Shown here piece by piece: positions 1 through 64,000 of a stretch of 64,000 nt of DNA; the first letter of the stretch is position 1; every line of letters starts with the position of its first letter. Source of the DNA: Solirubrobacterales bacterium (GTDB lineage: Bacteria; Actinomycetota; Thermoleophilia; Solirubrobacterales; 70-9). The DNA lies in NCBI GenBank assembly GCA_023958085.1, contig JAMLGI010000003.1:124001-188000 (forward strand), written 5' to 3'. The notes beneath the pieces were generated by a model. The model was not told where the DNA came from and did no database searches. It worked only from the letters and a program-made list of their open reading frames with translations. Both the position numbers and the translations under genes were made by a program.

Positions 1-541
1 TGAGCCTGAAAACCGCGATCAGGAGGATCGCCACCACGGTGCCGGAACCGGCCGAGGTGACCCCGATCACGAAACCGGTGGTGGCCCCGATCACCACGGC
101 GGCAACCTTGTGCCGGCGCTCGATCTTGAAAGTGTCACGCTCGTTCAGGGTCCGGGCCAGGATCAGGGCGCGGGCCAGGGTGATCACACCCAGCATCAGC
201 AGGGTGCCGCCGAGTACCGCGTAGACCAGCGAGTCGAGTTTCTCCGCGCCGATCTGCTTCTCCACCCAGGCGACCAGCTGAACCCCGAAGACCGCGGACG
301 GCACCGAGCCGACCGCCAGCCAGAGGACCAGACCCATGTTCACGGTCTTCAGCCGGTAGTGACGCCACCCACCGACGGTCTTGGTGATCGCCGCGTAGAG
401 AATGTCGGTTCCGATCGCCGTGGTCGGCGAAACCCCGAAGAGCAGGATCAGAAGCGGGGTCATCAAGGCACCACCACCCATACCGGTCATTCCGACCAAC
501 ACGCCGATGCCAAATCCGAAGAAGATGATTGCGATGTCCAA
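1..541 (-). CDS. TauE/SafE-family membrane permease (partial, C-terminus beyond window)
   Basis: The reading frame enters on the minus strand from position 541 and is still open at position 1, so about 180 N-terminal residues are visible. The start looks like TTG at 541 (L-D-I-A-I-I-F-F); no clear Shine-Dalgarno is seen. The N-terminus is a hydrophobic helix with the glycine-rich GMTGMGGGALMTP stretch and then SPTTAIGTD, both characteristic of the TauE/SafE (sulfite exporter / DUF81) family. Further membrane helices follow around residues 65-85 and 105-125, and the second half of the internal repeat begins near residue 145 (VIGATTGFVIGVTSAGSG). Family members export or import small anions such as sulfite or sulfoacetate; the substrate cannot be told here. 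Confidence 0.82.
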   Translation of the reverse strand, partial: MDIAIIFFGFGIGVLVGMTGMGGGALMTPLLILLFGVSPTTAIGTDILYAAITKTVGGWRHYRLKTVNMGLVLWLAVGSVPSAVFGVQLVAWVEKQIGAEKLDSLVYAVLGGTLLMLGVITLARALILARTLNERDTFKIERRHKVAAVVIGATTGFVIGVTSAGSGTVVAILLIAVFRL

Positions 542-576
542 AAGGGGGTGCCCCGATCCGCTCTGAGGGAAGGCGG

Positions 577-596
577 GAGAGTCACTCTCGACTCTC
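577..596. promoter_or_regulatory. Inverted repeat between divergent permease and ABC operon
   Basis: GAGAGTC (577-583), six bases, then GACTCTC (590-596): a perfect 7-bp inverted repeat in the 169-base divergent intergenic region. It could be an operator or part of the TauE-gene leader. No function is demonstrable. Confidence 0.3.
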
Positions 597-710
597 TTGA
601 CCAATTTAGTTGGGAATGAAGACCCGGGCATGGTACAGATCGGGGCGATCGGAGGTGCCCCCGGTGCGTCACGGAGGACATTCCGGCCACGCCTTCTAGA
701 CTTCCGCACC

Positions 711-1493
711 GTGAGTGCGATCCTTTCGGCCCGGGATGTCGGCCACAGCTTTGGCGGGTTGACCGCGCTCGCGGGTGTCGATCTGGCAGTCGGGGAAGGT
801 GAGATCATCAGCCTTGTCGGATCCTCGGGATGCGGCAAGTCGACCCTGCTCGAACTGATCGCCGGGCTCGGCCATCCCGACCGCGGTGAGATCGCGATCA
901 AGGGCGGAGTTACGGCCGCGGCGCGGCTTGCTTCCTGCGCCTGGATGCCCCAGCGGGACTGCCTGCTCCCCTGGCTCCCGGCGCTGGACAACGCGGCCCT
1001 GGCGGCCCGCAACCAGGGACGCTCCCGTCGGGCTGCCCGAGCCGAGGCCGACGAGATGTTCCGTCGAGTGGGGCTGGCCGGCTTCGAGCGGACCATGCCG
1101 GACGAACTCTCGGGCGGGATGCGCCAACGAGTGGCGTTTCTCCGGACCTTTCTGTCCGGCAAGGCGCTGCTGCTGCTCGACGAGCCGTTCGCCTCCCTCG
1201 ACGCCCTGACCCGAGGTGAGCTTCAGGAGTGGCTGCTGCCACTGCTCCGGGAGGAGGGCCGTTCGGTCATCCTGGTCACCCACGACATCGAGGAAGCGCT
1301 CTACCTGTCCGATCGGGTTGCGGTGCTCTCCCCCCGGCCAGCCCGGGTGAGCGCCTGGATGGCCGGCCTGCGCGATGAGACCGGTACCCGCCGGCACGTG
1401 GTGAGTGCGGCCGCCTTCAACCGCCGCCGGGAGCAGCTCTCCGATCTGCTTCAGGCCGGCCGGAACGGCAACCCGGATGGGGATCCAGAGTGA
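711..1493 (+). CDS. ABC transporter ATP-binding protein (nitrate/sulfonate/thiamine-precursor type)
   Basis: 260 residues from GTG 711. Walker A GSSGCGKST is at residues 37-45, the ABC signature LSGGM at 133-137, Walker B LLLLDE at 153-158, followed by the H-loop THDIEEAL. The sequence is of the SsuB/TauB/ThiZ type, the cytoplasmic motor of a small-solute importer. An upstream in-frame start at 597 exists, but the first 38 residues do not look like protein. The motif TAGACT (697-702) lies 8 bases before the GTG, with a weak -35 AGGACA (675-680), suggesting a leaderless transcript. The gene overlaps the permease start by 4 bases (GTGA). Confidence 0.92.
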   Translation: MSAILSARDVGHSFGGLTALAGVDLAVGEGEIISLVGSSGCGKSTLLELIAGLGHPDRGEIAIKGGVTAAARLASCAWMPQRDCLLPWLPALDNAALAARNQGRSRRAARAEADEMFRRVGLAGFERTMPDELSGGMRQRVAFLRTFLSGKALLLLDEPFASLDALTRGELQEWLLPLLREEGRSVILVTHDIEEALYLSDRVAVLSPRPARVSAWMAGLRDETGTRRHVVSAAAFNRRREQLSDLLQAGRNGNPDGDPE

Positions 1494-2242
1494 GACGGTG
1501 GCTGCCGCCCCTCATTCTGCTCGCAGGGTTGGTCGGTCTCTGGCAGATCGCGGCGTCCAGCGGTCTCATGGCCGACCTGCTCAACCTCGAGTCCTTCCTG
1601 GTCCCGTCACCGGCCGAGATCGGCTCGGTGCTCTGGAGCGACCGCGGAATTCTCGCCGATAACGCCCGGGTCACCGCTGTGGAGATCCTGGCCGGTTTCC
1701 TGGTTGCCTTCGTGACCGGCCTCGGGGTCGCCACTCTCTTTCACCTGTCCGGGCTCATGCGACGGGCCGGCTACCCGCTGGTGGTCGCATCACAAACCAT
1801 CCCGGTGATCCTGATCGCCCCGGTACTGGTGGTCTGGTTCGGCTACGGCATCGGACCGAAACTGGCCGTGATCGCCCTGATCTGTTTCTTCCCGATAACC
1901 GTCAATGCGCTCGACGGGCTGCGCCGGACCGATCCCGACGCGATCAGGATGATGCGGTCGCTGGATGCGAGCCGGCGCCGGATCTTCTTTGCGGTCGAGG
2001 TCCCGACCGCCCTGCCACAGATCCTCAGCGGAGCGCGAATCGCGGCTGCCGTGGCGGTGATCGGAGCGGTCTTCGGGGAGTGGGCCGGTTCCGACACCGG
2101 ACTCGGCCATCTGATCCTTCAGGACAACGCCCAGCTGAACACCGCACGGATGTTCGCTGCAGTTGTGGTGCTCTCGGCCGTGGCCCTGGCCCTCTACGCC
2201 CTGCTCGGGTTGCTGGAGCGGCGCCTGATCCGTTGGCGATAG
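1490..2242 (+). CDS. ABC transporter permease (BPD_transp_1, SsuC/ThiX type)
   Basis: 250 residues with about six hydrophobic segments, starting at a GTG that overlaps the ATPase stop. The cytoplasmic EAA loop lies near residues 150-170 (LRRTDPDAIRMMRSLDASRR), the ATPase contact site in binding-protein-dependent permeases. It forms the membrane channel with the ATPase at 711 and receives substrate from the lipoprotein at 2278. Three-gene order ATPase, permease, binding protein is typical for aromatic-sulfonate and hydroxymethylpyrimidine importers. Confidence 0.9.
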   Translation: MRRWLPPLILLAGLVGLWQIAASSGLMADLLNLESFLVPSPAEIGSVLWSDRGILADNARVTAVEILAGFLVAFVTGLGVATLFHLSGLMRRAGYPLVVASQTIPVILIAPVLVVWFGYGIGPKLAVIALICFFPITVNALDGLRRTDPDAIRMMRSLDASRRRIFFAVEVPTALPQILSGARIAAAVAVIGAVFGEWAGSDTGLGHLILQDNAQLNTARMFAAVVVLSAVALALYALLGLLERRLIRWR

Positions 2243-2277
2243 CCTGCCGACACGTCCTGCTGCCGATCCGGAGACCA

Positions 2278-3306
2278 ATGAGAAAGATCTCGCTCATCGC
2301 CCTGTCGCTCGCCCTCGCGGTTCTGGTCACCGCCTGCGGCACCAAGTCGGAGCAGGAAAGCGGCCCGCCGGATCGCGAGACTTTCTCCGTTGCCCTCGAC
2401 TGGTACCCGAATCCGGACCACGCCGGTTTCCTGGTGGCCGAGGAGAAGGGCTACTTCAAGGACGCGGGCCTGGATGTCTCCCTGAGCTCGCCGAGCGATC
2501 CCGCGCTGCCGATCAAGCTGGTCGCGGCCGGCAAGGCGGATGTGGCGATCTCCTACGAGCCGGAAGTTCTTCTCGCCCGTCAGCAGGGACTCGACGTGGT
2601 CGCGGTGGCGAGTCTTGTCGACCAGCCGCTCACCTCGATGATCTGGCTGAAGAAGTCAAAGATCAAGCGGGTCCGTGACCTCAAGGGCAAGACGGTGTCC
2701 ACCGCCGGGATCGCCTACCAGGACGCATATCTCCGGACGATCCTGAAACGGGCCGGACTCGCGCCGGGCCAGGTCAAACAGGTCTCGGTCGGCCAGGCGC
2801 TGCTGCCCTCGATCCTTTCCGGACGGGCGAAGGCCACGCTGGGACCACTCTGGAACATCGAGGGGGTTCAGCTCAAGCTCGAGGGCAGGAAGCCGGTGAT
2901 CAATCCGGTCGATCGGCTCGGTGTGCCGACCTACAGCGAACTGGTGCTGGTCGCCAAGGGCAGCCGGCTGGAGAGCGACCCGGATCCGGTGCGGCTGTTC
3001 ATTGCCGCTCTCGCCCGGGGTACCGCTGCAGCTGTGGCCGAACCCGAGGCGGCTACCCGGGCCGTCCTCAACGCCAACACCGCCCTGGACCCGAAGGTCA
3101 CCGAGGCCCAGGTCCGGACCACCCTGCCGCTGTTGCGGCGGGGAGGCCTCAAGGGAACCGACCAACCCTTCGGGTACATGGACACCGCGAAGTGGCAGTA
3201 CTTCATCAGTTGGATGGTCGAGCAGAAGGTGCTGGAGAGCAGTCAGATGGCGGTCGACGCCCTGACCAACGACTATCTGCCTTCCTCCCCGATCGACGCC
3301 GGCTGA
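2278..3306 (+). CDS. NMT1/THI5-like substrate-binding lipoprotein
   Basis: 342 residues. The signal peptide ends in a lipobox VTAC with the lipidated Cys at residue 20. The mature domain opens with VALDWYPNPDHAGFLVAEEK and then YFKDAGLDV, the signature of the NMT1/THI5-like (ThiY/SsuA) fold; in ThiY proteins this motif binds pyrimidine precursors of thiamine. The start at ATG 2278 is chosen because it begins the signal peptide; an open frame extends upstream into the permease. With the two preceding genes it forms an importer; thiamine-pyrimidine is the best guess, but no thiamin-box leader is visible. The 3' end overlaps the convergent alkA gene by 34 bases. Confidence 0.88.
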   Translation: MRKISLIALSLALAVLVTACGTKSEQESGPPDRETFSVALDWYPNPDHAGFLVAEEKGYFKDAGLDVSLSSPSDPALPIKLVAAGKADVAISYEPEVLLARQQGLDVVAVASLVDQPLTSMIWLKKSKIKRVRDLKGKTVSTAGIAYQDAYLRTILKRAGLAPGQVKQVSVGQALLPSILSGRAKATLGPLWNIEGVQLKLEGRKPVINPVDRLGVPTYSELVLVAKGSRLESDPDPVRLFIAALARGTAAAVAEPEAATRAVLNANTALDPKVTEAQVRTTLPLLRRGGLKGTDQPFGYMDTAKWQYFISWMVEQKVLESSQMAVDALTNDYLPSSPIDAG

Positions 3307-4265
3307 AGCCCGGTCGTTCGGGCAGCCCGGATCCTGGCGCGGTTGCCGGGGCCGTCCAGGCCGCGCCCGATGTCGGCTGCCAGCAGCTCACCCGCGAGCC
3401 CCCGGAAAGGGGCATACCGGGCGTAGAAATCCTCGACCTCCCCGATCTCGGCGGGCCTCCCGAGCCCGGTGAGCCAGCCGACCAACTTGATCTGGGCCAG
3501 ATCACCGGCCAGCAGCGCATCGGGGTCACCCCGCCCGCGCAGGGCGAGGCAGGCCACGGTCCAGGGTCCGATGTTCGGGATCGCCAACAGTCGGATGTCG
3601 TCCCCCGGCTCACCCGGATCGATGCGTCCGGCCGTGATCTCACGGGCAGCCCGGATCAGGGCGGTTGCCCGCCCGGCCGCGAGGTCCAGTGCCTGCAGTT
3701 CGGCCGGGGCCGCCCGGGCCAGCGTCGCCGGTCCGGGTACCGTGACCAGCCCCTCCCCCGGTCCCGATCGGATCCACAGGCCGAAGCGCCGGATCAATCG
3801 CCGCTGGATCGCGGCCGCCCGCCGATACTCGATCAGCTGCTCGGTTACCGCCCACGCCAAGGCTTCCCAGGGATCGGGTCGCCGCACCGGGCGGTGGACC
3901 AGTTGCCTCCGGATCGCCGGCCCGAGCAGCCCGTCGTCCCCGAACCGCGCGCGGAAAGGGTTCAGGTCATCGTCGAGGCCGAAACAGTGGCGCAACCGAT
4001 CGATTCCACGGTCCAGGTCATCCTCGAGAGCGACCGCGAGCCGCTCCGCCCCCGGCCCGTCCATCCGCGAGGGCTCCACCTCCTCTGCGACCAGCACGAA
4101 ACCGGTCGGCCGGTCAGGCCGGAGGCGGAGAATCATCGGGCAACCCTCGGGCGAGAACAGCCGCTCGAGCCAGGGCCCCCGGCGCCTGAAACAGCGATCG
4201 CCCCCGGTCAGTCGCGGGAGAACCCGTGAAAACCGCGGCCTGACCGCGACCTCGAGCCGCTCCAC
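3273..4265 (-). CDS. alkA: DNA-3-methyladenine glycosylase II-like (AlkA, HhH-GPD)
   Basis: 330 residues from GTG 4265, preceded by a good ribosome site (GGGAGG). An N-terminal AlkA-like domain (about 1-125) precedes the helix-hairpin-helix DNA glycosylase domain. The hairpin reads LLAIPNIGPWTVACLAL (about residues 230-246), and the likely catalytic Asp is in DALLAGDLAQIK shortly after. The enzyme removes alkylated bases from DNA. The C-terminal tail is short and Arg-rich. It overlaps the 3' end of the plus-strand binding-protein gene, an unusual but short convergent overlap. Confidence 0.85.
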   Translation of the reverse strand: MERLEVAVRPRFSRVLPRLTGGDRCFRRRGPWLERLFSPEGCPMILRLRPDRPTGFVLVAEEVEPSRMDGPGAERLAVALEDDLDRGIDRLRHCFGLDDDLNPFRARFGDDGLLGPAIRRQLVHRPVRRPDPWEALAWAVTEQLIEYRRAAAIQRRLIRRFGLWIRSGPGEGLVTVPGPATLARAAPAELQALDLAAGRATALIRAAREITAGRIDPGEPGDDIRLLAIPNIGPWTVACLALRGRGDPDALLAGDLAQIKLVGWLTGLGRPAEIGEVEDFYARYAPFRGLAGELLAADIGRGLDGPGNRARIRAARTTGLQPASIGEEGR

Positions 4266-4279
4266 GAAACCTCCCGGGT

Positions 4280-4639
4280 TCAGTCTCCGAGCAGGTGGAC
4301 GTCGACCAGAAAGGACCGCGATGCGACCACGTTGCCCGGCCGGGCCCGCCTCGAAAGTCGACGCCGTCGGCGACGCGAAGCGCCCGAGCCGCTGACCGCC
4401 CGCACGGCTGCCACGGTGGCCACCCCGGCGAGGGCACCACCGGCGACCGCGATCGCCGCGGTGGCGACGTCCTCCCGAATCGCGGGAAGCGGTCGACGTG
4501 ACTCGTACTCGCGGGGCAGGGCCCGCACCTCGTCGCCCTCGACCGAGACAACGTCCTCTTCCGAAATCAGCTCTCCATCCAGCTCTTCCTCAAACACAGA
4601 CCGCACCTTACCGTTGGCCGAGGTCGGAACCGGCTCCAT
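4280..4639 (-). CDS. Small single-pass membrane protein, unknown function
   Basis: 119 residues with no recognised domain. The first 55 residues are acidic (EEELDGELISEEDVVSVEGDE). One membrane helix follows near residues 58-82 (TAAIAVAGGALAGVATVAAV), then an Arg run (SRRRRRRLSRRARP), so the acidic end is probably outside and the basic end cytoplasmic. It lies between the acetone-carboxylase-type operon and alkA on the same strand, 14 bases after the carboxylase stop codon position, and may be co-transcribed. Confidence 0.65.
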   Translation of the reverse strand: MEPVPTSANGKVRSVFEEELDGELISEEDVVSVEGDEVRALPREYESRRPLPAIREDVATAAIAVAGGALAGVATVAAVRAVSGSGASRRRRRRLSRRARPGNVVASRSFLVDVHLLGD

Positions 4640-4654
4640 CGAGCGGCCGACGTC

Positions 4655-7450
4655 TCAGGAAGGCAGATCCCGACCCAGCCATCCGCTGTAGAAACCGGGC
4701 AGGTCGGGCAGGAAGTCATGCACCACCGGATAGCCCGGCGGGACCGCCTCGACCTCGAGCAGCGCCCCGCTCAACGGACAGTAAAACTCCCTCAGCTCCA
4801 TCCAGTCGGGGTCCGCGTGGCCCATCTTCGGGTAGATCTCGCGCAGCGACTCCTCGCTGTCGCGAACCCGGACGACCGCATGCATCTTCCAGTTCTCGTC
4901 CCAGCGACAGAGATCGGCACCGGCGTCCGTACGGATCACCAGTTCGCCGTCACTCCGACGCAGAACCACATTCAGCCCCTCGCCGACCGGCAGCACGATC
5001 GGGTCCTCGGAGCCCGCCCGGGACTGAAGCAGGTCGATCCAGGCGTCGAAACGACCGCGGTCCTTGAACCCGGACTGGATCTCCTTGACCGCCCGGCGCG
5101 AAAGCCTGCCGTCGAGCATCTCCCCCAGGGTCTCGGTGGTGACCGCGCGGCCCTCGATCGCCCCGCTCCGGTCCTCGGCGGGCAGCTGAACCGAACTGCG
5201 CGACAGGTACTCCGCGACCGCCTCCTGCGGCGTGACCTTGCCGGGCTCGGCTGCGGCCGCGGCCACGGTCGGGGTCACGGCTTCAAACTCGAAGTCCTCC
5301 GGCAGGTCCCAGAACCCCCGGTACTCGGCGGCGAACCGGGGCGAGAGCCGCATCGACTCGGCCAGCATCCCCCGGACCGGCTCGATCAGCTCCCCGGCGA
5401 GGATCCGGTCCCGCTGCTCCGCCCACCACTCGGCGGTCGGACGGGCCCTCCGCAACCGCTCGGCCCGGGCCTCGTCCCGGTCGGATACCGCGTAGGCGCT
5501 CTCGGCGTAGGCCGGCAGGAGATGCCCCTCGGCCACATCCCGCTCGACCGCCGACCCGGATCTGAGCAGCGGATCACCGACCCCGCCACCGCCCTTGTAG
5601 ACCATCAGGAAGAGGTCGCCGTTGGCGGCCGGCTCCAGGGTCCGCAGGGCGTCCTGGAGATAGGTCCGCTCACCCTCCAGGTCGAACATGGCCGGTCGGT
5701 CGTAGCTGCCGTCCCCGGTCGGGTAGGCCTCGCCCCGTGCCGCCCGTTCGGCCAGATCGGACCCCTTGAGAATGTGGACGTAGGCGGTCGAGGCCGGGTA
5801 TCCCCCGAAGATTCCGGGTGAGGTGAAGGTTTTGGCCATCCCCAGGGTCTGCACCTCGTAGTGAGGGGTGTTCCAGGTCATGAACAGTGACTCGAAGCCG
5901 GACCCGCCGCGGTGACGGCCGATCCCGGCCGAGGAGGCCTTGACCTGACGACCGAGATAGATGAACGGCGCCAGCAGCTCCCACATCTCGCAGTCACCGA
6001 GGTCACCCTCCGGATTGAACGGGGCGGCCCCGTAGTCGAGACCGTCGAGCACGTACTTCGCCCCCATCCCGCCGGCCGCCAGCTCGAAGTTGACGAAGCC
6101 GGAATTGTTGCCGAAATGATCCACACCTCCGCCCTGGAAGGCCGAGGGTTCGTGGTAGGAGGTCATCACCTCCTCGATGAACCCGCGGCTCTGGAGCGCC
6201 CGGGAGAGTCCGCGCAGATACCCGGTGAAGGTGACGAACAGTGGTGGCCAGGGCACACTGGAGGAGGCGATCGAGTCGCCCTTGTTGGTCCAGGTCCCGA
6301 CCGGATAGTTCCCCCGGGTGGCCAGGTAGCCGCCGTCGTTGATCTTGTCGTTGCAGATCAGGGTCTGGGTGAGAACCAGCCAGGTCATCCCCTGGATCCC
6401 GGCCGGGGTCGCGTTCATCGCGTGCCAGCCCCAGGCCGAGCTGCCGTCGAGGTCGACCTCCATGACCCCGTCCTCGCCAAACCGCATCTCGTAACAGCCA
6501 TGCATGATGAAGTCCCGTCGGGCGACGATCGGCAGCGAGTCCTTGTTCGCGAACTGGGTGTCGAAGAATCCGGGCGCCCGGTAGCGACCGGGCACCGTCA
6601 TTCGCCGGACGGTCGACTTGAAGGACCGGCGGGTGTCCTCGATCACCTCGCGGCTGAACCGCTTGAACCGGTCCACCCCCTCGTCGGCAATCAGCCGTTC
6701 GACCGCGTCCCGGATCATGTGGCATCCGGCCAGCCGGGTCTTCTCGTCCAGCAGGTAGTACATCGGGGCCCGGGTCATCCGTTTGATCCGTTCGAGGTGC
6801 CCGGCGGCGATTTCGTCCCCTTCACCGATCCGTTCCCCGTGGAGATCGATTCCGTCCTCGAACACGTAGGTCGGCCCGACCGGCACCCCGCCGGGGGTCG
6901 AGGCACCGATGTCGACCACGTGAGTCACCCCGCCCGCCCAGGCCACCAGCTCGCCCTCGTGGAAGATCGGGACGAAGGTCTGGACGTCGGCCGGATGGAC
7001 GTTGCCGATGGTCGGCGAGTTGTTGGCGAAGATGTCCCCCGGCCGGATCCCCGGGTTCTCCTCCCAGCCCCCGCGGACGAAGTACTTGAGCGCCTCCGAC
7101 ATCGTGTGTACGTGAACGATGATCCCGGTCGAGAGGGCGATCGAGTCGCCATCCGGGGTGTAGAGGGCGAAGCAGAGCTCCCCCAGTTCACGAACGATCG
7201 GGGAGGCCGAGATGTTGAGCGCGGTCTCACGGGCAGAGACCAGTCCGCCACGGACCCGGCTGAACAGCTTCTCGAAGCCGATCGGATCGGTGCTCTTCAG
7301 TTCGAGCTGCTCGAGCCCGGCGTAATGCCCGGTCTCGGCGAAGAGCCGGTCGGAACGTTCCAGCATCTCGCGCAGGGTGAGTCCGTCCCAGCCGATCGGA
7401 CCGACGTCGGATCGGGATCCGGGTTCGGATCCGGCAGCCGCAATGGTCAT
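4655..7450 (-). CDS. Acetone-carboxylase-type alpha subunit (HyuB) fused to gamma-subunit domain
   Basis: 931 residues. Residues about 25-760 form a hydantoinase-B/oxoprolinase domain matching the alpha subunit of acetone carboxylase (GDIFANNSPTIGNVHPADVQ; a glycine-rich C-terminal loop YKGGGGVGDPLL). The last ~160 residues resemble the separate gamma subunit (WKMHAVVRVRD, then FYCPLSGALLEVEAVPPGYP and VVHDFLPDLPGFY). The fusion also explains a length above the roughly 770 residues expected of alpha alone. Only two cysteines (LCRW, FYCPLS) remain in the gamma part. It follows the HyuA gene with an ATGA overlap; together they would carboxylate a ketone at the expense of ATP. The true substrate is unknown. 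Confidence 0.85.
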   Translation of the reverse strand: MTIAAAGSEPGSRSDVGPIGWDGLTLREMLERSDRLFAETGHYAGLEQLELKSTDPIGFEKLFSRVRGGLVSARETALNISASPIVRELGELCFALYTPDGDSIALSTGIIVHVHTMSEALKYFVRGGWEENPGIRPGDIFANNSPTIGNVHPADVQTFVPIFHEGELVAWAGGVTHVVDIGASTPGGVPVGPTYVFEDGIDLHGERIGEGDEIAAGHLERIKRMTRAPMYYLLDEKTRLAGCHMIRDAVERLIADEGVDRFKRFSREVIEDTRRSFKSTVRRMTVPGRYRAPGFFDTQFANKDSLPIVARRDFIMHGCYEMRFGEDGVMEVDLDGSSAWGWHAMNATPAGIQGMTWLVLTQTLICNDKINDGGYLATRGNYPVGTWTNKGDSIASSSVPWPPLFVTFTGYLRGLSRALQSRGFIEEVMTSYHEPSAFQGGGVDHFGNNSGFVNFELAAGGMGAKYVLDGLDYGAAPFNPEGDLGDCEMWELLAPFIYLGRQVKASSAGIGRHRGGSGFESLFMTWNTPHYEVQTLGMAKTFTSPGIFGGYPASTAYVHILKGSDLAERAARGEAYPTGDGSYDRPAMFDLEGERTYLQDALRTLEPAANGDLFLMVYKGGGGVGDPLLRSGSAVERDVAEGHLLPAYAESAYAVSDRDEARAERLRRARPTAEWWAEQRDRILAGELIEPVRGMLAESMRLSPRFAAEYRGFWDLPEDFEFEAVTPTVAAAAAEPGKVTPQEAVAEYLSRSSVQLPAEDRSGAIEGRAVTTETLGEMLDGRLSRRAVKEIQSGFKDRGRFDAWIDLLQSRAGSEDPIVLPVGEGLNVVLRRSDGELVIRTDAGADLCRWDENWKMHAVVRVRDSEESLREIYPKMGHADPDWMELREFYCPLSGALLEVEAVPPGYPVVHDFLPDLPGFYSGWLGRDLPS

Positions 7451-9618
7451 CGTGCGTCCTCCCTGTACTCGAGATGGAATATGTCGTGCCGGTCGATCCA
7501 GACCCGGCGGTCGGGCGGGATCGGAAAGGTCGTGGCCGCCGCTTCGATGATCGCGGGGCCCTCGATCGCATGCCCGTTTCGGACCTCCTCCATCGCGTAG
7601 ATGTCGGTCTCGGTGAAGCCGGGCTCGCGACCGGGGGTCGCGGGCCAGTAGACGCTACGGGTTCCCTTGACCGGGGGCGAGCCGGTGACGGTCGGGATGT
7701 CGACCAGTTTCGGTTTCTCGGCCGGCACCCGACCGCGGACCACCGCCTGGGTGACCAGGTAGCCGAGTTCCGGCGACTTGGCCGAGGCCGCGTACAGGCG
7801 GCCGTAGGCCTGCTCGAAAGCGGCGATCAGATTCTGCACCTGGTCTGCCGTCTCGAGCGCCGGAACGGCCGAATCGATCTCGATGTCGTTGAGCTGTCCG
7901 TAGTACTGCATCCGGACCGAGTGGGTGTACTCGATCTGCCCGGGCTCGTATCCGGACTTGGCGAACTCCCCGGCCACCCGGCCCTCCAGCTCCCGCCAGG
8001 CGGCGGTGATCATCGCCCCCATGCCCGCGGTCATCTCGGGCGGGTAGCTCGGCAGGATCGGCAGGTCGACGCTGCGGTCGTAGCGGTACTCGAAGTCGGC
8101 GCAGGCGCAGCCGAAGGCGCTGAACCCGGCAGCCCAGGCCGGGACCAGCACATCCGTGTACGGAACCCCGGCGGTGTACCCGGCGACATGCAGCGGTCCG
8201 CCCCCGCCGTAACAGAGCAGCGTGTACTCGGCCGGTGAGTAGCCCTTGCCCAGCACCCGGCCGACCGCCTCCTGCCGGAGGGTGGTTTCGAACAGGTCGA
8301 TCACCCCGGCGGCCCCCTCCTCGACCGGCAGGCCGAGCGGCCCGGAAACCTGGCTCTCGATCGCGTGACGGGCCCGTTCCACGTCCAGGTCGACCTCGCC
8401 GCCGAGGAAGTACTCCGGGTTCAGCCGGCCGAGCACCAGGTTCAGGTCGGTAACCGTCACCGTCTCCACTCCGCCCTCGGGCCAGGAGACACCGATACTG
8501 GCTCCGGCCGACTCGGGCCCCAGCTCGGGCCGACCCGAGCTGGGGTCGAGTCGCACGTAGGAGCCACAGCCGGCACCGAGCGAATCGATCTTCACCAGCG
8601 GCATGTTCAGCACGAACCGGGCCATGTCCGGGGTCGGGGTCACCTCGAACCGGCCGTCGGTGATCAGGGCGATGTCGAAACTGGTGCCGCCGATGTCGGT
8701 GCAGAGAATGTTGCTCCGGTCGATCCTTCCGGCCAGCCAGTCGGCCCCGACCACCCCGCCGATCGGGCCCGAAACGAGCGTGGTTCCGAGCTGGTCGGCC
8801 TCGATCGAGACGGTTCCACCGTGGCTCGACATCACCCGCAACTCGAACTCGGCTCCTGCCTCGCGAGTAGCGGCCCGGACCGCACGCAGGGTGTTCCGGG
8901 ACGGCTCGGCGGCGTAGGCCTCGATCAGGGTCGAGTTGAGCCGGGGCAGGTCCCGCCGGGTCGGGTAGAGCCGGCTGGAGAGAAAGACCTTGACCGCGTC
9001 CCCGGCCGAACCGCCGTTGTATGCGGCGAGTTCCTCGGACAGGATCTCGGCGACCGCCTCCTCGTGGGCGCCGTTGCGGTAACTGAAAAGCAGCGAGACC
9101 ACGATCGCATCAACCCGCTCGGCCATCAGGTGCCGGACGGCCTCCCGCACATCCTCTTCCCGCAGCGGCAGGACCTCGGTCCCGTAGACGTCGAACCTGC
9201 CCCGGACCCCCATGCAGCGGGAGCGGGGAACCAGCGGTTCGTTGTGGAAATGAGTCGCGACGTGAAGCCGGTCTCCGTAGGAGTACCCGAGATAGGTCTG
9301 GATCGCCCGTTCCATCCTGAGCGCGTCCTCCTGGCCGGCGGTGACGATCACCCCCACCCTGAGGCCGGTCCGGGACAGCAGCCGGTTGAGCATCGCGGTC
9401 CCGCTGTAGACCCCTGACCGGATCCCCGGGAAGGCCGCCTCGACCGTCGTCCCCCACTGCTCCAGGGCGTCCCGGGAGGAACGCATGAAGCCGATCGATT
9501 CATCTTCCGGGGTGGTTCTCGCCTTGCCGATCGAAAACGCGCCGGTTTCATCGACCACGAAGGTGTCGGTCATGGTTCCACCGGCATCGATAGCAAGAAC
9601 CCTGGGGGTGCGCCGCAT
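7447..9618 (-). CDS. Acetone-carboxylase-type beta subunit (HyuA, ATPase subunit)
   Basis: 723 residues. The N-terminus VLAIDAGGTMTDTFVVDE is the ASKHA-type phosphate loop of the hydantoinase A/oxoprolinase family; CTDIGGTSFDIALI (about residues 310-323) is the second nucleotide motif. Length fits the beta subunit of acetone carboxylase (about 717). A strong ribosome site GGAGGAGG precedes ATG 9618. It is the first gene of a two-gene operon with the fused alpha-gamma subunit at 7450. Families of this kind activate acetone, acetophenone or hydantoin-like substrates with ATP; the gamma domain next door favours a ketone carboxylase. Confidence 0.87.
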   Translation of the reverse strand: MRRTPRVLAIDAGGTMTDTFVVDETGAFSIGKARTTPEDESIGFMRSSRDALEQWGTTVEAAFPGIRSGVYSGTAMLNRLLSRTGLRVGVIVTAGQEDALRMERAIQTYLGYSYGDRLHVATHFHNEPLVPRSRCMGVRGRFDVYGTEVLPLREEDVREAVRHLMAERVDAIVVSLLFSYRNGAHEEAVAEILSEELAAYNGGSAGDAVKVFLSSRLYPTRRDLPRLNSTLIEAYAAEPSRNTLRAVRAATREAGAEFELRVMSSHGGTVSIEADQLGTTLVSGPIGGVVGADWLAGRIDRSNILCTDIGGTSFDIALITDGRFEVTPTPDMARFVLNMPLVKIDSLGAGCGSYVRLDPSSGRPELGPESAGASIGVSWPEGGVETVTVTDLNLVLGRLNPEYFLGGEVDLDVERARHAIESQVSGPLGLPVEEGAAGVIDLFETTLRQEAVGRVLGKGYSPAEYTLLCYGGGGPLHVAGYTAGVPYTDVLVPAWAAGFSAFGCACADFEYRYDRSVDLPILPSYPPEMTAGMGAMITAAWRELEGRVAGEFAKSGYEPGQIEYTHSVRMQYYGQLNDIEIDSAVPALETADQVQNLIAAFEQAYGRLYAASAKSPELGYLVTQAVVRGRVPAEKPKLVDIPTVTGSPPVKGTRSVYWPATPGREPGFTETDIYAMEEVRNGHAIEGPAIIEAAATTFPIPPDRRVWIDRHDIFHLEYREDAR

Positions 9619-9779
9619 TGAAGCCTCCTCCGTCCGTTCGGGCCAACGGGCCGGAACGGATGATTCCGGGTCCCTCGACTCCTGATGTCCGGACCCTATC
9701 CGCGGGAAACGATCGGCTGAAAATCATGCGGTCGCCTACGGGTGTCGACCACGGTTTTTCACCTAATCCGGGGCAACGG

Positions 9780-9802
9780 GGCCTGGCGGAAGCAGCCAGG
9801 CC
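9780..9802. promoter_or_regulatory. Perfect 8-bp inverted repeat abutting the -10 box of the MBL-fold gene
   Basis: GGCCTGGC (9780-9787), seven bases, GCCAGGCC (9795-9802). It ends one base before the TAGGGT -10 box at 9804-9809, the position expected of an operator covering the promoter spacer. Confidence 0.35.
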
Positions 9803-9815
9803 CTAGGGTGGGCGG

Positions 9816-10718
9816 ATGAGCAGTCGGGCCGACACGAAGCCGCTCGAAACGCCGCTTCCCGGCGGCCACAGCGACGCCACCGTGGTGGTCGAACCGGTGA
9901 TCACCGGCAGCTTTACGGTGCCGCAACCGGTCCGCTCAAGCCCCGAGGGTCCGCTCCGCGTCCCCGCCCTGCTCCGGGCAGCCCGCGGCAAACGGACCAC
10001 CCAGCCGGTGCCGGCATTCCTGATCCGGCATCCCGGGGCGGGACCGCTGCTGGTCGACACCGGGATCCACTCTTCGGTCGCCGGGAATCCGGTCCGGAAC
10101 CTCGGCCGTCTGGAAAATTGGTTCTACAGGCCACGGCTCGAACCCGGCCGGGACCTGGCGAGTCAGTTGCGGGAGAAGGAAGTCGAGCCGTCCTCGATCG
10201 GCCTCGTCCTGATGACGCATCTGCATCTCGATCACGCCTCGGCAGTCACCGACTTCCCCGACGCAACCTTTGTCGTCGATGCGAAGGAGTGGCGGGAAGC
10301 CAACCGCCCACTCCCGTGGAGCAGGGGCTACCGACGTAACCATTTCAACCATCCCTTCGACTTCCGGACGGTCTCGTTCGAAAGGGCGACGGCAGTGCCG
10401 TACGGCGGTCTTGACCGGACCATCGACCTGTTCGGCGACGGGTCGGTCCGACTGGTGGCAACCCCCGGTGACACGGTCGGTCACCAGTCGGTGCTGGTCA
10501 GGCTGAAGGATCGCCCCATGCTGATCGGCGGTGACGCCACCTACCTGAACTCCCAGTTCGAACCGGATGCGGACCAGCCGGGCGTGATGGCCGACCCGGA
10601 AGGCCATCGTCGCAGCCTGGAAGAGATCCGCCGGTTTCGCAGCCGGTTTCCGGAGGCCGTGATCACCCCCGGGCACGACGTCGATTTCTACCGGTCGCTG
10701 CCGGAGCGGTTCGAGTAA
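9816..10718 (+). CDS. MBL-fold metallohydrolase (lactonase-like)
   Basis: 300 residues. The metallo-beta-lactamase metal motif HLHLDH is at about residues 130-135, the later ligands are His in TVGHQSVLV and Asp in IGGDATY, and a final His lies in TPGHDVDF. The overall arrangement resembles N-acyl-homoserine lactonases (AiiA type) rather than glyoxalases. No signal peptide is seen, so it is cytoplasmic. The TAGGGT box (9804-9809) is 6 bases before the ATG, suggesting a leaderless mRNA. The substrate is not determinable; a lactone is plausible. Confidence 0.83.
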   Translation: MSSRADTKPLETPLPGGHSDATVVVEPVITGSFTVPQPVRSSPEGPLRVPALLRAARGKRTTQPVPAFLIRHPGAGPLLVDTGIHSSVAGNPVRNLGRLENWFYRPRLEPGRDLASQLREKEVEPSSIGLVLMTHLHLDHASAVTDFPDATFVVDAKEWREANRPLPWSRGYRRNHFNHPFDFRTVSFERATAVPYGGLDRTIDLFGDGSVRLVATPGDTVGHQSVLVRLKDRPMLIGGDATYLNSQFEPDADQPGVMADPEGHRRSLEEIRRFRSRFPEAVITPGHDVDFYRSLPERFE

Positions 10719-10781
10719 CCGCCAGACCGACTGGACCACCGGACCGACCGCACGCCACACGACCGTCTAGATTCGACTCCG

Positions 10782-11717
10782 ATGCTGGTTGCAGCAGTCC
10801 AGATGGAGGTCCGGCCGGGGAACGTCCAGGCGAACCTGGAGAGCGCGGAGCGCCTCGCCCGGGATGCGGCCGCGTCCGGGGCGGAGCTGATCGCACTGCC
10901 CGAGTTCTTCACCACCGGAGCGGCCTTCCTGCCCGAGCTGGCCGACGGCTCGCTGCCACCGGACGGTGAGGCGACACGGATGCTGACCCGGGTGGCCGCG
11001 GAGTGCGGAGTCTTCCTCGGTGGCTCCTTCCTCTGCCGGGATGCCGATCTCGAGGTCCGCAACGCATTCCTCCTGGCCGGACCGGACGGCAGGGTCCTCG
11101 GCCGACACGACAAGGACCTGCCGACCATGTGGGAGAACGCCCTCTATGTCGGCGGCAGCGATGACGGGTTGATCGAGGCGGGGGATCTCACGTTCGGGGC
11201 CGCGGTCTGCTGGGAGTTCATGCGCCGACCGACGGTGGAACGGCTCCGCGGCCGGGTCGATCTGGTCGTCGGTGGTTCCAACTGGTGGTCGATCCCGGAG
11301 TGGCCCCCGGCCGGGATCACCCGCCGGATGGAGCGGGCGAATGCGTACCGGGCGGTCGCCGCCCCGGCGAGCTTCGGACGGCTGGTCGGGGCCCCGGTCG
11401 TTCACGGGGCGATCTGCGGCGAGTTCAGATGCCCGATGCCGGAGTTTCCCCGGTTTCAGTACCGCGGCCGGTTTCAGGGTGGTGCCCTGATCGCCGATGC
11501 GGAGGGTCGGATCCTCGCCCGGCGCGGCGTGAACGAAGGCGAGGGTTTCGTGACCGCCGAGATCGATCCACGACGGGTGGAGCCGGCCGATCCGGTCCCC
11601 TCCCGTTACTGGATGCACGGCCGCGGGCTGCTCCCGGCGATCGTCTGGAACACCCAGCGGATCCTCGGTCGCCGTTGGTATCGGGCGAACGTCCGGGGTC
11701 GGTCTCCCGTCCGCTGA
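10782..11717 (+). CDS. Carbon-nitrogen hydrolase (nitrilase superfamily)
   Basis: 311 residues. The Glu-Lys-Cys catalytic triad is visible: ALPEFF (Glu about 42), HDKDLPTMWEN (Lys about 108) and AVCWEF (Cys about 145). The enzyme would hydrolyse an amide or nitrile through a thioester. The C-terminus carries extra Arg-rich residues. TAGATT (10768-10773) is 8 bases before the ATG, so the gene is probably leaderless. The MBL-fold gene upstream ends 63 bases earlier on the same strand, but this gene has its own promoter-like box. Confidence 0.85.
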   Translation: MLVAAVQMEVRPGNVQANLESAERLARDAAASGAELIALPEFFTTGAAFLPELADGSLPPDGEATRMLTRVAAECGVFLGGSFLCRDADLEVRNAFLLAGPDGRVLGRHDKDLPTMWENALYVGGSDDGLIEAGDLTFGAAVCWEFMRRPTVERLRGRVDLVVGGSNWWSIPEWPPAGITRRMERANAYRAVAAPASFGRLVGAPVVHGAICGEFRCPMPEFPRFQYRGRFQGGALIADAEGRILARRGVNEGEGFVTAEIDPRRVEPADPVPSRYWMHGRGLLPAIVWNTQRILGRRWYRANVRGRSPVR

Positions 11718-11735
11718 GCGCCCCGGCGGGCCGGA

Positions 11736-12872
11736 CTAGAGCGCCTTCTCGTACAGCCGGTACTTCTTGGTGACCCTGCCGCCCATCCCCTCCAGGGCAC
11801 GGTTCATCGGCTCGTTCGTCTCCAGGATCCAGCCGGCCTCGCCCGCCATCACCCCGTCCGGGTCGCAGTTGTTCATGTGCTTCACGTAGAGGGCGGCGGC
11901 CACACCGGTGTGCTGGTAGGCCTTCTTCACCCCGAGCGCCAGGATCCGGACCGTGTCGATCTTCCGCTTTCCACGCAGGAAGCGGAGCCAGCCCAGCGGC
12001 AGGATCCGGCCGTTCATCTTCGCCAGCACCTGGTTGATGTCGGGCAGGGTGAGGGCTGCCCCGACCACCTCGCCGTCCTCCTTCTCGGCGATCATCGCCC
12101 AGTCCTCGTCGATCACCAGTTTCAGGGTCTTGGCGTGGAACTCCACCTCGTCCTCGGTGATCGGCACGAAACCCCAGTTGTCACCCCAGGCCTCGTTGTA
12201 GACCTCATGGAAGCGGGCCATCTCGCCGGCCATGTCGCTGCGGCGCATCCCGCGGATCGTGATCCCGTGTTCATCCAGACTCTTCTGGGCAGCCTCATGG
12301 ATCGCCGGATGGAATTTGAGTCCCTCCTTCAGCTTGCCCATCTCGAGATGCCACATGAGCAGATCCATCGCCTTGGTGAAACCGTTCGCCTCGACCAGCC
12401 CGTGGACGTACTCCTGGTGGGAGTTCTCGAGGATCACCGGCCGGTGGTCGAAACCCTCGATCTGGATGCCGAGCTCATCGTTGGTGGTGAAGTCCATCGG
12501 TCCGACCACCCGGTCACGCCCCTTGCCGGCAAGCCACTCGCAGCCGGTTTCGAGCAGGGCCCTGGCGACTTCCGGGTCGTTCACCGTCTCGAAAAATCCG
12601 AACTGACCGTCGTTGCCGCCCCGGTACTCGTCCCACCTCTGGTCGATCTGGGCGCTGATCCGGCCAACCGGTTCCCCGCCAAGTTCGGCGTAGAAGAGTT
12701 CGACCTCGGCGTGATCGAAGTACGGGTTCTTCCTGCGGTTGAGGAACTCCATCCGATCCATGATCAGCGGTGGCACCCACTGCGGGTGTCCACGATGGAC
12801 CGCAAACGGAACCTTGACGAAGCGCTTCAGGTCCCGGCGGTTTTCGACCCGGTGAATCTGGAGATCTGGCAT
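11736..12872 (-). CDS. GNAT-fold N-acyltransferase, candidate bacterial ceramide synthase
   Basis: 378 residues. N-terminal half: VPFAVHRGHPQWVPPLIMDR and PYFDHAEVELFYAELGG, then GQFGFFE, a pattern of the long GNAT-like proteins often found near bacterial sphingolipid genes. A second acyltransferase-like domain lies at about residues 195-375 (MIAEKEDGEVVGAALTLPD, LGVKKAYQHTGVAAALYVKH). The gene is divergent from the serine-palmitoyltransferase-like enzyme at 12952 with only 79 bases between starts, which supports a joint role in sphingoid acylation; that function is inference. TAGCTT (complement of 12879-12884) is 6 bases before the ATG, so it looks leaderless. Confidence 0.7.
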   Translation of the reverse strand: MPDLQIHRVENRRDLKRFVKVPFAVHRGHPQWVPPLIMDRMEFLNRRKNPYFDHAEVELFYAELGGEPVGRISAQIDQRWDEYRGGNDGQFGFFETVNDPEVARALLETGCEWLAGKGRDRVVGPMDFTTNDELGIQIEGFDHRPVILENSHQEYVHGLVEANGFTKAMDLLMWHLEMGKLKEGLKFHPAIHEAAQKSLDEHGITIRGMRRSDMAGEMARFHEVYNEAWGDNWGFVPITEDEVEFHAKTLKLVIDEDWAMIAEKEDGEVVGAALTLPDINQVLAKMNGRILPLGWLRFLRGKRKIDTVRILALGVKKAYQHTGVAAALYVKHMNNCDPDGVMAGEAGWILETNEPMNRALEGMGGRVTKKYRLYEKAL

Positions 12873-12951
12873 GGAGTCAAGCTACCGCAGCACCTGCGGA
12901 AGTGGAGGGTGCCGGGGCAGGCCCCGGCCGACGGTCTGACAGACTCCGCCC

Positions 12952-14208
12952 ATGACCGAAACCGCCGCGGGCCCGATCGACCTGTTCGAGAAGGTCAGAA
13001 ACCATGACCGTCGCGAACAGCTCGAAGCGGCAAACGCCGCCGACCTCAACCCGTACTTCCGCCTGCTCACCTCGCAGGCCGGCCCGGTGGTCGAGATGGA
13101 GGGGCGCGAGACGATCATGCTCGGCTCGAACAACTACCTCGGTCTGACCGGCGACGAACGGGTCAAGCAGGCGGCCCGGGACGCACTCGACACCTACGGC
13201 ACCGGGGTCACCGGCTCCCGGCTGCTGAACGGCACCACCCCGATTCACGTTGAACTGGAGGAGGAACTGGCCGCCTGGATGAACACCGAGCAGGCGATCG
13301 TCTTCTCGACCGGGTATCAGTCGAATCTGGGCTGCCTGCAGGCGATCCTCGGCCCCGAGGACACGGTGATCTGCGACTCCGGGGACCACGCCTCGGTGCT
13401 GGACGGCCTCAAGCTCTCCGGAGCCAAGCTCCGTCCCTTCCGCCACAACCAGACCGAAAAGCTGGAGAAGATGCTGCAGCGGGCCCAGAGCGACGGTGGC
13501 GGGATCCTGGTCGTGGTCGACGGGGTCTACTCGATGGAAGGCGACCTGCCCGACCTGCCGCGGGTGGTTGAGCTGTCCCGGCACTACGGGGCCCGGATCA
13601 TGGTCGACGAGGCCCACGGGGTCGGGGTTCTCGGGGCCCGCGGGGCCGGTGCCACCGAGCTCTACGGGCTCGAGGACCAGGTCGACCTGCGGATGGGGAC
13701 CTTCTCCAAGAGCCTCGCCTCCTGCGGCGGATTCATCGCCGGCAGCGCCGAGGTGATCGAGTACCTGCGGATCACCTCACGGGCCTTCATCTTCAGCGCC
13801 TCCGGGGTGCCGGCCGCAGTGGGCGCCGCCCTGGCCGCGGTCAAGATCTGCCGCAGCGAAGGTCCGGCCCTCTACAAGCGGCTGCTTGAGAACGCCGAGT
13901 ATCTGCGTCACGGATTCGAGGATCTCGGACTGCGGGTGGTCCAGCCCGGCCGGATGCCGGACGGCTCGGTGGCTACCACCCCGGTGGTGCCGGTGGTGAT
14001 CGGGGAGGACTGGCAGGCGATCCTGGTCTGGAAGGCGCTCTACGACGCCGGGGTCTACACCAATGTGGCGATCCACCCGGCGGTCCCGCACGGAGCCGCC
14101 CTGCTCCGCACCAGCCTGATGGCCACCCACGAAAGGGAGCATCTGGACCGGGCCCTGGAGATCACCGCTGAGGTGATCAAGCAGTTCGACGGACTCACCA
14201 ACGCCTGA
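12952..14208 (+). CDS. Alpha-oxoamine synthase, serine palmitoyltransferase-like (PLP-dependent)
   Basis: 418 residues of the AOS family (KBL, BioF, ALAS, SPT). LGSNNYLGLTGDERV is near residue 60, TGSRLLNGT near 85, the PLP-contacting MVDEAHGVGVLG near 222-233 and the Schiff-base Lys in TFSKSLASCGGF near residue 249. The spacing and the SRAFIFSAS motif agree with SPT or 2-amino-3-ketobutyrate ligase; SPT is favoured by the divergent GNAT neighbour at 12872. It would condense serine (or glycine) with an acyl-CoA. A CAGACT box (12940-12945) 6 bases before the ATG suggests a leaderless or very short leader. Confidence 0.8.
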   Translation: MTETAAGPIDLFEKVRNHDRREQLEAANAADLNPYFRLLTSQAGPVVEMEGRETIMLGSNNYLGLTGDERVKQAARDALDTYGTGVTGSRLLNGTTPIHVELEEELAAWMNTEQAIVFSTGYQSNLGCLQAILGPEDTVICDSGDHASVLDGLKLSGAKLRPFRHNQTEKLEKMLQRAQSDGGGILVVVDGVYSMEGDLPDLPRVVELSRHYGARIMVDEAHGVGVLGARGAGATELYGLEDQVDLRMGTFSKSLASCGGFIAGSAEVIEYLRITSRAFIFSASGVPAAVGAALAAVKICRSEGPALYKRLLENAEYLRHGFEDLGLRVVQPGRMPDGSVATTPVVPVVIGEDWQAILVWKALYDAGVYTNVAIHPAVPHGAALLRTSLMATHEREHLDRALEITAEVIKQFDGLTNA

Positions 14209-14229
14209 CGCCAGCCCCGGGTGGCAGAC

Positions 14230-14261
14230 CCCGGCCGCCGGCCCTGGGACCCGCGGCCGGG
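14230..14261. terminator. Bidirectional hairpin between convergent genes
   Basis: CCCGGCCGC (14230-14238) and GCGGCCGGG (14253-14261) form a perfect 9-bp stem with a 14-base loop between the ends of the AOS gene and the binding-protein gene. There is no T-tract, so termination is inferred from position. Confidence 0.5.
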
Positions 14262-14276
14262 AACCGGTTCCGGGGT

Positions 14277-15608
14277 TCAGCCGCTCTTGCCCCGGGCGGC
14301 CGTGACCAGCGCCGCCGACGGCTCGACCACCTGCAGCGGCTTGAAGCTCGCACCGGCCCGGGAAATGGTGACCGGGCCCTTGTCCGGATCGCCGGTGTCG
14401 GTGATCGTGAAGTCCCCGATGATGCCGTCGCTCACCTTCAGTCCGGCGAGGGCAGCGGCGACCTTCCCCCGGTCAAGCCCGGCCGACCCGATCGTGTCCA
14501 GCAGAACCCGGGCGGCCTGCCCCGCATACGGAGCGTAGATCTCGACCGGCTCCGAGCCGACCTTCGCCTGGAGCTGCTTCACGAACTGCTTGCCGGGCCC
14601 GGGCAGAAGTTCGGGCGCCCGGCCGGGAACCGACGCAAACATGCCTTTCGCCGCGGCCTGCCCGGCCTCGTCGATGGTTGCCTGCTGGGCGAAACCGTCC
14701 GGCGCCAGCAGCGCCACCTTGCCGTCGTTGGGGCCGAGAACCGCCACCTTGTCCTTGATCAGACGGCCACCGTTCTGCTCGGTGAGCCCCGCCAGAAGCA
14801 CCGCATCCGGGTCGGAAGCGGCAACCTTCTTCATCAACGCGGTGTAGTTGTCGGCCTCGGGGTCCCATTCGAGCTGGTCACTGACCGTGACGCCCGCCGG
14901 CCCGGCGGCGTTCACGAAGGTTGCGGCCTGCCCGATCGAGGTGTCGTCACCCGCGGCGTTGAGGACGGCGACCCTCTTCATGTTGTTGGTGGCAGCGAAG
15001 GTGGCGAGCGCGGCTCCCTGGGCGGCATCGTTCGGAACCACCCTCGCGTAGTTGCGTTTTCCACTCGGATAGAGCGAGCCGGGCTGGCCGTCGCTGCATG
15101 AGTCGGCTGTCTGGGTGAGGCAGATCGCGGTGTTGCCGGGAGAGACCATCGCCAGCCCGCCTCCGTCAGCCTCGTTGAGGGTCGGGATCATCACCTGGGC
15201 GCAGCCTGAGTTGTAAGTCCCGACCACGCCGATCACGCTGCTGTCGTCGCTGTATGCGGTGGCGTTGTCACGGCAGATCTCCTCGTCCCAGAGTCCGGTT
15301 TCGGCGTCCGAGTCGTCGCAGGCCTGAAACCCGATCGTCGCCTCGCCCGCCTTCCATCCGGCGTCGTCGAGTACCTGGGTGATCGCCTCGTTCATCTGTG
15401 CCGACCGGGCCTTCGAGTCCCCCTGCAGCGGCAGGTCGGAGACGATCAGGGCGTCCGGGGAACCGCCGCCGCCGAAGGCCACATCGCCGCAGTTGGCGAG
15501 ATCGAGGCCGGCCACCTTGTCGCTTTCCCCCGACCCACCGCCGCAGGCAGCGATCACGACCGCAATCGTTCCGAGGGCAACCAGGCCCGTCACCAGTTTG
15601 ATTCGCAT
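14277..15608 (-). CDS. Branched-chain amino-acid-type ABC substrate-binding lipoprotein (LivJ-like)
   Basis: 443 residues from ATG 15608, chosen because GGGAGAG (complement of 15618-15624) sits 9 bases upstream; a GTG six bases earlier would be too close. The signal peptide ends in a lipobox (VIAAC). The domain is Peripla_BP_6: ALIVSDLPLQGDSKARS near the N-terminus, then VIGVVGTYNSGCAQVMIPTLNE, and VAVLNAAGDDTSIGQAATF in the second lobe. No permease or ATPase genes are adjacent, so it is an orphan binding protein serving a transporter encoded elsewhere, or a sensor. Confidence 0.85.
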   Translation of the reverse strand: MRIKLVTGLVALGTIAVVIAACGGGSGESDKVAGLDLANCGDVAFGGGGSPDALIVSDLPLQGDSKARSAQMNEAITQVLDDAGWKAGEATIGFQACDDSDAETGLWDEEICRDNATAYSDDSSVIGVVGTYNSGCAQVMIPTLNEADGGGLAMVSPGNTAICLTQTADSCSDGQPGSLYPSGKRNYARVVPNDAAQGAALATFAATNNMKRVAVLNAAGDDTSIGQAATFVNAAGPAGVTVSDQLEWDPEADNYTALMKKVAASDPDAVLLAGLTEQNGGRLIKDKVAVLGPNDGKVALLAPDGFAQQATIDEAGQAAAKGMFASVPGRAPELLPGPGKQFVKQLQAKVGSEPVEIYAPYAGQAARVLLDTIGSAGLDRGKVAAALAGLKVSDGIIGDFTITDTGDPDKGPVTISRAGASFKPLQVVEPSAALVTAARGKSG

Positions 15609-15779
15609 CGACACGATCTCTCCCGTCTGTTCAGGTTCCTCAGGTGGCAGTAGTGGTCACAGGGAACTCCGACCAACTCCGGCCCTCGTCCACCGAGCCT
15701 ACCGCCGCCTGCCGACGTTCCCCCGAAACGGGCCGAACGGAAAATCCTGCTCCTTGCGACTTCTCTCTCCCGCGAACGG
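15609..15779. other. Intergenic region upstream of the LivJ-like gene
   Basis: No gene is seen. It carries the ribosome site of the minus-strand binding-protein gene at its left end; I see no convincing repeat or RNA structure before the mIHF promoter. Confidence 0.5.
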
Positions 15780-15808
15780 TTGACTCCTGTGTGGCCTGAC
15801 CCTAGGTT
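15780..15808 (+). promoter_or_regulatory. Sigma70-type promoter of the mIHF gene
   Basis: TTGACT (15780-15785), a 17-base spacer and TAGGTT (15803-15808). This is a near-consensus housekeeping promoter, predicting transcription start near 15815 and a leader of about 120 bases. Confidence 0.7.
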
Positions 15809-15934
15809 GCTCATAGCGCCCCGGTCGGACTGAGTCCCGGCCGCGGGCCGGGAGAGGTCCGTCGGTCTGGAAAGCCGACAGCAGTTCCCGTTTGCGATAC
15901 CAGTCGAAGTCAAACCCCGGAGGGAGGACCGTTA
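15809..15934 (+). other. Structured 5' leader of the mIHF gene
   Basis: The leader holds a 7-bp stem CCCGGCC/GGCCGGG with a 3-base loop (15836-15852), a nearby GTCGG/CCGAC stem, and a strong ribosome site GGAGGGAGG before ATG 15935. GGTCC in the middle could pair with GGACC beside the ribosome site. It is not a riboswitch class I recognise. Confidence 0.45.
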
Positions 15935-16273
15935 ATGGAAGCAACCGTCACCGCCGCCTCAGTGTCCGCCGGCACCACCCAGGTCCCGCAGCACATGCAG
16001 GCGCTGGCTCATGCGAACCGTGTTCGGCTGGCGAGGGCCGGGCTGAAGCGGGAGATCGGCCACGGCCGGACCACCGCCGCGCAGGTGATCGAGGACTGTC
16101 CGTGGGAAGCCGAAAGCATGGGTCTGGGGGAACTCCTCCGCAGCCAGCCGCGCTGGGGCGGGACCCGCACCAGGCGCCTGCTCGGTTCGACCGGCCTGAC
16201 CGAGAACAAGCGGATCGACGCCTTGACCGACCGCCAGCGCTCGATCCTGGTTTCGCGCCTGCGGCCGAACTGA
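15935..16273 (+). CDS. mihF: Actinobacterial integration host factor (mIHF-type nucleoid protein)
   Basis: 112 residues. After a 22-residue leader the protein follows the mIHF pattern: an Ala/Arg-rich helix (HANRVRLARAGLKREI), HGRTTAAQVIED, a MxLGELL segment, then the helix-two-turn-helix LLRSQPRWGGTRTRRLL and the ending KRIDALTDRQRSILVSRL. mIHF binds and bends DNA and is a core nucleoid protein confined to Actinobacteria. In many actinobacteria the gene sits beside gmk; here it stands alone with its own promoter and a long leader. The match is by eye against remembered mycobacterial mIHF. Confidence 0.82.
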   Translation: MEATVTAASVSAGTTQVPQHMQALAHANRVRLARAGLKREIGHGRTTAAQVIEDCPWEAESMGLGELLRSQPRWGGTRTRRLLGSTGLTENKRIDALTDRQRSILVSRLRPN

Positions 16274-16300
16274 CCTCGATGGCAGACGGGCGGTTCCGGG

Positions 16301-16780
16301 TCAGCGCAGACGGAACCCGAGACCGCCCGAGGCCGTCATGAACCGTCGCCGGAGCAGCCAGGCCACGGCGCCGAATACCGCCAGCCCGGCCAACAGGCAG
16401 ATCCATGCCGCCAGGCGCATCCCGTATCCGGTCACCCCGATGGTGACCGCGAAGCCGACCCCGGCGAGCAGGGTGGTGTGGGAGCGATAGCCGGAGAAGT
16501 GCTCCCGCACCGCCAGCTCGAGTCCGCCGAGCGAGCCCAACCCGAGACCGATCAGGACCCGGACCGGGTTCGAGGTGAACAGCCCGACCACCATCAGGAT
16601 CAACCCGGCCAGTACGACCAGCTGCATCAGCGGGAACTCCCCCCATACCGGTGCCGGCGGGCCGTCGGACCGGCCTCCGGACCGGGGTCCGGAAGCAGTT
16701 TCCTCCCGCCGCGGGGGCTCAGCTGCCGGTTTCGCTCTTTTCGGCCGGTGGCCTTTCTTCCGCTTCTGCCTGCCCATCAA
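16301..16780 (-). CDS. Integral membrane protein, unknown
   Basis: 159 residues. About 45 N-terminal residues are basic and disordered (RQKRKKGHRPKRAKP), followed by four membrane helices near residues 52-70, 73-88, 100-118 and 123-143. No family is recognised. The start overlaps the preceding redoxin gene by 62 bases, so the true start may be further in, for example the Met before QLVVLAGLILMVV. It is the last gene of the YrbE/MlaF/RND operon. Confidence 0.6.
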   Translation of the reverse strand: MMGRQKRKKGHRPKRAKPAAEPPRREETASGPRSGGRSDGPPAPVWGEFPLMQLVVLAGLILMVVGLFTSNPVRVLIGLGLGSLGGLELAVREHFSGYRSHTTLLAGVGFAVTIGVTGYGMRLAAWICLLAGLAVFGAVAWLLRRRFMTASGGLGFRLR

Positions 16781-17384
16781 GCAGGGAGCGTACCTGCGCC
16801 GAAAGCCGCGCGACGGTAGTCCGGCCGATCTCGGCCCGTTTCAGGGTCCCGCCCGCGGCCACGAAGAGAAAGGTCGGGCAGCCACCAACCCGGTAGAGGT
16901 TGGAGACCGCGCCGTCCCGGTCGTACCCGACCGGGACGGTCCAGCGGTGTTCCCTGATCAGCTCCCGAACCCGGTCCCGGTCGTCACGCACGTTGATCGA
17001 GACCATGCCGACCCGGCCCCGGAAACGGTCGGCGACCCGGTCGAACACATCCTGCTGTTCGATGCACTCGGAGGCCCGTCGGGTGAACCAGAACGAAATC
17101 ACCAGCGGCTTTCCGAAAAAGTCACAGATCCGGAGGACGTCATCCCCGCCGACTCCACAGGCCTCGGCCGGATCGACGTTCGCGTCTCCGTCGAGTTGCG
17201 ACGCGGCCAGGGGAACGGCGAATGGCGCCACCTCCTCCCCGATCCCGACATCCCCGATTCCGACCGTGCCCGAGTCGGTGGTCCGGAACATGTTGATTCC
17301 GGCGACCAGAACGATCACGACGAAACAGACACCGACCAGGGCGACGTAGCCGAACCCTCGCCCGCGGCGGCCCTCCGGCCTCAT
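16719..17384 (-). CDS. Membrane-anchored thioredoxin-like protein lacking CxxC
   Basis: 221 residues. One N-terminal membrane anchor (residues 12-31, YVALVGVCFVVIVLVAGI) is followed by an extracytoplasmic redoxin/TlpA-like domain (about 50-200): PLVISFWFTRRASECIEQQ, VGMVSINVRD and the cis-Pro loop VGGCPTFLF. The first cysteine of the usual CxxC is absent and only one Cys lies near that position, so a classical dithiol exchange is unlikely. It overlaps the RND gene by 4 bases (ATGA), tying it to the lipid-export operon. Confidence 0.75.
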   Translation of the reverse strand: MRPEGRRGRGFGYVALVGVCFVVIVLVAGINMFRTTDSGTVGIGDVGIGEEVAPFAVPLAASQLDGDANVDPAEACGVGGDDVLRICDFFGKPLVISFWFTRRASECIEQQDVFDRVADRFRGRVGMVSINVRDDRDRVRELIREHRWTVPVGYDRDGAVSNLYRVGGCPTFLFVAAGGTLKRAEIGRTTVARLSAQVRSLLDGQAEAEERPPAEKSETGS

Positions 17385-19855
17385 TCCCGCTCCAGCCAGA
17401 CCAACGCCCCGGGAAGGACCAGGGCGACCCCGGCCAACGCTACCGTGAGATCGACCACCGCGATCAGGCCGAACTCCCGCAGCATGCCGATATCGCTCGC
17501 GGCGAGCGCGGCAAATCCGGCGATGGCCGTCAGACCCGAGGTGGCGACCGCGATCCCGGTCCGGCCGTAGCTGAGCCTGAGCGCCTCGGCCAGACCCGCA
17601 CCCCGGGCCCGTTCCTGGCGGAAACGCCCGGTCAGGATCAGGCTGAACTCGGCTGCGATTGCGATGACCAGGACCGAGAGCACCGCCGAAAGTGGGTTGA
17701 GCGGCAACTCCAGAGCGGAGACGACCAGCGCCGACCAGCCGGCGGCCACCACGATCGGGAGCATCGGCACAAGCATCCTGCGGGGCGACCGGAAGGCGAT
17801 CAGCAGCACGATCGCGATCAGGGCCAGGGCCAGCCCGGTGAGCAGATACCGGGAGCCGGCGAGGGAGTTCATCGAGGCGGTGATCACCACCGGCAGGCCG
17901 GTGGTGGTCGCGGTGACCCCGGGGGGCGGACCCTTCCCGCCCCGTGACTCGGAGATCACCTTTTCGATCATGGCTACCGTGTCCGCCTGGCGTTCAACCG
18001 AGCCGGTGCGGATCGCGAAGGGGACGTTGGTTACCTTTGCCGGCGTCCCCGGTTTGAGTCCACCGGCGATCATCGCCCGGCGTTCGCTGAGGGGAAGTCC
18101 CAGCAGCACATCACGGTTGTCGGCAGCGGTCCGGCCGGGTCCTCCGGGGCCGACGAAATCGGTGATCGCGGGCCCGGGACAGAGATCGGCACCTTCGCAA
18201 GACGGCCGTCCGCCCGATCGAGCGGGCAGGTAGCCACCCCGGCGCAGGATCACGCCCCGGATCTCCCCGATCCAGTTGACGACTTCCGGTGCGGTGACGT
18301 CGGGGGCTCTCACCACCAGATCGATGCTGCCGGAACTACCGGTCACCCGCTCGACCTCGAGCAGATCCTGGACCGCCGGACTGCGGGTGGGGAGCAGCTG
18401 GCTGATCTCGGTCCCGGCGACGGAACGGGTGCTCACCGCCCAGCCACAGACGGCGATCAGAAGACCTACCAGCACCAGCCTGGCCGGCGCCCGGATCGAG
18501 ATGGCGATCACCGGTTTCACCCGGCGTCTCAGCCCGGACATGACCCCGGCCGACTCCAGCGGCGAGGTCCGGTCCCGTCGACGGCCCCGCAGCCCCAGCG
18601 CAGCGGTGCCGAGCAGGAAGGTGACCGCGAAGCAGGTCAGGATCCCGGCCGCCAGCATCACTCCGAACTCGGAGACCAGCGGCAGCGAGGAGACGGTCAG
18701 GGCTCCGAACCCGAAAGCTGTGGCGACGCAGGCAAGGGCGATCATCGGCAGCCCGAGCCGGACGGTCTCACGGATCGCCTCCACCGGATCGGTTGCCGAA
18801 TCGGTTTCGTCCAGCCGGGCCTGGATCTGGACCGCGTAGTCGACGGTGAGCCCGGCCAGGATCGGGGCGGCGCCCAGGGCGGCCAGCGAGAACCGTCCGC
18901 CGGTGAGCCACAGGATTCCGGCCGAAACCGCCAGCCCGGCGAGAGCCGCGGCCAGCGGCAGCAGGCGCCAGGCGGAGGCGAAAACCAGGGCCAGGGTCAC
19001 CGTCATCAGGAGCAGCGCCACCGCGGCCAGCAGCAGGACCCCGCTCTGAAGCGAATTTCCGAGGCGCTCGAAGACCACCGGCGACCCCGAAACCACGTAA
19101 CTCACCCGATCCAGGCGCACCGACGGATCGGCGGTCGCCCGGCGGATCAGGTCGACCGTCTCGGAGCGGTCCTCCCCGCCGAGATCGGAACGCAGCCGGA
19201 GCACGATCTGGGCCGCATCCCGGGACGGGAAGAGATAGGAAAGCCGCGGCTTGGGACCGCTCCGCCTCCCCCCGGACCCGTAGACCACCCGATCAACGAA
19301 ATCCTGATTGTCGAGGCTCGGGATCGAGGTCAGGCCGTAGCGGGCGATCACTTCCGCCCCGAGCCTGAGCTGTCGCTGGCGCTCGACCACCTCCCGGGGG
19401 GTCCGGGGCGTTCCGGTCAGCTTCCCCAACTGCTGGCGGTACACCCGGTTGATTCCGGCTGCCGCCTCGCTCAGGAAGGTCGCGGGACCGGCGAAGACCT
19501 TCACCGGATCGAGCGCCGCCAACCGGCGGCAGATCCGGGCAAACTCCCCCTGACCCTTGCGGATCTGCCCGTCGAGGCAGGCTTCGAGCAGCAGGAGCCG
19601 GTTCAGGTTCTCCGGGGTGAGGGTCTCGGCCAGCGGTCCGTCAGCGACCACCACCACCGGGTCGCCGCCAAACGATCTCGCCGCTTCGGTGGTTGCCTTC
19701 CAGGCCGGGGCGTCACGATCGAAGAACGCGTCCTCGACCGGCTGGGAGTCCATCCGGGCGGCGCCCAGGACCGACAGGACGACGATCACCGAAACAGCGA
19801 TGATCACCGGCCACGGCCGGCGTGCGATCGCCGCTGCCAGCCGGGCCGGGCTCAA
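17381..19855 (-). CDS. RND/MMPL-family exporter (HAE3 type)
   Basis: 824 residues from TTG 19855 (TTGA overlap with the ATPase gene stop). Topology is duplicated: helix at 14-33, an extracytoplasmic loop to about residue 270, five helices, then a second helix near 465, a second loop, and a final helix bundle ending at 820. The first bundle carries TVDYAVQIQARLDE, the MMPL/sterol-sensing-like motif. HAE3 exporters are proton-driven and move hydrophobic molecules such as lipids and hopanoids. Being encoded between an MlaF ATPase and a redoxin points to envelope-lipid traffic. Confidence 0.85.
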   Translation of the reverse strand: MSPARLAAAIARRPWPVIIAVSVIVVLSVLGAARMDSQPVEDAFFDRDAPAWKATTEAARSFGGDPVVVVADGPLAETLTPENLNRLLLLEACLDGQIRKGQGEFARICRRLAALDPVKVFAGPATFLSEAAAGINRVYRQQLGKLTGTPRTPREVVERQRQLRLGAEVIARYGLTSIPSLDNQDFVDRVVYGSGGRRSGPKPRLSYLFPSRDAAQIVLRLRSDLGGEDRSETVDLIRRATADPSVRLDRVSYVVSGSPVVFERLGNSLQSGVLLLAAVALLLMTVTLALVFASAWRLLPLAAALAGLAVSAGILWLTGGRFSLAALGAAPILAGLTVDYAVQIQARLDETDSATDPVEAIRETVRLGLPMIALACVATAFGFGALTVSSLPLVSEFGVMLAAGILTCFAVTFLLGTAALGLRGRRRDRTSPLESAGVMSGLRRRVKPVIAISIRAPARLVLVGLLIAVCGWAVSTRSVAGTEISQLLPTRSPAVQDLLEVERVTGSSGSIDLVVRAPDVTAPEVVNWIGEIRGVILRRGGYLPARSGGRPSCEGADLCPGPAITDFVGPGGPGRTAADNRDVLLGLPLSERRAMIAGGLKPGTPAKVTNVPFAIRTGSVERQADTVAMIEKVISESRGGKGPPPGVTATTTGLPVVITASMNSLAGSRYLLTGLALALIAIVLLIAFRSPRRMLVPMLPIVVAAGWSALVVSALELPLNPLSAVLSVLVIAIAAEFSLILTGRFRQERARGAGLAEALRLSYGRTGIAVATSGLTAIAGFAALAASDIGMLREFGLIAVVDLTVALAGVALVLPGALVWLERE

Positions 19856-20868
19856 TCCATCGCTAGCGGGCCGGTTACGTCGGCCTGCAGAAACTGATGA
19901 ACGAACTCGTTGGGGGAGTCGAAGAGTTCATCCTTGGGCCCGCTTTCCACGATCCGTCCCTTCCAGAGGACGGCGATGAAGTCGGCGATCCGACGGGCGG
20001 TCCCGAGGTCGTGGCTGATCACCATGTAGCAGCCGCCACTCTCGGCGTGGACCTCCTTGATCAACTCGCAGAGCAGGGCGGTGCGGACCGGGTCGAGGCC
20101 GGAATCGGGCTCGTCGAACATCACGATTTCGGGGTCCAGCACCAGCGCCCGGGCGAACCCGGCCCGCTTCCGCATCCCGCCGGAGAGCTCGTTCGGCATC
20201 TTGTAGTGGGCCTCGCCGAGACCGACCTCGCGCAGGCGCCGGGTGACGATCGACTCGATCTCGTCCTCGCCCTTGTCGGTGTGCTGACGCAGCGGGAAGG
20301 CAACGTTGTCGTAGATGTTCATCGAGCCGAAAAGTGCCCCGTCCTGGAACAGCAGGCCGAACTTCTTCCGCATCTCGAACAGTTCGTCGTCACTCAGGTC
20401 CGGGACCGAGTCACCCTTGACGATCACGTCGCCCGAGTCCGGGTAGAGCAGACCGACGATGTGCTTGATCAGCACCGACTTGCCGGTTCCCGAGGGACCG
20501 AGCACCATCGAGATCTGGTCGTCGGGCAGGCCCAGGTTGAGACCGTTGAGAATCCGGGTGCGGCCGAACTGTTTGACCACATCGATGATCTCGATCGCGT
20601 CGGTCGACCCGTGTTCCCGTTTACGGCCGGTATGCCACTTGTAGGGGTCATTGTCTCCCGGGTTGACCCCGGGGATGATGAAGTCCCGGCCCAGCACCGC
20701 CCCGTCGGTGGCAACGAACTCGCTCGAGGGTGGTTCGCTGGTCACCTTCGCGTCGGTGGTGGAAGCCGTTTCCACAGCAGCCGGGGACGACGTTTCCGGT
20801 TCGGTGGTTGTGGCAGCCGCCTCGGTCGGCTCGGTACCACGATCCTGGGTGTTCTCTTCCTCGCTCAA
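19852..20868 (-). CDS. MlaF/Mkl-type ABC ATPase
   Basis: 338 residues from TTG 20868, chosen because GGAGG lies 8 bases upstream; an earlier in-frame TTG at 20883 has no such site. About 95 disordered Thr/Glu/Ala-rich residues precede the ATPase domain. Walker A GPSGTGKS is followed by the characteristic VLIKHIVGLLYPDSG; signature LSGGMRKRAGFARAL; Walker B IVMFDEPDSGLDP. This signature and DEPDSGLDP are typical of MlaF and mycobacterial Mkl, which power YrbE/MCE lipid transporters. The two permeases are encoded immediately upstream. Confidence 0.9.
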   Translation of the reverse strand: MSEEENTQDRGTEPTEAAATTTEPETSSPAAVETASTTDAKVTSEPPSSEFVATDGAVLGRDFIIPGVNPGDNDPYKWHTGRKREHGSTDAIEIIDVVKQFGRTRILNGLNLGLPDDQISMVLGPSGTGKSVLIKHIVGLLYPDSGDVIVKGDSVPDLSDDELFEMRKKFGLLFQDGALFGSMNIYDNVAFPLRQHTDKGEDEIESIVTRRLREVGLGEAHYKMPNELSGGMRKRAGFARALVLDPEIVMFDEPDSGLDPVRTALLCELIKEVHAESGGCYMVISHDLGTARRIADFIAVLWKGRIVESGPKDELFDSPNEFVHQFLQADVTGPLAMD

Positions 20869-20872
20869 GCTT

Positions 20873-21676
20873 TCAGCCTCCAATCGGTGCTCTCGGGTTC
20901 GCCCCCCAGAAGACCAAGGTTCCCAACATACCGATGATGTGCACGAGCACGATGTTCAGCACCATCGACTTTGCGGTCGCGGTCCCCACGCCCACCGGTC
21001 CCCCGGACGCGGTGTAGCCGTAGTAACAACCGACCAGCACGATCGCGGTGGCCATGGTCATCGCCTTGATCACCGAGAACAGCACGTCGGGAGGGTTCTG
21101 GAACATCCAGAAGATCAGGAGGAACCCGCCCGAGGAGACATCGCCGATCTGCTCGACCACCGCGATGTAGGAGGCGAGGTAGCCGACCCCGATCGCCGCC
21201 ATGTACATGAACGGCAGGGTCATCCAGGCTCCCAGCATCCGGGTTGCCGCGAGGAAGGTCACGGGCGGAACTCCCATGACCTCCAGGGCGTCGATCTCGT
21301 CCGAGATCCGCATCGCGCCGAGCTCGGCGACGATTCCGGTTCCGACCTTGGCCGCCATCATGTAGCCGAAGGCGTACGGGATCACTTCCCGCAGGTCACA
21401 CCAGGCGGCGAACACACCGGCGTAGGCCGGCGCCCCGACCGAACGGTTGAAGTATGCACCTTCGATTCCGCACTGCAGGCCGAGCACGAAGCAGAGCCCC
21501 CAGATCACGGTGGTCGATCCGAGCACCAGGATCCCGGCCTGGTTCAGTGCCTCGCCGAAGTACTTGATCACCCGCCCGGTGAAGATGTGGGAGACCACCA
21601 TCCCGCAGAAACGGGCGATCTCCCCCAGTGATTCGAGCCAGGCCCGGGGGACTGTCAGCCAGCCGCTAGAGGTCAT
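20873..21676 (-). CDS. MlaE/YrbE-family ABC permease (second copy)
   Basis: 267 residues with five to six membrane helices. The MlaE core is clear: FGYMMAAKVGTGIVAELGAM, then ISDEIDALEVMGVPPVTFLAATRMLGAW, the conserved EIDALEVMG coupling segment. The C-terminus has YYGYTASGGPVGVGTATAKSMV. It pairs with the permease at 22495 as a heterodimer, as YrbEA/YrbEB do in Mce systems. Its stop overlaps the ribosome site of the ATPase gene. Confidence 0.9.
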   Translation of the reverse strand: MTSSGWLTVPRAWLESLGEIARFCGMVVSHIFTGRVIKYFGEALNQAGILVLGSTTVIWGLCFVLGLQCGIEGAYFNRSVGAPAYAGVFAAWCDLREVIPYAFGYMMAAKVGTGIVAELGAMRISDEIDALEVMGVPPVTFLAATRMLGAWMTLPFMYMAAIGVGYLASYIAVVEQIGDVSSGGFLLIFWMFQNPPDVLFSVIKAMTMATAIVLVGCYYGYTASGGPVGVGTATAKSMVLNIVLVHIIGMLGTLVFWGANPRAPIGG

Positions 21677-21688
21677 GGTCGGGATCGA

Positions 21689-22495
21689 TCACTTGATCGT
21701 CTGCAGGTCGGGGTTGGTCGCAAGCATGGTCTGGGTGAAGATGTAGTTGAAGGCGAAAACGCCGAGCAGGGCGGTCACGACCGCCTCGTTGACGGCCCGG
21801 CCGACCCCGGCCGCACCGCCGGTGGCGGTCATCCCCTTGTAGCAGCAGACGATCGCGATGATCGCTCCGAACAGGGTGCACTTGAGGACCGAAGCCATGA
21901 GCTCGGTGGTGGAGGCGTTCGAGAACAGGGTCGCGAAGAAGCCACCGAGCGGCTGGTTGTAGAGCAGTTCGGCCCCGATGCCGCCGACGATCCCGAACAG
22001 CAGGGCGTAAATGTCGAGCAGGCCGGTGATCAGCATCAGCGCCAGGAAGCGCGGCACCACGAGGTTCTTGATCGGGTCCACCCCGAGGACCTGAAGGGCA
22101 TCCAGTTCTTCACGGATCTTGCGGGCACCGAGATCGGCGGTGATCGCGGTCCCGGCCACGCCGGCGACCACCACAGCGGTCACGAACGGGGCGAACTCAC
22201 GGATCGATGCGAGTACGAAGAACCCGCCGAGACGGTCGAGCGCCCCGAACAGGGAGAGGAAGTTCGCGGCCTGGAGTCCGGGGGCGCCGAACCCGAAGGC
22301 GACGGTCGAGATCAGCATCGGAAACCAGCAGAGCTGCAGCGCGAAAAGGAACTGGCCGATGAACTCGTTGCCGTACGGGTAGGGGGCCTTGACCGCGGAG
22401 GCCATGGTGCGACCGGTGAGGATCATCATCTCCCCGACCTCGGTAAACAGGTTTTTCGCGGGCTCCAGGGCCCTGTTGGCGGCTGCTCTGACCAT
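21689..22495 (-). CDS. MlaE/YrbE-family ABC permease (first copy, operon head)
   Basis: 268 residues from ATG 22495, the normal length of the family. The frame stays open to 22672, but that would add 59 Arg/Pro-rich residues and run into the divergent lipoprotein gene. Core motif ITADLGARKIREELDALQVLGVDPIKNLVVPRFLALM; C-terminus CYKGMTATGGAAGVGRAVNEAVV. GGGAG lies very close to the ATG, so the start is not certain. A TAGACT-like -10 on the minus strand near 22545 gives a leader of about 45 bases. Confidence 0.87.
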   Translation of the reverse strand: MVRAAANRALEPAKNLFTEVGEMMILTGRTMASAVKAPYPYGNEFIGQFLFALQLCWFPMLISTVAFGFGAPGLQAANFLSLFGALDRLGGFFVLASIREFAPFVTAVVVAGVAGTAITADLGARKIREELDALQVLGVDPIKNLVVPRFLALMLITGLLDIYALLFGIVGGIGAELLYNQPLGGFFATLFSNASTTELMASVLKCTLFGAIIAIVCCYKGMTATGGAAGVGRAVNEAVVTALLGVFAFNYIFTQTMLATNPDLQTIK

Positions 22496-22651
22496 CTCTC
22501 CCGGGCGGAACCTGATTGGATCGGCAGGTTCTGTCGCCGTGGGCGGCAGTCTATGGGATCGCACGGCGTCCGGGGCATCCGGCGTCGGGACGCCAGGATC
22601 CGCCCGACGGTGCGCGGACCGTCGTCGTGCCCGTGGTATGTTGCGCCCGCC

Positions 22652-23326
22652 TTGAGGGGGACGTTCCGACATCGCATTCTGCTGGCGTTCGCACTCGCCC
22701 CGATCGTTGTTGCCACGGGTTGCGGCGGCGGCGAGTCAGACCAGTTCCCGGCGGAGAAGCCCGGCCGGTTTCCGGTCGAAGTGATCCAGTCGAGCTTCAA
22801 GCCGGTACAGACCGTCGCCCGGACCTACGACCTGGTGATCGCGGCCCGCAACTCGGGAGACCGGACGATCCCGGCCCTGTCGGCGACGATCAGCCTGCCC
22901 GGACGCGGGTCCACGCTCGCTTTCGCCTACCGCGACCGGCAGCAGGGACTCGCCCAGGACCAGCGGCCGGTCTGGGTCCTGGAGGAGGGTTACCCGAAGC
23001 TGGCCGGGACGGTCGGACGCGGTGGCGCCGAGACCGCCAACCGGCGCACCTTCAATTTCGGCGCGGTCGACCCCGGCGACACCGCCAACATGGTCTGGCG
23101 GGTCACCGCGATCAAGCCGGGCCGATACCGCCTGGCCTGGGAGCTGGCGGCGGGCCTGAAGCCCGGGGTCGAGGCGGTGACCCGGGATGACACGATGCCG
23201 AAGGGTTCATTCCCGGTGCGGATCGGCAACCTCGCCCGCTTGACCCGGGTTGATGAGAACGGCAAAGTCGTACCATTGAGTCCTTCGGAGCAGCTTCAGG
23301 TGAAGCGGTCCGAATCCTCTCCCTGA
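22652..23326 (+). CDS. Secreted lipoprotein, unknown function
   Basis: 224 residues from TTG 22652 (R-G-T-F-R-H-R), giving a standard lipoprotein signal ILLAFALAPIVVATGC. TATGTT (22637-22642) lies 9 bases before the TTG, so a leaderless TTG start is likely. The mature part has a beta-rich extracellular domain (YDLVIAARNSGDRTIPALSATISLP, then MVWRVTAIKPGRYRLAWELAAG) resembling a conserved-repeat or CARDB-like fold that packs on a membrane partner. It is divergent from the MlaE operon and may belong to the same envelope function; this is inference. Confidence 0.7.
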   Translation: MRGTFRHRILLAFALAPIVVATGCGGGESDQFPAEKPGRFPVEVIQSSFKPVQTVARTYDLVIAARNSGDRTIPALSATISLPGRGSTLAFAYRDRQQGLAQDQRPVWVLEEGYPKLAGTVGRGGAETANRRTFNFGAVDPGDTANMVWRVTAIKPGRYRLAWELAAGLKPGVEAVTRDDTMPKGSFPVRIGNLARLTRVDENGKVVPLSPSEQLQVKRSESSP

Positions 23327-23353
23327 GACCTCGACCGGAAGGCGCGTGACGAG

Positions 23354-24859
23354 ATGGCGGTGACAACATCACTTCGAGTGGAGAATCCCGCGACCGGAGA
23401 GGAGATCGCCCGGGTACCGATCGACTCGGAAGGTGACGTCGCCGCTGCGGTGGCCCGGATCCGTGACGCCCAGCCGGAATGGGCGGCGCTCGGTTTCGCC
23501 GGACGCCGCCGCTGGCTGAACCGGCTTCGTGACTGGATGCTGGACAACTCGGCCGAGATCGCCGACACGCTCAAGGCCGAAACCGGCAAGGTCCGGGCCG
23601 AGGCCACGATCGAGGTCCCGTACCTGGCCGACCTGATCAACTTTTACGGCGCCCGGGCCGGAAAGATGCTGAAGGAGCGCCGGGTTCGTCCCAGCTCACC
23701 GCTGACCGCCACCCGTCGTCTGCGCCTCCGTTACGAGCCGTTCCCGGTGGTCGGCCTGATCAGCCCCTGGAACTTTCCCCTGGTGCTGTCGCTCGGAGAC
23801 GCGATCCCGGCCCTGATGGCCGGGGCCGCGGTGGTGATGAAGCCCTCCGAGGTGACCCCGCTGGGGCTGAACGAGATCGTCACCGCCTGGCGCGAGGAGA
23901 TCGGTGGCCCCGACGTGCTGGCGGTGGTCAACGGTGCGGCCGAGACCGCCACCGCCCTGATCGACCATTCGGATTTCGTCGGGTTCACCGGATCCGACGT
24001 GACCGGCCGCAAGGTGATGGCCCGGGCCGCGGAAACCCTCACCCCGGTCAGCCTGGAACTCGGAGGCAAGGATCCGATGGTCGTGCTCGAAGGCGGCAAC
24101 CTCGACCGGGCCGCGAACGCCGCCGCCTGGGGAGGAATGCTCAACTCGGGCCAGATGTGCATCTCGGTCGAACGGATCTACGTCGAGGACGGGGCCTACG
24201 ACGCCTTCATCGACCGCCTGACGGGTGAAGTCGAAGCCCTGACCCAGGGCACGGACGGCGCGGTCGCCGCCTGCGACGTCGGCGCGATGACCATGGAGTC
24301 CCAGCTCGAGAAGGTGGAGCGACAGGTCGACGAGGCGGTCGCCGCCGGAGCCCGGGTGCTGACCGGTGGTCGCCGCAGTGAGGGACCGGGCCGGTACTTC
24401 GAACCGACCGTCCTGGTCGATGTGACCCCGGAGATGAGCGTTGCCTCGGATGAGACCTTCGGTCCGGTGGTCACGGTGACCAGGGTCAGGGATGAGGACG
24501 AGGCCGTCTTCCGGGCGAACGACAGCCGCTACGGGCTCTCGGCTTCCGTCTTCGGGCCGCGGGGACGGGCCGAGCGCGTGGCCCGCCGGCTCGAGGCCGG
24601 TGCGGTCAACGTGAACGACATGATCTTCAACATGCTGGCCCCCGGACTGCCGATGGGCGGCTGGAAGGAGTCCGGCCTCGGGTACCGGAACGGCGAGTAC
24701 GGGATCCGCAAGTACTGCCGGTCCCAGGCCGTGGTCAGCGCCCGGCTGCTCGGTCGGTCCGAGCTGCTCTGGTACCCCTACACGGCCAGACGCCACCAGC
24801 AGACGATGGGCCTGCTGCGACTGGTGAACTCCCGCGGTCTGCGTCGCTTCCGCAGCTGA
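23354..24859 (+). CDS. Aldehyde dehydrogenase family protein (NAD(P)+)
   Basis: 501 residues. NAD-binding motif ISPWNFPLVLSLGDAIPAL and KPSEVTPL are near residues 135-170, FTGSDVTG near 215, catalytic Glu in ELGGKDP (about 237) and catalytic Cys in SGQMCISVER (about 272). The sequence is closest in look to succinate-semialdehyde or benzaldehyde-type ALDHs. A 30-residue C-terminal extension (RRHQQTMGLLRLVNSRG) is unusual and hydrophobic/basic. It follows the lipoprotein gene by 27 bases on the same strand. Confidence 0.87.
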   Translation: MAVTTSLRVENPATGEEIARVPIDSEGDVAAAVARIRDAQPEWAALGFAGRRRWLNRLRDWMLDNSAEIADTLKAETGKVRAEATIEVPYLADLINFYGARAGKMLKERRVRPSSPLTATRRLRLRYEPFPVVGLISPWNFPLVLSLGDAIPALMAGAAVVMKPSEVTPLGLNEIVTAWREEIGGPDVLAVVNGAAETATALIDHSDFVGFTGSDVTGRKVMARAAETLTPVSLELGGKDPMVVLEGGNLDRAANAAAWGGMLNSGQMCISVERIYVEDGAYDAFIDRLTGEVEALTQGTDGAVAACDVGAMTMESQLEKVERQVDEAVAAGARVLTGGRRSEGPGRYFEPTVLVDVTPEMSVASDETFGPVVTVTRVRDEDEAVFRANDSRYGLSASVFGPRGRAERVARRLEAGAVNVNDMIFNMLAPGLPMGGWKESGLGYRNGEYGIRKYCRSQAVVSARLLGRSELLWYPYTARRHQQTMGLLRLVNSRGLRRFRS

Positions 24860-24947
24860 ATTTCTGGCATCCGCAGCGATGAAGCCATACGATTGACCGA
24901 TCGCCAGGGTCGAGAGTCAAGCGGGGCAGTTCCCTTCGGGCGGCCGG

Positions 24948-26168
24948 ATGCGGCTTCTCCTGGAACGCCGCCTGTCCGGGACCGTGGCGGTTCTATTGAC
25001 GGTCGCGGCCGCCACCCTGACCGGGGCCGCCTGCGCCGGAGGATCACCCGGGGGCCAGCCTTCCCGGGACGACCGTGCCGCGACGGCCTCCGACCGGGGT
25101 GCTGACGCCGGTCCCAGCGGTTCACCTCGGCTTGCCCGGCTGGGACGGTTCGACTCCCCGGTCGAGATCAAGGCGGCCCCCGGCTACCCGCAGCTCATGT
25201 TCGTGGTCGAGCAGCCGGGCCGGGTGATGCTGCTCCGGCGGGGCCGCAAGCTGAACCAACCCTTCCTCGACCTGCGTGGGCGGGTGAGTGACGGCGGTGA
25301 ACGTGGCCTGCTCTCGATCGCCTTCCCTCCGGACTACCGGCGATCAGGCCGGTTCTACGTCTACTTCACCGACCACCTGGGGAACATCCGGGTGGTCGAG
25401 TATCGGCGCCGGTCCGCAGTCCGGGCCCGGCCGGGTTCAGCCCGGTCGGTAATCACGATCCGTCACCGGGAGAACGACAACCACAACGGTGGCCAGCTCC
25501 AGTTCCTCGGTCACGACCTGTATTTCGGCACCGGCGACGGGGGTGGCGGTGGTGATCCGGACGGACACGCCCAGAACCGGAACTCGCTGCTCGGCAAGCT
25601 GATCCGGATCGATCCCCGCCGGCGGGGCGGGCGGCCCTACACGGTGCCCCGCTCGAATCCCCTGGTGGGGCGCCCCGGCCGCGACCAGATCTTCGCCTGG
25701 GGCCTGCGCAATCCGTTCCGCTGGTCGTTCGACCGGTCCGCCGGAAAGACCCGGATCGCGATCGGCGACGTCGGTCAGGGCCGTTTCGAGGAGATCAACT
25801 TCCTCAATCTCTCCCGGGCGCGCGGCGGCAACTTCGGCTGGAACCGGTTTGAGGGGTTCTCCACCTACACCACGGCCAGACCGGGAACGATCATGCCCTC
25901 GCTCGTCCTCGACCACTCGGACGGCAACTGCTCGGTGATCGGCGGCGTGGTGGTCCGGGACCGTCGCCTTCCCGCGCTCCGCGGCCGCTACCTTTTTGCC
26001 GATCTCTGCCGTGGCCGGATCCTCTCGTTCAGGGCCCGGACCGGACGGGTCGGGGCGGCACGGGCGACCGGCCTGGGTCTCGAACTGCCGACCTCGTTCG
26101 GCACCGGCGCCAACGGAGCGGTCTACGTGACTTCACTGAACGGCCCGGTCTACCGGATCAGCCAGTGA
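24948..26168 (+). CDS. PQQ-dependent sugar dehydrogenase-like (GSDH) secreted protein
   Basis: 406 residues with an N-terminal export signal ending in a possible lipobox (LTGAAC, Cys about 29). The six-bladed propeller of soluble quinoprotein glucose dehydrogenase is evident: FVVEQPGRVMLL, GGERGLLSIAFPPDY, NDNHNGGQLQF with the likely catalytic His, LYFGTGDGG, then FAWGLRNPFRWSFD and IGDVGQGRFEEIN. It would oxidise an aldose outside the membrane using PQQ. A TACGAT -10 (24888-24893) gives a leader of about 48 bases; no ribosome site is clear. Confidence 0.85.
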   Translation: MRLLLERRLSGTVAVLLTVAAATLTGAACAGGSPGGQPSRDDRAATASDRGADAGPSGSPRLARLGRFDSPVEIKAAPGYPQLMFVVEQPGRVMLLRRGRKLNQPFLDLRGRVSDGGERGLLSIAFPPDYRRSGRFYVYFTDHLGNIRVVEYRRRSAVRARPGSARSVITIRHRENDNHNGGQLQFLGHDLYFGTGDGGGGGDPDGHAQNRNSLLGKLIRIDPRRRGGRPYTVPRSNPLVGRPGRDQIFAWGLRNPFRWSFDRSAGKTRIAIGDVGQGRFEEINFLNLSRARGGNFGWNRFEGFSTYTTARPGTIMPSLVLDHSDGNCSVIGGVVVRDRRLPALRGRYLFADLCRGRILSFRARTGRVGAARATGLGLELPTSFGTGANGAVYVTSLNGPVYRISQ

Positions 26169-26196
26169 ACCTTCCCGCTCCGGGTAGCCTGGGTCG

Positions 26197-26215
26197 CCCC
26201 GGTTGGCTCGGGGCT
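26197..26215. terminator. Short hairpin between convergent genes
   Basis: GCCCCG, seven bases, CGGGGC, between the stops of the dehydrogenase (+) and DUF2149 (-) genes. No T-tract. Confidence 0.35.
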
Positions 26216-26237
26216 GGCAGGCGAGGGCGGATGCCGG

Positions 26238-26645
26238 TCACGGGGTCGCCGGAGCTGACGGAGTGGCAGGGGTCGCCGGTAGCGGGTCTGTACCGGTGGC
26301 ACCGGTTGCGCCGGTGGTTCCGGTCGGACCCGGTTTGACCACGATCGTGCGACCGTCCTCAAGCCGGTAGAGCCGGCCGATCGGCTCGCCCCGCCCCACC
26401 ACCTCTTCGCCAGGCGGAATCTCGATCTGTTCGACCGTCTCGTCGGGCTTGGCCAGCACGGAGTCGGCCGGGACCTTGTTCGCTTTCTCCGGATTGGTGA
26501 TCGCCTCGGTCAGGTCCATCGAGGAGAGCGCCGCCAACAGGAATCCGACCGAGAGGATGATCCCGATGTCGAACAGGTTGACCAGTCCGTCCAGCGGGTC
26601 ACCGGCACGGTCCTCCCGGACCCGGGCTCTGGCGGTCACCTTCAC
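26238..26645 (-). CDS. DUF2149-family membrane protein (ExbD-like partner)
   Basis: 135 residues from a GTG that overlaps the ExbB-like gene stop (GTGA). One membrane helix near residues 25-45 follows the family motif DPLDGLVNLFDIGIILSVGFLLA. The rest is extracytoplasmic and ends in a low-complexity tail (GPTGTTGATGATGTDPLPATPATP). In other prokaryotes DUF2149 proteins are encoded next to MotA/TolQ/ExbB channel proteins and are thought to act as their ExbD/TolR-like partner. It lies 3' of the channel gene under the shared iron-box promoter. Confidence 0.75.
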   Translation of the reverse strand: MKVTARARVREDRAGDPLDGLVNLFDIGIILSVGFLLAALSSMDLTEAITNPEKANKVPADSVLAKPDETVEQIEIPPGEEVVGRGEPIGRLYRLEDGRTIVVKPGPTGTTGATGATGTDPLPATPATPSAPATP

Positions 26646-27328
26646 GGATTCCCCATCGAAACCTGGGTGGTGTGACCGTGCTCGACCGGGGACGGCACCA
26701 GCGGCCGGATCTCCTTCTCGGGCGAGAGGTTGGCCGCCGCGTACTCGACGTCGGAGAAGTCCTGGGCGTACAGCCGGTCACGGATCAGCGAGACGCCGAA
26801 GGCCAGGGCCCCGATCAGGATTCCGGCGACGGTGACCCCGAAGGCGACCCGGAGGTTCTCGGTGAGCTGGGTGACGTTCCCTTCGGCCAGCCCGGCGAGC
26901 GCCGGGGAGAGCGGGATCAGGGTGCCCATCAGCCCGAGTGCGGGACCCATCCGGACCAGAATGCGGGTTCGTTCGAGCCGCTTGAGTGAACGGTAGTCGT
27001 AGTCGGCCATCCGTTTCGAGATCCGGTTCTGGGCGTCGGGCAGGGGACGCATGGTGATCACCGACTCCATTGCGCTTCGCATCGAGGCGCTCCACGCCAC
27101 CGCGGAGAGCGAAGTTATGGCGCCGATCTCGTTGCCCTGGGCCAGTTCGGATTCGGCCCGGTCGACGGCGGCTTCGAGGGCCGGACCGGAACGCCACCGG
27201 CGGCGCCAGAGCTCGGCGATGAGGATGCCGATCTCGACCACGACCCAAGCCAAACCGAGGAGGGTGATGGCGAGCACCGGCCAGCGCAGCGCATCGGAAA
27301 TGGAAAATAGGAATTCTTCGATCTGCAA
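26642..27328 (-). CDS. MotA/TolQ/ExbB-family proton channel protein
   Basis: 228 residues from TTG 27328. Three membrane segments: residues 12-35 (ALRWPVLAITLLGLAWVVVEIGIL), 125-150 (RMGPALGLMGTLIPLSPALAGL) and 165-185 (LRVAFGVTVAGILIGALAFGVSLI). The second and third are the conserved ExbB/TolQ pore helices (GPALGLMGTLIPL; AFGVTVAGILIG). Such proteins use the proton gradient to energise transport at the cell envelope. TACAAT (complement of 27340-27345) lies 11 bases upstream and adjoins an iron box, predicting repression by an iron-sensing regulator. Confidence 0.8.
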   Translation of the reverse strand: MQIEEFLFSISDALRWPVLAITLLGLAWVVVEIGILIAELWRRRWRSGPALEAAVDRAESELAQGNEIGAITSLSAVAWSASMRSAMESVITMRPLPDAQNRISKRMADYDYRSLKRLERTRILVRMGPALGLMGTLIPLSPALAGLAEGNVTQLTENLRVAFGVTVAGILIGALAFGVSLIRDRLYAQDFSDVEYAAANLSPEKEIRPLVPSPVEHGHTTQVSMGNP

Positions 27329-27345
27329 AGCGGCTGCCGATTGTA

Positions 27346-27359
27346 ATAGGTAAGCCTAA
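27346..27359. promoter_or_regulatory. IdeR/DmdR-like iron box between the fhuF-like and exbB-like genes
   Basis: Reading ATAGGTAAGCCTAA, it matches 12 of 14 positions of the left part of the actinobacterial iron box (TTAGGTTAGCCTAA core). The remaining right end does not match. It directly adjoins the minus-strand -10 box at 27340-27345 and lies 42 bases before the plus-strand start. Confidence 0.6.
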
Positions 27360-27400
27360 GAGTGATCGGGTACGCCCGGCAACTGGGAGACTGAGAGGGC

Positions 27401-28129
27401 ATGGCAGAGATCGAACGGGCGATCGCCAGGATTACTGCGGCTCGGGCCGACGGTTACGGGATCATTGTCCAGCGACGGGCCGGTTCCGGGGCCGGCTGGG
27501 TCGAGGCCGTCGCGCTTGGCGCCGATCCGGACCTGACCGCGGAGACGGTTGGCGCGGTTCAGGGGATGTACGGGGATCTGGAACCGTACATCCAGGCGGA
27601 ATGGATGCTGGAGAGCCTGGCCCGCGGGGTCGCCGATCTTGCCGGATCGTTCGCCCTGGCCGTGCGGGCGATCCCGGATCTGGCTCCCGACCGGGTACTA
27701 CTCGCGATTGAAGGTGGCCTGGTCCGGGCGACCGCGGTCACCTCGGACCGACTTGATGAGGCCGACCTTCCGGGTTTGGCGAAACTGCTCCGGGAAGGTT
27801 TCACCGAGCTGGTCGCGCCGACGATCGGGTGGATCGACGGTCAGGGCCTGCGTCCCGCGAAGACCCTCTGGCACGCTGCTGCCGACCGGCTGGCCCAGTC
27901 TCTGGTCTGGTCCGGCAAGGCCTTTGATCGTCCGGACGAGGCGCTGGAGCTGACCCGGCTCACGGTCGGCCCGGAGAGCCCGGATCCCCGGCTCCGGATC
28001 GAGATCAGGCGAGCCGAGGACGAGTACGGCGACGAGTACCACCTCCGCAACACCTGCTGCCTCGCCTACCGCACCGAGGGCGGGGAGCTCTGCCAGTCCT
28101 GCCCCCTCCAGAAAACCCACACCCCCTGA
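27401..28129 (+). CDS. FhuF-like ferric-siderophore reductase
   Basis: 242 residues. The C-terminus holds the hallmark FhuF 2Fe-2S motif RNTCCLAYRTEGGELCQSCPL: an adjacent Cys pair, ten residues, then CxxC. The N-terminal 200 residues are Ala/Leu-rich and fit the FhuF body, with no signal peptide. FhuF proteins reduce ferric iron from hydroxamate siderophores in the cytoplasm. The gene is divergent from the ExbB-like channel and shares the iron box, supporting iron-starvation control. It begins at ATG 27401 after a weak GAGAGGG site. Confidence 0.85.
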   Translation: MAEIERAIARITAARADGYGIIVQRRAGSGAGWVEAVALGADPDLTAETVGAVQGMYGDLEPYIQAEWMLESLARGVADLAGSFALAVRAIPDLAPDRVLLAIEGGLVRATAVTSDRLDEADLPGLAKLLREGFTELVAPTIGWIDGQGLRPAKTLWHAAADRLAQSLVWSGKAFDRPDEALELTRLTVGPESPDPRLRIEIRRAEDEYGDEYHLRNTCCLAYRTEGGELCQSCPLQKTHTP

Positions 28130-28142
28130 CCAGACCCACATC

Positions 28143-28191
28143 GTTCTGGAGCCGATAGTGGCGGCCATGTCGCCCAAACCGGCTCCAGAAC
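28143..28191. repeat. 49-bp palindromic unit, copy 1 of pair A
   Basis: Begins GTTCTGGAGCCG and ends CGGCTCCAGAAC (12-bp perfect arms) around a 25-base centre containing ATAGTGGCGG and GTCGCC. Its partner starts 70 bases later. It sits between convergent genes. Confidence 0.85.
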
Positions 28192-28212
28192 CATGGGGTT
28201 CACCACCCACTC

Positions 28213-28261
28213 GTTCTGGAGCCGATAGTGGCGGCCATGTCGCCCAAACCGGCTCCAGAAC
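28213..28261. repeat. 49-bp palindromic unit, copy 2 of pair A
   Basis: Identical to copy 1, and the arms are extended by flanking CCACTC / GAGTGG so that the stem could reach 18 bp. It may also act as a bidirectional terminator. Confidence 0.85.
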
Positions 28262-28277
28262 GAGTGGTGGGGGTGGA

Positions 28278-28784
28278 TCAGCCGGCGGACATTTCGGCTA
28301 GCTTGGCGACTGTGTTCATGTTGCGGGCGGTTGCCACACCGAGATCGAGGGTGAGCTTCGACTGCCCCTGGCCGTCCGGGTAGTGGATGAAGACCTCCCG
28401 GTCGGCGGCGACGAGACGTTCACCGTTCACGCCGCTGGCGATCGCGTCAAGGTCCGGCGGCGGATGACGGTCGAGAAACATCGCAACGACCTTGTTCCCC
28501 GGCTCATCCGGGAAGGGATTGGCGACCACGAGGTCAGCCATCTCCCGGCCGGTTCGGATCAGCACGTCAACCGGCTTGCCGGCGTAGCTCTCCAGTCGAG
28601 TTTCGAGGATCGACCGGGCCCGTTCCGGATCGTCCCCGGTCCGAAAGACGACGTTGCCGCTGGCGATGTAGGTGCGGACGTTCTCGAACCCGGCCTCCTC
28701 GCACATCGTCCTCAGCTCCGCCATCGGCAGCTTGCCGGTTCCGCCCACGTTCACGGCCCTGAGCAGTGCCACCATCGCTTTCAT
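28278..28784 (-). CDS. DUF1697-family protein
   Basis: 168 residues of the DUF1697 family: the N-terminal MVALLRAVNVGGTGKLPMAELR and FENVRTYIASGNVVF are its defining motifs, with a second half around NKVVAMFLDRHPP and QSKLTLDLGVATARNMNTV. These cytoplasmic proteins have a ferredoxin-like fold and no assigned reaction. TATGGT (complement of 28791-28796) lies 6 bases before the ATG, so the gene appears leaderless. Confidence 0.88.
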   Translation of the reverse strand: MKAMVALLRAVNVGGTGKLPMAELRTMCEEAGFENVRTYIASGNVVFRTGDDPERARSILETRLESYAGKPVDVLIRTGREMADLVVANPFPDEPGNKVVAMFLDRHPPPDLDAIASGVNGERLVAADREVFIHYPDGQGQSKLTLDLGVATARNMNTVAKLAEMSAG

Positions 28785-28810
28785 GACCCCACCATAGATG
28801 CGGCCGTGGA

Positions 28811-29227
28811 TCAGACTCGGAGCAGGACGGCCACCATGGTGCCGAGCGTGGCGGTGGTGAGACTGAACATCCCGACCATCATGGTTCGCTGCAGACTGTC
28901 CATGCGGTTTTCCAACCGACTGAACCGGTCTTCGTTCCGACCATTCTGGTCATGGAACTGAGCGTCCATCCGGTCGAATCGGTCGTCCATCCGGTCGAAT
29001 CGGTCGTCCATCCGGTCGAATCGGTCGTCCATCCGGTCGAAACGTTCGTCGACCTGATCGAATCGGGCCTCGGTTCGGGCCTCCATTGCCCGCATCTCCT
29101 CTCGGAACTGCCGGTGGTCCTCCTCATTTCTGGCGAAACCGTCCCGGATCACCTGCACGAGGTCATCGAGCCGTTCATCGGTCCAGGCGGACCGTGACGG
29201 GCGATCGGTGTGAGGTTGACTCACCAT
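28811..29227 (-). CDS. Coiled-coil protein with C-terminal membrane anchor
   Basis: 138 residues from ATG 29227 (M-V-S-Q-P-H), preferred over a Met seven codons upstream because TACTCT ends 6 bases before it. The centre is a heptad coiled coil with four near-identical copies of RFDRMDD encoded by 21-bp DNA repeats, and a C-terminal helix (MVGMFSLTTATLGTMVAVLL) anchors it in the membrane. The architecture resembles small trimeric-coil or t-SNARE-like bacterial proteins of unknown function. The promoter is near consensus. Confidence 0.75.
   Translation of the reverse strand: MVSQPHTDRPSRSAWTDERLDDLVQVIRDGFARNEEDHRQFREEMRAMEARTEARFDQVDERFDRMDDRFDRMDDRFDRMDDRFDRMDAQFHDQNGRNEDRFSRLENRMDSLQRTMMVGMFSLTTATLGTMVAVLLRV
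28963..29046. repeat. 21-bp tandem repeat (four copies) inside the coiled-coil gene
   Basis: Copies begin at 28963, 28984, 29005 and 29026, the unit starting CGTCCATCCGGTCGAATCG; each encodes one heptad on the minus strand. The last copy varies at its end. The length could vary by slippage in whole heptads. Confidence 0.85.
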
Positions 29228-29233
29228 GAAACA

Positions 29234-29261
29234 AGAGTAGACGTTCAAACCTGTCCGTCAA
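29234..29261 (-). promoter_or_regulatory. Promoter of the coiled-coil gene
   Basis: On the minus strand TTGACG (complement of 29256-29261), a 16-base spacer and TACTCT (complement of 29234-29239), then six bases to the ATG. This is the clearest leaderless promoter in the window. Confidence 0.7.
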
Positions 29262-29333
29262 GCGGTTTTCGGCAGATTTGACTGAACTGGCCGACACCTT
29301 TCGCTGTTTCGTGAGTTTCTGCGCAGATTTCTT

Positions 29334-29355
29334 GAGCAACCCCCTTCGGTTGCTC
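29334..29355. other. 8-bp hairpin upstream of metH
   Basis: GAGCAACC (29334-29341), six bases, GGTTGCTC (29348-29355), between divergent genes and about 40 bases before the metH -10 box. It could be an operator; it is not in the transcript if metH is leaderless. Confidence 0.35.
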
Positions 29356-29409
29356 GGGGGAACGGTGGCTTAAAGGGCTCCCCGGTAGCCAATCGCTAGC
29401 CTCTTTCCC

Positions 29410-32400
29410 ATGTCTGAACGCGATTACCTGTCCGCCGTTGCCGATCACATCGTCGTCTTTGATGGCGGGATGGGCGCGACCCTGGAGATGTTCGACCTGA
29501 CCCAGGAGGACTACGGCGGGCTGGCCGGCAAGTGCCACGAGGCCCTGATTCTCAACCGGCCGGATGTGATCGAGGGGGTTCACACATCGATGCTGGAGGC
29601 TGGGGCCGAGGTGGTGGAAACAGACACCTTCCAGGCCTCCCGGATCAAGCTGGACGAGTGGGGTCTGGCCGAGCACACGGTCGAGATAAACGTGAAGGCA
29701 GCCGAGATCGCCCGCAAGGCGGCCGGGCCGGACCGCTTCGTCGCCGGATCGATCGGCCCGACCGGCCATCTCCCCGCATCTGATGATCCGACCCTCGGCA
29801 ACATCCGTTTCGGCGAACTGGTCGAGGTGTTCACCGAACAGGCCGGTGGCCTGGTCAAGGGTGGCGCCGACCTGATCATCATCGAGACGGTCCAGGACAT
29901 CCTCGAAGCCAAGGCGGCGATCTTCGGCGCCCGGGCGGCGTTCGAGGAGATCGGCCGGGCGGTGCCGATCCAGGTTTCCGTCTCACTTCTGCCGAACGGC
30001 GGCAAGATGCTGCTCGGCACCGACATCTCGGCGATGCTGACCACCCTTGAGGCGCTCAAGGTGGATGTGGTCGGGCTGAACTGCTCGACCGGTCCGGAGG
30101 ACATGCGTGACGCGATCCGCTACCTCGGTGAGAACAGCCCGATGCCGATCCACTGCATCCCCAACGCCGGCCTGCCGCTTCAGGGCCCGGATGGCGAAAC
30201 GATCTTCCCGGAGAAGCCGGAGCCGCTCGCCGCCACCCTGGGCGAGTTTGTCGAGAACTACGGGGTCGGTGTGGTCGGCGGCTGCTGCGGCACCACCCCG
30301 GAGCACATCGCCGCGATCGCGGAACGGGTAAAGGGGATAAAGCCGGCAGCCCGACCGGCCCCGGGGGAGATCCGGGTCTCCTCGATGATGACCTCCACCC
30401 CGCTGGTTCAGGAACCCCGACCGACCCTGGTCGGCGAAAGGGTCAACTCCCAGGGTTCCCGCCGGGCCAAGGAGCTGCTGCTGGCCGAGGACTACGACAC
30501 GATCAACCAGATCGCCGAGGATCAGGTCGAGGGCGGCGCCCACGTGCTGGACATCTGTGTGGCCCTGACCGAACGTCAGGACGAGGACGAGCAGATGCGT
30601 CAGGTGGCGAAACGGATCTCGCTGACCCAGCCCGCCCCGATCCAGGTCGACTCGACCGAACCGGATGTGATCAAGACCACCCTGGAGCAGATCCCCGGCC
30701 GGGCGATCGTCAACTCGGTCAACCTCGAGGCGGGTCGCAAGAAACTGGACACCGTGGTTCCGCTCGCCAAGGCACACGGTGCCTGCCTGATCGCGCTGAC
30801 CATCGACGAGGTCGGCATGGCAAAAACCGCGGACCGCAAGGTCGAGATCGCCCAGACGATCACCGACATGGTCGTGGGTGAGCACGGCATGGACCCCGAG
30901 ACGCTGATCTTCGACTGCCTCACCTTCACCCTGACCACCGGTGACGCAGAGTGGCGGCCGTCCGCGGTCGAGACGATCGAGGGCATCCGCCGGATCAAGG
31001 CGGAGATCCCCGGGGTGAAGACCTCGCTCGGCGTTTCCAACGTCTCCTTCGGGGTCTCCCCCGCCGCCCGGGCGGTGCTCAACTCCGTTTTCCTTCACCA
31101 CTGCGTCCAGGCCGGCCTTGACCTGGCGATGGTCAACCCGAACCACATCACCCCCTACGGCGAGATCTCCGAGGAGGAACGGGAGCTGACCGACGACCTG
31201 GTGCTGAACCGCCGCGAGGACGCGCTCGAGCTCTTCATTCAGCACTTCGAGTCGAAGGGCGAGGTCGAGGAGGACGAGGACGCCGACCCGACCGCCGGGA
31301 TGGAGCCGGAGGAGGCCCTCCACTTCCAGATCCTGCGCCGCAAGAAGGAAGGGGTCGAGGACTGGATCGACAGGTCGGTCGAGAAGATCGGTGCCGTCCC
31401 CACCCTGAACGACGTGCTGCTGCCGGCGATGAAGGAGGTCGGGGACAAGTTCGGGGCCGGCGAGCTGATCCTGCCGTTCGTGCTGCAGTCGGCCGAGGTG
31501 ATGAAGAAAGCGGTCAACCGTCTGGAGAACTACCTCGACCGGATCGAGGGTCACACCAAGGGCCGGGTGGTGGTCGCGACCGTGTTCGGTGACGTTCACG
31601 ACATCGGCAAGTCGCTGGTCAACACGATCCTGACCAACAACGGTTACACCGTGATCGACCTCGGCAAACAGGTCCCGGTGGACACGATCATCGACGCCGC
31701 GATCGAGCATGACGCCGACGCGATCGGCCTCTCGGCCCTGTTGGTTTCCACCTCGAAGCAGATGCCGGCCGCGATCCAGGAACTTCACCGTCGCGAGCTG
31801 GACTACCCGGTGCTGATCGGCGGGGCGGCGATCAACCGTGACTTCGGCCGCCGGGTGCTTTACCCGAACGGACGTGAGAACGACGAGATCTACGGCCCCG
31901 GCGTGTTCTACTGCCGGGACGCCTTCCAGGGTCTCGACACGATGGATGCCCTGGTTGACGGCGAGGCCCGCGAGGCGCTGGTCGAGAAGATGCGCTCAGA
32001 GGCCGAGACCTTCCGCAACAAGCCGCAGGTAGAGGAGAACCTGCCGCCGACCACCGATGACTCGGTCCGTTCCACCGCCAGCACCGACGCCCCGATCCCG
32101 ACCCCGCCCTGGTGGGGTGTGCGGGAGGTCCCCGTGGACTTCGATGAGGTGTTCAAGCACCTCGATCTCCACGTGCTGTTCAAGCTCCACTGGGGTGGCC
32201 GCGGGGTGAAGGGCGAGGAGTGGGAGAAGCTGGTTTCCGAGGAGTTCCGGCCGCGGCTGGAGCGGATGTGGGCCGAGCAGGACTACCTCCACCCCCGCGC
32301 CCGGCTCGGGTACTTCCCTTGCAACGCGGACGGCAACGAGCTGGTGATCTTCGATCCCGAGGATCACGACAGGGAGATCAACCGCCTCGTCTTCCCCCGC

Positions 32401-32982
32401 CAGCCGAAGCACGACCGGATCTGCCTGACCGACTTCTACCGGCCGCTGAACGACGAGGGTGTGCGGGATGTGGTCGCGCTCCAGGGCGTGACCGTCGGCC
32501 CGGAGGTGACCGAGCTGATGGATCGCCTGCGGGACAACGACGAGTTCGCCGAACAGCTCTACACCCACGGGCTCGGGGTCCAGAGCGCCGAGGGTCTGGC
32601 CGAGTGGCTTCATCACGAGGCCCGCAAGCAGCTCGGGATCGGCCCGGCCCAGGGCCGCCGCTACTCCTGGGGCTACCCCGCCTGCCCGGAGCAGTCCGAG
32701 CACGAGAAGGTGTGGCAGCTCCTTCACCTGGAGGAAATCGGCATGTATCTCTCCGGCGGTTTCGCGGTGATGCCAGAGCAGTCCACGGTCGCGATCATCG
32801 CCCACCACCCGCAGGCGGTCTACTTCGGCATGAAGTCCGGCTTCATCCCCAAGGGCGAAGCCCCGGACGAGATCATCATCGGCTCCGACCGCTCCGCCAT
32901 CCCGGAATCAGACCCCCGAGACGCCGCGGTCGAGTCCGAAGGCGAAGCCGCCGCAGCCCCGGCCACCGAAGCCACTACCTAA
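29410..32982 (+). CDS. metH: Cobalamin-dependent methionine synthase
   Basis: 1190 residues, full-length MetH. Domains: homocysteine methyltransferase (about 1-310, with zinc Cys in VVGGCCGTTPEH), pterin/methyltetrahydrofolate binding (about 330-610, LVGERVNSQGSRRAKELL), cobalamin cap and binding (about 640-880; DVHDIGKSLV supplies the cobalt-ligating His) and the AdoMet reactivation domain (about 910-1170, RYSWGYPACPEQ). It methylates homocysteine in the cytoplasm. TAGCCT (29397-29402) is 7 bases before the ATG, so the mRNA is probably leaderless and no cobalamin riboswitch is present. The C-terminus has a short Ala/Glu tail. Confidence 0.96.
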   Translation: MSERDYLSAVADHIVVFDGGMGATLEMFDLTQEDYGGLAGKCHEALILNRPDVIEGVHTSMLEAGAEVVETDTFQASRIKLDEWGLAEHTVEINVKAAEIARKAAGPDRFVAGSIGPTGHLPASDDPTLGNIRFGELVEVFTEQAGGLVKGGADLIIIETVQDILEAKAAIFGARAAFEEIGRAVPIQVSVSLLPNGGKMLLGTDISAMLTTLEALKVDVVGLNCSTGPEDMRDAIRYLGENSPMPIHCIPNAGLPLQGPDGETIFPEKPEPLAATLGEFVENYGVGVVGGCCGTTPEHIAAIAERVKGIKPAARPAPGEIRVSSMMTSTPLVQEPRPTLVGERVNSQGSRRAKELLLAEDYDTINQIAEDQVEGGAHVLDICVALTERQDEDEQMRQVAKRISLTQPAPIQVDSTEPDVIKTTLEQIPGRAIVNSVNLEAGRKKLDTVVPLAKAHGACLIALTIDEVGMAKTADRKVEIAQTITDMVVGEHGMDPETLIFDCLTFTLTTGDAEWRPSAVETIEGIRRIKAEIPGVKTSLGVSNVSFGVSPAARAVLNSVFLHHCVQAGLDLAMVNPNHITPYGEISEEERELTDDLVLNRREDALELFIQHFESKGEVEEDEDADPTAGMEPEEALHFQILRRKKEGVEDWIDRSVEKIGAVPTLNDVLLPAMKEVGDKFGAGELILPFVLQSAEVMKKAVNRLENYLDRIEGHTKGRVVVATVFGDVHDIGKSLVNTILTNNGYTVIDLGKQVPVDTIIDAAIEHDADAIGLSALLVSTSKQMPAAIQELHRRELDYPVLIGGAAINRDFGRRVLYPNGRENDEIYGPGVFYCRDAFQGLDTMDALVDGEAREALVEKMRSEAETFRNKPQVEENLPPTTDDSVRSTASTDAPIPTPPWWGVREVPVDFDEVFKHLDLHVLFKLHWGGRGVKGEEWEKLVSEEFRPRLERMWAEQDYLHPRARLGYFPCNADGNELVIFDPEDHDREINRLVFPRQPKHDRICLTDFYRPLNDEGVRDVVALQGVTVGPEVTELMDRLRDNDEFAEQLYTHGLGVQSAEGLAEWLHHEARKQLGIGPAQGRRYSWGYPACPEQSEHEKVWQLLHLEEIGMYLSGGFAVMPEQSTVAIIAHHPQAVYFGMKSGFIPKGEAPDEIIIGSDRSAIPESDPRDAAVESEGEAAAAPATEATT

Positions 32983-33002
32983 ACCCCCACAGCCTCCCTG
33001 TC

Positions 33003-33051
33003 GTCACGGTGAGGATCGGTACCCCTATTCGGCACCGATCCTCACCGTGAC
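33003..33051. terminator. 18-bp perfect hairpin after metH
   Basis: GTCACGGTGAGGATCGGT (33003-33020), a 13-base loop and its exact reverse complement (33034-33051), beginning 20 bases after the metH stop. There is no U-tract; position suggests termination. Confidence 0.65.
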
Positions 33052-33245
33052 CCCGCTTTCGAGATCCAAATAAACCGGCCTCGCTCAGAGCCGGGGACGA
33101 GTCCTTCGTGGCGACCGCCAATGGTCGTCCCGTGGCAGATGCGGCGCGTCAGGGCTGACGGACCATCCTGCCCCGACCACCTCCGCTGGCGATCGCTCAA
33201 TTGCGGACCCGTGTTGGTCAACGGGCCACCCTCCAGGGAGACCCC
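33052..33245. other. Intergenic region between metH and the M23 peptidase gene
   Basis: No credible gene, RNA or repeat seen. Confidence 0.5.
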
Positions 33246-34253
33246 TTAACCCGAGCTTCGCACCCGGCTTGTATCTATCTGGCCGTCGCGGAGCTGGGTG
33301 AAACCCGACGTTCCGCTCCATGAAACCAACCAAACACCGTCACGCTCACGGAAATACAACACATCAGACCGACCATCACCGTTGAAGTCACCCACAAACG
33401 TGCGATCCACATCAATCTGACCATCACGAAGCATCCCAAAACCAGAACTACCAGCCCACGACACCAGCCACGCCCCATCACGCGCACGCAAATACAACAC
33501 ATCGGACTTCCCATCGCCATTGAAGTCTGATGTGGTCTGGCTTCGTTTCCAGTTTGGCTGCACTCCGGTACTTGTGTCGTTCGGGGGAACGGGTTTCGGA
33601 ACGGAGGGCGGCGTTGCGCAGGAGTAACTTTCATTTCGGATTGTCGTTCCCGTCCTGACTTTGTTCCAGCCACTGCCGCCATAGCTTTTCCTCGTCTTGC
33701 CGTGACAAACACGTAGCGCCCCCGGGTTGAGGAAAGCCCCACTGTATGCAGACTTTCTCTCGTCATAGTGGAGGTGCGCGCCGTCCGATGCACCGGAGTT
33801 ACCGGTACGTCCAATGAACTGGCCCGCCTTCACCTTCACACCAGCCCTGATACCAACGGCGATCGAGGAGAAATGCAGATACCTGGACACATGGGATCCG
33901 TGGTTGACCGCGACATGATTCCCCATGCCATCGTGGCAACCCCAATTGGGCGTGTAAGCCCAGCAACCCATCTTCGCGGCCGACACTGCGCCGGCACCGG
34001 ACGCATACACCGCTCTGTTAGCTCCTACCGCGAGATCGATAGCGGGATGTTTGTGATAGCTACTCCCCTTGTACCAGCAGCCGTTGTTCCAAGTGCAACT
34101 CACCTTCATCGTGCCCCGTACGGGAAGCCAATCCGACCCAGCCGTTGCTGAAGCCGACCCTGCCGACACCCCCAAGCCGACGACCGTCAGCACCACCAGC
34201 GCGACAAGACGGCTGAGGGAACCTCCCCGAACTCCAGACACGACCGGACTCAT
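33246..34253 (-). CDS. Secreted M23 metallopeptidase with FG-GAP repeats
   Basis: 335 residues from ATG 34253, chosen for the GGGAG site 6 bases upstream and because it opens a signal peptide (residues 1-37, LSRLVALVVLTVVGLGVSAG, then SASA). The peptidase domain (about 45-190) has the zinc motifs HKHPAIDL (HxxxD) and GAHLHYD (HxH), so it should cut peptidoglycan cross-bridges. Two FG-GAP units follow (DFNGDGKSDVLYL and DFNGDGRSDVLYF), likely calcium-binding propeller blades that position it on a surface. GC is lower than in neighbouring genes. Its promoter is a copy of the CHAP gene's. Confidence 0.85.
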   Translation of the reverse strand: MSPVVSGVRGGSLSRLVALVVLTVVGLGVSAGSASATAGSDWLPVRGTMKVSCTWNNGCWYKGSSYHKHPAIDLAVGANRAVYASGAGAVSAAKMGCWAYTPNWGCHDGMGNHVAVNHGSHVSRYLHFSSIAVGIRAGVKVKAGQFIGRTGNSGASDGAHLHYDERKSAYSGAFLNPGALRVCHGKTRKSYGGSGWNKVRTGTTIRNESYSCATPPSVPKPVPPNDTSTGVQPNWKRSQTTSDFNGDGKSDVLYLRARDGAWLVSWAGSSGFGMLRDGQIDVDRTFVGDFNGDGRSDVLYFRERDGVWLVSWSGTSGFTQLRDGQIDTSRVRSSG

Positions 34254-34317
34254 TCCACACTCCCAAATCATCGGATTCGCGCCAGAAGCCCACACCCCCG
34301 GCAAGACGGACCACGCA

Positions 34318-34347
34318 ATCAAAGCACCCCCTCCCCCGGAAAGTCAA
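34318..34347 (-). promoter_or_regulatory. Promoter of the M23 gene (duplicate of the CHAP-gene promoter)
   Basis: Minus-strand TTGACT (complement of 34342-34347), an 18-base spacer and TTTGAT (complement of 34318-34323). The surrounding segment 34316-34371 is almost identical to 36587-36641. Confidence 0.65.
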
Positions 34348-34411
34348 GGGTGGGAAGTGGGTACGGCAGGCAGAAGACCTACTTCCTCTCGGCCCTGGAG
34401 GCAACTGGCTC

Positions 34412-34509
34412 GGCTTCATCGCCATGGGCGAGGCTCCAGGCGAGATCAATATCGGCTCCGACCGCTCGGCCATCCCGGAATCCGACCCTGGCGACGCCGC
34501 GGTCGAGTC
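34412..34509 (+). pseudogene. Decayed fragment of the metH 3' end
   Basis: 98 bases align without gaps to metH 32839-32936 with about 13 mismatches. In translation GEAPGEINIGSDRSAIPESD corresponds to GEAPDEIIIGSDRSAIPESD of MetH. No start or catalytic domain is attached. It lies on the same strand, on the far side of the M23 gene. Confidence 0.75.
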
Positions 34510-34689
34510 AGGGGCGAACCGGCAGCGGACGGCAATCCGCAGCCAGCGGCAGAACCCGCCGGCGCCTGATTCTGCCAATCGCAACCTCCGAGATCCGGGA
34601 AATCGGCAGAAAGCGCTGATCGCCCGGATCTCGCGACGCACCGGCTATTCACCTCAGCGAGTTCGGCCCGTTGAAGCCCTGGGTTCGTC

Positions 34690-35107
34690 CCCGGCTATCC
34701 ACCACTCACGGCGCGAGGATGCGAGTCGACCCTCCAGCCACCGACGTCGTGACCGACTCCTTCGACCAGGACAAGACCTCGAAACATCGCCACCGAAACC
34801 CTCCAGGTATGTATTCAACGCAACAGCCACCCCCGCATTAGCGAAGCCGACAACATCAGGACGGCCATCCTTGTTCACATCGACAAGCATCCTCGGATGC
34901 CTGTCAACTCTCCAGCCACCACCAGGACCGTAACGGAAATCCGTTGTCCAGAGCCTCGCAGCACCAAAACCCGAAGCCCGTGTCAACGCAACATAGACGC
35001 CCCCGGCATTAGCCGAACCCTTCGCCAGCCAACATCAGGGACGACCGTCGACCGATTCGACCAGTCAACAGTCAACGCAACCTCGGTCCATGAAACCTCG
35101 GACGTGC
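34690..35107 (-). pseudogene. Degenerate FG-GAP repeat tail of the CHAP gene
   Basis: Out-of-frame copies of the 333-bp repeat continue past the CHAP-gene stop. Fragments encoding ARLWTTDFRYGPGGGWRVD, then VNKDGRPDVVGFANAGVAVA are still readable near 34840-34960, but small insertions and deletions break the frame (for example at about 34985-35020 and 35100). The gene was once longer by at least one repeat. Confidence 0.75.
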
Positions 35108-36525
35108 ATCCGGCATCCGACTCTCCAGCCACCAGCGCTGTAACCGAACTCCTTGGACCAGAGACTCGCAGCACCAAAACCAGAACCCGTATTCAACGCA
35201 ACCGCCACCCCCGCATTAGCGAAGCCGACAACATCAGGACGGCCATCCTTGTTCACATCGACAAGCATCCTCGGATGCCTGTCAACTCTCCAGCCACCAC
35301 CAGGACCGTAACGGAAATCCGTGGTCCAGAGCCTCGCAGCACCAAAACCAGAGCCCGTGTTCAACGCAACATAGACCCCGGCATTAGCGAAGCCAACAAC
35401 ATCAGGGCGACCGTCACCGTTCACATCAACAAGCATCCTCGGATGCGCATCGACTCTCCAGCCGCCAGCGCTGTAACCGAACTCCTTCGACCAGAGACTC
35501 GAAACACCAAAACCAGAACCCGTATTCAACGCAACAGCCACCCCCGCATTAGCGAAGCCGACAACATCAGGACGGCCATCCTTGTTCACATCGACAAGCA
35601 TCCTCGGATGCCTGTCAACTCTCCAGCCACCACCAGGACCGTAACGGAAATCCGTTGTCCAGAGCCTCGCAGCACCAAAACCAGAGCCCGTGTTCAACGC
35701 AACATAGACCCCGGCATTAGCGAAGCCAACAACATCAGGGCGACCGTCACCGTTCACATCAACAAGCATCCTCGGATGCGCATCGACTCTCCAGCCGCCA
35801 GCGCTGTAACCGAACTCCTTCGACCAGAGACTCGAATCACCAAACCCAGAACCTGTATTCAACGCAACAGCCACCCCCGCATTAGCGAAGCCGACAACAT
35901 CAGGACGCCCATCCTTGTTCACATCCGTGTCATTAGACGTGGTGTCCCACATATCCCACAAACCATCCCCGTCGCTGTCCACCTTGGGAGGCGCCGGAGG
36001 CGGCGTGGGCTTGGGGGGCGGCGGAGGTTTGGGGGTGGGAAGGTCCTTGAAATGAATGAACCCGCTGAACGAGGAAGCAGCGACCGTTCGTCGGCTGTAC
36101 CGGCCCCGGACGTAGTTGTATTCCTCCACGGTCACACTCGAACCGCTAACTCGTTCAACCCAGGCCACGTGACCCCAAGAATTCCATGCAACAGATCCCG
36201 CCTTGGGGGATCGATCAACTCGGTACCCCTGTCCTTTCGCCTTGGTACCCCAAACCGTCGCGTACCCGTACGCTCGTGGAATCGTGAACTTGTTGCGAGA
36301 GGAGAGTCGCCAGGCCACGAACGATGTGCACTCCCGGTTGTACTGGCCCCAGCTATCGACCAGACAATCCTGACAGGCATTCCTCCATTTGGCGGGGTAG
36401 TCGTCTCCCGCGCCAGCCTCAGGAGCTGTTCCTAGACTCAACGCCACGGAGGCGAGCAGAAGTACGAGGACCGCCCGAAACGGCGCCATCGCTCGGAACG
36501 GTACCGCTGACCACCTTCGACTCAT
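35065..36525 (-). CDS. Secreted CHAP-domain amidase with FG-GAP tandem repeats (3' end frameshifted)
   Basis: 486 residues from ATG 36525, preceded by GGGGAG and followed by a signal peptide (residues 13-40, RAVLVLLLASVALSLGTAPEAGAG). The CHAP domain (about 50-165) has the catalytic Cys in RECTSFVAWRL and His in SWGHVAWVERV; it would cleave peptidoglycan amide bonds. A Pro/Lys linker (PKPPPPPKPTPPPAPP) leads to FG-GAP-like units VNKDGRPDVVGFANAGVAVALN repeating every 111 residues. The frame ends after GGWRV in unrelated residues GCRMHVRGFMDRG, inside a repeat, so the C-terminus is truncated by frameshift. Confidence 0.8.
   Translation of the reverse strand: MSRRWSAVPFRAMAPFRAVLVLLLASVALSLGTAPEAGAGDDYPAKWRNACQDCLVDSWGQYNRECTSFVAWRLSSRNKFTIPRAYGYATVWGTKAKGQGYRVDRSPKAGSVAWNSWGHVAWVERVSGSSVTVEEYNYVRGRYSRRTVAASSFSGFIHFKDLPTPKPPPPPKPTPPPAPPKVDSDGDGLWDMWDTTSNDTDVNKDGRPDVVGFANAGVAVALNTGSGFGDSSLWSKEFGYSAGGWRVDAHPRMLVDVNGDGRPDVVGFANAGVYVALNTGSGFGAARLWTTDFRYGPGGGWRVDRHPRMLVDVNKDGRPDVVGFANAGVAVALNTGSGFGVSSLWSKEFGYSAGGWRVDAHPRMLVDVNGDGRPDVVGFANAGVYVALNTGSGFGAARLWTTDFRYGPGGGWRVDRHPRMLVDVNKDGRPDVVGFANAGVAVALNTGSGFGAASLWSKEFGYSAGGWRVGCRMHVRGFMDRGCVDC
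35177..35936. repeat. 333-bp tandem repeats inside the CHAP gene
   Basis: The landmark ACAAGCATCCTCGGATG recurs at 35261 and 35594, and its variant at 35428 and 35761, each pair exactly 333 bases apart. Each 111-residue unit holds two FG-GAP halves. Copies are nearly identical here but degenerate below 35107. Confidence 0.85.
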
Positions 36526-36588
36526 TCGAACTCCCCAAACTTTGGCTTGTGTTCCGGAACCGAGATTCCGTGCCCGACGGACCCAGCA

Positions 36589-36617
36589 ATCAAACACCCC
36601 CTCCCCCGGAAAGTCAA
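36589..36617 (-). promoter_or_regulatory. Promoter of the CHAP gene
   Basis: Minus-strand TTGACT (complement of 36612-36617), a 17-base spacer and TTTGAT (complement of 36589-36594); predicted leader about 57 bases. Confidence 0.7.
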
Positions 36618-36821
36618 GGGCGGAAAGTGGGTACGGCAGGCCGGCGACCGACGGTCCCTCGCTCCTGAGGGGGCGATCGGCTGGTGTCGGTCCCTTCCGG
36701 GTTGGTCGGCCGTCGTTCGAGGGCGTTGAAGGCTCGATCAGTTCGATGGCTTCGAAGGCCCGGTTTCTGCGGCCGACCAGCCCGTCCGCCAGGAAGGAGA
36801 TCTCAGAACTTGTGCCTACAG

Positions 36822-36838
36822 GTGCTACGGTGTAGCAC
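36822..36838. promoter_or_regulatory. Toxin-antitoxin operator palindrome
   Basis: GTGCTAC, GGT, GTAGCAC: a perfect 7-bp inverted repeat ending at the base before the antitoxin ATG. The -10 box TACGGT (36826-36831) lies inside it, so antitoxin binding would block a leaderless promoter. Confidence 0.65.
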
Positions 36839-37096
36839 ATGGAGATTGGTGTTCGTGAGCTTCGCAATCGCACCGCTGACGTGGTCAAGCGGGTACGCCA
36901 CGGGGAGTCCGTGACGCTGACTGTGAATCGGCAGCCGGTTGCCGACATCGTGCCGCACGTCGGTCGCCGCCAGACGATTTCGGCTGCCGAGGTGACTGCG
37001 ATCCGGGAGCGCCACGGCGCCGACCCCGATCTGTTCTCCACCCTCGACGAGCTGGCCGGCGCAACCGTCGATGAGCTGTGGCCTCCCGCGGACTAG
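36839..37096 (+). CDS. Phd/YefM-family antitoxin
   Basis: 85 residues. The N-terminal DNA-binding half MEIGVRELRNRTADVVKRV, then GESVTLTVNRQPVADIVP is typical of Phd/YefM (prevent-host-death) antitoxins; the C-terminal 35 residues would wrap the toxin. It neutralises the PIN ribonuclease encoded next, with which it overlaps by 19 bases, and it probably autoregulates through the palindrome at 36822-36838. Confidence 0.87.
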   Translation: MEIGVRELRNRTADVVKRVRHGESVTLTVNRQPVADIVPHVGRRQTISAAEVTAIRERHGADPDLFSTLDELAGATVDELWPPAD

Positions 37097-37473
37097 CCGA
37101 CACCTCGGTTTTCGTCGCCGCCGAGACCGGCCGTCCGCTCGGCTCGCTGGCCAATGAACTCTCGGTCGCGACGGTCACCCTGACCGAGCTCGAGCTGGGA
37201 GTGCTCGCCGCCGCGCCAGCGGATCGGGCTCGCCGCCTGCGCACACTCAGTGCAGTACGAGAAGCGGTGGCTGCCCTGCCACTCGACGATCAGGTGGCAT
37301 CACGACTGGCCGAGCTACTGGCCCAGCTACGCGGCAGCGGCCGCAAGCCCAAGCTCTTCGACACGATCATCGCGGCCACCGCACTGCATCACGATCTGCC
37401 CGTCTACACGCAAGACGACGATTTCGACGCCATTGCCGCAGTGAACGAAGCACTCGAAGTCAAGCGGGTCTAG
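37078..37473 (+). CDS. vapC: VapC-type PIN-domain toxin
   Basis: 131 residues from GTG 37078. The acidic PIN active site is intact: Asp in LADTSVFV, Glu in TLTELELG, Asp in LFDTIIAATA and Asp in TQDDDFD. Such toxins cut tRNA or rRNA in the cytoplasm until bound by the antitoxin. The pairing of a Phd-like antitoxin with a PIN toxin is common. The stop is 7 bases from the convergent gene at 37481. Confidence 0.9.
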   Translation: MASRGLADTSVFVAAETGRPLGSLANELSVATVTLTELELGVLAAAPADRARRLRTLSAVREAVAALPLDDQVASRLAELLAQLRGSGRKPKLFDTIIAATALHHDLPVYTQDDDFDAIAAVNEALEVKRV

Positions 37474-37480
37474 GTTCGGA

Positions 37481-38077
37481 TCAGAGCGTGGCGCACTCTG
37501 CCCTGGCGTCGGTCTTTACTGCCGGGCCCGACTGCTGGAGCTGATCGAAGGACATCCAGCCGAGCTCCCAGCTGTTTCCCTTGCGGACCACGCCGATCCG
37601 GTAGTAGGAGGTTGGCCCGGCCCCGATATTGCCTCTGAGCATCGCCACGAAGTTCCTGCTGTTTTTCACCTTCGAGTCGGTGATCATCCAGCCGGTCTTC
37701 CACACCTGGGAGCCCGTCCTCCATTTGCCGTTGGCGCAGTACGTGTCGTCGGTGCTGGAGCCGTCACCGAAGAGGCCGCCGACGAACCGGGAGTTCTTGA
37801 CCTGATTCCAGATCATCCGGTTGTTGGCGCAGGTCCTCTGCTTGTACTTGGCTGCCTTCAGCTGGTTTCTGGCCTTCTTCTTCGCCTGCCCCTTGGTCTT
37901 GCGGACCTTCTTCTGGGCCTGCCTGATCTGCTTCTGGAACTTGCCGCAGGTCGGCTGCGTCCATTTTGCGGCCGCCGGGCTGGCGCCCCCGGTCAGGAGA
38001 AACAGGGCCAGACCGGCCCCGACCGCAAGAAGTACCCAGCCGCGAAGCGGGCTACGAAGTGGTGAACTGAGGGACAT
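37481..38077 (-). CDS. Secreted protein with Lys-rich segment, unknown
   Basis: 198 residues from ATG 38077, which follows AGGAGGAG and opens a signal peptide ending ASPAAA. Residues about 45-85 are strongly basic and helical (KFQKQIRQAQKKVRKTKGQAKKK). The rest has four Cys (TCGK, RTCANN, YCANG, ECATL) and aromatic motifs (WKTGWMIT, SWELGWMSFDQ). No family is recognised. The basic helix resembles the one in the acylase at 61093 and may bind teichoic or nucleic acid polymers; that is a guess. Confidence 0.65.
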   Translation of the reverse strand: MSLSSPLRSPLRGWVLLAVGAGLALFLLTGGASPAAAKWTQPTCGKFQKQIRQAQKKVRKTKGQAKKKARNQLKAAKYKQRTCANNRMIWNQVKNSRFVGGLFGDGSSTDDTYCANGKWRTGSQVWKTGWMITDSKVKNSRNFVAMLRGNIGAGPTSYYRIGVVRKGNSWELGWMSFDQLQQSGPAVKTDARAECATL

Positions 38078-38116
38078 CTCTCCTCCTGGGTGTCGTCCGG
38101 GTGGTCGGCTGAAGAC

Positions 38117-38989
38117 ATGGCCGACCGATCTGTGCGTCAATTAAGCCATACCTTGAACCCGACAGCCACCCAAGAGTCCCGCTTTCGGCTCGATCCTCTC
38201 GTCTTTACGCCGTCCCACCGCGGCGGCAACGGCACGCCGCTGGTGCTGCTCCACGGGTTCACCGGGACCTGGCATGCATGGGACCTTGTTCTCGACCGGC
38301 TTGAGGCACGTCACGAGGTGTTCGCCCCGACCCTGCCCGCGCATACCGGTGGGCCACCGTTTCCCGAACCCCGCAGCATCCCGGCACTGATCGACGGAGT
38401 CGAGCGAATCCTCGATGACGCCGGGATCGCGGAGGCGCACCTGGTCGGTAACTCACTGGGGGGATTCCTGGCCCTCGGCCTCGCCGCCCGCGGCCGGGCC
38501 CGAACGGTGACCGCCCTGGCTCCGGCCGGCGGCTGGGCCGAGGGTGACCCGGCGCTGAGTCAGACGATGGCTTTCTTCCAGAAGATGCAGCGCATGATCC
38601 TGGCGGCCGCCCCCCATGCCGACGCGATCGCCGCGCACCCCGAGCGCCGTGCCAACGCAATGCAGTTTGTGACCGCACACCCCGAGGTGATGCCCCCGGA
38701 TCTGGTCGTGCGGACGATCCTCGGTGCGGCCGGATGCCGCGACGCGGTCGAGCTGGCCGGAGTGGCCGCCGAGGACGACTGGGATCTCGATTTCGCGGAC
38801 ATCAACTGCCCGGTGCGGATCGTGTGGGGTACGGCCGACCGGATCCTGTCGCTGCCGCGGGCCGCCGCCCGCTACCGGGAGAACCTCCCCCACGCCGACT
38901 GGATCGAGCTGGACGGCATCGGCCACTGCCCCCAGCTCGACGTACCGGTGGAGACGGCCGAGCTGGTTCTCGGCTTCACCGGCGGCTGA
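38117..38989 (+). CDS. Alpha/beta-hydrolase fold protein
   Basis: 290 residues from ATG 38117; the frame is open back to 38090, and a TTG at 38153 is also possible. Oxyanion motif LLHGFTGTW is near residue 45, nucleophile Ser in VGNSLGGFL, acid Asp in WGTADRILS and His in GIGHCPQLD. No signal peptide, so cytoplasmic. Substrate unknown; the sequence resembles meta-cleavage hydrolases and general esterases. The start lies only tens of bases from the divergent secreted-protein gene, so their promoters must overlap. Confidence 0.8.
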   Translation: MADRSVRQLSHTLNPTATQESRFRLDPLVFTPSHRGGNGTPLVLLHGFTGTWHAWDLVLDRLEARHEVFAPTLPAHTGGPPFPEPRSIPALIDGVERILDDAGIAEAHLVGNSLGGFLALGLAARGRARTVTALAPAGGWAEGDPALSQTMAFFQKMQRMILAAAPHADAIAAHPERRANAMQFVTAHPEVMPPDLVVRTILGAAGCRDAVELAGVAAEDDWDLDFADINCPVRIVWGTADRILSLPRAAARYRENLPHADWIELDGIGHCPQLDVPVETAELVLGFTGG

Positions 38990-39082
38990 TCACCGGCCGG
39001 TGATCATCACCCGCGCGCCCGACGCTCCCGAGAAAGTCTCGCAACCCGGGTTGAGCGCCGGGCACCGGGGTAGCTTGATCAG

Positions 39083-39538
39083 ATGAACGATCAACGCGCG
39101 ATACCTGAGCCTGATCTGCCCCTGACCGGGCGCTGCTGCTGCGAGCAGGTCCGTTTTGAGGTTTCCGAACCGCTGGTCGGGATCGTCGGCTGTTACTGCA
39201 AGCGCTGCCAGCGGCGGACCGGCACCGCCTTCTCGGCAACCGGCCTGACCCGTCCCGGAACCTTCCGGATCACCGCCGGCGAGGGTCTGGTCACCTCGTT
39301 CGATCCCGGTGACGGCTGGATCAAGAAGTTCTGTTCGGTCTGCGGCGGTCACGTGTTCACCGTCAATCCGGACAACCCGGAGCTGATCGCGATCCGGGTC
39401 GGGGCGCTCGACGGCGAGCCCGGCGCCCGAATCGCCGCGTACCAGTTCACCGATTACGCCTCGGTCTGGGCTCCGCCGCCGGATGACGATCTGCCTCATT
39501 TCCCGGAGCGGGCCGACTGGGGCCAACTGCTCGCCTGA
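39083..39538 (+). CDS. GFA/CENP-V domain protein
   Basis: 151 residues. Zinc-site cysteines: GRCCCEQVRF, CYCKRCQRRTG and FCSVCGGHVF, the pattern of glutathione-dependent formaldehyde-activating enzyme-like (GFA, DUF636) proteins. Function in bacteria is mostly unknown; some act in thiol adduct metabolism. TAGCTT (39071-39076) is 6 bases before the ATG, so it looks leaderless. Confidence 0.87.
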   Translation: MNDQRAIPEPDLPLTGRCCCEQVRFEVSEPLVGIVGCYCKRCQRRTGTAFSATGLTRPGTFRITAGEGLVTSFDPGDGWIKKFCSVCGGHVFTVNPDNPELIAIRVGALDGEPGARIAAYQFTDYASVWAPPPDDDLPHFPERADWGQLLA

Positions 39539-39643
39539 CCACTCCCTCCCTGTCGCATCTGTTTACCCGACCGCAACTCCGGGTAGGCTCACCCAGTTTT
39601 CCAGAGCTTTTCCTCGCAGTGCTAGTTCATGGATGGGAGTCGG

Positions 39644-41623
39644 ATGAATCTACGAAGTGGTGTTGTTTCGCTGATCGTGTTTGCGACCGTGCTGGCACTG
39701 CCACAGGCGGCCTCGGCGCTCAAGTTCACTCCCGCGGCGGGAAGTCCGATCACCAACTCCGGCAATGTGATCACGATGAGCGCCGTCGGGGATTTCAACC
39801 AGGACGGGTTTGACGACATTGCCTTCGTCGGCGACGGCACCCTTCTGCGGGTGAAGTTCGGCAGTGCGCGTCCCGGGACTTTCACCAGTGTCCCGACGAG
39901 CCCGAACGACCTGACAACTGTGAGCATCCCGGGGGTGTCCAGCCTCTCGACCATCCGGTCGGGGGACTTCGACGGGGACGGCCATCTGGATCTGCTGGTC
40001 GGGTCCGGTACCTCCTGGGGCACCGTTCTCGGTGACGGCACCGGCGGGTTCACCCAGTCAAATCCTTCCTTTCAGATCCCCTGGGCGATGCCGAACTATC
40101 GCGGCATCCCGAACGATTATGCGAACACGATCGGGGATGTTGACAGTGACGGTGACCTCGACCTGGTCGTCGGCATGTACGAGACCGGGATTGATGTGGC
40201 CCTCAACGACGGTGACGGCGACTTCACCCCGCAGCCGGTGACCTACTTCCTGCCCGAAGCCGACCGTGCGGCCAACGGTCTCGACGGGATGTACTCCCCG
40301 ACGCTGGGTGATTTCAACGGTGACGGCAAGGTTGACCTCGCGGTGGCTCTCCGGCAGGACGCGCCACCGAGCAGCGCCCCAACCGGCGTTTATGTGGCCA
40401 ACGGGGATGGCGCCGGCAACTTCACCCCGAGCGGGGAACCGCCGCTGTTCTCGGACCGCCGGAACTTCAGTTCACTGTCCAGCCTGCGGCTCGACCCGGG
40501 AACGACCGATGACCTCGCGGTGGCCTTCACCGACGATCTGCCCGACGGGACCAACCTCGTCACCGTCCTCGGCGGCAGCAACGGCCGGACCAAGAATCCC
40601 TCGCTAGCCGGCCAGCTGAACGCGGGCTACTACCCGTATCAGCAGAGCATCGGGGACTTTGACTCCGACGGCCGACCCGACATTCTGATCGGAGCGCGTG
40701 GTGACTACAGCGCCTCGGTGATCAGAAACGGCGGCGACGGGACGATCACCTCCTTCTCCGGATCCCCCTTCCTGCTACCCCAGATTGATGGCAACAACTT
40801 TTCGGTGAATGGGATCTACAGCGGTGATTTCGACGGTGACGGAGCGCTTGACATCGCCGCCGACTCCAGCCACTCCGGCCAGGCCTTCCAGGCCCGCGGC
40901 ATTGACGTGCTGCTCAGCCAACCGAACGTCACCGTCGACCAGACCGCCCTCGGGTTCGGCGATGTGGAGGTCGGTACCTCGGGCACACTCAGCGTCACCC
41001 TGACCAACGATGGCGCCCCAACCGCCACCCTCGGGGATGTTTCGATCACCGGTCCCGACGCCGGGCAGTTCACCCTGGGAACCACCACCTGTGGAAGTGA
41101 CCTCGCCGGCGGTGCGAGCTGCGACCGTGCTGTGGTTTTCTCACCCACAGTCGCCGGTAGCAGTGATGCCACCCTGCGGATTCAGATGCCTGGCGGAAGC
41201 TCGGTCGAGGTGGGGTTGAGCGGCGCCGGCATGACCCCGGTCTCCCCGGTGAAGCCGGCCAAACTGACGCTGAAACTGACCGGCGCCAAGAAGGTGAAAC
41301 GCGGCAAGACCCTGGTGGTGAAGGCCCAGGTCGGCAACACCGGCGGCAAGACCGCCCAAGGGGTCACTCTGAAAACGAAGCTGCCGAAGAAGATGGCCAA
41401 GGCGGTGAAGCCGGTCAAGGTCGGCGACCTCGCTCCCGGCCAGAGAGTGGCCCGGAAAATCAGGATCAGGGTTAAAAAGAACGCTCCCGCAGGCCGGAAG
41501 TTCAAGGTGAAGGTGACCGCGAGCGCCGGGACCGGGATCACCACCGTGAAAGCGACGCAGACCTTCCGGTCCAGTACCGGGCCGAAGCACTCAGGAAATC
41601 CGGGAACCAGGGTCAGCCCGTAG
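39644..41623 (+). CDS. Secreted FG-GAP/VCBS repeat protein with HYDIN-like and CARDB-like domains
   Basis: 659 residues from ATG 39644 (M-N-L-R-S-G), preferred over the in-frame ATG at 39629 because it starts a clean signal peptide (VVSLIVFATVLALPQAASA). Residues about 30-420 hold at least six FG-GAP units (DFNQDGFDDIAFVG, DFDGDGHLDLLVG, DVDSDGDLDLVVG, DFNGDGKVDLAVA, DFDSDGRPDILIG, DFDGDGALDIAAD). An ASPM/HYDIN-like Ig module (LGFGDVEVGTSGTLSVTLTN) follows, then a Lys-rich CARDB/DUF11-like module (KVKRGKTLVVKAQVGNTGG). Probably a cell-surface adhesin-like protein. Confidence 0.82.
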   Translation: MNLRSGVVSLIVFATVLALPQAASALKFTPAAGSPITNSGNVITMSAVGDFNQDGFDDIAFVGDGTLLRVKFGSARPGTFTSVPTSPNDLTTVSIPGVSSLSTIRSGDFDGDGHLDLLVGSGTSWGTVLGDGTGGFTQSNPSFQIPWAMPNYRGIPNDYANTIGDVDSDGDLDLVVGMYETGIDVALNDGDGDFTPQPVTYFLPEADRAANGLDGMYSPTLGDFNGDGKVDLAVALRQDAPPSSAPTGVYVANGDGAGNFTPSGEPPLFSDRRNFSSLSSLRLDPGTTDDLAVAFTDDLPDGTNLVTVLGGSNGRTKNPSLAGQLNAGYYPYQQSIGDFDSDGRPDILIGARGDYSASVIRNGGDGTITSFSGSPFLLPQIDGNNFSVNGIYSGDFDGDGALDIAADSSHSGQAFQARGIDVLLSQPNVTVDQTALGFGDVEVGTSGTLSVTLTNDGAPTATLGDVSITGPDAGQFTLGTTTCGSDLAGGASCDRAVVFSPTVAGSSDATLRIQMPGGSSVEVGLSGAGMTPVSPVKPAKLTLKLTGAKKVKRGKTLVVKAQVGNTGGKTAQGVTLKTKLPKKMAKAVKPVKVGDLAPGQRVARKIRIRVKKNAPAGRKFKVKVTASAGTGITTVKATQTFRSSTGPKHSGNPGTRVSP

Positions 41624-41660
41624 CTTGGGCCTACCGGCAGCTCGACGAGAGGGGTCTTGG

Positions 41661-43634
41661 ATGAAGTGGTCCGACAGGGATCTCGGCATGGACCGGCCGA
41701 TCACCCGGCGGGATTTCCTTGACGGGGTTGCGGTCGGTGCGGGGCTGCTGACCCTGGGGATGATGGGATGCGGCACCGGCAACGGCGGAACCGGCAAGAG
41801 CGCCAGCGAGGCGAGCGCGACCTACCCGCCGGCCCTTCAGGGCATGAGAGGCAACACCGATGCCTCCCGGGTCGTGCCGCACGGACTGCGGGACGGAACC
41901 TTCTGGCCGGATGCCGGCAGCCCGGAAAACACCGGCGAGCGGTACGACCTGGTGGTGGTCGGCGGTGGCCTCAGCGGGCTTTCGGCGGCCCGGTTTTTTC
42001 AGCGGGAGTTCGGCAACGATGCCCGTATCCTGATTCTCGATGCGATGGATGACGTCGGCGGTCACGCCCGGCGCAACGAGTTCCATTCGGGCGGCCGGAG
42101 GCTGGTCGGTTACGGCGGCTCCCAGTCCCTGGAGTCGCCGGCAACCTTCAATCCGCCGGCCAAGGCGATGCTGGAGGACGTCGGGATCGAGGTCCAGCGG
42201 TTCAACCGCTACTTCGACTCGGACTTCAATGCCAGGCATGGGCTTGGCGAGGCGCTGTTCTTCGACGAGGAAACCTGGGGCCGCGATCACTTCGTCCGGT
42301 ATCCGCCCGAAACCGGTTACGACCGGATCCTGAAGGACGCCCCGATGGCCGAGCAGGCCAAGACTGACCTGCACAGGATCATGGATGCGCCGGAGAACTG
42401 GATGCCGGGCATGAACGACCGGGAGATCAAGGACCGGCTCGCCGCGATCACCTACAGGCAGTATCTGGAACAGCATGTCCGGGCCCATCCCGACGCGGTC
42501 AAGTTTCTCCAGACCGCCCCGAACGGCAACTGGGGTTACGGGGCCGATGCGGTCGGGGCGCTCGACGCCTCGATCGAGTTTCCCGGTTTCGACGGCCTGA
42601 ACATCAACTGGGACAAGCCGGACCGCCGCCTCGCCCCGACCGGCATCAAGACCTACTTTTCCGAAGAGGACTACATCTACCACTTCCCGGAGGGAAACGC
42701 CGGGGTTGCACTTTCGCTTGTACGCAAACTGATTCCCTCGGCATTCCCGGGCCACGGAATGGCCAGCGTTCCGTCAACCGATCTTCGCTACGACGCGCTC
42801 GACAAGAACGGAAACCGGGTGCGGATCAGACTGAACGCGCCGGTGGTCAAGGTCCGCCACGAGGGCAGTCCGGATCGGGCGAAACAGGTCGAGGTGAGCT
42901 ACATGGACCGCGGGAGGCTGAAGTCGGTGCGGGGAAAGCACGTTGTGCTTGCCTGCTACAACCAGATGATCCCCTACCTGACCGACGAGATTTCGGACCG
43001 GCAGAGGAATGCGCTCCAGGATGCCGGAAAACTCGCCCTGATGTACACGAACGTGCAGATCCGGAACTGGAAGCCGTTCAACAAGCTGAAGATCTCGGGG
43101 GTCCGGTTCCCCTCGATGTATTGGGGTTCGGTCAGCCTCGACTTTCCGGTCAGCATGGGCAGCTACCGGTTCCCCGACAACCCGCGTGACCCGATGATCC
43201 TGCACCTGAGCAAGGCGGTTTGCAAGCCCGGTCTTCCGCCACGGGAGCAAGGTGTGGCCGGACGCAACGAACTGATGGGAACCACCTTCGAGGAGATCGA
43301 GCGCAAGACTCGCGATCAGCTCGGTCGGGCTCTCGGTGACGGCGGCTTCGATCCCGCCCGTGACATCGAGGCGATCACCGTCAACCGCTGGGCCCACGGC
43401 TACGCCTACGAGTACGGGCTGCCGTGGGACAGATTCTGGCCCGACGGGGAGTTGCCAAGCCACGTTGCCCGTAAACGCTGGGGAAGGGTGGCGGTTGCGA
43501 ACACCGACTCGGCCCCGCGCGCCTACGTGGATTCGGCGATCGACATGGCCTGGCGGGCAGTTCAGGATCTTGCCGGGAACCCCAGCCCGGACGTGTCCCG
43601 CGGGGTGGACGGGGTCGCTCCCCCCGCCAGATGA
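41661..43634 (+). CDS. SpdH-like FAD-dependent amine dehydrogenase (Tat-exported)
   Basis: 657 residues from ATG 41661 (GAGAGGGG site upstream). The N-terminus DLGMDRPITRRDFLDGVAVG carries a twin-arginine signal (RRDF) in the arrangement of spermidine dehydrogenase-like proteins. FAD-binding: YDLVVVGGGLSGLSAARFF with the GxGxxG pattern, followed by an acidic residue at the strand end (LDAMDDVGGHARR). The enzyme would oxidise a polyamine or related amine outside the membrane. The substrate assignment rests on remembered similarity. The stop overlaps the MFS gene by 4 bases. Confidence 0.75.
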   Translation: MKWSDRDLGMDRPITRRDFLDGVAVGAGLLTLGMMGCGTGNGGTGKSASEASATYPPALQGMRGNTDASRVVPHGLRDGTFWPDAGSPENTGERYDLVVVGGGLSGLSAARFFQREFGNDARILILDAMDDVGGHARRNEFHSGGRRLVGYGGSQSLESPATFNPPAKAMLEDVGIEVQRFNRYFDSDFNARHGLGEALFFDEETWGRDHFVRYPPETGYDRILKDAPMAEQAKTDLHRIMDAPENWMPGMNDREIKDRLAAITYRQYLEQHVRAHPDAVKFLQTAPNGNWGYGADAVGALDASIEFPGFDGLNINWDKPDRRLAPTGIKTYFSEEDYIYHFPEGNAGVALSLVRKLIPSAFPGHGMASVPSTDLRYDALDKNGNRVRIRLNAPVVKVRHEGSPDRAKQVEVSYMDRGRLKSVRGKHVVLACYNQMIPYLTDEISDRQRNALQDAGKLALMYTNVQIRNWKPFNKLKISGVRFPSMYWGSVSLDFPVSMGSYRFPDNPRDPMILHLSKAVCKPGLPPREQGVAGRNELMGTTFEEIERKTRDQLGRALGDGGFDPARDIEAITVNRWAHGYAYEYGLPWDRFWPDGELPSHVARKRWGRVAVANTDSAPRAYVDSAIDMAWRAVQDLAGNPSPDVSRGVDGVAPPAR

Positions 43635-45010
43635 CGGCAACCCGATGGATCACCCTGGTCGTGGTTTCGGCGGCGACCGCGATGCTGCTGCTCGACGTGA
43701 CCGTGGTCTACGTGGCGCTGCCGGTGATCCAGCCGGATATCGGCGCCGGATTCGCCGAGATGCAGTGGGTGATCGACGCCTACACGGTCACCCTGGCGGC
43801 CGCCCTGCTCGGCGCCGGGGTGCTGGCCGACCGGTACGGCCGGGTCCGGGTTTTCGCCGTCGGCCTGCTGCTGTTCACGATCTGCTCGGCGATCTGCGGC
43901 CTGGCCGGTTCGGCGGTTGCGCTCAACCTGGCCCGGGGTGCGCAGGGGATCGGCGCGGCGGCGATGTTCGCCGCCTCGCTGGCCGTCCTCGCCAACGAGT
44001 TCCGGGGCCGGGATCGCGGATTCGCGCTTGGTGTGTGGGGGGCGGTGACCGGCGCCTCGCTGGCGATCGGACCGCTGGTCGGCGGGCTCCTGGTGGACGG
44101 CCTCGGCTGGCGCTCGATCTTCCTGGTCAACCTTCCGATCGGTCTGATCCTGACCGTGGTCACCCTGAGGGCGGTTCCGGAATCCGCGGACCGGAATCCC
44201 AGGCCGGCCGATCCGGTCGGGATGGCCCTGTTCGCCGTGGCCGGACTGCTGGCCGTCTCCGGGCTGATCCGTGGCAACGAGGACGGCTGGAGCTCACCTC
44301 CGATCCTCGGGTCGCTGCTCCTCGCCGCTGCCCTGGCGGTGGCCTTCATCGCCTGGGAGATGCGCTCCCGGGCACCGATGCTGGACCTGAACCTGTTTCG
44401 GATCAGGCCGTTCTCGGGCACCGCCCTGGTCGCCTTCTCGCAGTCGGTGGCGATCTACCCGCTGCTGCTCTTCCTGGCGATCTACTTCCAGGACGCCCTA
44501 CGGATGACCCCGACCGAGACCGGATTGAGGCTGCTGCCGATGACCGTCGCGATCGCCCTGGTCGCGCCGCTTTCCGGCAAGCTGACCGGTCGTCTGCCGC
44601 TGAGGGTGCCGCTCGGGCTCGGTCTTCTGCTGCTCGGCGCCGGGCTGCTCCTGATGCGCGGGGTCGACGCCGCCGATCCCTGGACCGCGCTGCTGCCGGG
44701 AATGCTGGTCGGCGGCCTGGCGATCGGAATGATCAGCCCGGCACTCGCGGCCGCGATGGTCAGCGTCCTGCCGGTCGAGGAGAGCGGGCTCTCGTCCGGG
44801 ATCAACAACACCTTCCGCCAACTCGGCATCGCTTTCGGTATCGCCGGCCTGGGGGCGATCTTCAACTACCGCCCCGGGGTTTCCGGGCCGGTGGAGATCG
44901 TTGCCGGACTCCACTCGGTCGCCCTGGTCGCGGCCGCAGCCGCGATCGGGACCGCCATCGCCGCCTGGGCGCTGCTCGGACACCACCGGGCGACCGCGAT
45001 CGAGGATTGA
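43631..45010 (+). CDS. MFS transporter, DHA2 (14-TM) family
   Basis: 459 residues starting at ATG 43631 (ATGA overlap). DHA2 hallmarks: LLLDVTVVYVALPVI in helix 1, WVIDAYTVTLAAALL, and the loop motif GVLADRYGRVRVF. Multiple hydrophobic helices run to residue 455. Such proton antiporters export drugs or metabolites. Co-transcription with the SpdH-like oxidase suggests export of a polyamine-derived compound, which is inference only. Confidence 0.87.
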   Translation: MTATRWITLVVVSAATAMLLLDVTVVYVALPVIQPDIGAGFAEMQWVIDAYTVTLAAALLGAGVLADRYGRVRVFAVGLLLFTICSAICGLAGSAVALNLARGAQGIGAAAMFAASLAVLANEFRGRDRGFALGVWGAVTGASLAIGPLVGGLLVDGLGWRSIFLVNLPIGLILTVVTLRAVPESADRNPRPADPVGMALFAVAGLLAVSGLIRGNEDGWSSPPILGSLLLAAALAVAFIAWEMRSRAPMLDLNLFRIRPFSGTALVAFSQSVAIYPLLLFLAIYFQDALRMTPTETGLRLLPMTVAIALVAPLSGKLTGRLPLRVPLGLGLLLLGAGLLLMRGVDAADPWTALLPGMLVGGLAIGMISPALAAAMVSVLPVEESGLSSGINNTFRQLGIAFGIAGLGAIFNYRPGVSGPVEIVAGLHSVALVAAAAAIGTAIAAWALLGHHRATAIED

Positions 45011-45029
45011 ACCGATCCGGGCCGGCAGG

Positions 45030-45644
45030 TCAGGAGGAATCCGTAACCAGCGGGACGAAAGCGACGTCCTCGGCCCACCGGCGATCCACCTGCTCTCCCC
45101 GGCGACGGCAGACCAGGAGTGCCTGGCGTCGTCGACCCACCGGGATCACCAGACGCCCCCCTTCGGCAAGCTGGCCGAGCAGCTCCGACGACGGTTCCTC
45201 CCGACTGGCGGCAGCCACGTTGATCGCGTCGTACGGCGCCTCCTCGGGGTAGCCATTCGAGCCGTCGCCCTGAACCAGTGAGACGTTCTCGATTCCCGCC
45301 GCGGCGAGCGCCCGGCCGGCGGCCTCGACCAGCTTGGGATGGCGCTCGATCGAGACGACCCGGGAGCCAAGCCGTGAGAGCACCGCCGCGTGGTAGCCGG
45401 AGCCGGTTCCGACATCGAGGACGAGGTCGTCCGGACCGACCTCGAGGTGCTCGCACATCAGGCCGACGATCAACGGCTGGGAGATGGTCTGGCCTTCGCC
45501 GATCGGCAGGGGTTCGTTCAGCCAGGCATTTCCGCGCTGGTCGGCCGGCACAAAAAGCCGGCGGTCAATCGCAGCCATCGCCGCCAGAACCCGCCGGTCG
45601 TGGATGCTCCCGGCCAGCTCTGCGATCAGCTCTCCGCGATCCAC
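45030..45644 (-). CDS. pcm: Protein-L-isoaspartate O-methyltransferase
   Basis: 204 residues. PCMT features: RRLFVPADQRGNAWLNEPLPIG near the N-terminus, GQTISQPLIVGLM, and the AdoMet-binding motif VLDVGTGSGYHAAVLSRL (about residues 75-92). It methylates isoaspartyl residues of damaged proteins in the cytoplasm to begin repair. Start GTG 45644. The downstream-transcribed end faces the MFS gene 19 bases away. Confidence 0.9.
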   Translation of the reverse strand: MDRGELIAELAGSIHDRRVLAAMAAIDRRLFVPADQRGNAWLNEPLPIGEGQTISQPLIVGLMCEHLEVGPDDLVLDVGTGSGYHAAVLSRLGSRVVSIERHPKLVEAAGRALAAAGIENVSLVQGDGSNGYPEEAPYDAINVAAASREEPSSELLGQLAEGGRLVIPVGRRRQALLVCRRRGEQVDRRWAEDVAFVPLVTDSS

Positions 45645-45671
45645 TCCGGTCTCACCCGCCCCGGCCCGGCT

Positions 45672-46415
45672 TCACCCGGCCCGCTTGATCAGGAGAACGA
45701 CCGCCCGGGCGTGGCTTCTGATCGCCGATCGAGACCGCCGGCCAGAACCCAGCTCGACCACAAAGGCAGCGGTCCGCATCCGGTGATGCTGCCAGCTGAT
45801 CGCGCTTCCGGGGTAGTAACCCCGGTCGCAGCCACGGTCACCGGCCAGTCCAGAGAGCCGCGAATAAAGCCGGGCCCAGCGGCGATCACGGTTGCAGGGG
45901 ATCAGGGTCCGGCCCCACGGCTGGTGATACCAGATCGCCAGATCGAACCGGACCGACCGGCTCAACCTCATGATCGCTTTCGTTTCGGGCTCGGATGCGG
46001 GTGCCCGACCGGAAAAGTAGCCGCCGCTGAGACCGCCATCCCAGCGGTAAGGGAAGTTCCGGTTGAGGTCCACCCGGCGTCCGTTTCGGCGGGTGCCCGC
46101 CCTGGTCCCGTCAGGGTTCGCCGTCCGGATGGTCCAGACCTGGGCTCCGCGAGGAACCCCCTGGCGGGCCAGTCTCCGCCGCAGCCGGGCGACGACCCGC
46201 ATGCCCTGCCGCTCATCTCCATGGATCGACCCGACCACCAGCACCCGGAAGTTGCTGCTGGCGTTCCCCTGGCGCCAGGCCACGATCGCCCGTCCCTTTA
46301 CCGAGTGACCGACAACGGCCTTGGTCAACGGGGATGCCGACGTCAACGGTGCTGCCACCAGGAAGGCGAGCGTGCCCGCGACGATCAGGAAGCCCGCCGA
46401 CAGGCTGCGGATCAT
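45672..46415 (-). CDS. Secreted M14-family zinc carboxypeptidase-like protein
   Basis: 247 residues with a signal peptide (ILSAGFLIV-like core, LIVAGTLAFLVAAPLTSASP). M14 metal motif VVGSIHGDERQG (HxxE, about residues 63-66) and the substrate Arg/Asn motif GRRVDLNRNFPYRW; the later His is in IWYHQPWG and the catalytic Glu in FVVELGSG. Short for a carboxypeptidase A; it resembles murein-tripeptide amidases of the MpaA type, so a peptidoglycan peptide may be the substrate. Overlaps the MFS gene stop by 4 bases. Confidence 0.82.
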   Translation of the reverse strand: MIRSLSAGFLIVAGTLAFLVAAPLTSASPLTKAVVGHSVKGRAIVAWRQGNASSNFRVLVVGSIHGDERQGMRVVARLRRRLARQGVPRGAQVWTIRTANPDGTRAGTRRNGRRVDLNRNFPYRWDGGLSGGYFSGRAPASEPETKAIMRLSRSVRFDLAIWYHQPWGRTLIPCNRDRRWARLYSRLSGLAGDRGCDRGYYPGSAISWQHHRMRTAAFVVELGSGRRSRSAIRSHARAVVLLIKRAG

Positions 46416-48046
46416 CGAGTCTCCGGAACGGTCGGCTGATCCTCCGGAGAGGACGATTCGATCGAACGGCTCGGCAGTTGCCGGGTGGCCCAGAGCGCGA
46501 GGATCGCGGCCAGTGCCACCGCGCCGAGGGCGAGACGCAGTGCCTGGAGCTGGGCCTCGCCGTAGTCGTCGGCCACCTCACCCGCCTGGGCCTGGGTCAG
46601 GCCGCCGGCTTCCGCCGCCTGCTCGACCGCACCGACCGGAACCAGGTCGATGCCCTGCTCGACGTTGGCGGCGATCGTCTGCCGGGCCTCCGCCGGGACG
46701 TCCGGGTTCTCGGTGATCCGTTCGGTGAAGCCGGTCGCCAGCGAGGCAAGCAGAACCGCCCCGATGATCGCGGTGCCGAGCGAAGCGCCGAGATTCTGGG
46801 CAGTGCCCTGAAGGCCGCCCGCCTCGCTGGTCTGATCCGGCGAAACCGAGGACATGATCACGTTGCCGAGCTGCGATGCGAGCAGCCCGGCCCCGGCTCC
46901 CATCAACGCCAGGGCCAGTTTGAATCCGGTTTCGTTCAGTTCCACGTCCAGAGTGGCGAGCATCACGAGCGCCCCGAGGCTGACCGCAACCAGCCCGACC
47001 CGGGCAACCACCCGGGGTGACCGCCGGGCCGCGAACCGCGGGCCGAGCATCGCGAAAAGGAGCATCGCCACCGACAGCGGCAGCAGGCGCTTGCCGGTCT
47101 CGAAGGCGTTGAGCCCGAGGACCACCTGGAGGTAGACCGGGATCACGAAGAAGGTGCCCATCAGGACCAGCTGCTGACCGACCAGAGTCGAGAGCCCGGC
47201 TCTGAGGTGCGGGATCCGCAGCAGGGTGGGATCGAGCAGTTCGTCGCGGCCGAGTCGACGTCGCCGTTGTTCCCAGGTGACGAAGCCGGCAAGCAGCGCC
47301 AGCCCGCCGAGGATCAGGAACGGAACCACCGAGAACCCGAGCGGCGTGATCTCGGTTCCGTTGATCGTCAGCGGGTCACGGGACTGAACGAAGCCCCAGA
47401 CGCTGCTGCGGAGGATCGCCAGCACGATCACCCCGAGACCGGCCGAGGAGAGCAGCACCCCGACCAGATCGAGCCGAGGCCGCCGCTCGGCCGCGGGGGC
47501 CTGTGCCAGTTGCCGGCGGAGCAGCAGGATCACGATCACGACCACCGTCTCACCGGCAAACACGTAGCGCCAGGTGAACTCGGTGGTCACCCAGCCGCCG
47601 ATCAGCGGGCCGGCGGCAACCGCGACCGCGGCGACCGCGCCCAGCAGGGCGTAGGCGATCGCCCGGTCCCGGCCCTCGTAGCTGGCGGCAGTCAGTGCCG
47701 CGATCGCCGGGACCACCAGCACCGCCCCGAACCCCTCGATTCCGGACCAGCCGACCAGGAGGACGGCGAGGTCCGGGCTGAGCGCCGTGGTCAGTGAACC
47801 GGCCCCGTAGATCGCCAGGCCGATTGCGAAGGCCCGGTTGCGACCGAGGATGTCACCGAGCTTGGCGCCGAGCAGCATGAAGGCCGCCATCACCAGGGTG
47901 TACAGCGTGATCGCCGTCTGCACCCCCTGGATCGTCGTGTCGAGGTCGGCGACGATCTGGGAGATCGAGACGTTCATCACGCTCGAATCGAGCACCATGA
48001 TGAACTGGGCCGAGGCCAGAATGATCATCGGAAGCCACTTGCGCAT
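46412..48046 (-). CDS. MFS transporter, DHA2 (14-TM) drug-export family
   Basis: 544 residues. Helix 1 LASAQFIMVLDSSVMNVSIS and motif TLYTLVMAAFMLLGAKLGDILGRNRAF are typical of EmrB/QacA-type proton antiporters; the C-terminal extracellular segment (residues ~440-500) is longer than usual before the last helix. TAGATT on the minus strand ends 9 bases before the ATG, suggesting a leaderless or near-leaderless mRNA. Followed in operon by the M14 peptidase gene. Confidence 0.88.
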   Translation of the reverse strand: MRKWLPMIILASAQFIMVLDSSVMNVSISQIVADLDTTIQGVQTAITLYTLVMAAFMLLGAKLGDILGRNRAFAIGLAIYGAGSLTTALSPDLAVLLVGWSGIEGFGAVLVVPAIAALTAASYEGRDRAIAYALLGAVAAVAVAAGPLIGGWVTTEFTWRYVFAGETVVVIVILLLRRQLAQAPAAERRPRLDLVGVLLSSAGLGVIVLAILRSSVWGFVQSRDPLTINGTEITPLGFSVVPFLILGGLALLAGFVTWEQRRRRLGRDELLDPTLLRIPHLRAGLSTLVGQQLVLMGTFFVIPVYLQVVLGLNAFETGKRLLPLSVAMLLFAMLGPRFAARRSPRVVARVGLVAVSLGALVMLATLDVELNETGFKLALALMGAGAGLLASQLGNVIMSSVSPDQTSEAGGLQGTAQNLGASLGTAIIGAVLLASLATGFTERITENPDVPAEARQTIAANVEQGIDLVPVGAVEQAAEAGGLTQAQAGEVADDYGEAQLQALRLALGAVALAAILALWATRQLPSRSIESSSPEDQPTVPETR

Positions 48047-48117
48047 GCCTGCCAGAATCTAGCGCCCGGGGCACCCTGAAAACGGAAGCCCGGTGAGAAC
48101 CGGGGCTGACCGTGACG

Positions 48118-50460
48118 TCAGCGGGTGAGCGAGGAGGCCGACTCGCGACTCTTGCGCCGACTGCGCGGATACGGGTCGAGCTCCACCGGGGCGGTGGCGA
48201 TCGCCTGGGCGCGGACATCGCTCCAGGAAAGGCCTTCACGGACCAGGGCCGGAACGCCTAGGGCAGCCGCGGTCGCCATCTCGACCGCCTGCAGGATCAC
48301 CCCGTAGGCGAAGGCGTCGGCCGTGGAGATACCCCAGCCCTTGTGGAGCACGGCGACGACGGCAAGTTGGAACACGCCGATGTTCGACGGCGTCACCGGC
48401 ACCGCGGCGGTGAAGTTCACCGCGAAAAGGACCGCGGCCGAAGCAGCGAAACCGGCCAGGTGATCCAGCCCCAGGGCGAACATCAGGGCCCAGCAGGAGA
48501 GCAGCTGGATCGCCCACGCGGTGAACTGGAGCAGCACCGCCGGGATTCCGTTTCGGGGATGGCGGAACACGGTCAGACCGCGTCGCACCTGAAGCATCAC
48601 CCCGTGCATCGCGTCGGCGAACCGGGCCAGCCTGCCTTCCCCTCCACCCCTGCTTCTGAGCAGCGACGGGGTGACCACAACGGCGACCAGGAGCAGCGGG
48701 GGAATCAGGCTGAACAGCAGGACCTGCCTGGTCGAGTTGTTCTGGAACAGCCCGTCGAAACTCGACAGCACGATCACCGCCAGGACGACCAGGGCAAGAA
48801 TGTTGAACATCGTCTGCGACACGATCGTCCCGATGATCACCGGCAGGGACTCCTTGGCCCGACCGGTGTGACGGGCGAGGCTGAGGGCACGAGCCGGCTC
48901 CCCCATGCGGGCCGGCAGCGTGGCGGACATCAGCACCCCGATCATCGTCGCTGAAGCGAAGTCCCGTTGTCTCAACTTCGAGCCGGGCAGCGCCGACCGG
49001 GCGATCAGCTGCCAGGACCCGGCCCGCACAAAGAGCGATGCGGCCATCAGCACCAGGGCGACCAGGACCCAGGAGAGGTCGGAACGGACGATCGCGGCAG
49101 CGACCTGGTCGACGCCGATCTTGCGGGCGGCGATCACCGAGAGGCCGACTCCGGCCAGGCCGACCGCCCCCATGGCCAGCTTGCGGGCGATCGTCCGACG
49201 GCCCCTCATGGCCCGGACCGGTTCCGGATCGAGCGAGGGCAGCCGGACCGGCGGCTCCGGCGGAAATCCGTCGCTGGTGACCACGCCGAGCCGTCGGCTG
49301 ATCCGTTCCGTGGCGTCGGCCGGGGCGGGAACCTCGATCGCCCGTTCATAGACCCTGGTCACCTGGTCCGCGACCGTCTCCCACGCGTACCGGCGGGAAC
49401 TCTCACGGGCATTGGCGGCCATGCGACTCAGCTGATTCGGTTCGTGGTGGGCTCGCTGCAGCTCCTCGGCAAGCGCCTGCGGATCACCGGGAGGAACCAG
49501 CACACCATCCACCCGATCGGTGACCACGTCCGAGTAGCCGGCGATTCCCGAGGCGATCACCGGAGTGCCCGCGGCGAACGCTTCGGTCAGAACCATGCCG
49601 AAACTCTCACCGGAGAGCGACGGGGCGCAGAGCACATCGGCCTCGGCCAGATGGCGCCACAGTTCCGGCTCGGTGACCCTGCCGTGAAGATCGAGATGCT
49701 GTTCAAGCTCGGGGTGGGCGAGGATCCGCCGGACGTCCTCCGGATCGGCACCGACCACGGCGAGCCGGGCCGGCACGTGATCGACCAGGGCGTCGAAGGC
49801 GCGAAGCAGGACGGGCAGGCCCTTGCGTTCGTCGGGCCTGCCGACAAAGAGCGCCCGCAGGTGGTCGGCGTCGGTCGCCGCGATCTGCGGGGCCGCGTTC
49901 ACGTCGACCCCGTTGGGGATGATTGTGTAGTTCCCGCCGTACCAGCGGCGGCCGGTCCAGGCGGCCGCCTCGGACACCGCGATCCGGGCGGAGAGGCGGT
50001 TCAGCGTTCGCTGTGCACCGGCCATCCGGGCGAGAAGGTGCGGCAACGGCCTGGTCGAGTAGGCGTGGAAGGTTCCCACCACGGGGACCTCGCTCGAGAG
50101 GCAGGTGTCCCAGCCGTTGAGTGGGGTGGTCGGCTCGTGGAGGTGAACCACGTCGAAACCGCCCTCCGCGATCGCCCTGCGGGTGCGTTCGATCGTTTCG
50201 GGAAACATCGGGATGTTGGAGATCGACCCGTTTGCGCCGATCCCGACCGTCCGCCCGACCGGGATCACGTAGTCGGGCATCTCCACCTCTTCGGCGGGAG
50301 CACGGTGAAGCACCTTCGAGAGGCGATCGGCGGGATCGAATGGGGCGATGACACGGACGTAGTGGCCCCGGTCCATGAACTCCGAGGCCAGCGACTGGAC
50401 GTGCCGATTCACTCCACCCTGATAACTCCACGAATAAGGGGTGACGAGGGCTATTCGCAC
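48118..50460 (-). CDS. PimA-like GT4 mannosyltransferase fused to LPG-synthase-type membrane (flippase-like) domain
   Basis: 780 residues from GTG 50460 (V-R-I-A-L-V-T-P-Y). Residues 1-385 form a GT4 glycosyltransferase in the PimA mould: YQGGVNRHVQSLASEF, MPDYVIPVGRTVGIGANGSI, TFHAYSTRPLPH, and the GT4 nucleotide-sugar motif GESFGMVLTEAFAAGTPVI. After a linker, residues about 440-760 hold eight or so helices with VRAGSWQLIARSALPG and ATLPARMGEPARALSLAR, typical of the PF03706 LPG_synthase_TM/UPF0104 family. A frame open to 51018 is not used. TATGCT lies 9 bases before the GTG. Confidence 0.85.
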   Translation of the reverse strand: MRIALVTPYSWSYQGGVNRHVQSLASEFMDRGHYVRVIAPFDPADRLSKVLHRAPAEEVEMPDYVIPVGRTVGIGANGSISNIPMFPETIERTRRAIAEGGFDVVHLHEPTTPLNGWDTCLSSEVPVVGTFHAYSTRPLPHLLARMAGAQRTLNRLSARIAVSEAAAWTGRRWYGGNYTIIPNGVDVNAAPQIAATDADHLRALFVGRPDERKGLPVLLRAFDALVDHVPARLAVVGADPEDVRRILAHPELEQHLDLHGRVTEPELWRHLAEADVLCAPSLSGESFGMVLTEAFAAGTPVIASGIAGYSDVVTDRVDGVLVPPGDPQALAEELQRAHHEPNQLSRMAANARESSRRYAWETVADQVTRVYERAIEVPAPADATERISRRLGVVTSDGFPPEPPVRLPSLDPEPVRAMRGRRTIARKLAMGAVGLAGVGLSVIAARKIGVDQVAAAIVRSDLSWVLVALVLMAASLFVRAGSWQLIARSALPGSKLRQRDFASATMIGVLMSATLPARMGEPARALSLARHTGRAKESLPVIIGTIVSQTMFNILALVVLAVIVLSSFDGLFQNNSTRQVLLFSLIPPLLLVAVVVTPSLLRSRGGGEGRLARFADAMHGVMLQVRRGLTVFRHPRNGIPAVLLQFTAWAIQLLSCWALMFALGLDHLAGFAASAAVLFAVNFTAAVPVTPSNIGVFQLAVVAVLHKGWGISTADAFAYGVILQAVEMATAAALGVPALVREGLSWSDVRAQAIATAPVELDPYPRSRRKSRESASSLTR

Positions 50461-50592
50461 GGACTCCACAGCATAGAGCAGCGGCCCGCGGACAATCGGG
50501 GCTGGCCGCCGTTCCGGGACGGCGGGCCGATATCGTGGCTCCCTGGTGACAGTTCGCTCATCCCTCCCGATCCCGATCCTCGCCGAGGCCGG

Positions 50593-51513
50593 ATGAACCC
50601 GGACGGCCCCTCCCCCGCACCCCCGGACCGGTTCAGGACCGGCGTCGCCCCGGTCAACGGGGTCGAGATCGCCTTCGACGAGTTCGGCGACCCTGCCGAC
50701 CGTCCGCTGCTGGTGGTCCCGGGACTTGGCACCCAGCGGGTCTACTGGCACGAGGATCTCACCCGGATGCTGGCTGAACGCGGTCTCCGGGTCATCCGGA
50801 TGGACAATCGTGACACCGGGGAGTCGACCATCCTCTCGGATCTCGGCACCCCGCCCTGGATACCGATGATGCTCGGGCTCCCGATCGGACTCAGGTACCG
50901 GATCTCGGACATGGCCCGGGATGCGGTCGGTCTGCTCGACCATCTCGGCGTCGAACGGGCTCATCTGGTCGGATTCTCGATGGGCGGAATGATCAGCCAG
51001 AAGGTCGCGGTCGATCACCCCGGCCGGGTCGGCTCACTCTGCTCGATCATGTCCAGAACCGGCCGGCTGAGCGATTCGCTGCCCGGTGGACGTCAGCTGC
51101 TGGCCCTGATGCGACGTGCGCCGACGGTCCGGGACGAGTACCTGACCTACACCGAGGCGCTCGGTGCGGTGATCGGCTCCCCCGCCTACCCGCAGAACCC
51201 CGAGCGACTGCGCGAGATCGCAACCGAGGCGTTCCGCCGCGGCCTCCATCCGGACGGTACGGCCCGTCAGCTTCACGCGATCAACGCCCAGCGGGATCGC
51301 GCCCGGGCCCTGAGCCGGGTCGAAATCCCCTCGCTGGTGATCCATGGTTCGGCCGACCGGCTGGTCTTTCCCCGCGGAGGACGTCACACCGCCGACGTGA
51401 TTCCGGGATCCAGGCTGCGGATCTACGAGGGCATGGGGCACGACCTGCCGGAACAGCTCTGGCCGCGTTTCGTCGACGAGATCGTGTCGAACATCGCCCG
51501 GGCAACCCGCTGA
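50593..51513 (+). CDS. Alpha/beta-hydrolase (aclacinomycin-methylesterase-like)
   Basis: 306 residues from ATG 50593. Nucleophile motif LVGFSMGGMISQ (Ser about residue 122), acid Asp in HGSADRLVFP and His in GMGHDLPEQ; the lid is loop-rich (LGTPPWIPMMLGLPIG). These sequence features match the RdmC/aclacinomycin methylesterase group of cytoplasmic esterases. The 132-base divergent gap to the glycosyltransferase gene holds no other feature that I can support. Confidence 0.83.
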   Translation: MNPDGPSPAPPDRFRTGVAPVNGVEIAFDEFGDPADRPLLVVPGLGTQRVYWHEDLTRMLAERGLRVIRMDNRDTGESTILSDLGTPPWIPMMLGLPIGLRYRISDMARDAVGLLDHLGVERAHLVGFSMGGMISQKVAVDHPGRVGSLCSIMSRTGRLSDSLPGGRQLLALMRRAPTVRDEYLTYTEALGAVIGSPAYPQNPERLREIATEAFRRGLHPDGTARQLHAINAQRDRARALSRVEIPSLVIHGSADRLVFPRGGRHTADVIPGSRLRIYEGMGHDLPEQLWPRFVDEIVSNIARATR

Positions 51514-51607
51514 CCGGCCCGGTCTCGCACCGGCCGATGCCGGCCGGCCGGGTGGCGCTGCCCCGCCGACCCGCCCGACCGGTTCTCCATATCCTTGGTG
51601 ACCCCTC

Positions 51608-53047
51608 ATGAGCAAGCCCGGCAGCCCCGACAACCCGCTCCGCGTCGCGATCATCGGCGCCGGCCCTTCCGGCTTCTACGCCGCCGACCAGTTGATGAAG
51701 GACCCGGAGGTACATGTGCGGGTGGATCTGTTCGACCGGCTGCCGACCCCGTACGGACTGGTCCGGGGCGGGGTCGCTCCGGACCACCCCAAGATCAAGT
51801 CGGTGATCCGGGTCTACCAGCGGACCGCGAGGAAGGACGGGTTTCGTTTCTTCGGCAACGTCGAGATCGGCCGGGACCTGAATGTGGAGGACCTCGAGCG
51901 TCACTACCACGCGATCATCTACACCTTCGGCGCGGAAGCCGACCGGGAGCTGGGCATCCCCGGCGAGGACCTCCCGGGCTCCCACGCCGCGACCGCTTTC
52001 GTCGGCTGGTACAACGCCCATCCCGACTTCGCCCACCGTGACTTCCGGCTCGACCGGGTGAAACGTGCGGTGGTGATCGGCAACGGAAACGTGGCACTCG
52101 ACGTCGCCCGGATGCTGTCCCTGGACGAGGAAACTCTCCGGCAGACCGACATCGCCGACCATGCCATCGCGAAACTCGCCGCCAGCACGATCGAAGAGAT
52201 CGTGGTTCTGGGCCGCCGCGGCCCGGCCCAGGCCGCCTACACAAACCCCGAGATCCGCGAGCTGGGTGAGCTGCCGGAGGCCGACGTGATCGTCGATCCG
52301 GCCGAGGTCGTGCTCGACCCCGCATCGAGCAGTTGGCTGGAGTCGGATGAAGCCGACCAGGCAACCCGGAACAACGTCGAGATCGTCCAGGACTACTCCC
52401 GACGTGAACCGCAAGGCAGGCGGAAGCGGATCATCCTCCGCTTTCTCTCCTCCCCGGTCGAAATCCGGGGCGGTGACCGGGTCGAGAGCGTTCTGATCGG
52501 CCGCAACGAACTGGTGGTCGACGAGGGGGCCCTGCGGGCCCGCGACACCGGCGGCCGGGAGGAACTCTCCTGCGAGCTGATCATGCGTTCGGTCGGCTAC
52601 GTCGGCGTACCCCTGGACGGGGTTCCGTTCGATCAGCGACGCGGGACGATCGTGAACGACCACGGGCGAGTGCTCGACGCACCCGGGGGTGATCCCCTGA
52701 CCGGGCACTACACGGCGGGCTGGATCAAGCGGGGACCTTCCGGCGTGATCGGAACCAACAAGCGCTGCGCCACCGAGACGGTCCAGCACCTGCTTGCCGA
52801 CGTCGAAGCCGGGCGCCTGCTCGACCCGCAGCGGACCGACCCGGACTCGATCGATTCCCTGCTCACCGAACGACGGGCCAACTTTGTGACCTTCGGTGAG
52901 TGGGAGGAGATCGACCGGATCGAGGTCGCCCGGGGCGAGCCTCACGGCCGGCCCCGGATCAAGTTCACCCGGGTCGAGGAGATGCTGGAGGCCGGTCGGG
53001 CTGCTCCCGCCCCCGACCCGGAAAATCCCAACACGGAGAAGGAGTGA
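51608..53047 (+). CDS. fprA: NADPH-ferredoxin reductase (adrenodoxin-reductase type)
   Basis: 479 residues. FAD motif VAIIGAGPSGFYAADQL, then the diagnostic RLPTPYGLVRGGVAPDHPKIK, and the NADP motif VVIGNGNVALDVARML (about 165-180) of FprA. It passes electrons from NADPH to ferredoxins. A TATCCT box 12 bases before the ATG gives a very short leader. bolA and grxD follow on the same strand within 4 and 10 bases, making an Fe-S-related operon. Confidence 0.9.
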   Translation: MSKPGSPDNPLRVAIIGAGPSGFYAADQLMKDPEVHVRVDLFDRLPTPYGLVRGGVAPDHPKIKSVIRVYQRTARKDGFRFFGNVEIGRDLNVEDLERHYHAIIYTFGAEADRELGIPGEDLPGSHAATAFVGWYNAHPDFAHRDFRLDRVKRAVVIGNGNVALDVARMLSLDEETLRQTDIADHAIAKLAASTIEEIVVLGRRGPAQAAYTNPEIRELGELPEADVIVDPAEVVLDPASSSWLESDEADQATRNNVEIVQDYSRREPQGRRKRIILRFLSSPVEIRGGDRVESVLIGRNELVVDEGALRARDTGGREELSCELIMRSVGYVGVPLDGVPFDQRRGTIVNDHGRVLDAPGGDPLTGHYTAGWIKRGPSGVIGTNKRCATETVQHLLADVEAGRLLDPQRTDPDSIDSLLTERRANFVTFGEWEEIDRIEVARGEPHGRPRIKFTRVEEMLEAGRAAPAPDPENPNTEKE

Positions 53048-53051
53048 GTCG

Positions 53052-53282
53052 ATGGCGGCTGACCTGATCGAGCTCAAACGGATGATCGAGGGCGCCCTGC
53101 CCGGATCGAGCGCCGAGGTGTTCGACGAGACCGGCACCGGAGATCATCTCCGGGCCGAGGTGCGGGCCCCCCAGTTCGACGGACAGACCCGGATCAACCA
53201 GCACCGCATGGTCAAGGCGGCGGTGCGGGAACGGTTCGATGACGGAACCATCCACGCTCTGACGATCAAGGTGCTGGAGTAG
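53052..53282 (+). CDS. bolA: BolA-family protein
   Basis: 76 residues from ATG 53052, 4 bases after the fprA stop. The short BolA domain is complete: AEVFDETGTGDHLRAEVRAPQF and the invariant RINQHRMVKAAV (with the His expected to bind an Fe-S cluster), ending ALTIKVLE. BolA proteins pair with monothiol glutaredoxins to move or sense Fe-S clusters; the glutaredoxin gene follows directly. Confidence 0.88.
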   Translation: MAADLIELKRMIEGALPGSSAEVFDETGTGDHLRAEVRAPQFDGQTRINQHRMVKAAVRERFDDGTIHALTIKVLE

Positions 53283-53292
53283 CATCAGGGCC

Positions 53293-53694
53293 ATGGCTGA
53301 CCAGGAGCTGACCGACCGCGTCAAGGAACTCATCGCCGAAAACCCGGTGCTTCTCTTCATGAAGGGCACCCCGGCCGCACCCCGCTGCGGCTTTTCGATG
53401 CGCACCGCCCAGATCCTGGAACAGACCGGGGTCGAGTACGGCGCGGTCGATGTGCTCCCGGCCCTGCAGCCGCTGCGCGAGGTGACCAGCGAGATCTCCG
53501 ACTGGGAGACCTTCCCGCAGCTTTACGTAAACGGCGAGCTGGTCGGCGGCTGCGACATCGTCGAGGAGATGTTCGACAACGGCGAGCTGGCGAAACTGCT
53601 CGGAATCAAGCAGCCTGCCCCGGCCGCGGAAGCCCCGGCCGGCGATGGCGACGACGGTTACTCGAGCCTGCCGATGCAGATCGAGGGCAGCTGA
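53293..53694 (+). CDS. grxD: Monothiol glutaredoxin (Grx4 type)
   Basis: 133 residues. The CGFS active site lies in PAAPRCGFSMRTAQIL (Cys about residue 32); KGTPAAP and the WETFPQLYVNGELVGGCDIVEEM segment are typical of Fe-S-binding monothiol glutaredoxins. TAGCAT (53280-53285), overlapping the bolA stop codon, ends 7 bases before the ATG, so a second leaderless transcript is possible. About 30 Ala/Pro-rich residues extend the C-terminus. Confidence 0.92.
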   Translation: MADQELTDRVKELIAENPVLLFMKGTPAAPRCGFSMRTAQILEQTGVEYGAVDVLPALQPLREVTSEISDWETFPQLYVNGELVGGCDIVEEMFDNGELAKLLGIKQPAPAAEAPAGDGDDGYSSLPMQIEGS

Positions 53695-53703
53695 GCCGAC
53701 CCG

Positions 53704-53722
53704 GACCGGCCCCCGGCCGGTC
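53704..53722. terminator. Bidirectional hairpin between grxD and the A-type carrier gene
   Basis: GACCGGCC, CCC, GGCCGGTC: a perfect 8-bp stem between two convergent Fe-S genes. No T-tract. Confidence 0.5.
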
Positions 53723-53739
53723 GGGAATGCGAGCCCGGG

Positions 53740-54111
53740 TCAGACCGCAGCGGTCTCGGCGTCGTCCTTCACCTGGAAGGACGATCCACAGCCGCAGGCG
53801 GCAACCACGTTCGGGTTGTTCACCTGGAAGCCGGCTCCGGTCAGACCGTCGACGTAGTCGACCTCGGAACCGAACACAAACTGCATGCTGACCTTGTCGA
53901 CGATCACCGACACTCCGCGGTGCTCGAACTCGAGGTCTTCCTCGGTCTTGGTGTCGAAGGCGAGGGCGTACTGGAACCCGGAGCAGCCTCCGCCACGAAC
54001 GGCGATCCGCAGGGCCTGACGATCCGGGCCATCCTGATCCCCGATCATCTCGGCGATCCTGGTCGCGGCGGTCTCGGTCAGGGAGATTGCGGAATCCGAT
54101 GCTTCAGCCAT
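53740..54111 (-). CDS. A-type Fe-S carrier (IscA/ErpA family)
   Basis: 123 residues from ATG 54111. The three conserved cysteines are present: GGGCSGFQY and ACGCGSSF near the C-terminus, and the length fits ErpA/IscA. The frame is open upstream across the divergent DegV gene, but TACTCT on the minus strand ends 6 bases before this ATG and marks the start. It accepts and delivers Fe-S clusters in the cytoplasm. It is convergent with bolA-grxD. Confidence 0.92.
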   Translation of the reverse strand: MAEASDSAISLTETAATRIAEMIGDQDGPDRQALRIAVRGGGCSGFQYALAFDTKTEEDLEFEHRGVSVIVDKVSMQFVFGSEVDYVDGLTGAGFQVNNPNVVAACGCGSSFQVKDDAETAAV

Positions 54112-54207
54112 GTCCCAAGAGTAGCGGTTGGGAACGGTGGCCACGACTCCGTCGCCGGGAAGCGGCGAGAGCGGGTTGATCCGGTACCGGTCTGATAGAA
54201 ACAGGGC

Positions 54208-55095
54208 GTGCCCGCGGATCCAGCCATCGCTCTGGTCACCGACTCGACCGCTTCGCTCTCGGACGAAGACCGCGAACGCCTCGACGTGGCCGTGGTCAGT
54301 CTCTACGTGGTGCTCGATGGTGAGCAGCAGCGTGAAGACACGATCGAGGACTATCCCGCCTTCTATCAGGCGGTTCTCGACAGCCCCCGCCAGACAACCA
54401 CCTCCCAGCCGTCGGTCGGTGACTTCACCGACATCTACCTGCCGCTGCTGGAGGAAGGCCGGGAGATCATCTCGGTCCATCTCTCCAGCGGCATCTCCGG
54501 CACCTGCGAAGCGGCCCGGCAGGCAGCCACCGCCCTGACCGAAGGTGGCCGTGGCGGTGAGCGGATCCACGTGGTCGACTCGAGAACGACTTCCGGGGGG
54601 CTTGCCTTCTGCGTGCTCGCGGCCGCCAACGGGATTCGGGCGGGAGAGTCCGTCGGGGAGATCATCGAGCGGATCGAACGGACCAGGGACGGGATCGACA
54701 CCCTCTTGATGGTCGACACTCTGGACTACCTGCGCAAGGGCGGTCGGATCGGCAGCGCCCAGGCCATGATCGGTGGCGCTCTGAAGATCAAGCCCCTGAT
54801 CAAGCTTGAGGAAACCGTGAAACCGGTGGACAAGGTGAGAACCTCCGCCCGGGCGATGGAGAAGATGCGCGAGTACGCCCGCAAAAAGGCCGCCGGGGGC
54901 GAAGAGATCACCTGGACGGTCCAGCACATCCAGCGACCCGAGGTGGCGGCCGACCTCGCCGCCTGGTGTCGGGAGGCCTTCCAGTGCGAGGGCGCGTTTC
55001 TCGACGAGATGACCGTCGTCCTCGGGGTCCACTCCGGTCCGGGCACGGTCGCGATCGGCACCGTGCCAACCGAGCTGGTCGGATCCAAGTTTTGA
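54208..55095 (+). CDS. DegV family protein
   Basis: 295 residues from GTG 54208. DegV motifs: IALVTDSTASLSDE at the N-terminus, TTTSQPSVGDF, ISVHLSSGISGTCEAA and VDSRTTSGGLAF; DYLRKGGRIGSAQAMIGGALKIKPLI in the second lobe. Family members bind a fatty acid and serve as the acyl-carrier FakB in fatty-acid kinase systems. TAGAAA (54196-54201) lies 6 bases before the GTG. The next gene overlaps by 4 bases. Confidence 0.9.
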   Translation: MPADPAIALVTDSTASLSDEDRERLDVAVVSLYVVLDGEQQREDTIEDYPAFYQAVLDSPRQTTTSQPSVGDFTDIYLPLLEEGREIISVHLSSGISGTCEAARQAATALTEGGRGGERIHVVDSRTTSGGLAFCVLAAANGIRAGESVGEIIERIERTRDGIDTLLMVDTLDYLRKGGRIGSAQAMIGGALKIKPLIKLEETVKPVDKVRTSARAMEKMREYARKKAAGGEEITWTVQHIQRPEVAADLAAWCREAFQCEGAFLDEMTVVLGVHSGPGTVAIGTVPTELVGSKF

Positions 55096-55631
55096 ATTTC
55101 GCGGTCACCGCGATCGGGCGGGACCGGCCCGGTATCGTCGCCGCGATCACCGGGGCACTGCTCGACGCAGGTGGCAACGTGGACGACTCCCAGATGTCGA
55201 TCCTCCACGGGCACTTCGCGGTGATGCTGATCGCGAACCTGCCGGCGGATGGCCCCGACGACCCGGCCCTGGCCGGACTTCGGGAGGAGCTCGACCGGGT
55301 CGGGCGGGAGTTTGACCTTGGCGGGATCACGATCAGTCCGGTGTCCGGACTTGAACGCGGGGCCGATCCGACCCACCTGTTGACGGTGTACGGAGCCGAC
55401 CGGCCCGGGATCGTCCACGACACCGCCCGTCTGCTGGCCGGACTCGGGATCAACATCACCGATCTCCGTACCCGCCGGACCGGCACCGCGGATTCACCGC
55501 TCTACACGCTGATGATCGAGATCTCCGTCCCGGCCGGGGCCGAGGATCGACTCACCGTCGATCTGGCCGAACTTGGCGCGACCGGAGACGTGGAGGCCCA
55601 CCTCTCCCGACTCGAAGCCGACGTTCTCTGA
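55092..55631 (+). CDS. Two-ACT-domain protein (GcvR-like)
   Basis: 179 residues from TTG 55092 (TTGA overlap with degV). Two ACT domains: residues 1-85 (VTAIGRDRPGIVAAITGALLDAGGNVDDSQMS) and 92-175 (TVYGADRPGIVHDTARLLAGLGINITDLRT). This layout matches GcvR, a regulator of glycine cleavage, and formyltetrahydrofolate-deformylase N-domains; ligand binding is expected but unknown. def follows 21 bases downstream. Confidence 0.85.
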   Translation: MNFAVTAIGRDRPGIVAAITGALLDAGGNVDDSQMSILHGHFAVMLIANLPADGPDDPALAGLREELDRVGREFDLGGITISPVSGLERGADPTHLLTVYGADRPGIVHDTARLLAGLGINITDLRTRRTGTADSPLYTLMIEISVPAGAEDRLTVDLAELGATGDVEAHLSRLEADVL

Positions 55632-55652
55632 ACGGCAGGGACCGTTTTCGCG

Positions 55653-56198
55653 ATGGCTGTCCGCAAGGTCCTCACCTATCCGGATCCGATGCTGAAGCAG
55701 CTCTGCGCCCCGGCCCAGCCGGAGGAGGTGGAGCCAGTGGTCCTGGACCTGCTCGACACGATGAACTCGTTCGACCACTGTGTCGGACTGGCCGCACCCC
55801 AGATCGGCCATCCGGTCCGGATCGCTGTGGTGGACATCACCGGTCACCCGCGGGCGAAGGACCCGCAGGGGCTGATGGTGATGGTGAACCCGCGGATCGA
55901 GTGGCGCTCCGAGGGCAGCAAGGTGAGCCGTGAGGGCTGCCTCAGCCTCCCGGACCTCACCGCCAACGTCCGTCGCCCGCGCAAGGCGGGGGTCAGCTTC
56001 AGCGGCATCGCCACCGACCAGCGGATCTCCACCGCGGAAGCCGCCGCTCCGGACAGTCACCGGCCGCAGCGGGTCGAGCTGGCCTCGTTCGAGGCCCGCT
56101 GCGTGCTCCACGAGATCGACCATCTCGACGGGATCCTCTTCCTCGACCGGGTCGCCTCGATCACCGACGACCTCTTCCGCCGCCAGACCTACAGCTAA
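55653..56198 (+). CDS. def: Peptide deformylase
   Basis: 181 residues with all three metal motifs: GLAAPQIG (residues 49-56), EGCLSLP (about 92-98) and HEIDH (about 152-156). It removes the N-formyl group from nascent proteins. Insertion around residues 100-130 (TAEAAAPDSHRPQR) is slightly longer than in the enterobacterial enzyme. It ends the degV/ACT/def cluster; the second palindrome pair follows. Confidence 0.93.
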   Translation: MAVRKVLTYPDPMLKQLCAPAQPEEVEPVVLDLLDTMNSFDHCVGLAAPQIGHPVRIAVVDITGHPRAKDPQGLMVMVNPRIEWRSEGSKVSREGCLSLPDLTANVRRPRKAGVSFSGIATDQRISTAEAAAPDSHRPQRVELASFEARCVLHEIDHLDGILFLDRVASITDDLFRRQTYS

Positions 56199-56212
56199 CC
56201 CCACCCCCAACC

Positions 56213-56261
56213 GTTCTGGAGCCGATAGTGGAGCCTATGCCGCCTAAATCGGCTCCAGAAC
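56213..56261. repeat. 49-bp palindromic unit, copy 1 of pair B
   Basis: Same outer arms as pair A (GTTCTGGAGCCGAT / ATCGGCTCCAGAAC) with a different centre (GTGGAGCCTATGCCGCC). Lies just after def. Confidence 0.85.
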
Positions 56262-56283
56262 CAAACTCCGTCTGCCCCCAGCC

Positions 56284-56332
56284 GTTCTGGAGCCGATAGT
56301 GGAGGCTATATCGCCTAAATCGGCTCCAGAAC
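56284..56332. repeat. 49-bp palindromic unit, copy 2 of pair B
   Basis: Starts 71 bases after copy 1; centre GTGGAGGCTATATCGCC. The flanks CC/GG extend the stem slightly. Both copies lie between convergent genes. Confidence 0.85.
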
Positions 56333-56347
56333 GGTTCACGGGGATAG

Positions 56348-56492
56348 GCGGGTGGTCCGCAGGGACCTCCTGCGTGGATGGATGCAAGGAATCGGCCGAG
56401 CGGGAGCAGCGAACGTACTTCGGTACGTGAGCAAACCCGTGAGGTCGATGACGCCGCAGACGCCGCGCAGGTGGTTCCTGCGGACCGCCCGC
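56348..56492. repeat. 145-bp element with hairpin-bearing inverted ends
   Basis: Left end 56348-56374 and right end 56466-56492 are inverted copies matching at 24 of 27 bases; each end also folds alone (CGCAGG, five bases, CCTGCG). The centre holds a perfect ACGTAC-TTCG-GTACGT hairpin (56413-56428). The right end touches the stop codon of the minus-strand DUF3618 gene. It carries no gene; it could be a small non-autonomous element or a structured RNA. Confidence 0.6.
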
Positions 56493-56896
56493 TAGCGGCG
56501 GCGGCGGAGGGCCATTAACCCCCCGATCACGAAACCGGTGGCGACCGCGGCGACGGTGATCTCCTTGCGGTGCTTGCGAAGCTGGCCGCGCCAGTCGGTG
56601 AGGTCGGTCACCTTGTTGCGGAGCTGATCGACCGACTGGCCGAGCTCGGCCCGCTGGGCCTCGATGTCGGCCCGGATCTGGGCGGCCGTTCGCTGTGGTG
56701 GCGGCGTGTAACCCCGGGGGGAGTTGCCCGAGTAGGCGGTACCGGGAATCGGTGTGCCGGCCCGTCCGGCCGACCCCACGGGCGGGGTCGGGGCGGTTCC
56801 GCCGGCATCCCTCACCACGGGTGGGGGTGACGGCTTTACGGGCTCGGGAGCAGGATCGGTGCTGTCGGACCGGGTCCGGTCTGGTTCATCACTCAT
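56492..56896 (-). CDS. DUF3618 family membrane-associated protein
   Basis: 134 residues. A Pro-rich disordered N-terminal half (PVKPSPPPVV, YTPPPQRTAAQ) is followed by the DUF3618 helix AQIRADIEAQRAELGQSVDQLRNKV and a single membrane helix (EITVAAVATGFVIGGLMAL) ending RRRR. It is the last gene of a trio with a holin-like and a DUF4235-like protein, a set often found together in actinobacteria and linked to envelope stress. Overlaps the preceding gene by 4 bases. Confidence 0.8.
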   Translation of the reverse strand: MSDEPDRTRSDSTDPAPEPVKPSPPPVVRDAGGTAPTPPVGSAGRAGTPIPGTAYSGNSPRGYTPPPQRTAAQIRADIEAQRAELGQSVDQLRNKVTDLTDWRGQLRKHRKEITVAAVATGFVIGGLMALRRRR

Positions 56897-57312
56897 TGCT
56901 CGTCTCCGGAGGTGAGCAGGGCTTTGGTCTTCTGGGCTTCATCGATCGCATCGGTGGGAATCGGGGGGCCGGTCTTCTCGAACGAGTTGTAGGCGAACCA
57001 GCCCGCCCCGGCCGCGGCCGCAAACAGGACTACCGCCACCAGCAGATACCCGGCCCAGGCACCCCAGCCAAACAGTGCCGACAGGCCGAGTGAAATGCCA
57101 TGGAGCAGCATCACGAGGCCGAATACGGCAACCACCCCGGCGACCACGGCAACCACGCCGCCGCGGGCGAGGGTAGTGAGCTTTTCGCTGACCTCGGTCT
57201 TGGCCAGCTCGATCTCTTCCCGGATCAGGACCGAGGTTCGCTCGGAAACCTCGAAGACGAGCTCGCCGATCGTCTTTTCCGCGTCCGGCCGGTTTGGGTC
57301 GTACCCGGCCAC
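56893..57312 (-). CDS. Putative phage-holin-like / actinobacterial holin-X family membrane protein
   Basis: 139 residues from GTG 57312. An amphipathic N-terminal helix (IGELVFEVSERTSVLIREEIELAKTEVSEKL) precedes two membrane helices at about 52-73 and 84-104. This is the PF07332 arrangement. These proteins are membrane-shape or envelope-stress factors rather than proven holins. It is the middle gene of the trio, 2 bases from the 44-residue gene and overlapping the DUF3618 gene. Confidence 0.8.
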   Translation of the reverse strand: MAGYDPNRPDAEKTIGELVFEVSERTSVLIREEIELAKTEVSEKLTTLARGGVVAVVAGVVAVFGLVMLLHGISLGLSALFGWGAWAGYLLVAVVLFAAAAGAGWFAYNSFEKTGPPIPTDAIDEAQKTKALLTSGDEQ

Positions 57313-57314
57313 GG

Positions 57315-57449
57315 CTACTCCGGCGGCTCCTCGTTGAACATGCGCCGGTAGGCGATTGCTGCGACCCGCGAGGCCAGCAGGCTGGCGAGCGCGCCGATCA
57401 GGGTGAGCATCGCGCTCCAGGTCAGTCTTCTGACGATCTCGTTGTCCAT
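57315..57449 (-). CDS. Small DUF4235-like membrane protein (44 residues)
   Basis: 44 residues from ATG 57449. One membrane helix (TWSAMLTLIGALASLLASRVAAIAY) and the ending YRRMFNEEPPE, matching the C-terminal end of DUF4235 proteins (helix, RK-rich turn, then EPP). It is half the usual length, so it is a minimal version. The gene is 2 bases upstream of the holin-like gene, fits the trio and would be missed by length cut-offs. Confidence 0.7.
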   Translation of the reverse strand: MDNEIVRRLTWSAMLTLIGALASLLASRVAAIAYRRMFNEEPPE

Positions 57450-57520
57450 TCGTGCTCAGGATACCCGGAGCACGGCCGATACCCCGGCTCGCCCGGTCTG
57501 CGGGCGCCGGCTACCGGGTT

Positions 57521-58147
57521 TCAGCGCGGCTCGAGGCCTTCGCAGATCGTGCGCAGGAGCAGTTCCCGGGCCGACTCGAAGTCTTCATCCTCACCCGGGA
57601 TCACCTCGAAGATCCAGCCCGAGAGGAGCTGCTCAATCGCCCCGTAGAAGGCCATGGCGGCGAAAACCGGGTCGATGTCCTCACGGAAGGTGCCGGATCG
57701 CTGACCCTCGGCCACGATCGCCGCGATCCTCGCGTAGGCGGCGTTGATCTCGTCGAGATGGGTCCGCCCGAAGGAGTTGGCCGCCCGGGTCACCTCGACG
57801 ATGATCACCTTCATCAGGTCCGGGTCGTAGCGGTAGGAGTCGATGATGAACCCGGCCACCACCCCGAGCTTCTCGCGAGGCGATGAACCGGACTTGCCGG
57901 CCTCGTCGATCGCCTCGATCAGCAGTGACCAGCGCTGGCTGAACAGCTCGTTGAGAACCTGTTCCTTGGAATCGAAGTAGTGGTACACGAGGCCGTAGGC
58001 GACATCGGCCTCGTCGGCGATGTCGGCCACCCGGGTCGAGTGAAACCCCTGCCGGGCGAAGACCCGGACAGCCGCGTCGAGGATCTGACGCCGACGCTCG
58101 GGAGCCGCCTCACGCCCCACGGAGCCCTCCGACAGGCGCGGTGCCAC
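57521..58147 (-). CDS. TetR-family transcriptional regulator
   Basis: 208 residues from GTG 58147. N-terminal helix-turn-helix RRRQILDAAVRVFARQGFHSTRVADIADEADVAYGLVYHYFDSKEQVLNELF is shown here as motifs: DAAVRVFARQGF, VADIADEADVAYG, VYHYFDSKEQV. The ligand domain (about 80-208) has hydrophobic helices like FadR/KstR-type acyl-CoA sensors. The palindrome at 58222-58237 upstream is a likely binding site, implying autoregulation and perhaps control of the acylase gene. Confidence 0.88.
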   Translation of the reverse strand: MAPRLSEGSVGREAAPERRRQILDAAVRVFARQGFHSTRVADIADEADVAYGLVYHYFDSKEQVLNELFSQRWSLLIEAIDEAGKSGSSPREKLGVVAGFIIDSYRYDPDLMKVIIVEVTRAANSFGRTHLDEINAAYARIAAIVAEGQRSGTFREDIDPVFAAMAFYGAIEQLLSGWIFEVIPGEDEDFESARELLLRTICEGLEPR

Positions 58148-58221
58148 GGTGCGGCGGGCGGGTCCGGCGGATGTTCCTGGCAGGTGCGGCAGACATTTGG
58201 TTCGGGATCTCCGAGTTGGTT

Positions 58222-58237
58222 GATTGACTCGTCAATC
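58222..58237. promoter_or_regulatory. Palindrome upstream of the TetR gene
   Basis: GATTGAC, TC, GTCAATC: a perfect 7-bp inverted repeat, a size and spacing typical of TetR-family operators, between the TetR gene start and the acylase-gene terminator. Confidence 0.5.
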
Positions 58238-58267
58238 GGTCGCCGGATTATAGGTGCCGGAACGAAG

Positions 58268-58299
58268 AACGGGCCGACCCCTTGCGGCGCCGGCCCGTT
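58268..58299 (-). terminator. Intrinsic terminator of the acylase gene
   Basis: AACGGGCCG and CGGCCCGTT form a perfect 9-bp stem around 14 bases; on the minus strand it is followed by the T-rich CTTCGTTCC. Confidence 0.65.
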
Positions 58300-58330
58300 T
58301 CAGTCTGCCTCTGTCTCGGGCGAGCCGGTG

Positions 58331-61093
58331 CTACCAGCCCTTCTTCACCGCCTGCGCCCCGCCGTTCAGGTTCTTGACGTTGAGGCCGGGGGAGGCTTTC
58401 TGGTCGGCCGCACAGAACCGGTCGGTGACCCAGCCCCCGTTCGAGAACAGCTTGGTCTGGTCGTTGAAATGGGGCGAGGACTCGTCGGTCGCCGCCTGGG
58501 AGTAGGTCAGGATGTTCTTCACATCCGGGCACTTGCTCCCGTCCATGTTGGCCATGACGATGAAGCTCGAGCCGTGGACCACGTTGTCGTAGTTGCCGGT
58601 CGTGCTGTTGTAGACAGCGCTGATCACGTTGTATACACCTTGGCCTCCGGAACCACCCGGGATCGGGATCTGGTCCCCGGCCCGGGTCACGAACTGGTGG
58701 CTCCGCAGGGTCGCGTCCAGCGGGATGCTCTTGCTGTTCAACTCGGTTACCGAATCCGAGAGGGCCTTCTGCACGTTCGGGTTCGCCGTATTCAGGTCAC
58801 TCGGAGTGTGCACCGGATTGGCAACCGCGAACGGCGTGTTGAAGATGCCGCCAGAGGCAGACAGGATCCTGCCAAGCACCCGCCGGCCCAGGTAGGCACC
58901 CGGGGAGTCGAGCTTCTCGGTGTGATCCCAGCCGGCCAGCACAGTACAGGCCTGGCTCACATCAACGCCGTTGACCGTTGCCGGGGGCGGCAGGGTCTGG
59001 CACCAGGCGACCAGATCCGGAATCAGCAGCTCCGCACCGTAGTTGCGGTTGTTGTTGATGAACCCGCGCAGCAGCTCCGGCGTGTACTTGTTGCCGGGGT
59101 TGCCGTCGGTGCCGGCAAGACGCTGCTCGATCTGGTTGAGACCGTTTCGGGTTCTGAGCGAACGGGCCGTGTCGATGTCACCGATGATGTGCGGTTTCGC
59201 CGGGAACGGATCGTTCGGGTTCGAGAGCCAGTAGCTGTCGTTGGCGTTCGAGGTGTAGTCCTTGCGGACCTGAATCGGCATCTTGCTCGGGGAGAGCAGC
59301 CCGACCGCCGGGGCGTCCGGTGCCTTCTGCATGTCGCAGCTCGAGTTCCAGCCTTCAAACACGGCCACCTGAAGCGACGGCCAGCTGATCCCGGCGAAGC
59401 CGGTGTTGCACTCGGCCGCCCGGGCATCGTCGATGTTCGGCATCGAGCCGACGTCGGCGTAGAGCGCGTTGCCCTTCGAGTCGGCGGCGATCGTGTTCAC
59501 CCACGGCACTCCGAGGTCTTCCTTCAGCACCTTCACGCCTTCATCCACGCTCTGGGCCCGGTTGAAGTCGAAGAAGTGGTTGATGAAACGGAGACCGTTC
59601 GCGTTCGCGTCGAACATCGTGTACGCGGTGGTGTTGGTCCAGCCGAACAGCGGCTGCTTCTGGAGAATCGTCGCCACCGGACCGTGGATGGTCGAGTAGA
59701 GCGTCCGGGTCTCCTTGGTGATCGAGTCGTCGGGCTGCTTGACCTCGACCGTCACCTTGGTCTTCTTCATCGCGGTCTGCTTGCCGTCCACGTAGTAGCT
59801 GGTCGGATCGCCCGGAACCAGCTTCTCCTGGTACATGCTGAAACGCCGTGCGGTCGAAACCGTGTGGCTCCAGGCGAGATTCTGGTTGTGACCGATCAGA
59901 ACCACCGGGACTCCGAGCAGGCTGCCGCCGGAGGCGTTGACCTTGCCCGGAATCGTGATCTGCGCCTCGAAGAAGCGCTCCGATCCCTGCCACGGGAAGT
60001 GCGGGTTGCCGTACAGCATCCCCTTGCCGGTGGAGGTGGTTTCGGAACCGAGACCGACCGCATTCGAACCGATCTGAGGATCGTGAGCCTTGAAGGCCTC
60101 GACGTCTGCCGGGGTGATCTCCTGCTGGCTCTCCTGAGCGTCCGCTGAAGCACCGGAAATCGGCGGAGCCGCATCGGCGGTGCCGTCCACCGCAACCCCG
60201 AGGCCGGCCATCGTGCCAAGCTCGAAGAATCGCAGGTAGACATCCTGCTCGGTGATCGGCTTGACCCACGGCTTGCCCTTGCAGGTCACGTCGGAGAGGT
60301 TGTTGACCCCGACGTCCTTGAGGTAGCGGTTGTAACCCTTGACGTAGCCGGTCACCGCTTCTCTGGCTTCAGGCTTGGGGCCGTTCGGTGCCTTCATCTT
60401 GAGGATCTTGCTGATCGTGTCCTCGGCGATCACCCGCTTGTGGGCGAAATCGGCCTGGAGGTTCGTGTAGTTGATCCCGTTGCCGGAAAGTTGCCAACTG
60501 CCGTCGGGGCCGAAGTACTTCGACCGCTCACCGCGGACGGTGGTGTAGATCTGGGCCATCGAGCAGATGTTCTGCTTGGCCAGCGCGTAGCCGTAGCCGT
60601 AGCCGAGACCACGCCAGTCGTCGGCGACAATCCGTGGGTAGCCGTACTCGGTGGTGCGGATCGTTACCGCCGGATTGTTGAGCGCCTGCTCACGCAGGCG
60701 CCTGGCTTCCTTGCGCAGCGCCTTGGCCCGTCGGCGGTTGCCGTTGGCCTTCCTTCTCAGGACCCGGCCCTTTCCTCTGAGGACCCTGACCTTTCTCTTC
60801 ATGATCCTGGACTGTGTGAGAAGCAGCGACCTGACCCTGCCGGAAGCCCGGCGGGCTCTCTTGCGGGCCTGGTTCGCCCGGCGGTTGATCCGGTTCGCCC
60901 GACGGTTGATCTTGTTCACCCTTCGGATCCGCTGGTTGGCCGCCCGGTCAAGCTGGTTGGCTTGCCGTTCAAGCTGCTTGGCCTTCTCCAGGGAGCTGGT
61001 GTGGGCGGTCTGGTCGGCTACAGCCGTTCCGGTCCAGATTCCGAAGGTCAGCGCGAGCGCCACGGATGCAACAAACAGTCTAAAAAGTCTCAA
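58331..61093 (-). CDS. Secreted penicillin-acylase-family (Ntn hydrolase) protein with basic coiled-coil
   Basis: 920 residues from TTG 61093 after an AGAGGAAAG site. Signal peptide residues 1-26. Residues about 35-140 are an exceptionally basic helical coil (RRVNKINRRANRINRRANQ, KRKVRVLRGKGRVLRRK). The acylase body follows: alpha-chain motif YGYPRIVADDWRGLGYGYGYA and the Ntn nucleophile Ser in DPQIGSNAVGLG (about residue 345), after which the beta chain starts (GNPHFPW, HNQNLAWSHT). Relatives cleave acyl-homoserine lactones or penicillins extracellularly. Substrate unknown. It is divergent from the secreted hydrolase at 61372. Confidence 0.85.
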   Translation of the reverse strand: MRLFRLFVASVALALTFGIWTGTAVADQTAHTSSLEKAKQLERQANQLDRAANQRIRRVNKINRRANRINRRANQARKRARRASGRVRSLLLTQSRIMKRKVRVLRGKGRVLRRKANGNRRRAKALRKEARRLREQALNNPAVTIRTTEYGYPRIVADDWRGLGYGYGYALAKQNICSMAQIYTTVRGERSKYFGPDGSWQLSGNGINYTNLQADFAHKRVIAEDTISKILKMKAPNGPKPEAREAVTGYVKGYNRYLKDVGVNNLSDVTCKGKPWVKPITEQDVYLRFFELGTMAGLGVAVDGTADAAPPISGASADAQESQQEITPADVEAFKAHDPQIGSNAVGLGSETTSTGKGMLYGNPHFPWQGSERFFEAQITIPGKVNASGGSLLGVPVVLIGHNQNLAWSHTVSTARRFSMYQEKLVPGDPTSYYVDGKQTAMKKTKVTVEVKQPDDSITKETRTLYSTIHGPVATILQKQPLFGWTNTTAYTMFDANANGLRFINHFFDFNRAQSVDEGVKVLKEDLGVPWVNTIAADSKGNALYADVGSMPNIDDARAAECNTGFAGISWPSLQVAVFEGWNSSCDMQKAPDAPAVGLLSPSKMPIQVRKDYTSNANDSYWLSNPNDPFPAKPHIIGDIDTARSLRTRNGLNQIEQRLAGTDGNPGNKYTPELLRGFINNNRNYGAELLIPDLVAWCQTLPPPATVNGVDVSQACTVLAGWDHTEKLDSPGAYLGRRVLGRILSASGGIFNTPFAVANPVHTPSDLNTANPNVQKALSDSVTELNSKSIPLDATLRSHQFVTRAGDQIPIPGGSGGQGVYNVISAVYNSTTGNYDNVVHGSSFIVMANMDGSKCPDVKNILTYSQAATDESSPHFNDQTKLFSNGGWVTDRFCAADQKASPGLNVKNLNGGAQAVKKGW

Positions 61094-61371
61094 GTCTTTC
61101 CTCTCATCTCACAGCGTGGACGCACCAAGCGCCCGAGCTTCCCTCAAGAAACCCGAAAAGCCGCACCGGGTTGCGGTGAATATAGCGCCGTTCACCCGGT
61201 AACGGAGGGTTCACCGATACGACCGGAACTCCAGACCGCGGGCCGCCGGCGTCCCTGCCCTTGCTACCGGCGGATCCCGGCTGTAAAGTGTTCGGGTCGG
61301 GTTCGGCGGGATCGCCGGTCCGCAAGGGAGAACAGAGATCCGTCCACAGGGCGAGAGGCAGGGAGCGAGAT
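61094..61371. other. Divergent promoter region of two secreted enzymes
   Basis: It holds the ribosome site of the acylase gene at the left, TTGCTA-17-TAAAGT for the plus strand (61261-61289), and no other gene. Confidence 0.6.
61261..61289 (+). promoter_or_regulatory. Promoter of the secreted hydrolase gene
   Basis: TTGCTA (61261-61266), exactly 17 bases, TAAAGT (61284-61289), giving a leader of about 75 bases with GGGAGCGAG just before ATG 61372. Confidence 0.6.
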
Positions 61372-64000
61372 ATGAACCGCAGTGAAGAGGCAGCGATCCG
61401 TGGAGGTCGACGGAACCGCATGATCGGGGTGACTGTGCTCGCCCTCGGCTGGGGGCTCCTGGTCGCGCTGATCCTGACCTGGGCGTTCGGCGCCGGCAAT
61501 GCGAATGCCGCCAGCAGACACGACACCGCCAAGAACTCGATCAGAAACGTCCGGGCGAAGATCCTCACCGGATCCCAGCAGCAGGCCGCCGCCTCCAGCT
61601 CGATTCAGGTGCAGCTCGCCCGGGTCAAGGGCCGTATGCCTTCCCGGATCTCGATGACCGTGACCGTTGCCCGGATCGCCTCGTCCTCCCCGGCCAGGGG
61701 GGGTTCGACCACGGTCCGGTCCGGCAACGCCCGCTCGAGGGTCGTGCGAATCAAGCTGAATCCCGGCGCCCGCAAGATCCTGGGCGACTGCGCCACGCCG
61801 CTGGTCAAGGTGAAGGTGACCGTCAACGGCCGCTCGAAAACGGCCGTCCGAAAACTCAAGTCGAAGCGCTCGCTCTGCGCGGTTCCGAAAGACGTCGATC
61901 TGAGCAAGGCCCCCAAGTGCGAATGGATCGATGACCCCGCCAATCCCTGCCTCGGCACCTATCCGAACAACTACTTCACGAGGACCGACACTCACTCGGA
62001 AACGGGACGGCGGTTGAATCTGGCCCCGGACGCGACTCCGGCGACCAAACCGGTTCCCGGCTACCCGCAGGGAGTCAACATCGGGGTTGAGACGATCAAC
62101 CAGTCGGACGGGTTCAGCCCCGGGCCACTGCTCCAGGTGAAGATCCCCGGGCTCGACACCCAGGTGGCCTTTGACTCGACCGGCCTCGTTTCCGAAGCCG
62201 ACATGGGTCAGGCCTACCGGTCCGACCAGCCGGCCGTTCTGATTGACGCGAAGACCGGTGAACGGCAGTTGATCTGGACCGAGCTCGACAGCAACGCCTC
62301 CACCAGCCGCGACCGGGTCCTGATCATCCGGCCGGGCAAGAACCTGACCAACGGACACCGCTACATCGTCGCGCTCAGGAACCTCAAGAACGGGGGCGGC
62401 GACGGGATCAAGGCACCAGCCGGCTTCCGCCTCTACCGTGACCGCAACCTCACCTCCAACAAGACGGTCGAGAGACGCCGCAGCCACTTCGAATCGATCT
62501 TCAAGTCCCTGGGCAGGGCCGGCGTCAAACGGAGCAGTCTCTATCTGGCCTGGGACTTCACGGTCGCCTCGACCGACAACCTCACCGGCCGGATGACCTC
62601 GATCCGGAATCGGGCGTTTGAGGATCTCGGGGACACCAACCTGACCGACGGCACGGTCCAGGGAAGTGCCCCGCAGTTCACGATCACCCAGGTGGATGAC
62701 TACTCGTCCCAGCCCCCACCGTTCTCCGGGGACGGAGTCGAAGACATCCGCAAGATCCAGGGCACTTTCAGGGTTCCCTGCTACCTCGCGAACAAGGCGA
62801 ACCCGGGCGACCCGGACTGCGCTCCCGGCTCCACCTTCAAGCTGGACGACAACCAGAAGCCGATCCGTACTCCCAACAGCTTCTACACGGCCCGCTTCAA
62901 GTGCAACATCCCCCGCTCCGCGGTCTGGAACGACGGCGGCACCTGGAAGGTCGACCACAAGGTCCGCCCCTCGCTCTACGGCCACGGCCTGTTCGGGGAC
63001 ATCGGCGAGGTGTCCAGCAAGAACATCCGGCAGCTCGGCACCGAGAACGGGGTGATGGTCTGCGGCACCGACTGGATCGGGATGGCCGACGAGGACGTGA
63101 TCACCGCGATGGGCGCGCTGATGGACCTGACCAGGTTCCCGGCACTTCCCGACCGGCTGCAGCAGGGGTTCCTCAACTTCCTGTTTCTCGGTCGCCTGAT
63201 GATCCACCCGAACGGACTGGCCGCCGACCCGAACTTCAAGTTCGACGGTCAGTCGGTGATCGACACCAGCGATCTCTTCTACTACGGCAACAGCCAGGGC
63301 GGAATCGCCGGTGGCGCCCTGACCTCGGTCGCGACCGACTTCACCCGTTCGGTGCTCTACGTCGGGGCGATGAACTACTCCACGCTGCTGAACCGTTCGG
63401 TCGATTTCGACATGTACAAGGCGATCATGGATCCCTACTACCCGAAGCAGCTCGAGCGGCAGCTGATTTTCTCACTGATGCAGACGATGTGGGATCGCGG
63501 TGAGCCCAACGGCTACGCCAACCACATGACCACCGACCCGTTGCCGAAGACACCGGCCCACAAGGTGCTGATGCTGATGGCCTACGGCGACCACCAGGTG
63601 GCGAACGTGGCAACCGAGGTCGAGGCCCGGACGATCGGCGCCCCGCTTCGGCGTCCCGCCGTTTCCCGTGACCGGTTGAACTCCGAGATGATCCGCCCCT
63701 GGTTCCAGCACGATGTGCTCGGCAGCCTGCCCGGACCGGACTCCGCCGGCAGCGGTTTCTTCGCCTGGGACATCGGGCCGAAACGGGTCGAGGGCGGCCA
63801 GCTCTACGGCACCGACGCGCCACCCCTGGCCAACATCCCGCCGACCACCAGCGAGAACGAGAGTGGCGACGGCTCGGACGGCTACGGGATCGACCCGCAC
63901 GACACGGTGATCCGCAGTTCCCCGCTGGCCCGCAAGCAGATCGCCGACTTCATCAAGACGAACGGCAAGATCACCAACCCCTGCGGCAGCAACCCCTGCT
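61372..64000 (+). CDS. Secreted alpha/beta-hydrolase-like protein (partial, runs off window)
   Basis: At least 876 residues, still open at 64000. A signal/anchor helix (residues 17-40, MIGVTVLALGWGLLVALIL) is followed by a beta-rich N-terminal part with Arg-rich strands (RVVRIKLNPGARKILGD), then a bacterial-lipase-like region: VLIIRPGKNLTNGHRYIVALRNLKNG, LYLAWDFTVAS, LYGHGLFGD and the nucleophile elbow YYGNSQGGIAGGAL (Ser within GNSQGG). Ten or more cysteines suggest disulfides outside the cell. It is reminiscent of virulence-lipase N-terminal domain proteins; the substrate is not known. Confidence 0.75.
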   Translation, partial: MNRSEEAAIRGGRRNRMIGVTVLALGWGLLVALILTWAFGAGNANAASRHDTAKNSIRNVRAKILTGSQQQAAASSSIQVQLARVKGRMPSRISMTVTVARIASSSPARGGSTTVRSGNARSRVVRIKLNPGARKILGDCATPLVKVKVTVNGRSKTAVRKLKSKRSLCAVPKDVDLSKAPKCEWIDDPANPCLGTYPNNYFTRTDTHSETGRRLNLAPDATPATKPVPGYPQGVNIGVETINQSDGFSPGPLLQVKIPGLDTQVAFDSTGLVSEADMGQAYRSDQPAVLIDAKTGERQLIWTELDSNASTSRDRVLIIRPGKNLTNGHRYIVALRNLKNGGGDGIKAPAGFRLYRDRNLTSNKTVERRRSHFESIFKSLGRAGVKRSSLYLAWDFTVASTDNLTGRMTSIRNRAFEDLGDTNLTDGTVQGSAPQFTITQVDDYSSQPPPFSGDGVEDIRKIQGTFRVPCYLANKANPGDPDCAPGSTFKLDDNQKPIRTPNSFYTARFKCNIPRSAVWNDGGTWKVDHKVRPSLYGHGLFGDIGEVSSKNIRQLGTENGVMVCGTDWIGMADEDVITAMGALMDLTRFPALPDRLQQGFLNFLFLGRLMIHPNGLAADPNFKFDGQSVIDTSDLFYYGNSQGGIAGGALTSVATDFTRSVLYVGAMNYSTLLNRSVDFDMYKAIMDPYYPKQLERQLIFSLMQTMWDRGEPNGYANHMTTDPLPKTPAHKVLMLMAYGDHQVANVATEVEARTIGAPLRRPAVSRDRLNSEMIRPWFQHDVLGSLPGPDSAGSGFFAWDIGPKRVEGGQLYGTDAPPLANIPPTTSENESGDGSDGYGIDPHDTVIRSSPLARKQIADFIKTNGKITNPCGSNPC

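Follow-up and report, generated by a model that had tools for sequence, protein, structure and literature searches.

Palindromic units in the window

The DNA analysed here is a 64-kb stretch (the window) from a Solirubrobacterales bacterium. It contains four 49-bp palindromic units, arranged in two pairs (Table 1). The preliminary description was accurate on the positions of the units, on their 12-bp arms (exactly GTTCTGGAGCCG/CGGCTCCAGAAC) and on the near-constant spacing within the pairs (70 bp and 71 bp); the centres between the arms measure 25 bp. The hairpins of the units are very stable (z -4.2 to -9.7), in keeping with the stable stem-loop of an intrinsic terminator. The likeness of the locus 2 spacer to the spacers of L076 and L083 appears to be a trace of pairs moving together. 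Two further palindromes in the window are solitary, and the M23 peptidase gene between them was rejected as a candidate element gene, since it does not belong to DUF559. In the congeners G004 and G006, a palindrome with other arms also lies 3' of the peptide deformylase gene.

Table 1. Palindromic units in the 64-kb window and the genes next to them
Feature	Position	Strand	Remarks
FhuF C-terminal 2Fe-2S domain gene	27401..28129	+	stops 13 bp 5' of locus 1; neighbour, not part
49-bp palindromic unit, locus 1 copy 1	28143..28191	+	23 + YAT-type 3-bp centre + 23
Spacer of locus 1 pair, 21 bp	28192..28212	.	spacers mostly unrelated from locus to locus
49-bp palindromic unit, locus 1 copy 2	28213..28261	+	identical to copy 1
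DUF1697 gene	28278..28784	-	neighbour of locus 1, convergent
Solitary 49-bp palindrome, other arm family	33003..33051	.	GTCACGGTGAGGATCGGT arms, CTAT centre; 20 bp 3' of metH stop codon
Solitary CGAG-type (genus-wide family) copy	34589..34633	-	model R1, 35 bits, E 2.7e-5
Peptide deformylase gene	55653..56198	+	adjoins locus 2
49-bp palindromic unit, locus 2 copy 1	56213..56261	+	14 bp 3' of peptide deformylase stop codon
Spacer of locus 2 pair, 22 bp	56262..56283	.	matches L076 spacer 18/22, L083 spacer 21/22
49-bp palindromic unit, locus 2 copy 2	56284..56332	+	
DUF3618 gene	56492..56896	-	neighbour of locus 2, convergent

The GTTCTGGAGCCG family across the source genome

The 49-bp palindromes of the window are members of a repeat family dispersed over the genome. 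A genome search for the arms returned 31 exact copies, rising to 74-75 when up to 2-3 mismatches were allowed, while a reversed control pattern gave 0; hence the copies are not due to chance. All of the approximately 75 copies in 2.44 Mb are intergenic by gene calls, as expected of a high-copy intergenic palindrome of the REP kind. Unit statistics were drawn from the genome stretches around the copies, and the C7/C29 near-duplicate was not counted as evidence on evolution, since the end of C29 falls within a unit. The 71 non-redundant units form 28 direct pairs and 15 singles. The fixed pairing is seen at 28 of the 43 loci, in direct orientation throughout, and the spacing is 71 bp in 23 pairs, 70 bp in three, and 72 bp and 69 bp in one each. 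The arms are nearly invariant (3 changes in 1278 positions) and the centre is variable. Candidate units in the fetched stretches around copies have either 0-3 arm mismatches or the background value of 7, with no intermediates. The dyad lies at unit position 25 and the YAT at positions 24-26, while the innermost positions of the half-sites are imperfectly symmetric. An inner stem at offset i+j=53 was also considered and received no support from covariation. Exact arms are found only paired inside units, both in the window and in the fetched stretches, which is not the pattern of a DNA uptake sequence.

Placement between convergent genes holds for both window loci and is enriched genome-wide, but the family is not confined there. 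By our own rough gene caller, 17 loci are convergent, 20 co-directional and 6 divergent, against a window baseline of 9/33/10 (p=0.02). The extended arms of the second copies are present in the window (18 and 16 bp) but do not extend to the family: over all 71 units, pairing between the left and the right flank is no stronger than in shuffled flanks (157 vs 150.4 +/- 8.8), and the extension is therefore attributed to C-rich left and G-rich right flanks. In the 71 units with flanks, no T-run follows the stem (positions 50-71 are G-rich) and the position table holds no GTAG or CGTC tag at the unit end. The target-site duplication expected of a MITE of a DDE transposon is absent, as no 3-9 bp direct repeat rose above shuffled flanks, and no pair of empty and filled sites was found. 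Rfam returned no family at gathering score and, below that threshold, weak matches to miRNA families that are unrelated; the exact family had 0 matches in GTDB contigs and viral contigs.

Related palindromes and DUF559 genes in congeners

Congeners carry 45-49-bp palindromes that end in CGAG and have different arms with the same central YAT and core. Over the 10 pairs that the search pattern did not constrain, covariation is 0.664, compared with 0.232 when shuffled and at most 0.22 when slid. Compensatory changes in the stems, which had been proposed as a check, are thus strong and two-sided among congeners, whereas within the source genome the arms are conserved by sequence. A covariance model links the GTTCTGGAGCCG family to the genus family weakly (E 0.9-9), though in register. 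The congener palindromes have no strand bias relative to genes (21 same, 27 opposite). Of 59 congener loci, only a few lie at an intergenic site shared with the source genome (G000), which makes a fixed regulatory element appear unlikely. An excess of 2-bp direct repeats in congeners probably comes from the palindromic end dinucleotides. The REP-associated tyrosine transposase suggested by the preliminary description did not turn up: Y1_Tnp (PF01797) is absent from the source genome and from every palindrome-carrying congener, while control genomes gave matches, and the sole congener with a Y1 transposase has no such palindromes.

DUF559 is a Pfam family of unknown function. The same palindrome-like repeat stands on both flanks of 34 of the 48 DUF559 genes in the genus, compared with 3 of 120 control ORFs (p=6e-21); the other 14 DUF559 genes have no clear shared flank repeat. 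DUF559 genes are present in 11/11 palindrome carriers and in 3/7 non-carriers (p=0.011), and protein identity tracks the similarity of the flanking palindromes (Mantel r=0.476, p=0.0002). Solo copies of the cognate palindromes are dispersed in the same genomes for 9 of 14 families, on partial sequence, and shuffled queries gave 0. Other candidates for an autonomous copy, taken from the genes that separate adjacent unit clusters (NHL repeat, TetR, FAD oxidase, baeRF), were unremarkable, and only DUF559 recurred. A single-protein query found no DUF559 in viral contigs, and the literature searched held no link between DUF559 proteins and palindromes. The GTTCTGGAGCCG family has no DUF559 gene directly flanked on both sides. 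Near C7:49172, a DUF559 gene has unit pairs ~136 bp on its 5' side and ~85 bp beyond the following lyase gene; this gene, in a two-gene operon bracketed by unit pairs, is likely the cognate gene of the family.

In the DUF559 protein, a fold like that of AbiEi, which binds inverted repeats, is joined to a homing-endonuclease fold of the Vsr/I-Bth0305I kind. Residues 40-241 adopt the AbiEi fold (6y8q, Z 11.9), and residues 247-347 match I-Bth0305I (3r3p, Z 12.7, rmsd 2.6 over 95 residues) and Vsr (1cw0, Z 10.8). The catalytic residues D279, E290, H297, D306, and R322 occur in 48/48 proteins and D292 in 98%. PADLOC AbiEi models also match DUF559 proteins. The protein looks like a homing DNA-cutting enzyme joined to a palindrome-binding domain, with cutting and binding as its predicted activities.

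A candidate mobile element and its alternatives

The palindromes that bracket DUF559 genes suggest a previously undescribed spreading palindrome element. We think it fairly probable that the units are recognition palindromes and non-autonomous copies of a REP-like element with an AbiEi-Vsr (DUF559) nuclease. A full element would run palindrome - DUF559 gene - palindrome, and most units would now be solo or paired non-autonomous copies. Two protein monomers may each occupy one 23-bp half-site, on either side of the fixed 3-bp centre, in line with the 23+3+23 layout published for the AbiEi operator. The nuclease would cut the DNA, and repair of the break would place a copy of the palindrome, or of the entire element, at further intergenic sites, mainly at gene ends. 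The 71-bp direct pair could be an element shrunk to its two end palindromes. EDxHD/Vsr-like homing endonucleases (I-Bth0305I, PDB 3r3p) share the catalytic fold and the near-invariant D/E/D/H/D/R residues with the DUF559 protein. Unlike that of I-Bth0305I, the DUF559 gene lies outside an intron or intein, is bracketed by palindromes, and encodes an AbiEi-like DNA-binding domain. A selfish, site-specific nuclease is the simplest model for the protein.

AbiEi proteins autoregulate via inverted repeats, and their operator consists of two 23-bp repeats with a 3-bp gap (PMC7319586). This 23+3+23 = 49 bp geometry of AbiEi antitoxin operators (AbiEi, Rv2827c) is identical to that of the units, and the fold of the binding domain is common to DUF559 proteins (6y8q, 1zel); the geometry match is one length coincidence together with fold homology. 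Unlike AbiEi, the DUF559 binding domain is fused to a nuclease, and unlike AbiEi operators the palindromes stand on either side of the gene as well as throughout the genome, mostly at gene ends. The palindromes could instead serve an AbiEi-like autoregulated nuclease, of toxin-antitoxin or defence type, as its operators and as decoys or regulon sites; it would bind them to control its own gene and others, with no selfish spread. The autoregulation, the unit geometry, and the PADLOC matches favour this alternative, but we consider it unlikely: the sites are mostly at gene ends rather than promoters, the DUF559 gene has palindromes of the same sequence on its 3' side as well, there are up to 75 copies, and most loci are not common to different species.

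It is less likely still that the units serve as bidirectional transcription terminators, or stabilise mRNA 3' ends, and have been homogenised within the genome. Their stable hairpins, their positions near stop codons, and their enrichment between convergent genes would suit this role. However, the terminator family offered in the preliminary description does not account for arms kept, within the source genome, by sequence instead of compensatory change, for the 6/43 loci between divergent genes, for the missing T-run, or for the strand symmetry in congeners, and it does not predict the bracketing of DUF559 genes.

The REP/BIME idea of the preliminary description holds as a functional likeness but is not supported as membership. 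REP, REPIN, and BIME elements with RAYT (PMC2817692, PMC3116915, PMC3733652) also comprise many short intergenic palindromes that are frequently dimeric and differ in sequence from species to species, and the gene for their dedicated enzyme has the same palindromes on its flanks. Their enzyme is an HUH Y1 transposase, whereas here it is an AbiEi-Vsr (DUF559) nuclease, and the units differ in lacking the tags, in their 49 bp with a fixed 3-bp centre, and in forming direct dimers of constant 71-bp spacing in the source genome. CGTC-tagged REPs, which were described without a dedicated transposase (PMC3733652), likewise consist of recurring palindromes with which no Y1 enzyme is associated, but their dimers are mainly head-head and they carry the CGTC tag that the units lack. 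A classical REP/BIME whose RAYT was lost, or lies in unsequenced DNA, is very improbable: the units are palindromic, intergenic, and often dimeric and the gene could be missing from a 95% complete assembly, but neither Y1_Tnp in any carrier nor a tag was found, and the one congener with Y1 has no palindromes.

The link between palindromes and DUF559 gives each a directly testable partner: the palindrome next to a DUF559 gene should be bound, and perhaps also cut, by the protein which that gene encodes. If this link is true, it would add a non-HUH enzyme class to the REP-like elements and offer numerous natural pairs of protein and site whose specificities co-vary. A broader proposal, on which we are evenly divided, is that elements of the form palindrome - AbiEi/Vsr fusion nuclease - palindrome make up a new selfish DNA class of Actinomycetota, which spread their recognition palindromes through genomes, are non-homologous to REP/RAYT, and have several independent cognate families per genome. 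A Tsukamurella DUF559 gene has the same layout, its palindrome occurring at nine places on three records of the species, with two of these places flanking the gene.

The 49-bp units and their pairing

The four 49-bp palindromic units of the window lie where the preliminary description placed them (table). Their arms recur in the genome assembly (G000; 2.44 Mb in 31 contigs, 95% complete), where a genome-wide pattern search finds 31 exact copies, or about 75 once near-exact ones are counted, and 0 for the reversed pattern. The stretches fetched around these copies, with a near-duplicate on contig C29 left out, hold 71 units arranged as 28 direct pairs and 15 singles. The near-fixed pairing noticed in the window recurs as well, with a spacing of 71 bp in 23 pairs, 70 in 3, 69 in 1, and 72 in 1. 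According to a home-made gene caller every unit locus is intergenic; 17 loci show the convergent-gene setting seen in the window, 20 are flanked by co-directional genes, and 6 by divergent ones. Unit clusters in L052, L062, L080, and L084 adjoin apparent tRNA genes (judged by eye from the sequence).

The unit arms are maintained while the centre drifts. This follows from the 3 changes in 1278 at arm positions 4-12 and 38-46 of the 71 units, from a mean heterozygosity of 0.005 in these arms (centre, 0.24; near left flank, 0.61), and from the 67 distinct sequences among the 71. Decayed copies were not seen in the stretches examined. Centres differ less between pair members (3.79) than between random partners (6.17, shuffled sd 0.33). 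Pair spacers are mostly unrelated to one another; two small groups with similar spacers suggest that pairs sometimes moved together. A second repeat family directly follows locus 2 and also adjoins units at L058, L059, L064, L070, L072, L074, and L081. It is sometimes tandem, with a period of ~154 bp, and is found in the congeners G009 and G004.

Repeats, palindromes and a bracketed gene in the window
Feature	Position	Strand	Remarks
Locus 1, first unit	28143-28191
Locus 1, second unit	28213-28261
Solitary palindrome	33003-33051		other arm family
M23-peptidase/FG-GAP gene	33246-34322	minus
Solitary palindrome	34589-34633		other arm family
Locus 2, first unit	56213-56261
Locus 2, second unit	56284-56332
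~150-bp repeat	~56337-56495		ends GGCGGGTGGTYCGCAGG / CCTGCGGRCCGCCCGC, inner CGTACTTCGGTACG hairpin

DUF559 genes bracketed by palindromes

A Y1 (REP-associated tyrosine) transposase, for which the preliminary description proposed a test, is absent from G000 and from every palindrome-carrying congener. DUF559 genes (PF04480) were first met between palindromes in two species, while genes between neighbouring clusters were being scanned; these two cases prompted the flank-repeat test and are not independent of the bracketing hypothesis, while the remaining genes are. A profile search gives 52 matches in 14 of 18 congeners, with DUF559 present in 11/11 palindrome carriers vs 3/7 non-carriers (p=0.011). 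When the left and right 250-bp flanks of 48 of the 52 were compared, 34 genes had a repeat common to both, against 3 of 120 size-matched control ORFs from five congeners (p=6e-21). The repeat is usually a 40-50-bp palindrome, and in most cases its sequence is particular to its own gene. Of the 33 genes used for a Mantel test, 20 have the repeat in direct and 13 in inverted orientation, and palindrome similarity follows protein similarity (r=0.476, p=0.0002; between genomes only, r=0.493). Extra copies elsewhere in the same genome were found for 9 of 14 cognate palindrome families (shuffled queries, 0) in partial sequence. Part of this sequence had been selected for containing palindromes, which does not apply to the 20-kb stretches from G001 and G009, and in one family the extra copies are partly duplicate retrievals of its own flanks (L254/L399).

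Two distinct DUF559 loci are present in G000, and C29 carries a near-duplicate of one of them. The gene at C7:88713 has its own palindrome (CCGAGGTGTCGATTATCC...) on each side. The gene at C7:49172 leads an operon whose only other gene encodes a beta-eliminating lyase; one GTTCTGGAGCCG pair lies ~136 bp before the operon and a second ~85 bp after it. By elimination and position, it is likely the cognate of the window's family. Over 5.9 kb, C29 (L088) matches C7 (L071) at 99.8% identity, and the shared part takes in the DUF559 gene and unit pairs; the left context of C29 differs and its contig end falls inside a unit. This may reflect duplication, a strain variant, or an assembly effect.

A single case, not a survey, comes from Tsukamurella, whose gene was the one full-length match among plasmid records and was not picked for its flanks. 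It has GCGGTGGAT-N21-ATCCACCGC on each side, inverted (alignment score 34.5), and a 42-bp query has nine matches across three records from this species, of which two are the gene-flanking copies. DUF559 genes are also found in G002, G007, and G017 (L413-L415, L408, L409), genomes without CGAG-type palindromes (the genus-wide family with CGAG ends). Other palindromes occur in one flank at L415 and L408, which makes further arm families likely. In the window, the solitary palindromes around the M23-peptidase/FG-GAP gene are placed much like those beside DUF559 genes, except that their arms are unlike each other. No description of a link between such nucleases (DUF559, Vsr, or homing endonucleases) and palindromic repeats was found in the open-access papers searched.

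Protein architecture and proposed mechanism

The structure model of the C7:88713 protein (mean pLDDT 89) matches the AbiEi antitoxin at residues 40-241 (6y8q, Z 11.9), and both the I-Bth0305I homing endonuclease (3r3p, Z 12.7) and Vsr (1cw0, Z 10.8) at residues 247-347; sequence profiles concur. Across 48 DUF559 proteins, D279, E290, H297, D306, and R322 never vary, and D292 is conserved in 98%. AbiEi binds a pair of 23-bp inverted repeats with a 3-bp gap (PMC7319586). Together these span 49 bp, the length of the unit, whose 3-bp centre is YAT (positions 24-26). Parsimony favours a REP-like element served by an AbiEi-Vsr nuclease, for which we infer that the AbiEi-like domain would recognise the palindromic site, the Vsr-like domain would cut DNA, and repair would copy the element. 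Solo and paired palindromes would be non-autonomous derivatives. No target duplication was seen beside the palindromes, nor did a pair of empty and filled sites come to light.

Related palindromes in other genomes

The arms of the amplified G000 units are absent from the other 49 genomes in its taxonomic family. When congener stretches were scanned de novo, palindromes again 49 bp long but with different arms appeared: CGCGAGATGCAGATC in 34 copies in G004 and several kinds in G001. The generic pattern CGAGRT-N15-YAT-N15-AYCTCG matches in 16 of 50 family genomes (reversed control, 0). Compensatory change in the stems, for which the preliminary description proposed a test, was scored in 62 sequences of this pattern as covariation over the ten base pairs left free by it: 0.664 vs 0.232 +/- 0.019 shuffled and <=0.22 slid. 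Such covariation does not discriminate a single-stranded hairpin from a double-stranded operator of two half-sites. At E <= 0.001, a covariance model recovers family members from 18 of 232 genomes of the order, most of which belong to this genus and a single sister genus. The model aligns with the amplified G000 units in register but weakly (E 0.9-9), so the case for their putative homology to the CGAG family depends chiefly on length, centre, and core. Palindrome positions are mostly unshared between species, which argues for turnover, short of demonstrating movement. The congener G006 has inverted palindrome dimers with equal 61-bp spacing in L273 (1438/1499) and L342 (1499/1560). This arrangement recalls REPIN/BIME dimers and differs from that of G000, where the dimers are direct and spaced 71 bp.

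What the first reader, a model, noticed from the sequence alone, without database searches (positions are those of the whole stretch)
48118..50460. PimA-like mannosyltransferase fused to a flippase-like membrane domain
Seen: one 780-residue frame with a complete PimA-like GT4 domain and an eight-helix PF03706 domain. Known: PimA adds mannose to phosphatidylinositol on the cytoplasmic face; PF03706 proteins include lipid flippases. Inferred: the product glycolipid is handed directly to the membrane domain.
Basis: partly seen in the sequence, partly recalled or inferred. Interest (0 to 1): 0.6.

Follow-up and report, generated by a model that had tools for sequence, protein, structure and literature searches.

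The report
PimA-like sugar transferase fused to flippase-like domain
A bacterium of the order Solirubrobacterales carries one long protein that joins an enzyme resembling the one which starts mannose-lipid synthesis in mycobacteria to a membrane domain resembling lipid flippases; related bacteria carry the same two parts as neighbouring genes, so the two parts very probably work together.

Summary
The fusion is real, but the gene lies on the minus strand (50460 to 48118, GTG start, 780 aa). Residues 1-376 are a GT4 domain whose nearest solved relative is mycobacterial PimA; residues ~420-755 are a PF03706 domain with the MprF membrane fold. It is not an assembly frameshift: 48 of 60 related genomes hold it full length, and it was found only in Solirubrobacterales. 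Other Thermoleophilia carry the halves as adjacent genes, usually with a 4-base stop/start overlap (24 of 28 pairs in one order), sometimes with a polysaccharide deacetylase between. Trees of the two halves agree. In all 9 fusion-bearing genomes tested, the GT half is by far the best PimA match. Solirubrobacter deserti, which carries the fusion, is reported to make PI mannosides, though that paper contradicts itself. Against a simple 'PimA' label: positions 18, 62, 68, conserved in operon PimA, are changed. Most likely: a glycolipid synthase-translocase that works like MprF, GpgS/GpgF or HexS/HexF. Lipid, sugar and flipping are inferred; direct hand-over is untested. New variant of a known kind.

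The parts
48118..50460 (-). whole gene, 780 codons plus TGA, GTG start
49333..50460 (-). GT4 (PimA-like) domain, residues 1-376
49204..49332 (-). linker, residues 377-419, variable in sequence and of low model confidence around 410-420
48193..49203 (-). PF03706 membrane domain with MprF-like fold, residues 420-755 (Pfam match 434-735)
48118..48192 (-). C-terminal tail and stop, residues 757-780; the tail is variable apart from the conserved APVxL around 757-761

Best explanation
A two-domain glycolipid synthase-translocase. The N-terminal GT4 domain, on the cytoplasmic face, transfers a sugar from a nucleotide sugar to a membrane lipid; the best single guess is GDP-mannose to phosphatidylinositol, as in PimA. 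The C-terminal PF03706 domain then moves the glycolipid across the membrane, as the flippase part of MprF does for lysyl-phosphatidylglycerol. Shown here: domain composition, conservation as one gene, adjacent split versions, matching trees, folds, catalytic residues kept in the window protein. Inferred from the families: lipid acceptor and translocation. Weakest steps: identity of lipid and sugar, and direct hand-over.
For: PimA fold and sequence, Z 40.4 against 35.7 for the best non-PimA row. MprF fold of the membrane half, Z 15.9-18.0 against 5.7 for the next row. Positions 16, 118, 196, 201, 202, 274 and 282 of PimA kept in the window protein. Fusion in 48 of 60 relatives. Split pairs: 28 of 30 loci in one order, 24 of 25 in another (10 direct, 14 with a deacetylase homologue between). 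Mirror trees, r 0.917 on 41 pairs. The GT half is the best PimA match in 9 of 9 fusion-bearing genomes. S. deserti, a carrier, is listed with PI and PIM (PMC10722151, passages). Split analogues GpgS/GpgF and HexS/HexF make glycolipids.
Against: PimA positions 18, 62 and 68 are changed in nearly all fusions and 123 is variable; position 196 is Gln in 5 of 16 fusion rows. The gene has no lipid-related neighbours: MFS, alpha/beta hydrolase, oxidoreductase, glutaredoxin in the window; methionine synthase and chlorite dismutase are common in relatives. The S. deserti species description omits PI and PIM. HexSD without HexF still gives product, and a gpgF mutant still contains GlcN-PG, though less. 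7 of 60 relatives lack the gene.
Confidence: 0.55

Rival explanations
1. Same architecture, but the acceptor is another lipid (phosphatidylglycerol, diacylglycerol or a polyprenyl phosphate) and the sugar is not mannose, as in GpgS/GpgF and HexS/HexF.
For: Positions conserved in operon PimA are changed. Sister systems have a deacetylase between or fused, which points to N-acetylhexosamine there. GpgS is a GT4 that acts on PG (PMC12713373, passages).
Against: The fusion is the best PimA match of its genomes; no deacetylase like that of L253 in the window or in the 80 named loci of the order; S. deserti is listed with PIM.
Confidence: 0.35
2. The membrane half is only an anchor or acceptor-binding platform for the GT and does not move lipid.
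For: HexF and GpgF are not needed for the lipid to be made; no direct flipping assay for a GT-linked member was seen in the passages read.
Against: Fold match to MprF with strongly conserved polar residues in the membrane half; in the passages of PMC5898192 the N-terminal MprF domain is said to be required for translocation.
Confidence: 0.25
3. Two separate genes joined by an assembly error.
For: None found; halves that lie apart in G037 and G025 are at contig ends.
Against: Many independent assemblies, cultured isolates included, have the same single frame.
Confidence: 0.01

Closest known systems
PimA (GDP-mannose:PI mannosyltransferase, GT4)
   Same: GT-B fold, 36-40% identity over the GT half, catalytic and donor positions kept
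   Different: PimA is a single-domain enzyme whose gene, in the actinomycete genomes looked at, lies downstream of a CDP-alcohol transferase gene; here a membrane domain is fused, the neighbours differ and positions 18, 62, 68 are changed
MprF (lysyl-PG synthase and flippase)
   Same: One polypeptide that joins a lipid-modifying enzyme to this membrane fold
   Different: MprF modifies with an aminoacyl group, by a C-terminal synthase domain that is absent here; order of domains reversed
GpgSDF (P. aeruginosa) and HexSDF (C. difficile)
   Same: Glycosyltransferase plus UPF0104/MprF-like predicted flippase (PMC12713373, PMC10128005, passages)
   Different: Separate genes with a deacetylase; known products are GlcN-PG and an aminohexosyl-hexosyl lipid
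AglD (Haloferax)
   Same: Cytoplasmic N-terminal GT fused to a C-terminal UPF0104/PF03706 domain, proposed flippase (PMC5898192, passages)
   Different: GT2 family (recalled), archaeal N-glycosylation of the S-layer protein

Membership tests
PimA | GT4, GT-B fold with PimA as nearest relative | tested here: met
PimA | catalytic and donor positions 16, 118, 196, 201, 202, 274, 282 (roles recalled) | tested here: met
   all seven in the window protein; 196 is Gln in 5 of 16 fusion rows
PimA | positions 18 (Q), 62 (Y), 68 (R), 123 (K/R) as in PimA encoded downstream of a CDP-alcohol transferase (acceptor role recalled) | tested here: not met
   window has N, A, N, R; operon PimA rows have Q 4 of 5, Y 4 of 5, R 5 of 5, K/R 5 of 5
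PimA | gene beside PI-synthase-type CDP-alcohol transferase | tested here: not met
   that gene lies in another locus
PimA | transfers mannose to PI | not testable with these tools
   needs an enzyme assay
PF03706 / flippase-like domain | Pfam and NCBIfam cut-offs passed | tested here: met
   112.6 bits against 33.4; TIGR00374 43.9 against 43.2
MprF | membrane fold of MprF | tested here: met
   Z 15.9-18.0 for six entries, next row 5.7; Foldseek E-values weak
MprF | C-terminal aminoacyl-PG synthase domain | tested here: not met
   no such Pfam domain in the window protein or in the 36 members
GpgSDF / HexSDF-type cassette | deacetylase gene with the pair | tested here: not met
   none like that of L253 in the window; present in sister orders
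AglD | GT2 catalytic domain (recalled) | tested here: not met
   GT4 families only

The most novel reading that the evidence does not exclude
Thermoleophilia hold a modular glycolipid export cassette of three parts (PimA-like GT4, N-deacetylase, PF03706 translocase) that occurs as GT | translocase, GT | deacetylase | translocase, GT | deacetylase-translocase fusion and, in Solirubrobacterales, as the GT-translocase fusion of the window, which makes and exports PI mannoside in one protein. PF03706 proteins would then be candidates for the flippase of PI mannosides that is still unknown in mycobacteria.
Probability: 0.3. Interest if true: 0.7.

Novelty: new variant of a known kind. Interest (0 to 1): 0.5.

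Why it matters
The step that carries PI mannosides across the mycobacterial membrane is assigned to an unknown flippase (PMC12041525 and PMC3229680, passages). A natural fusion of the best PimA relative to a flippase-fold domain, with split pairs in sister orders, names a protein family to test and offers a single polypeptide in which synthesis and transfer between leaflets can be measured. Synthase-flippase fusions (MprF) and GT-UPF0104 fusions (AglD) were known; a PimA-like GT4 fused to this domain did not appear in two literature searches.

Tried and rejected
Frameshift or misassembly: rejected. True split inside the order: G037 and G025 looked split, but their halves run into contig ends. 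A second PimA in the PI locus: the GT4-PHP protein there has lost PimA positions 202, 274 and 282, and nearly always 16 and 196, in 7 of 7 Solirubrobacterales rows looked at, so it is an unlikely rival. Co-occurrence with Ino1: uninformative, because Ino1 is in nearly all genomes, with or without the pair (57 of 61, 53 of 61, 18 of 19). Deep branching order of the GT clades: not resolved (quick method, no bootstrap). Domain interface: pTM 0.73, linker blocks at pLDDT 54-66, no inter-domain error returned, so not judged. Membrane-half profile against PDB sequences: only a chance match, so kinship with MprF rests on Pfam and fold. The mirror correlation is inflated by species kinship.

Rows dropped: of 42 loci with a hit, alignment A1 holds the window and 35 loci; left out were L001 (the window itself), L006 and L011 (to save room), L013 and L055 (match runs over a stop), L045 and L046 (contig ends). 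Of the matches only the 30 best loci per call were scored for neighbours, plus longer stretches: eight lie in genomes, eight lie in genomes. The GT and membrane trees use chosen rows, 62 and 54. No viral or metagenome collection was searched, and nothing outside Actinomycetota apart from the named control genomes, the PDB and the 80 loci.

Full report
What is there. The feature is one gene on the minus strand, 50460 to 48118, starting with GTG and ending with TGA, 780 codons. Pfam finds both GT4 sub-domains and, from residue 434 to 735, PF03706. NCBIfam gives the flippase-like domain TIGR00374 at 43.9 bits, just over its cut-off of 43.2, and no glycosyltransferase equivalog over its cut-off among the 25 rows shown of 36. 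PimA is the best solved relative of the GT half by sequence (E about 2e-57).

It is a conserved fusion. Among 60 relatives searched, 48 hold a match running from residue 1-2 to at least 762; three of the genus run off contig ends after both halves have begun (G005, G015, G016); two (G025, G037) have the halves at the ends of two contigs; seven have none (G020 and G030 of one genus; G039, G042, G045, G048, G051 of another family of the order). A few of the 48 rows count one in-frame stop, as matches run past the gene's end. In the 296-genome sample of the phylum the full fusion occurs only in the own order; elsewhere the best listed match is a GT half alone. Named carriers include Solirubrobacter, Conexibacter, Patulibacter, Paraconexibacter and Svornostia, so the window comes from a Solirubrobacterales genome. 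The 36-row alignment has invariant residues throughout both halves.

Split homologues are neighbours. With the membrane half as query, I took the 30 best loci of one other order of the class: 28 have a PimA-like GT gene directly upstream on the same strand; of the two others, one starts at a contig edge (L200) and one has none (L219). In 24 of these 28 pairs the start codon nearest to the GT stop overlaps it by four bases (a mechanical choice of start). In a second order, 24 of 25 loci have the GT upstream: 10 directly and 14 with one gene between. That gene is a polysaccharide deacetylase in the two scanned with Pfam (L253, L254), and all 14 have a homologue of it. In genomes of families f9 and f73 the deacetylase is fused to the membrane domain behind the GT (Pfam for L262; L260 and L261 by similarity). 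In a third order none of 30 loci has the GT within the flank and 27 of 30 have the deacetylase; eight longer stretches also showed no GT. Trees of the two halves give the same groups (fusion, the two related split groups, the deacetylase groups), and distances correlate at 0.917 over 41 pairs; kinship of the species inflates that number.

Folds. The full model (pLDDT 83.7, pTM 0.73) matches PimA best (2gej, Z 40.4, 349 residues, rmsd 2.5, 37% identity; best non-PimA row Z 35.7). The membrane half alone (pLDDT 86.0) matches six MprF entries at Z 15.9-18.0, the next row at 5.7; Foldseek put MprF entries first too, but with no E-value under 0.001. The linker is of low confidence, so nothing can be said about an interface.

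Is it PimA? M. smegmatis PimA as query finds the fusion first in all nine fusion-bearing genomes searched (168-202 bits, next at most 83), and only 70-80 bits in the three fusion-less Solirubrobacterales searched. In the three genomes of sister orders in that search, the pair GT is the best match in two (G089, G293) and the second in one (G169). The window protein keeps the seven catalytic or donor positions looked at. But positions 18, 62 and 68, conserved in PimA genes that lie downstream of a CDP-alcohol transferase, differ, and 123 is variable among fusions; their role in binding PI is recalled, not looked up, since the key paper was not held. Genes for inositol-phosphate synthase and a CDP-alcohol transferase lie together elsewhere in these genomes, followed by a GT4-PHP protein with a ruined active site. 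In the own genome that locus is cut by contig ends on C14 and C12. Solirubrobacter deserti CPCC 204708 carries the fusion, and every other hit in its genome is under 80 bits; its describing paper lists PI and PIM in section 3.4 but omits both in the species description (PMC10722151, passages).

How it most likely works. The GT4 domain on the cytoplasmic face glycosylates a membrane lipid, and the PF03706 domain moves the product outward. The logic is that of MprF, and of GpgSDF and HexSDF, where the flippase step is predicted and not proven (PMC12713373; PMC10128005; passages). Makarova and colleagues had already proposed flippase activity for the whole family, with AglD as a GT fusion and a GT/deacetylase/UPF0104 neighbourhood in archaea (PMC5898192, passages). 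So the principle is known; the PimA-like fused form and its modular variants in Thermoleophilia are the new part. Two literature searches found no account of it; the library lacks most subscription papers.

Verdict. Observation confirmed with a strand correction; interpretation partly supported; new variant of a known kind. Lipid identity, translocation and direct hand-over remain inference.

Noticed in passing
L047:1862-3799 (-), L042:5435-7555 (-), own genome L040:5029-7056 (-): A GT4-PHP fusion protein lies next to inositol-phosphate synthase and a CDP-alcohol transferase; its GT4 half has lost most catalytic positions in 7 of 7 Solirubrobacterales rows. A dead GT kept in the PI locus is unexplained.
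   Followed up: partly
L262:3032-4963 (+); by similarity L260, L261: Polysaccharide deacetylase fused to a PF03706 domain, directly behind a PimA-like GT gene.
   Followed up: partly
L225-L235, L237-L252; examples L295, L298, L300, L301, L302: In a third order the deacetylase precedes the PF03706 gene in 27 of 30 loci without a PimA-like GT; in L298 the two look fused in one frame; a LytR-CpsA-Psr gene lies nearby in 5 of 5 looked at.
   Followed up: partly
L158:6753-9838 (-): A PAP2-GT4 open frame with a PF03706 gene at its upstream end.
   Followed up: no
L051:1384-3420 (also L082): A second GT copy without membrane half, about 90% identical in DNA to the fusion copy next to it, ending in a scaffold gap (unknown residues); probably an assembly artefact.
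   Followed up: yes
G000:C7:44871-45341 and G000:C29:3174-3644: Two CDP-alcohol transferase matches with the same score in the own genome, perhaps a duplicated contig stretch.
   Followed up: no
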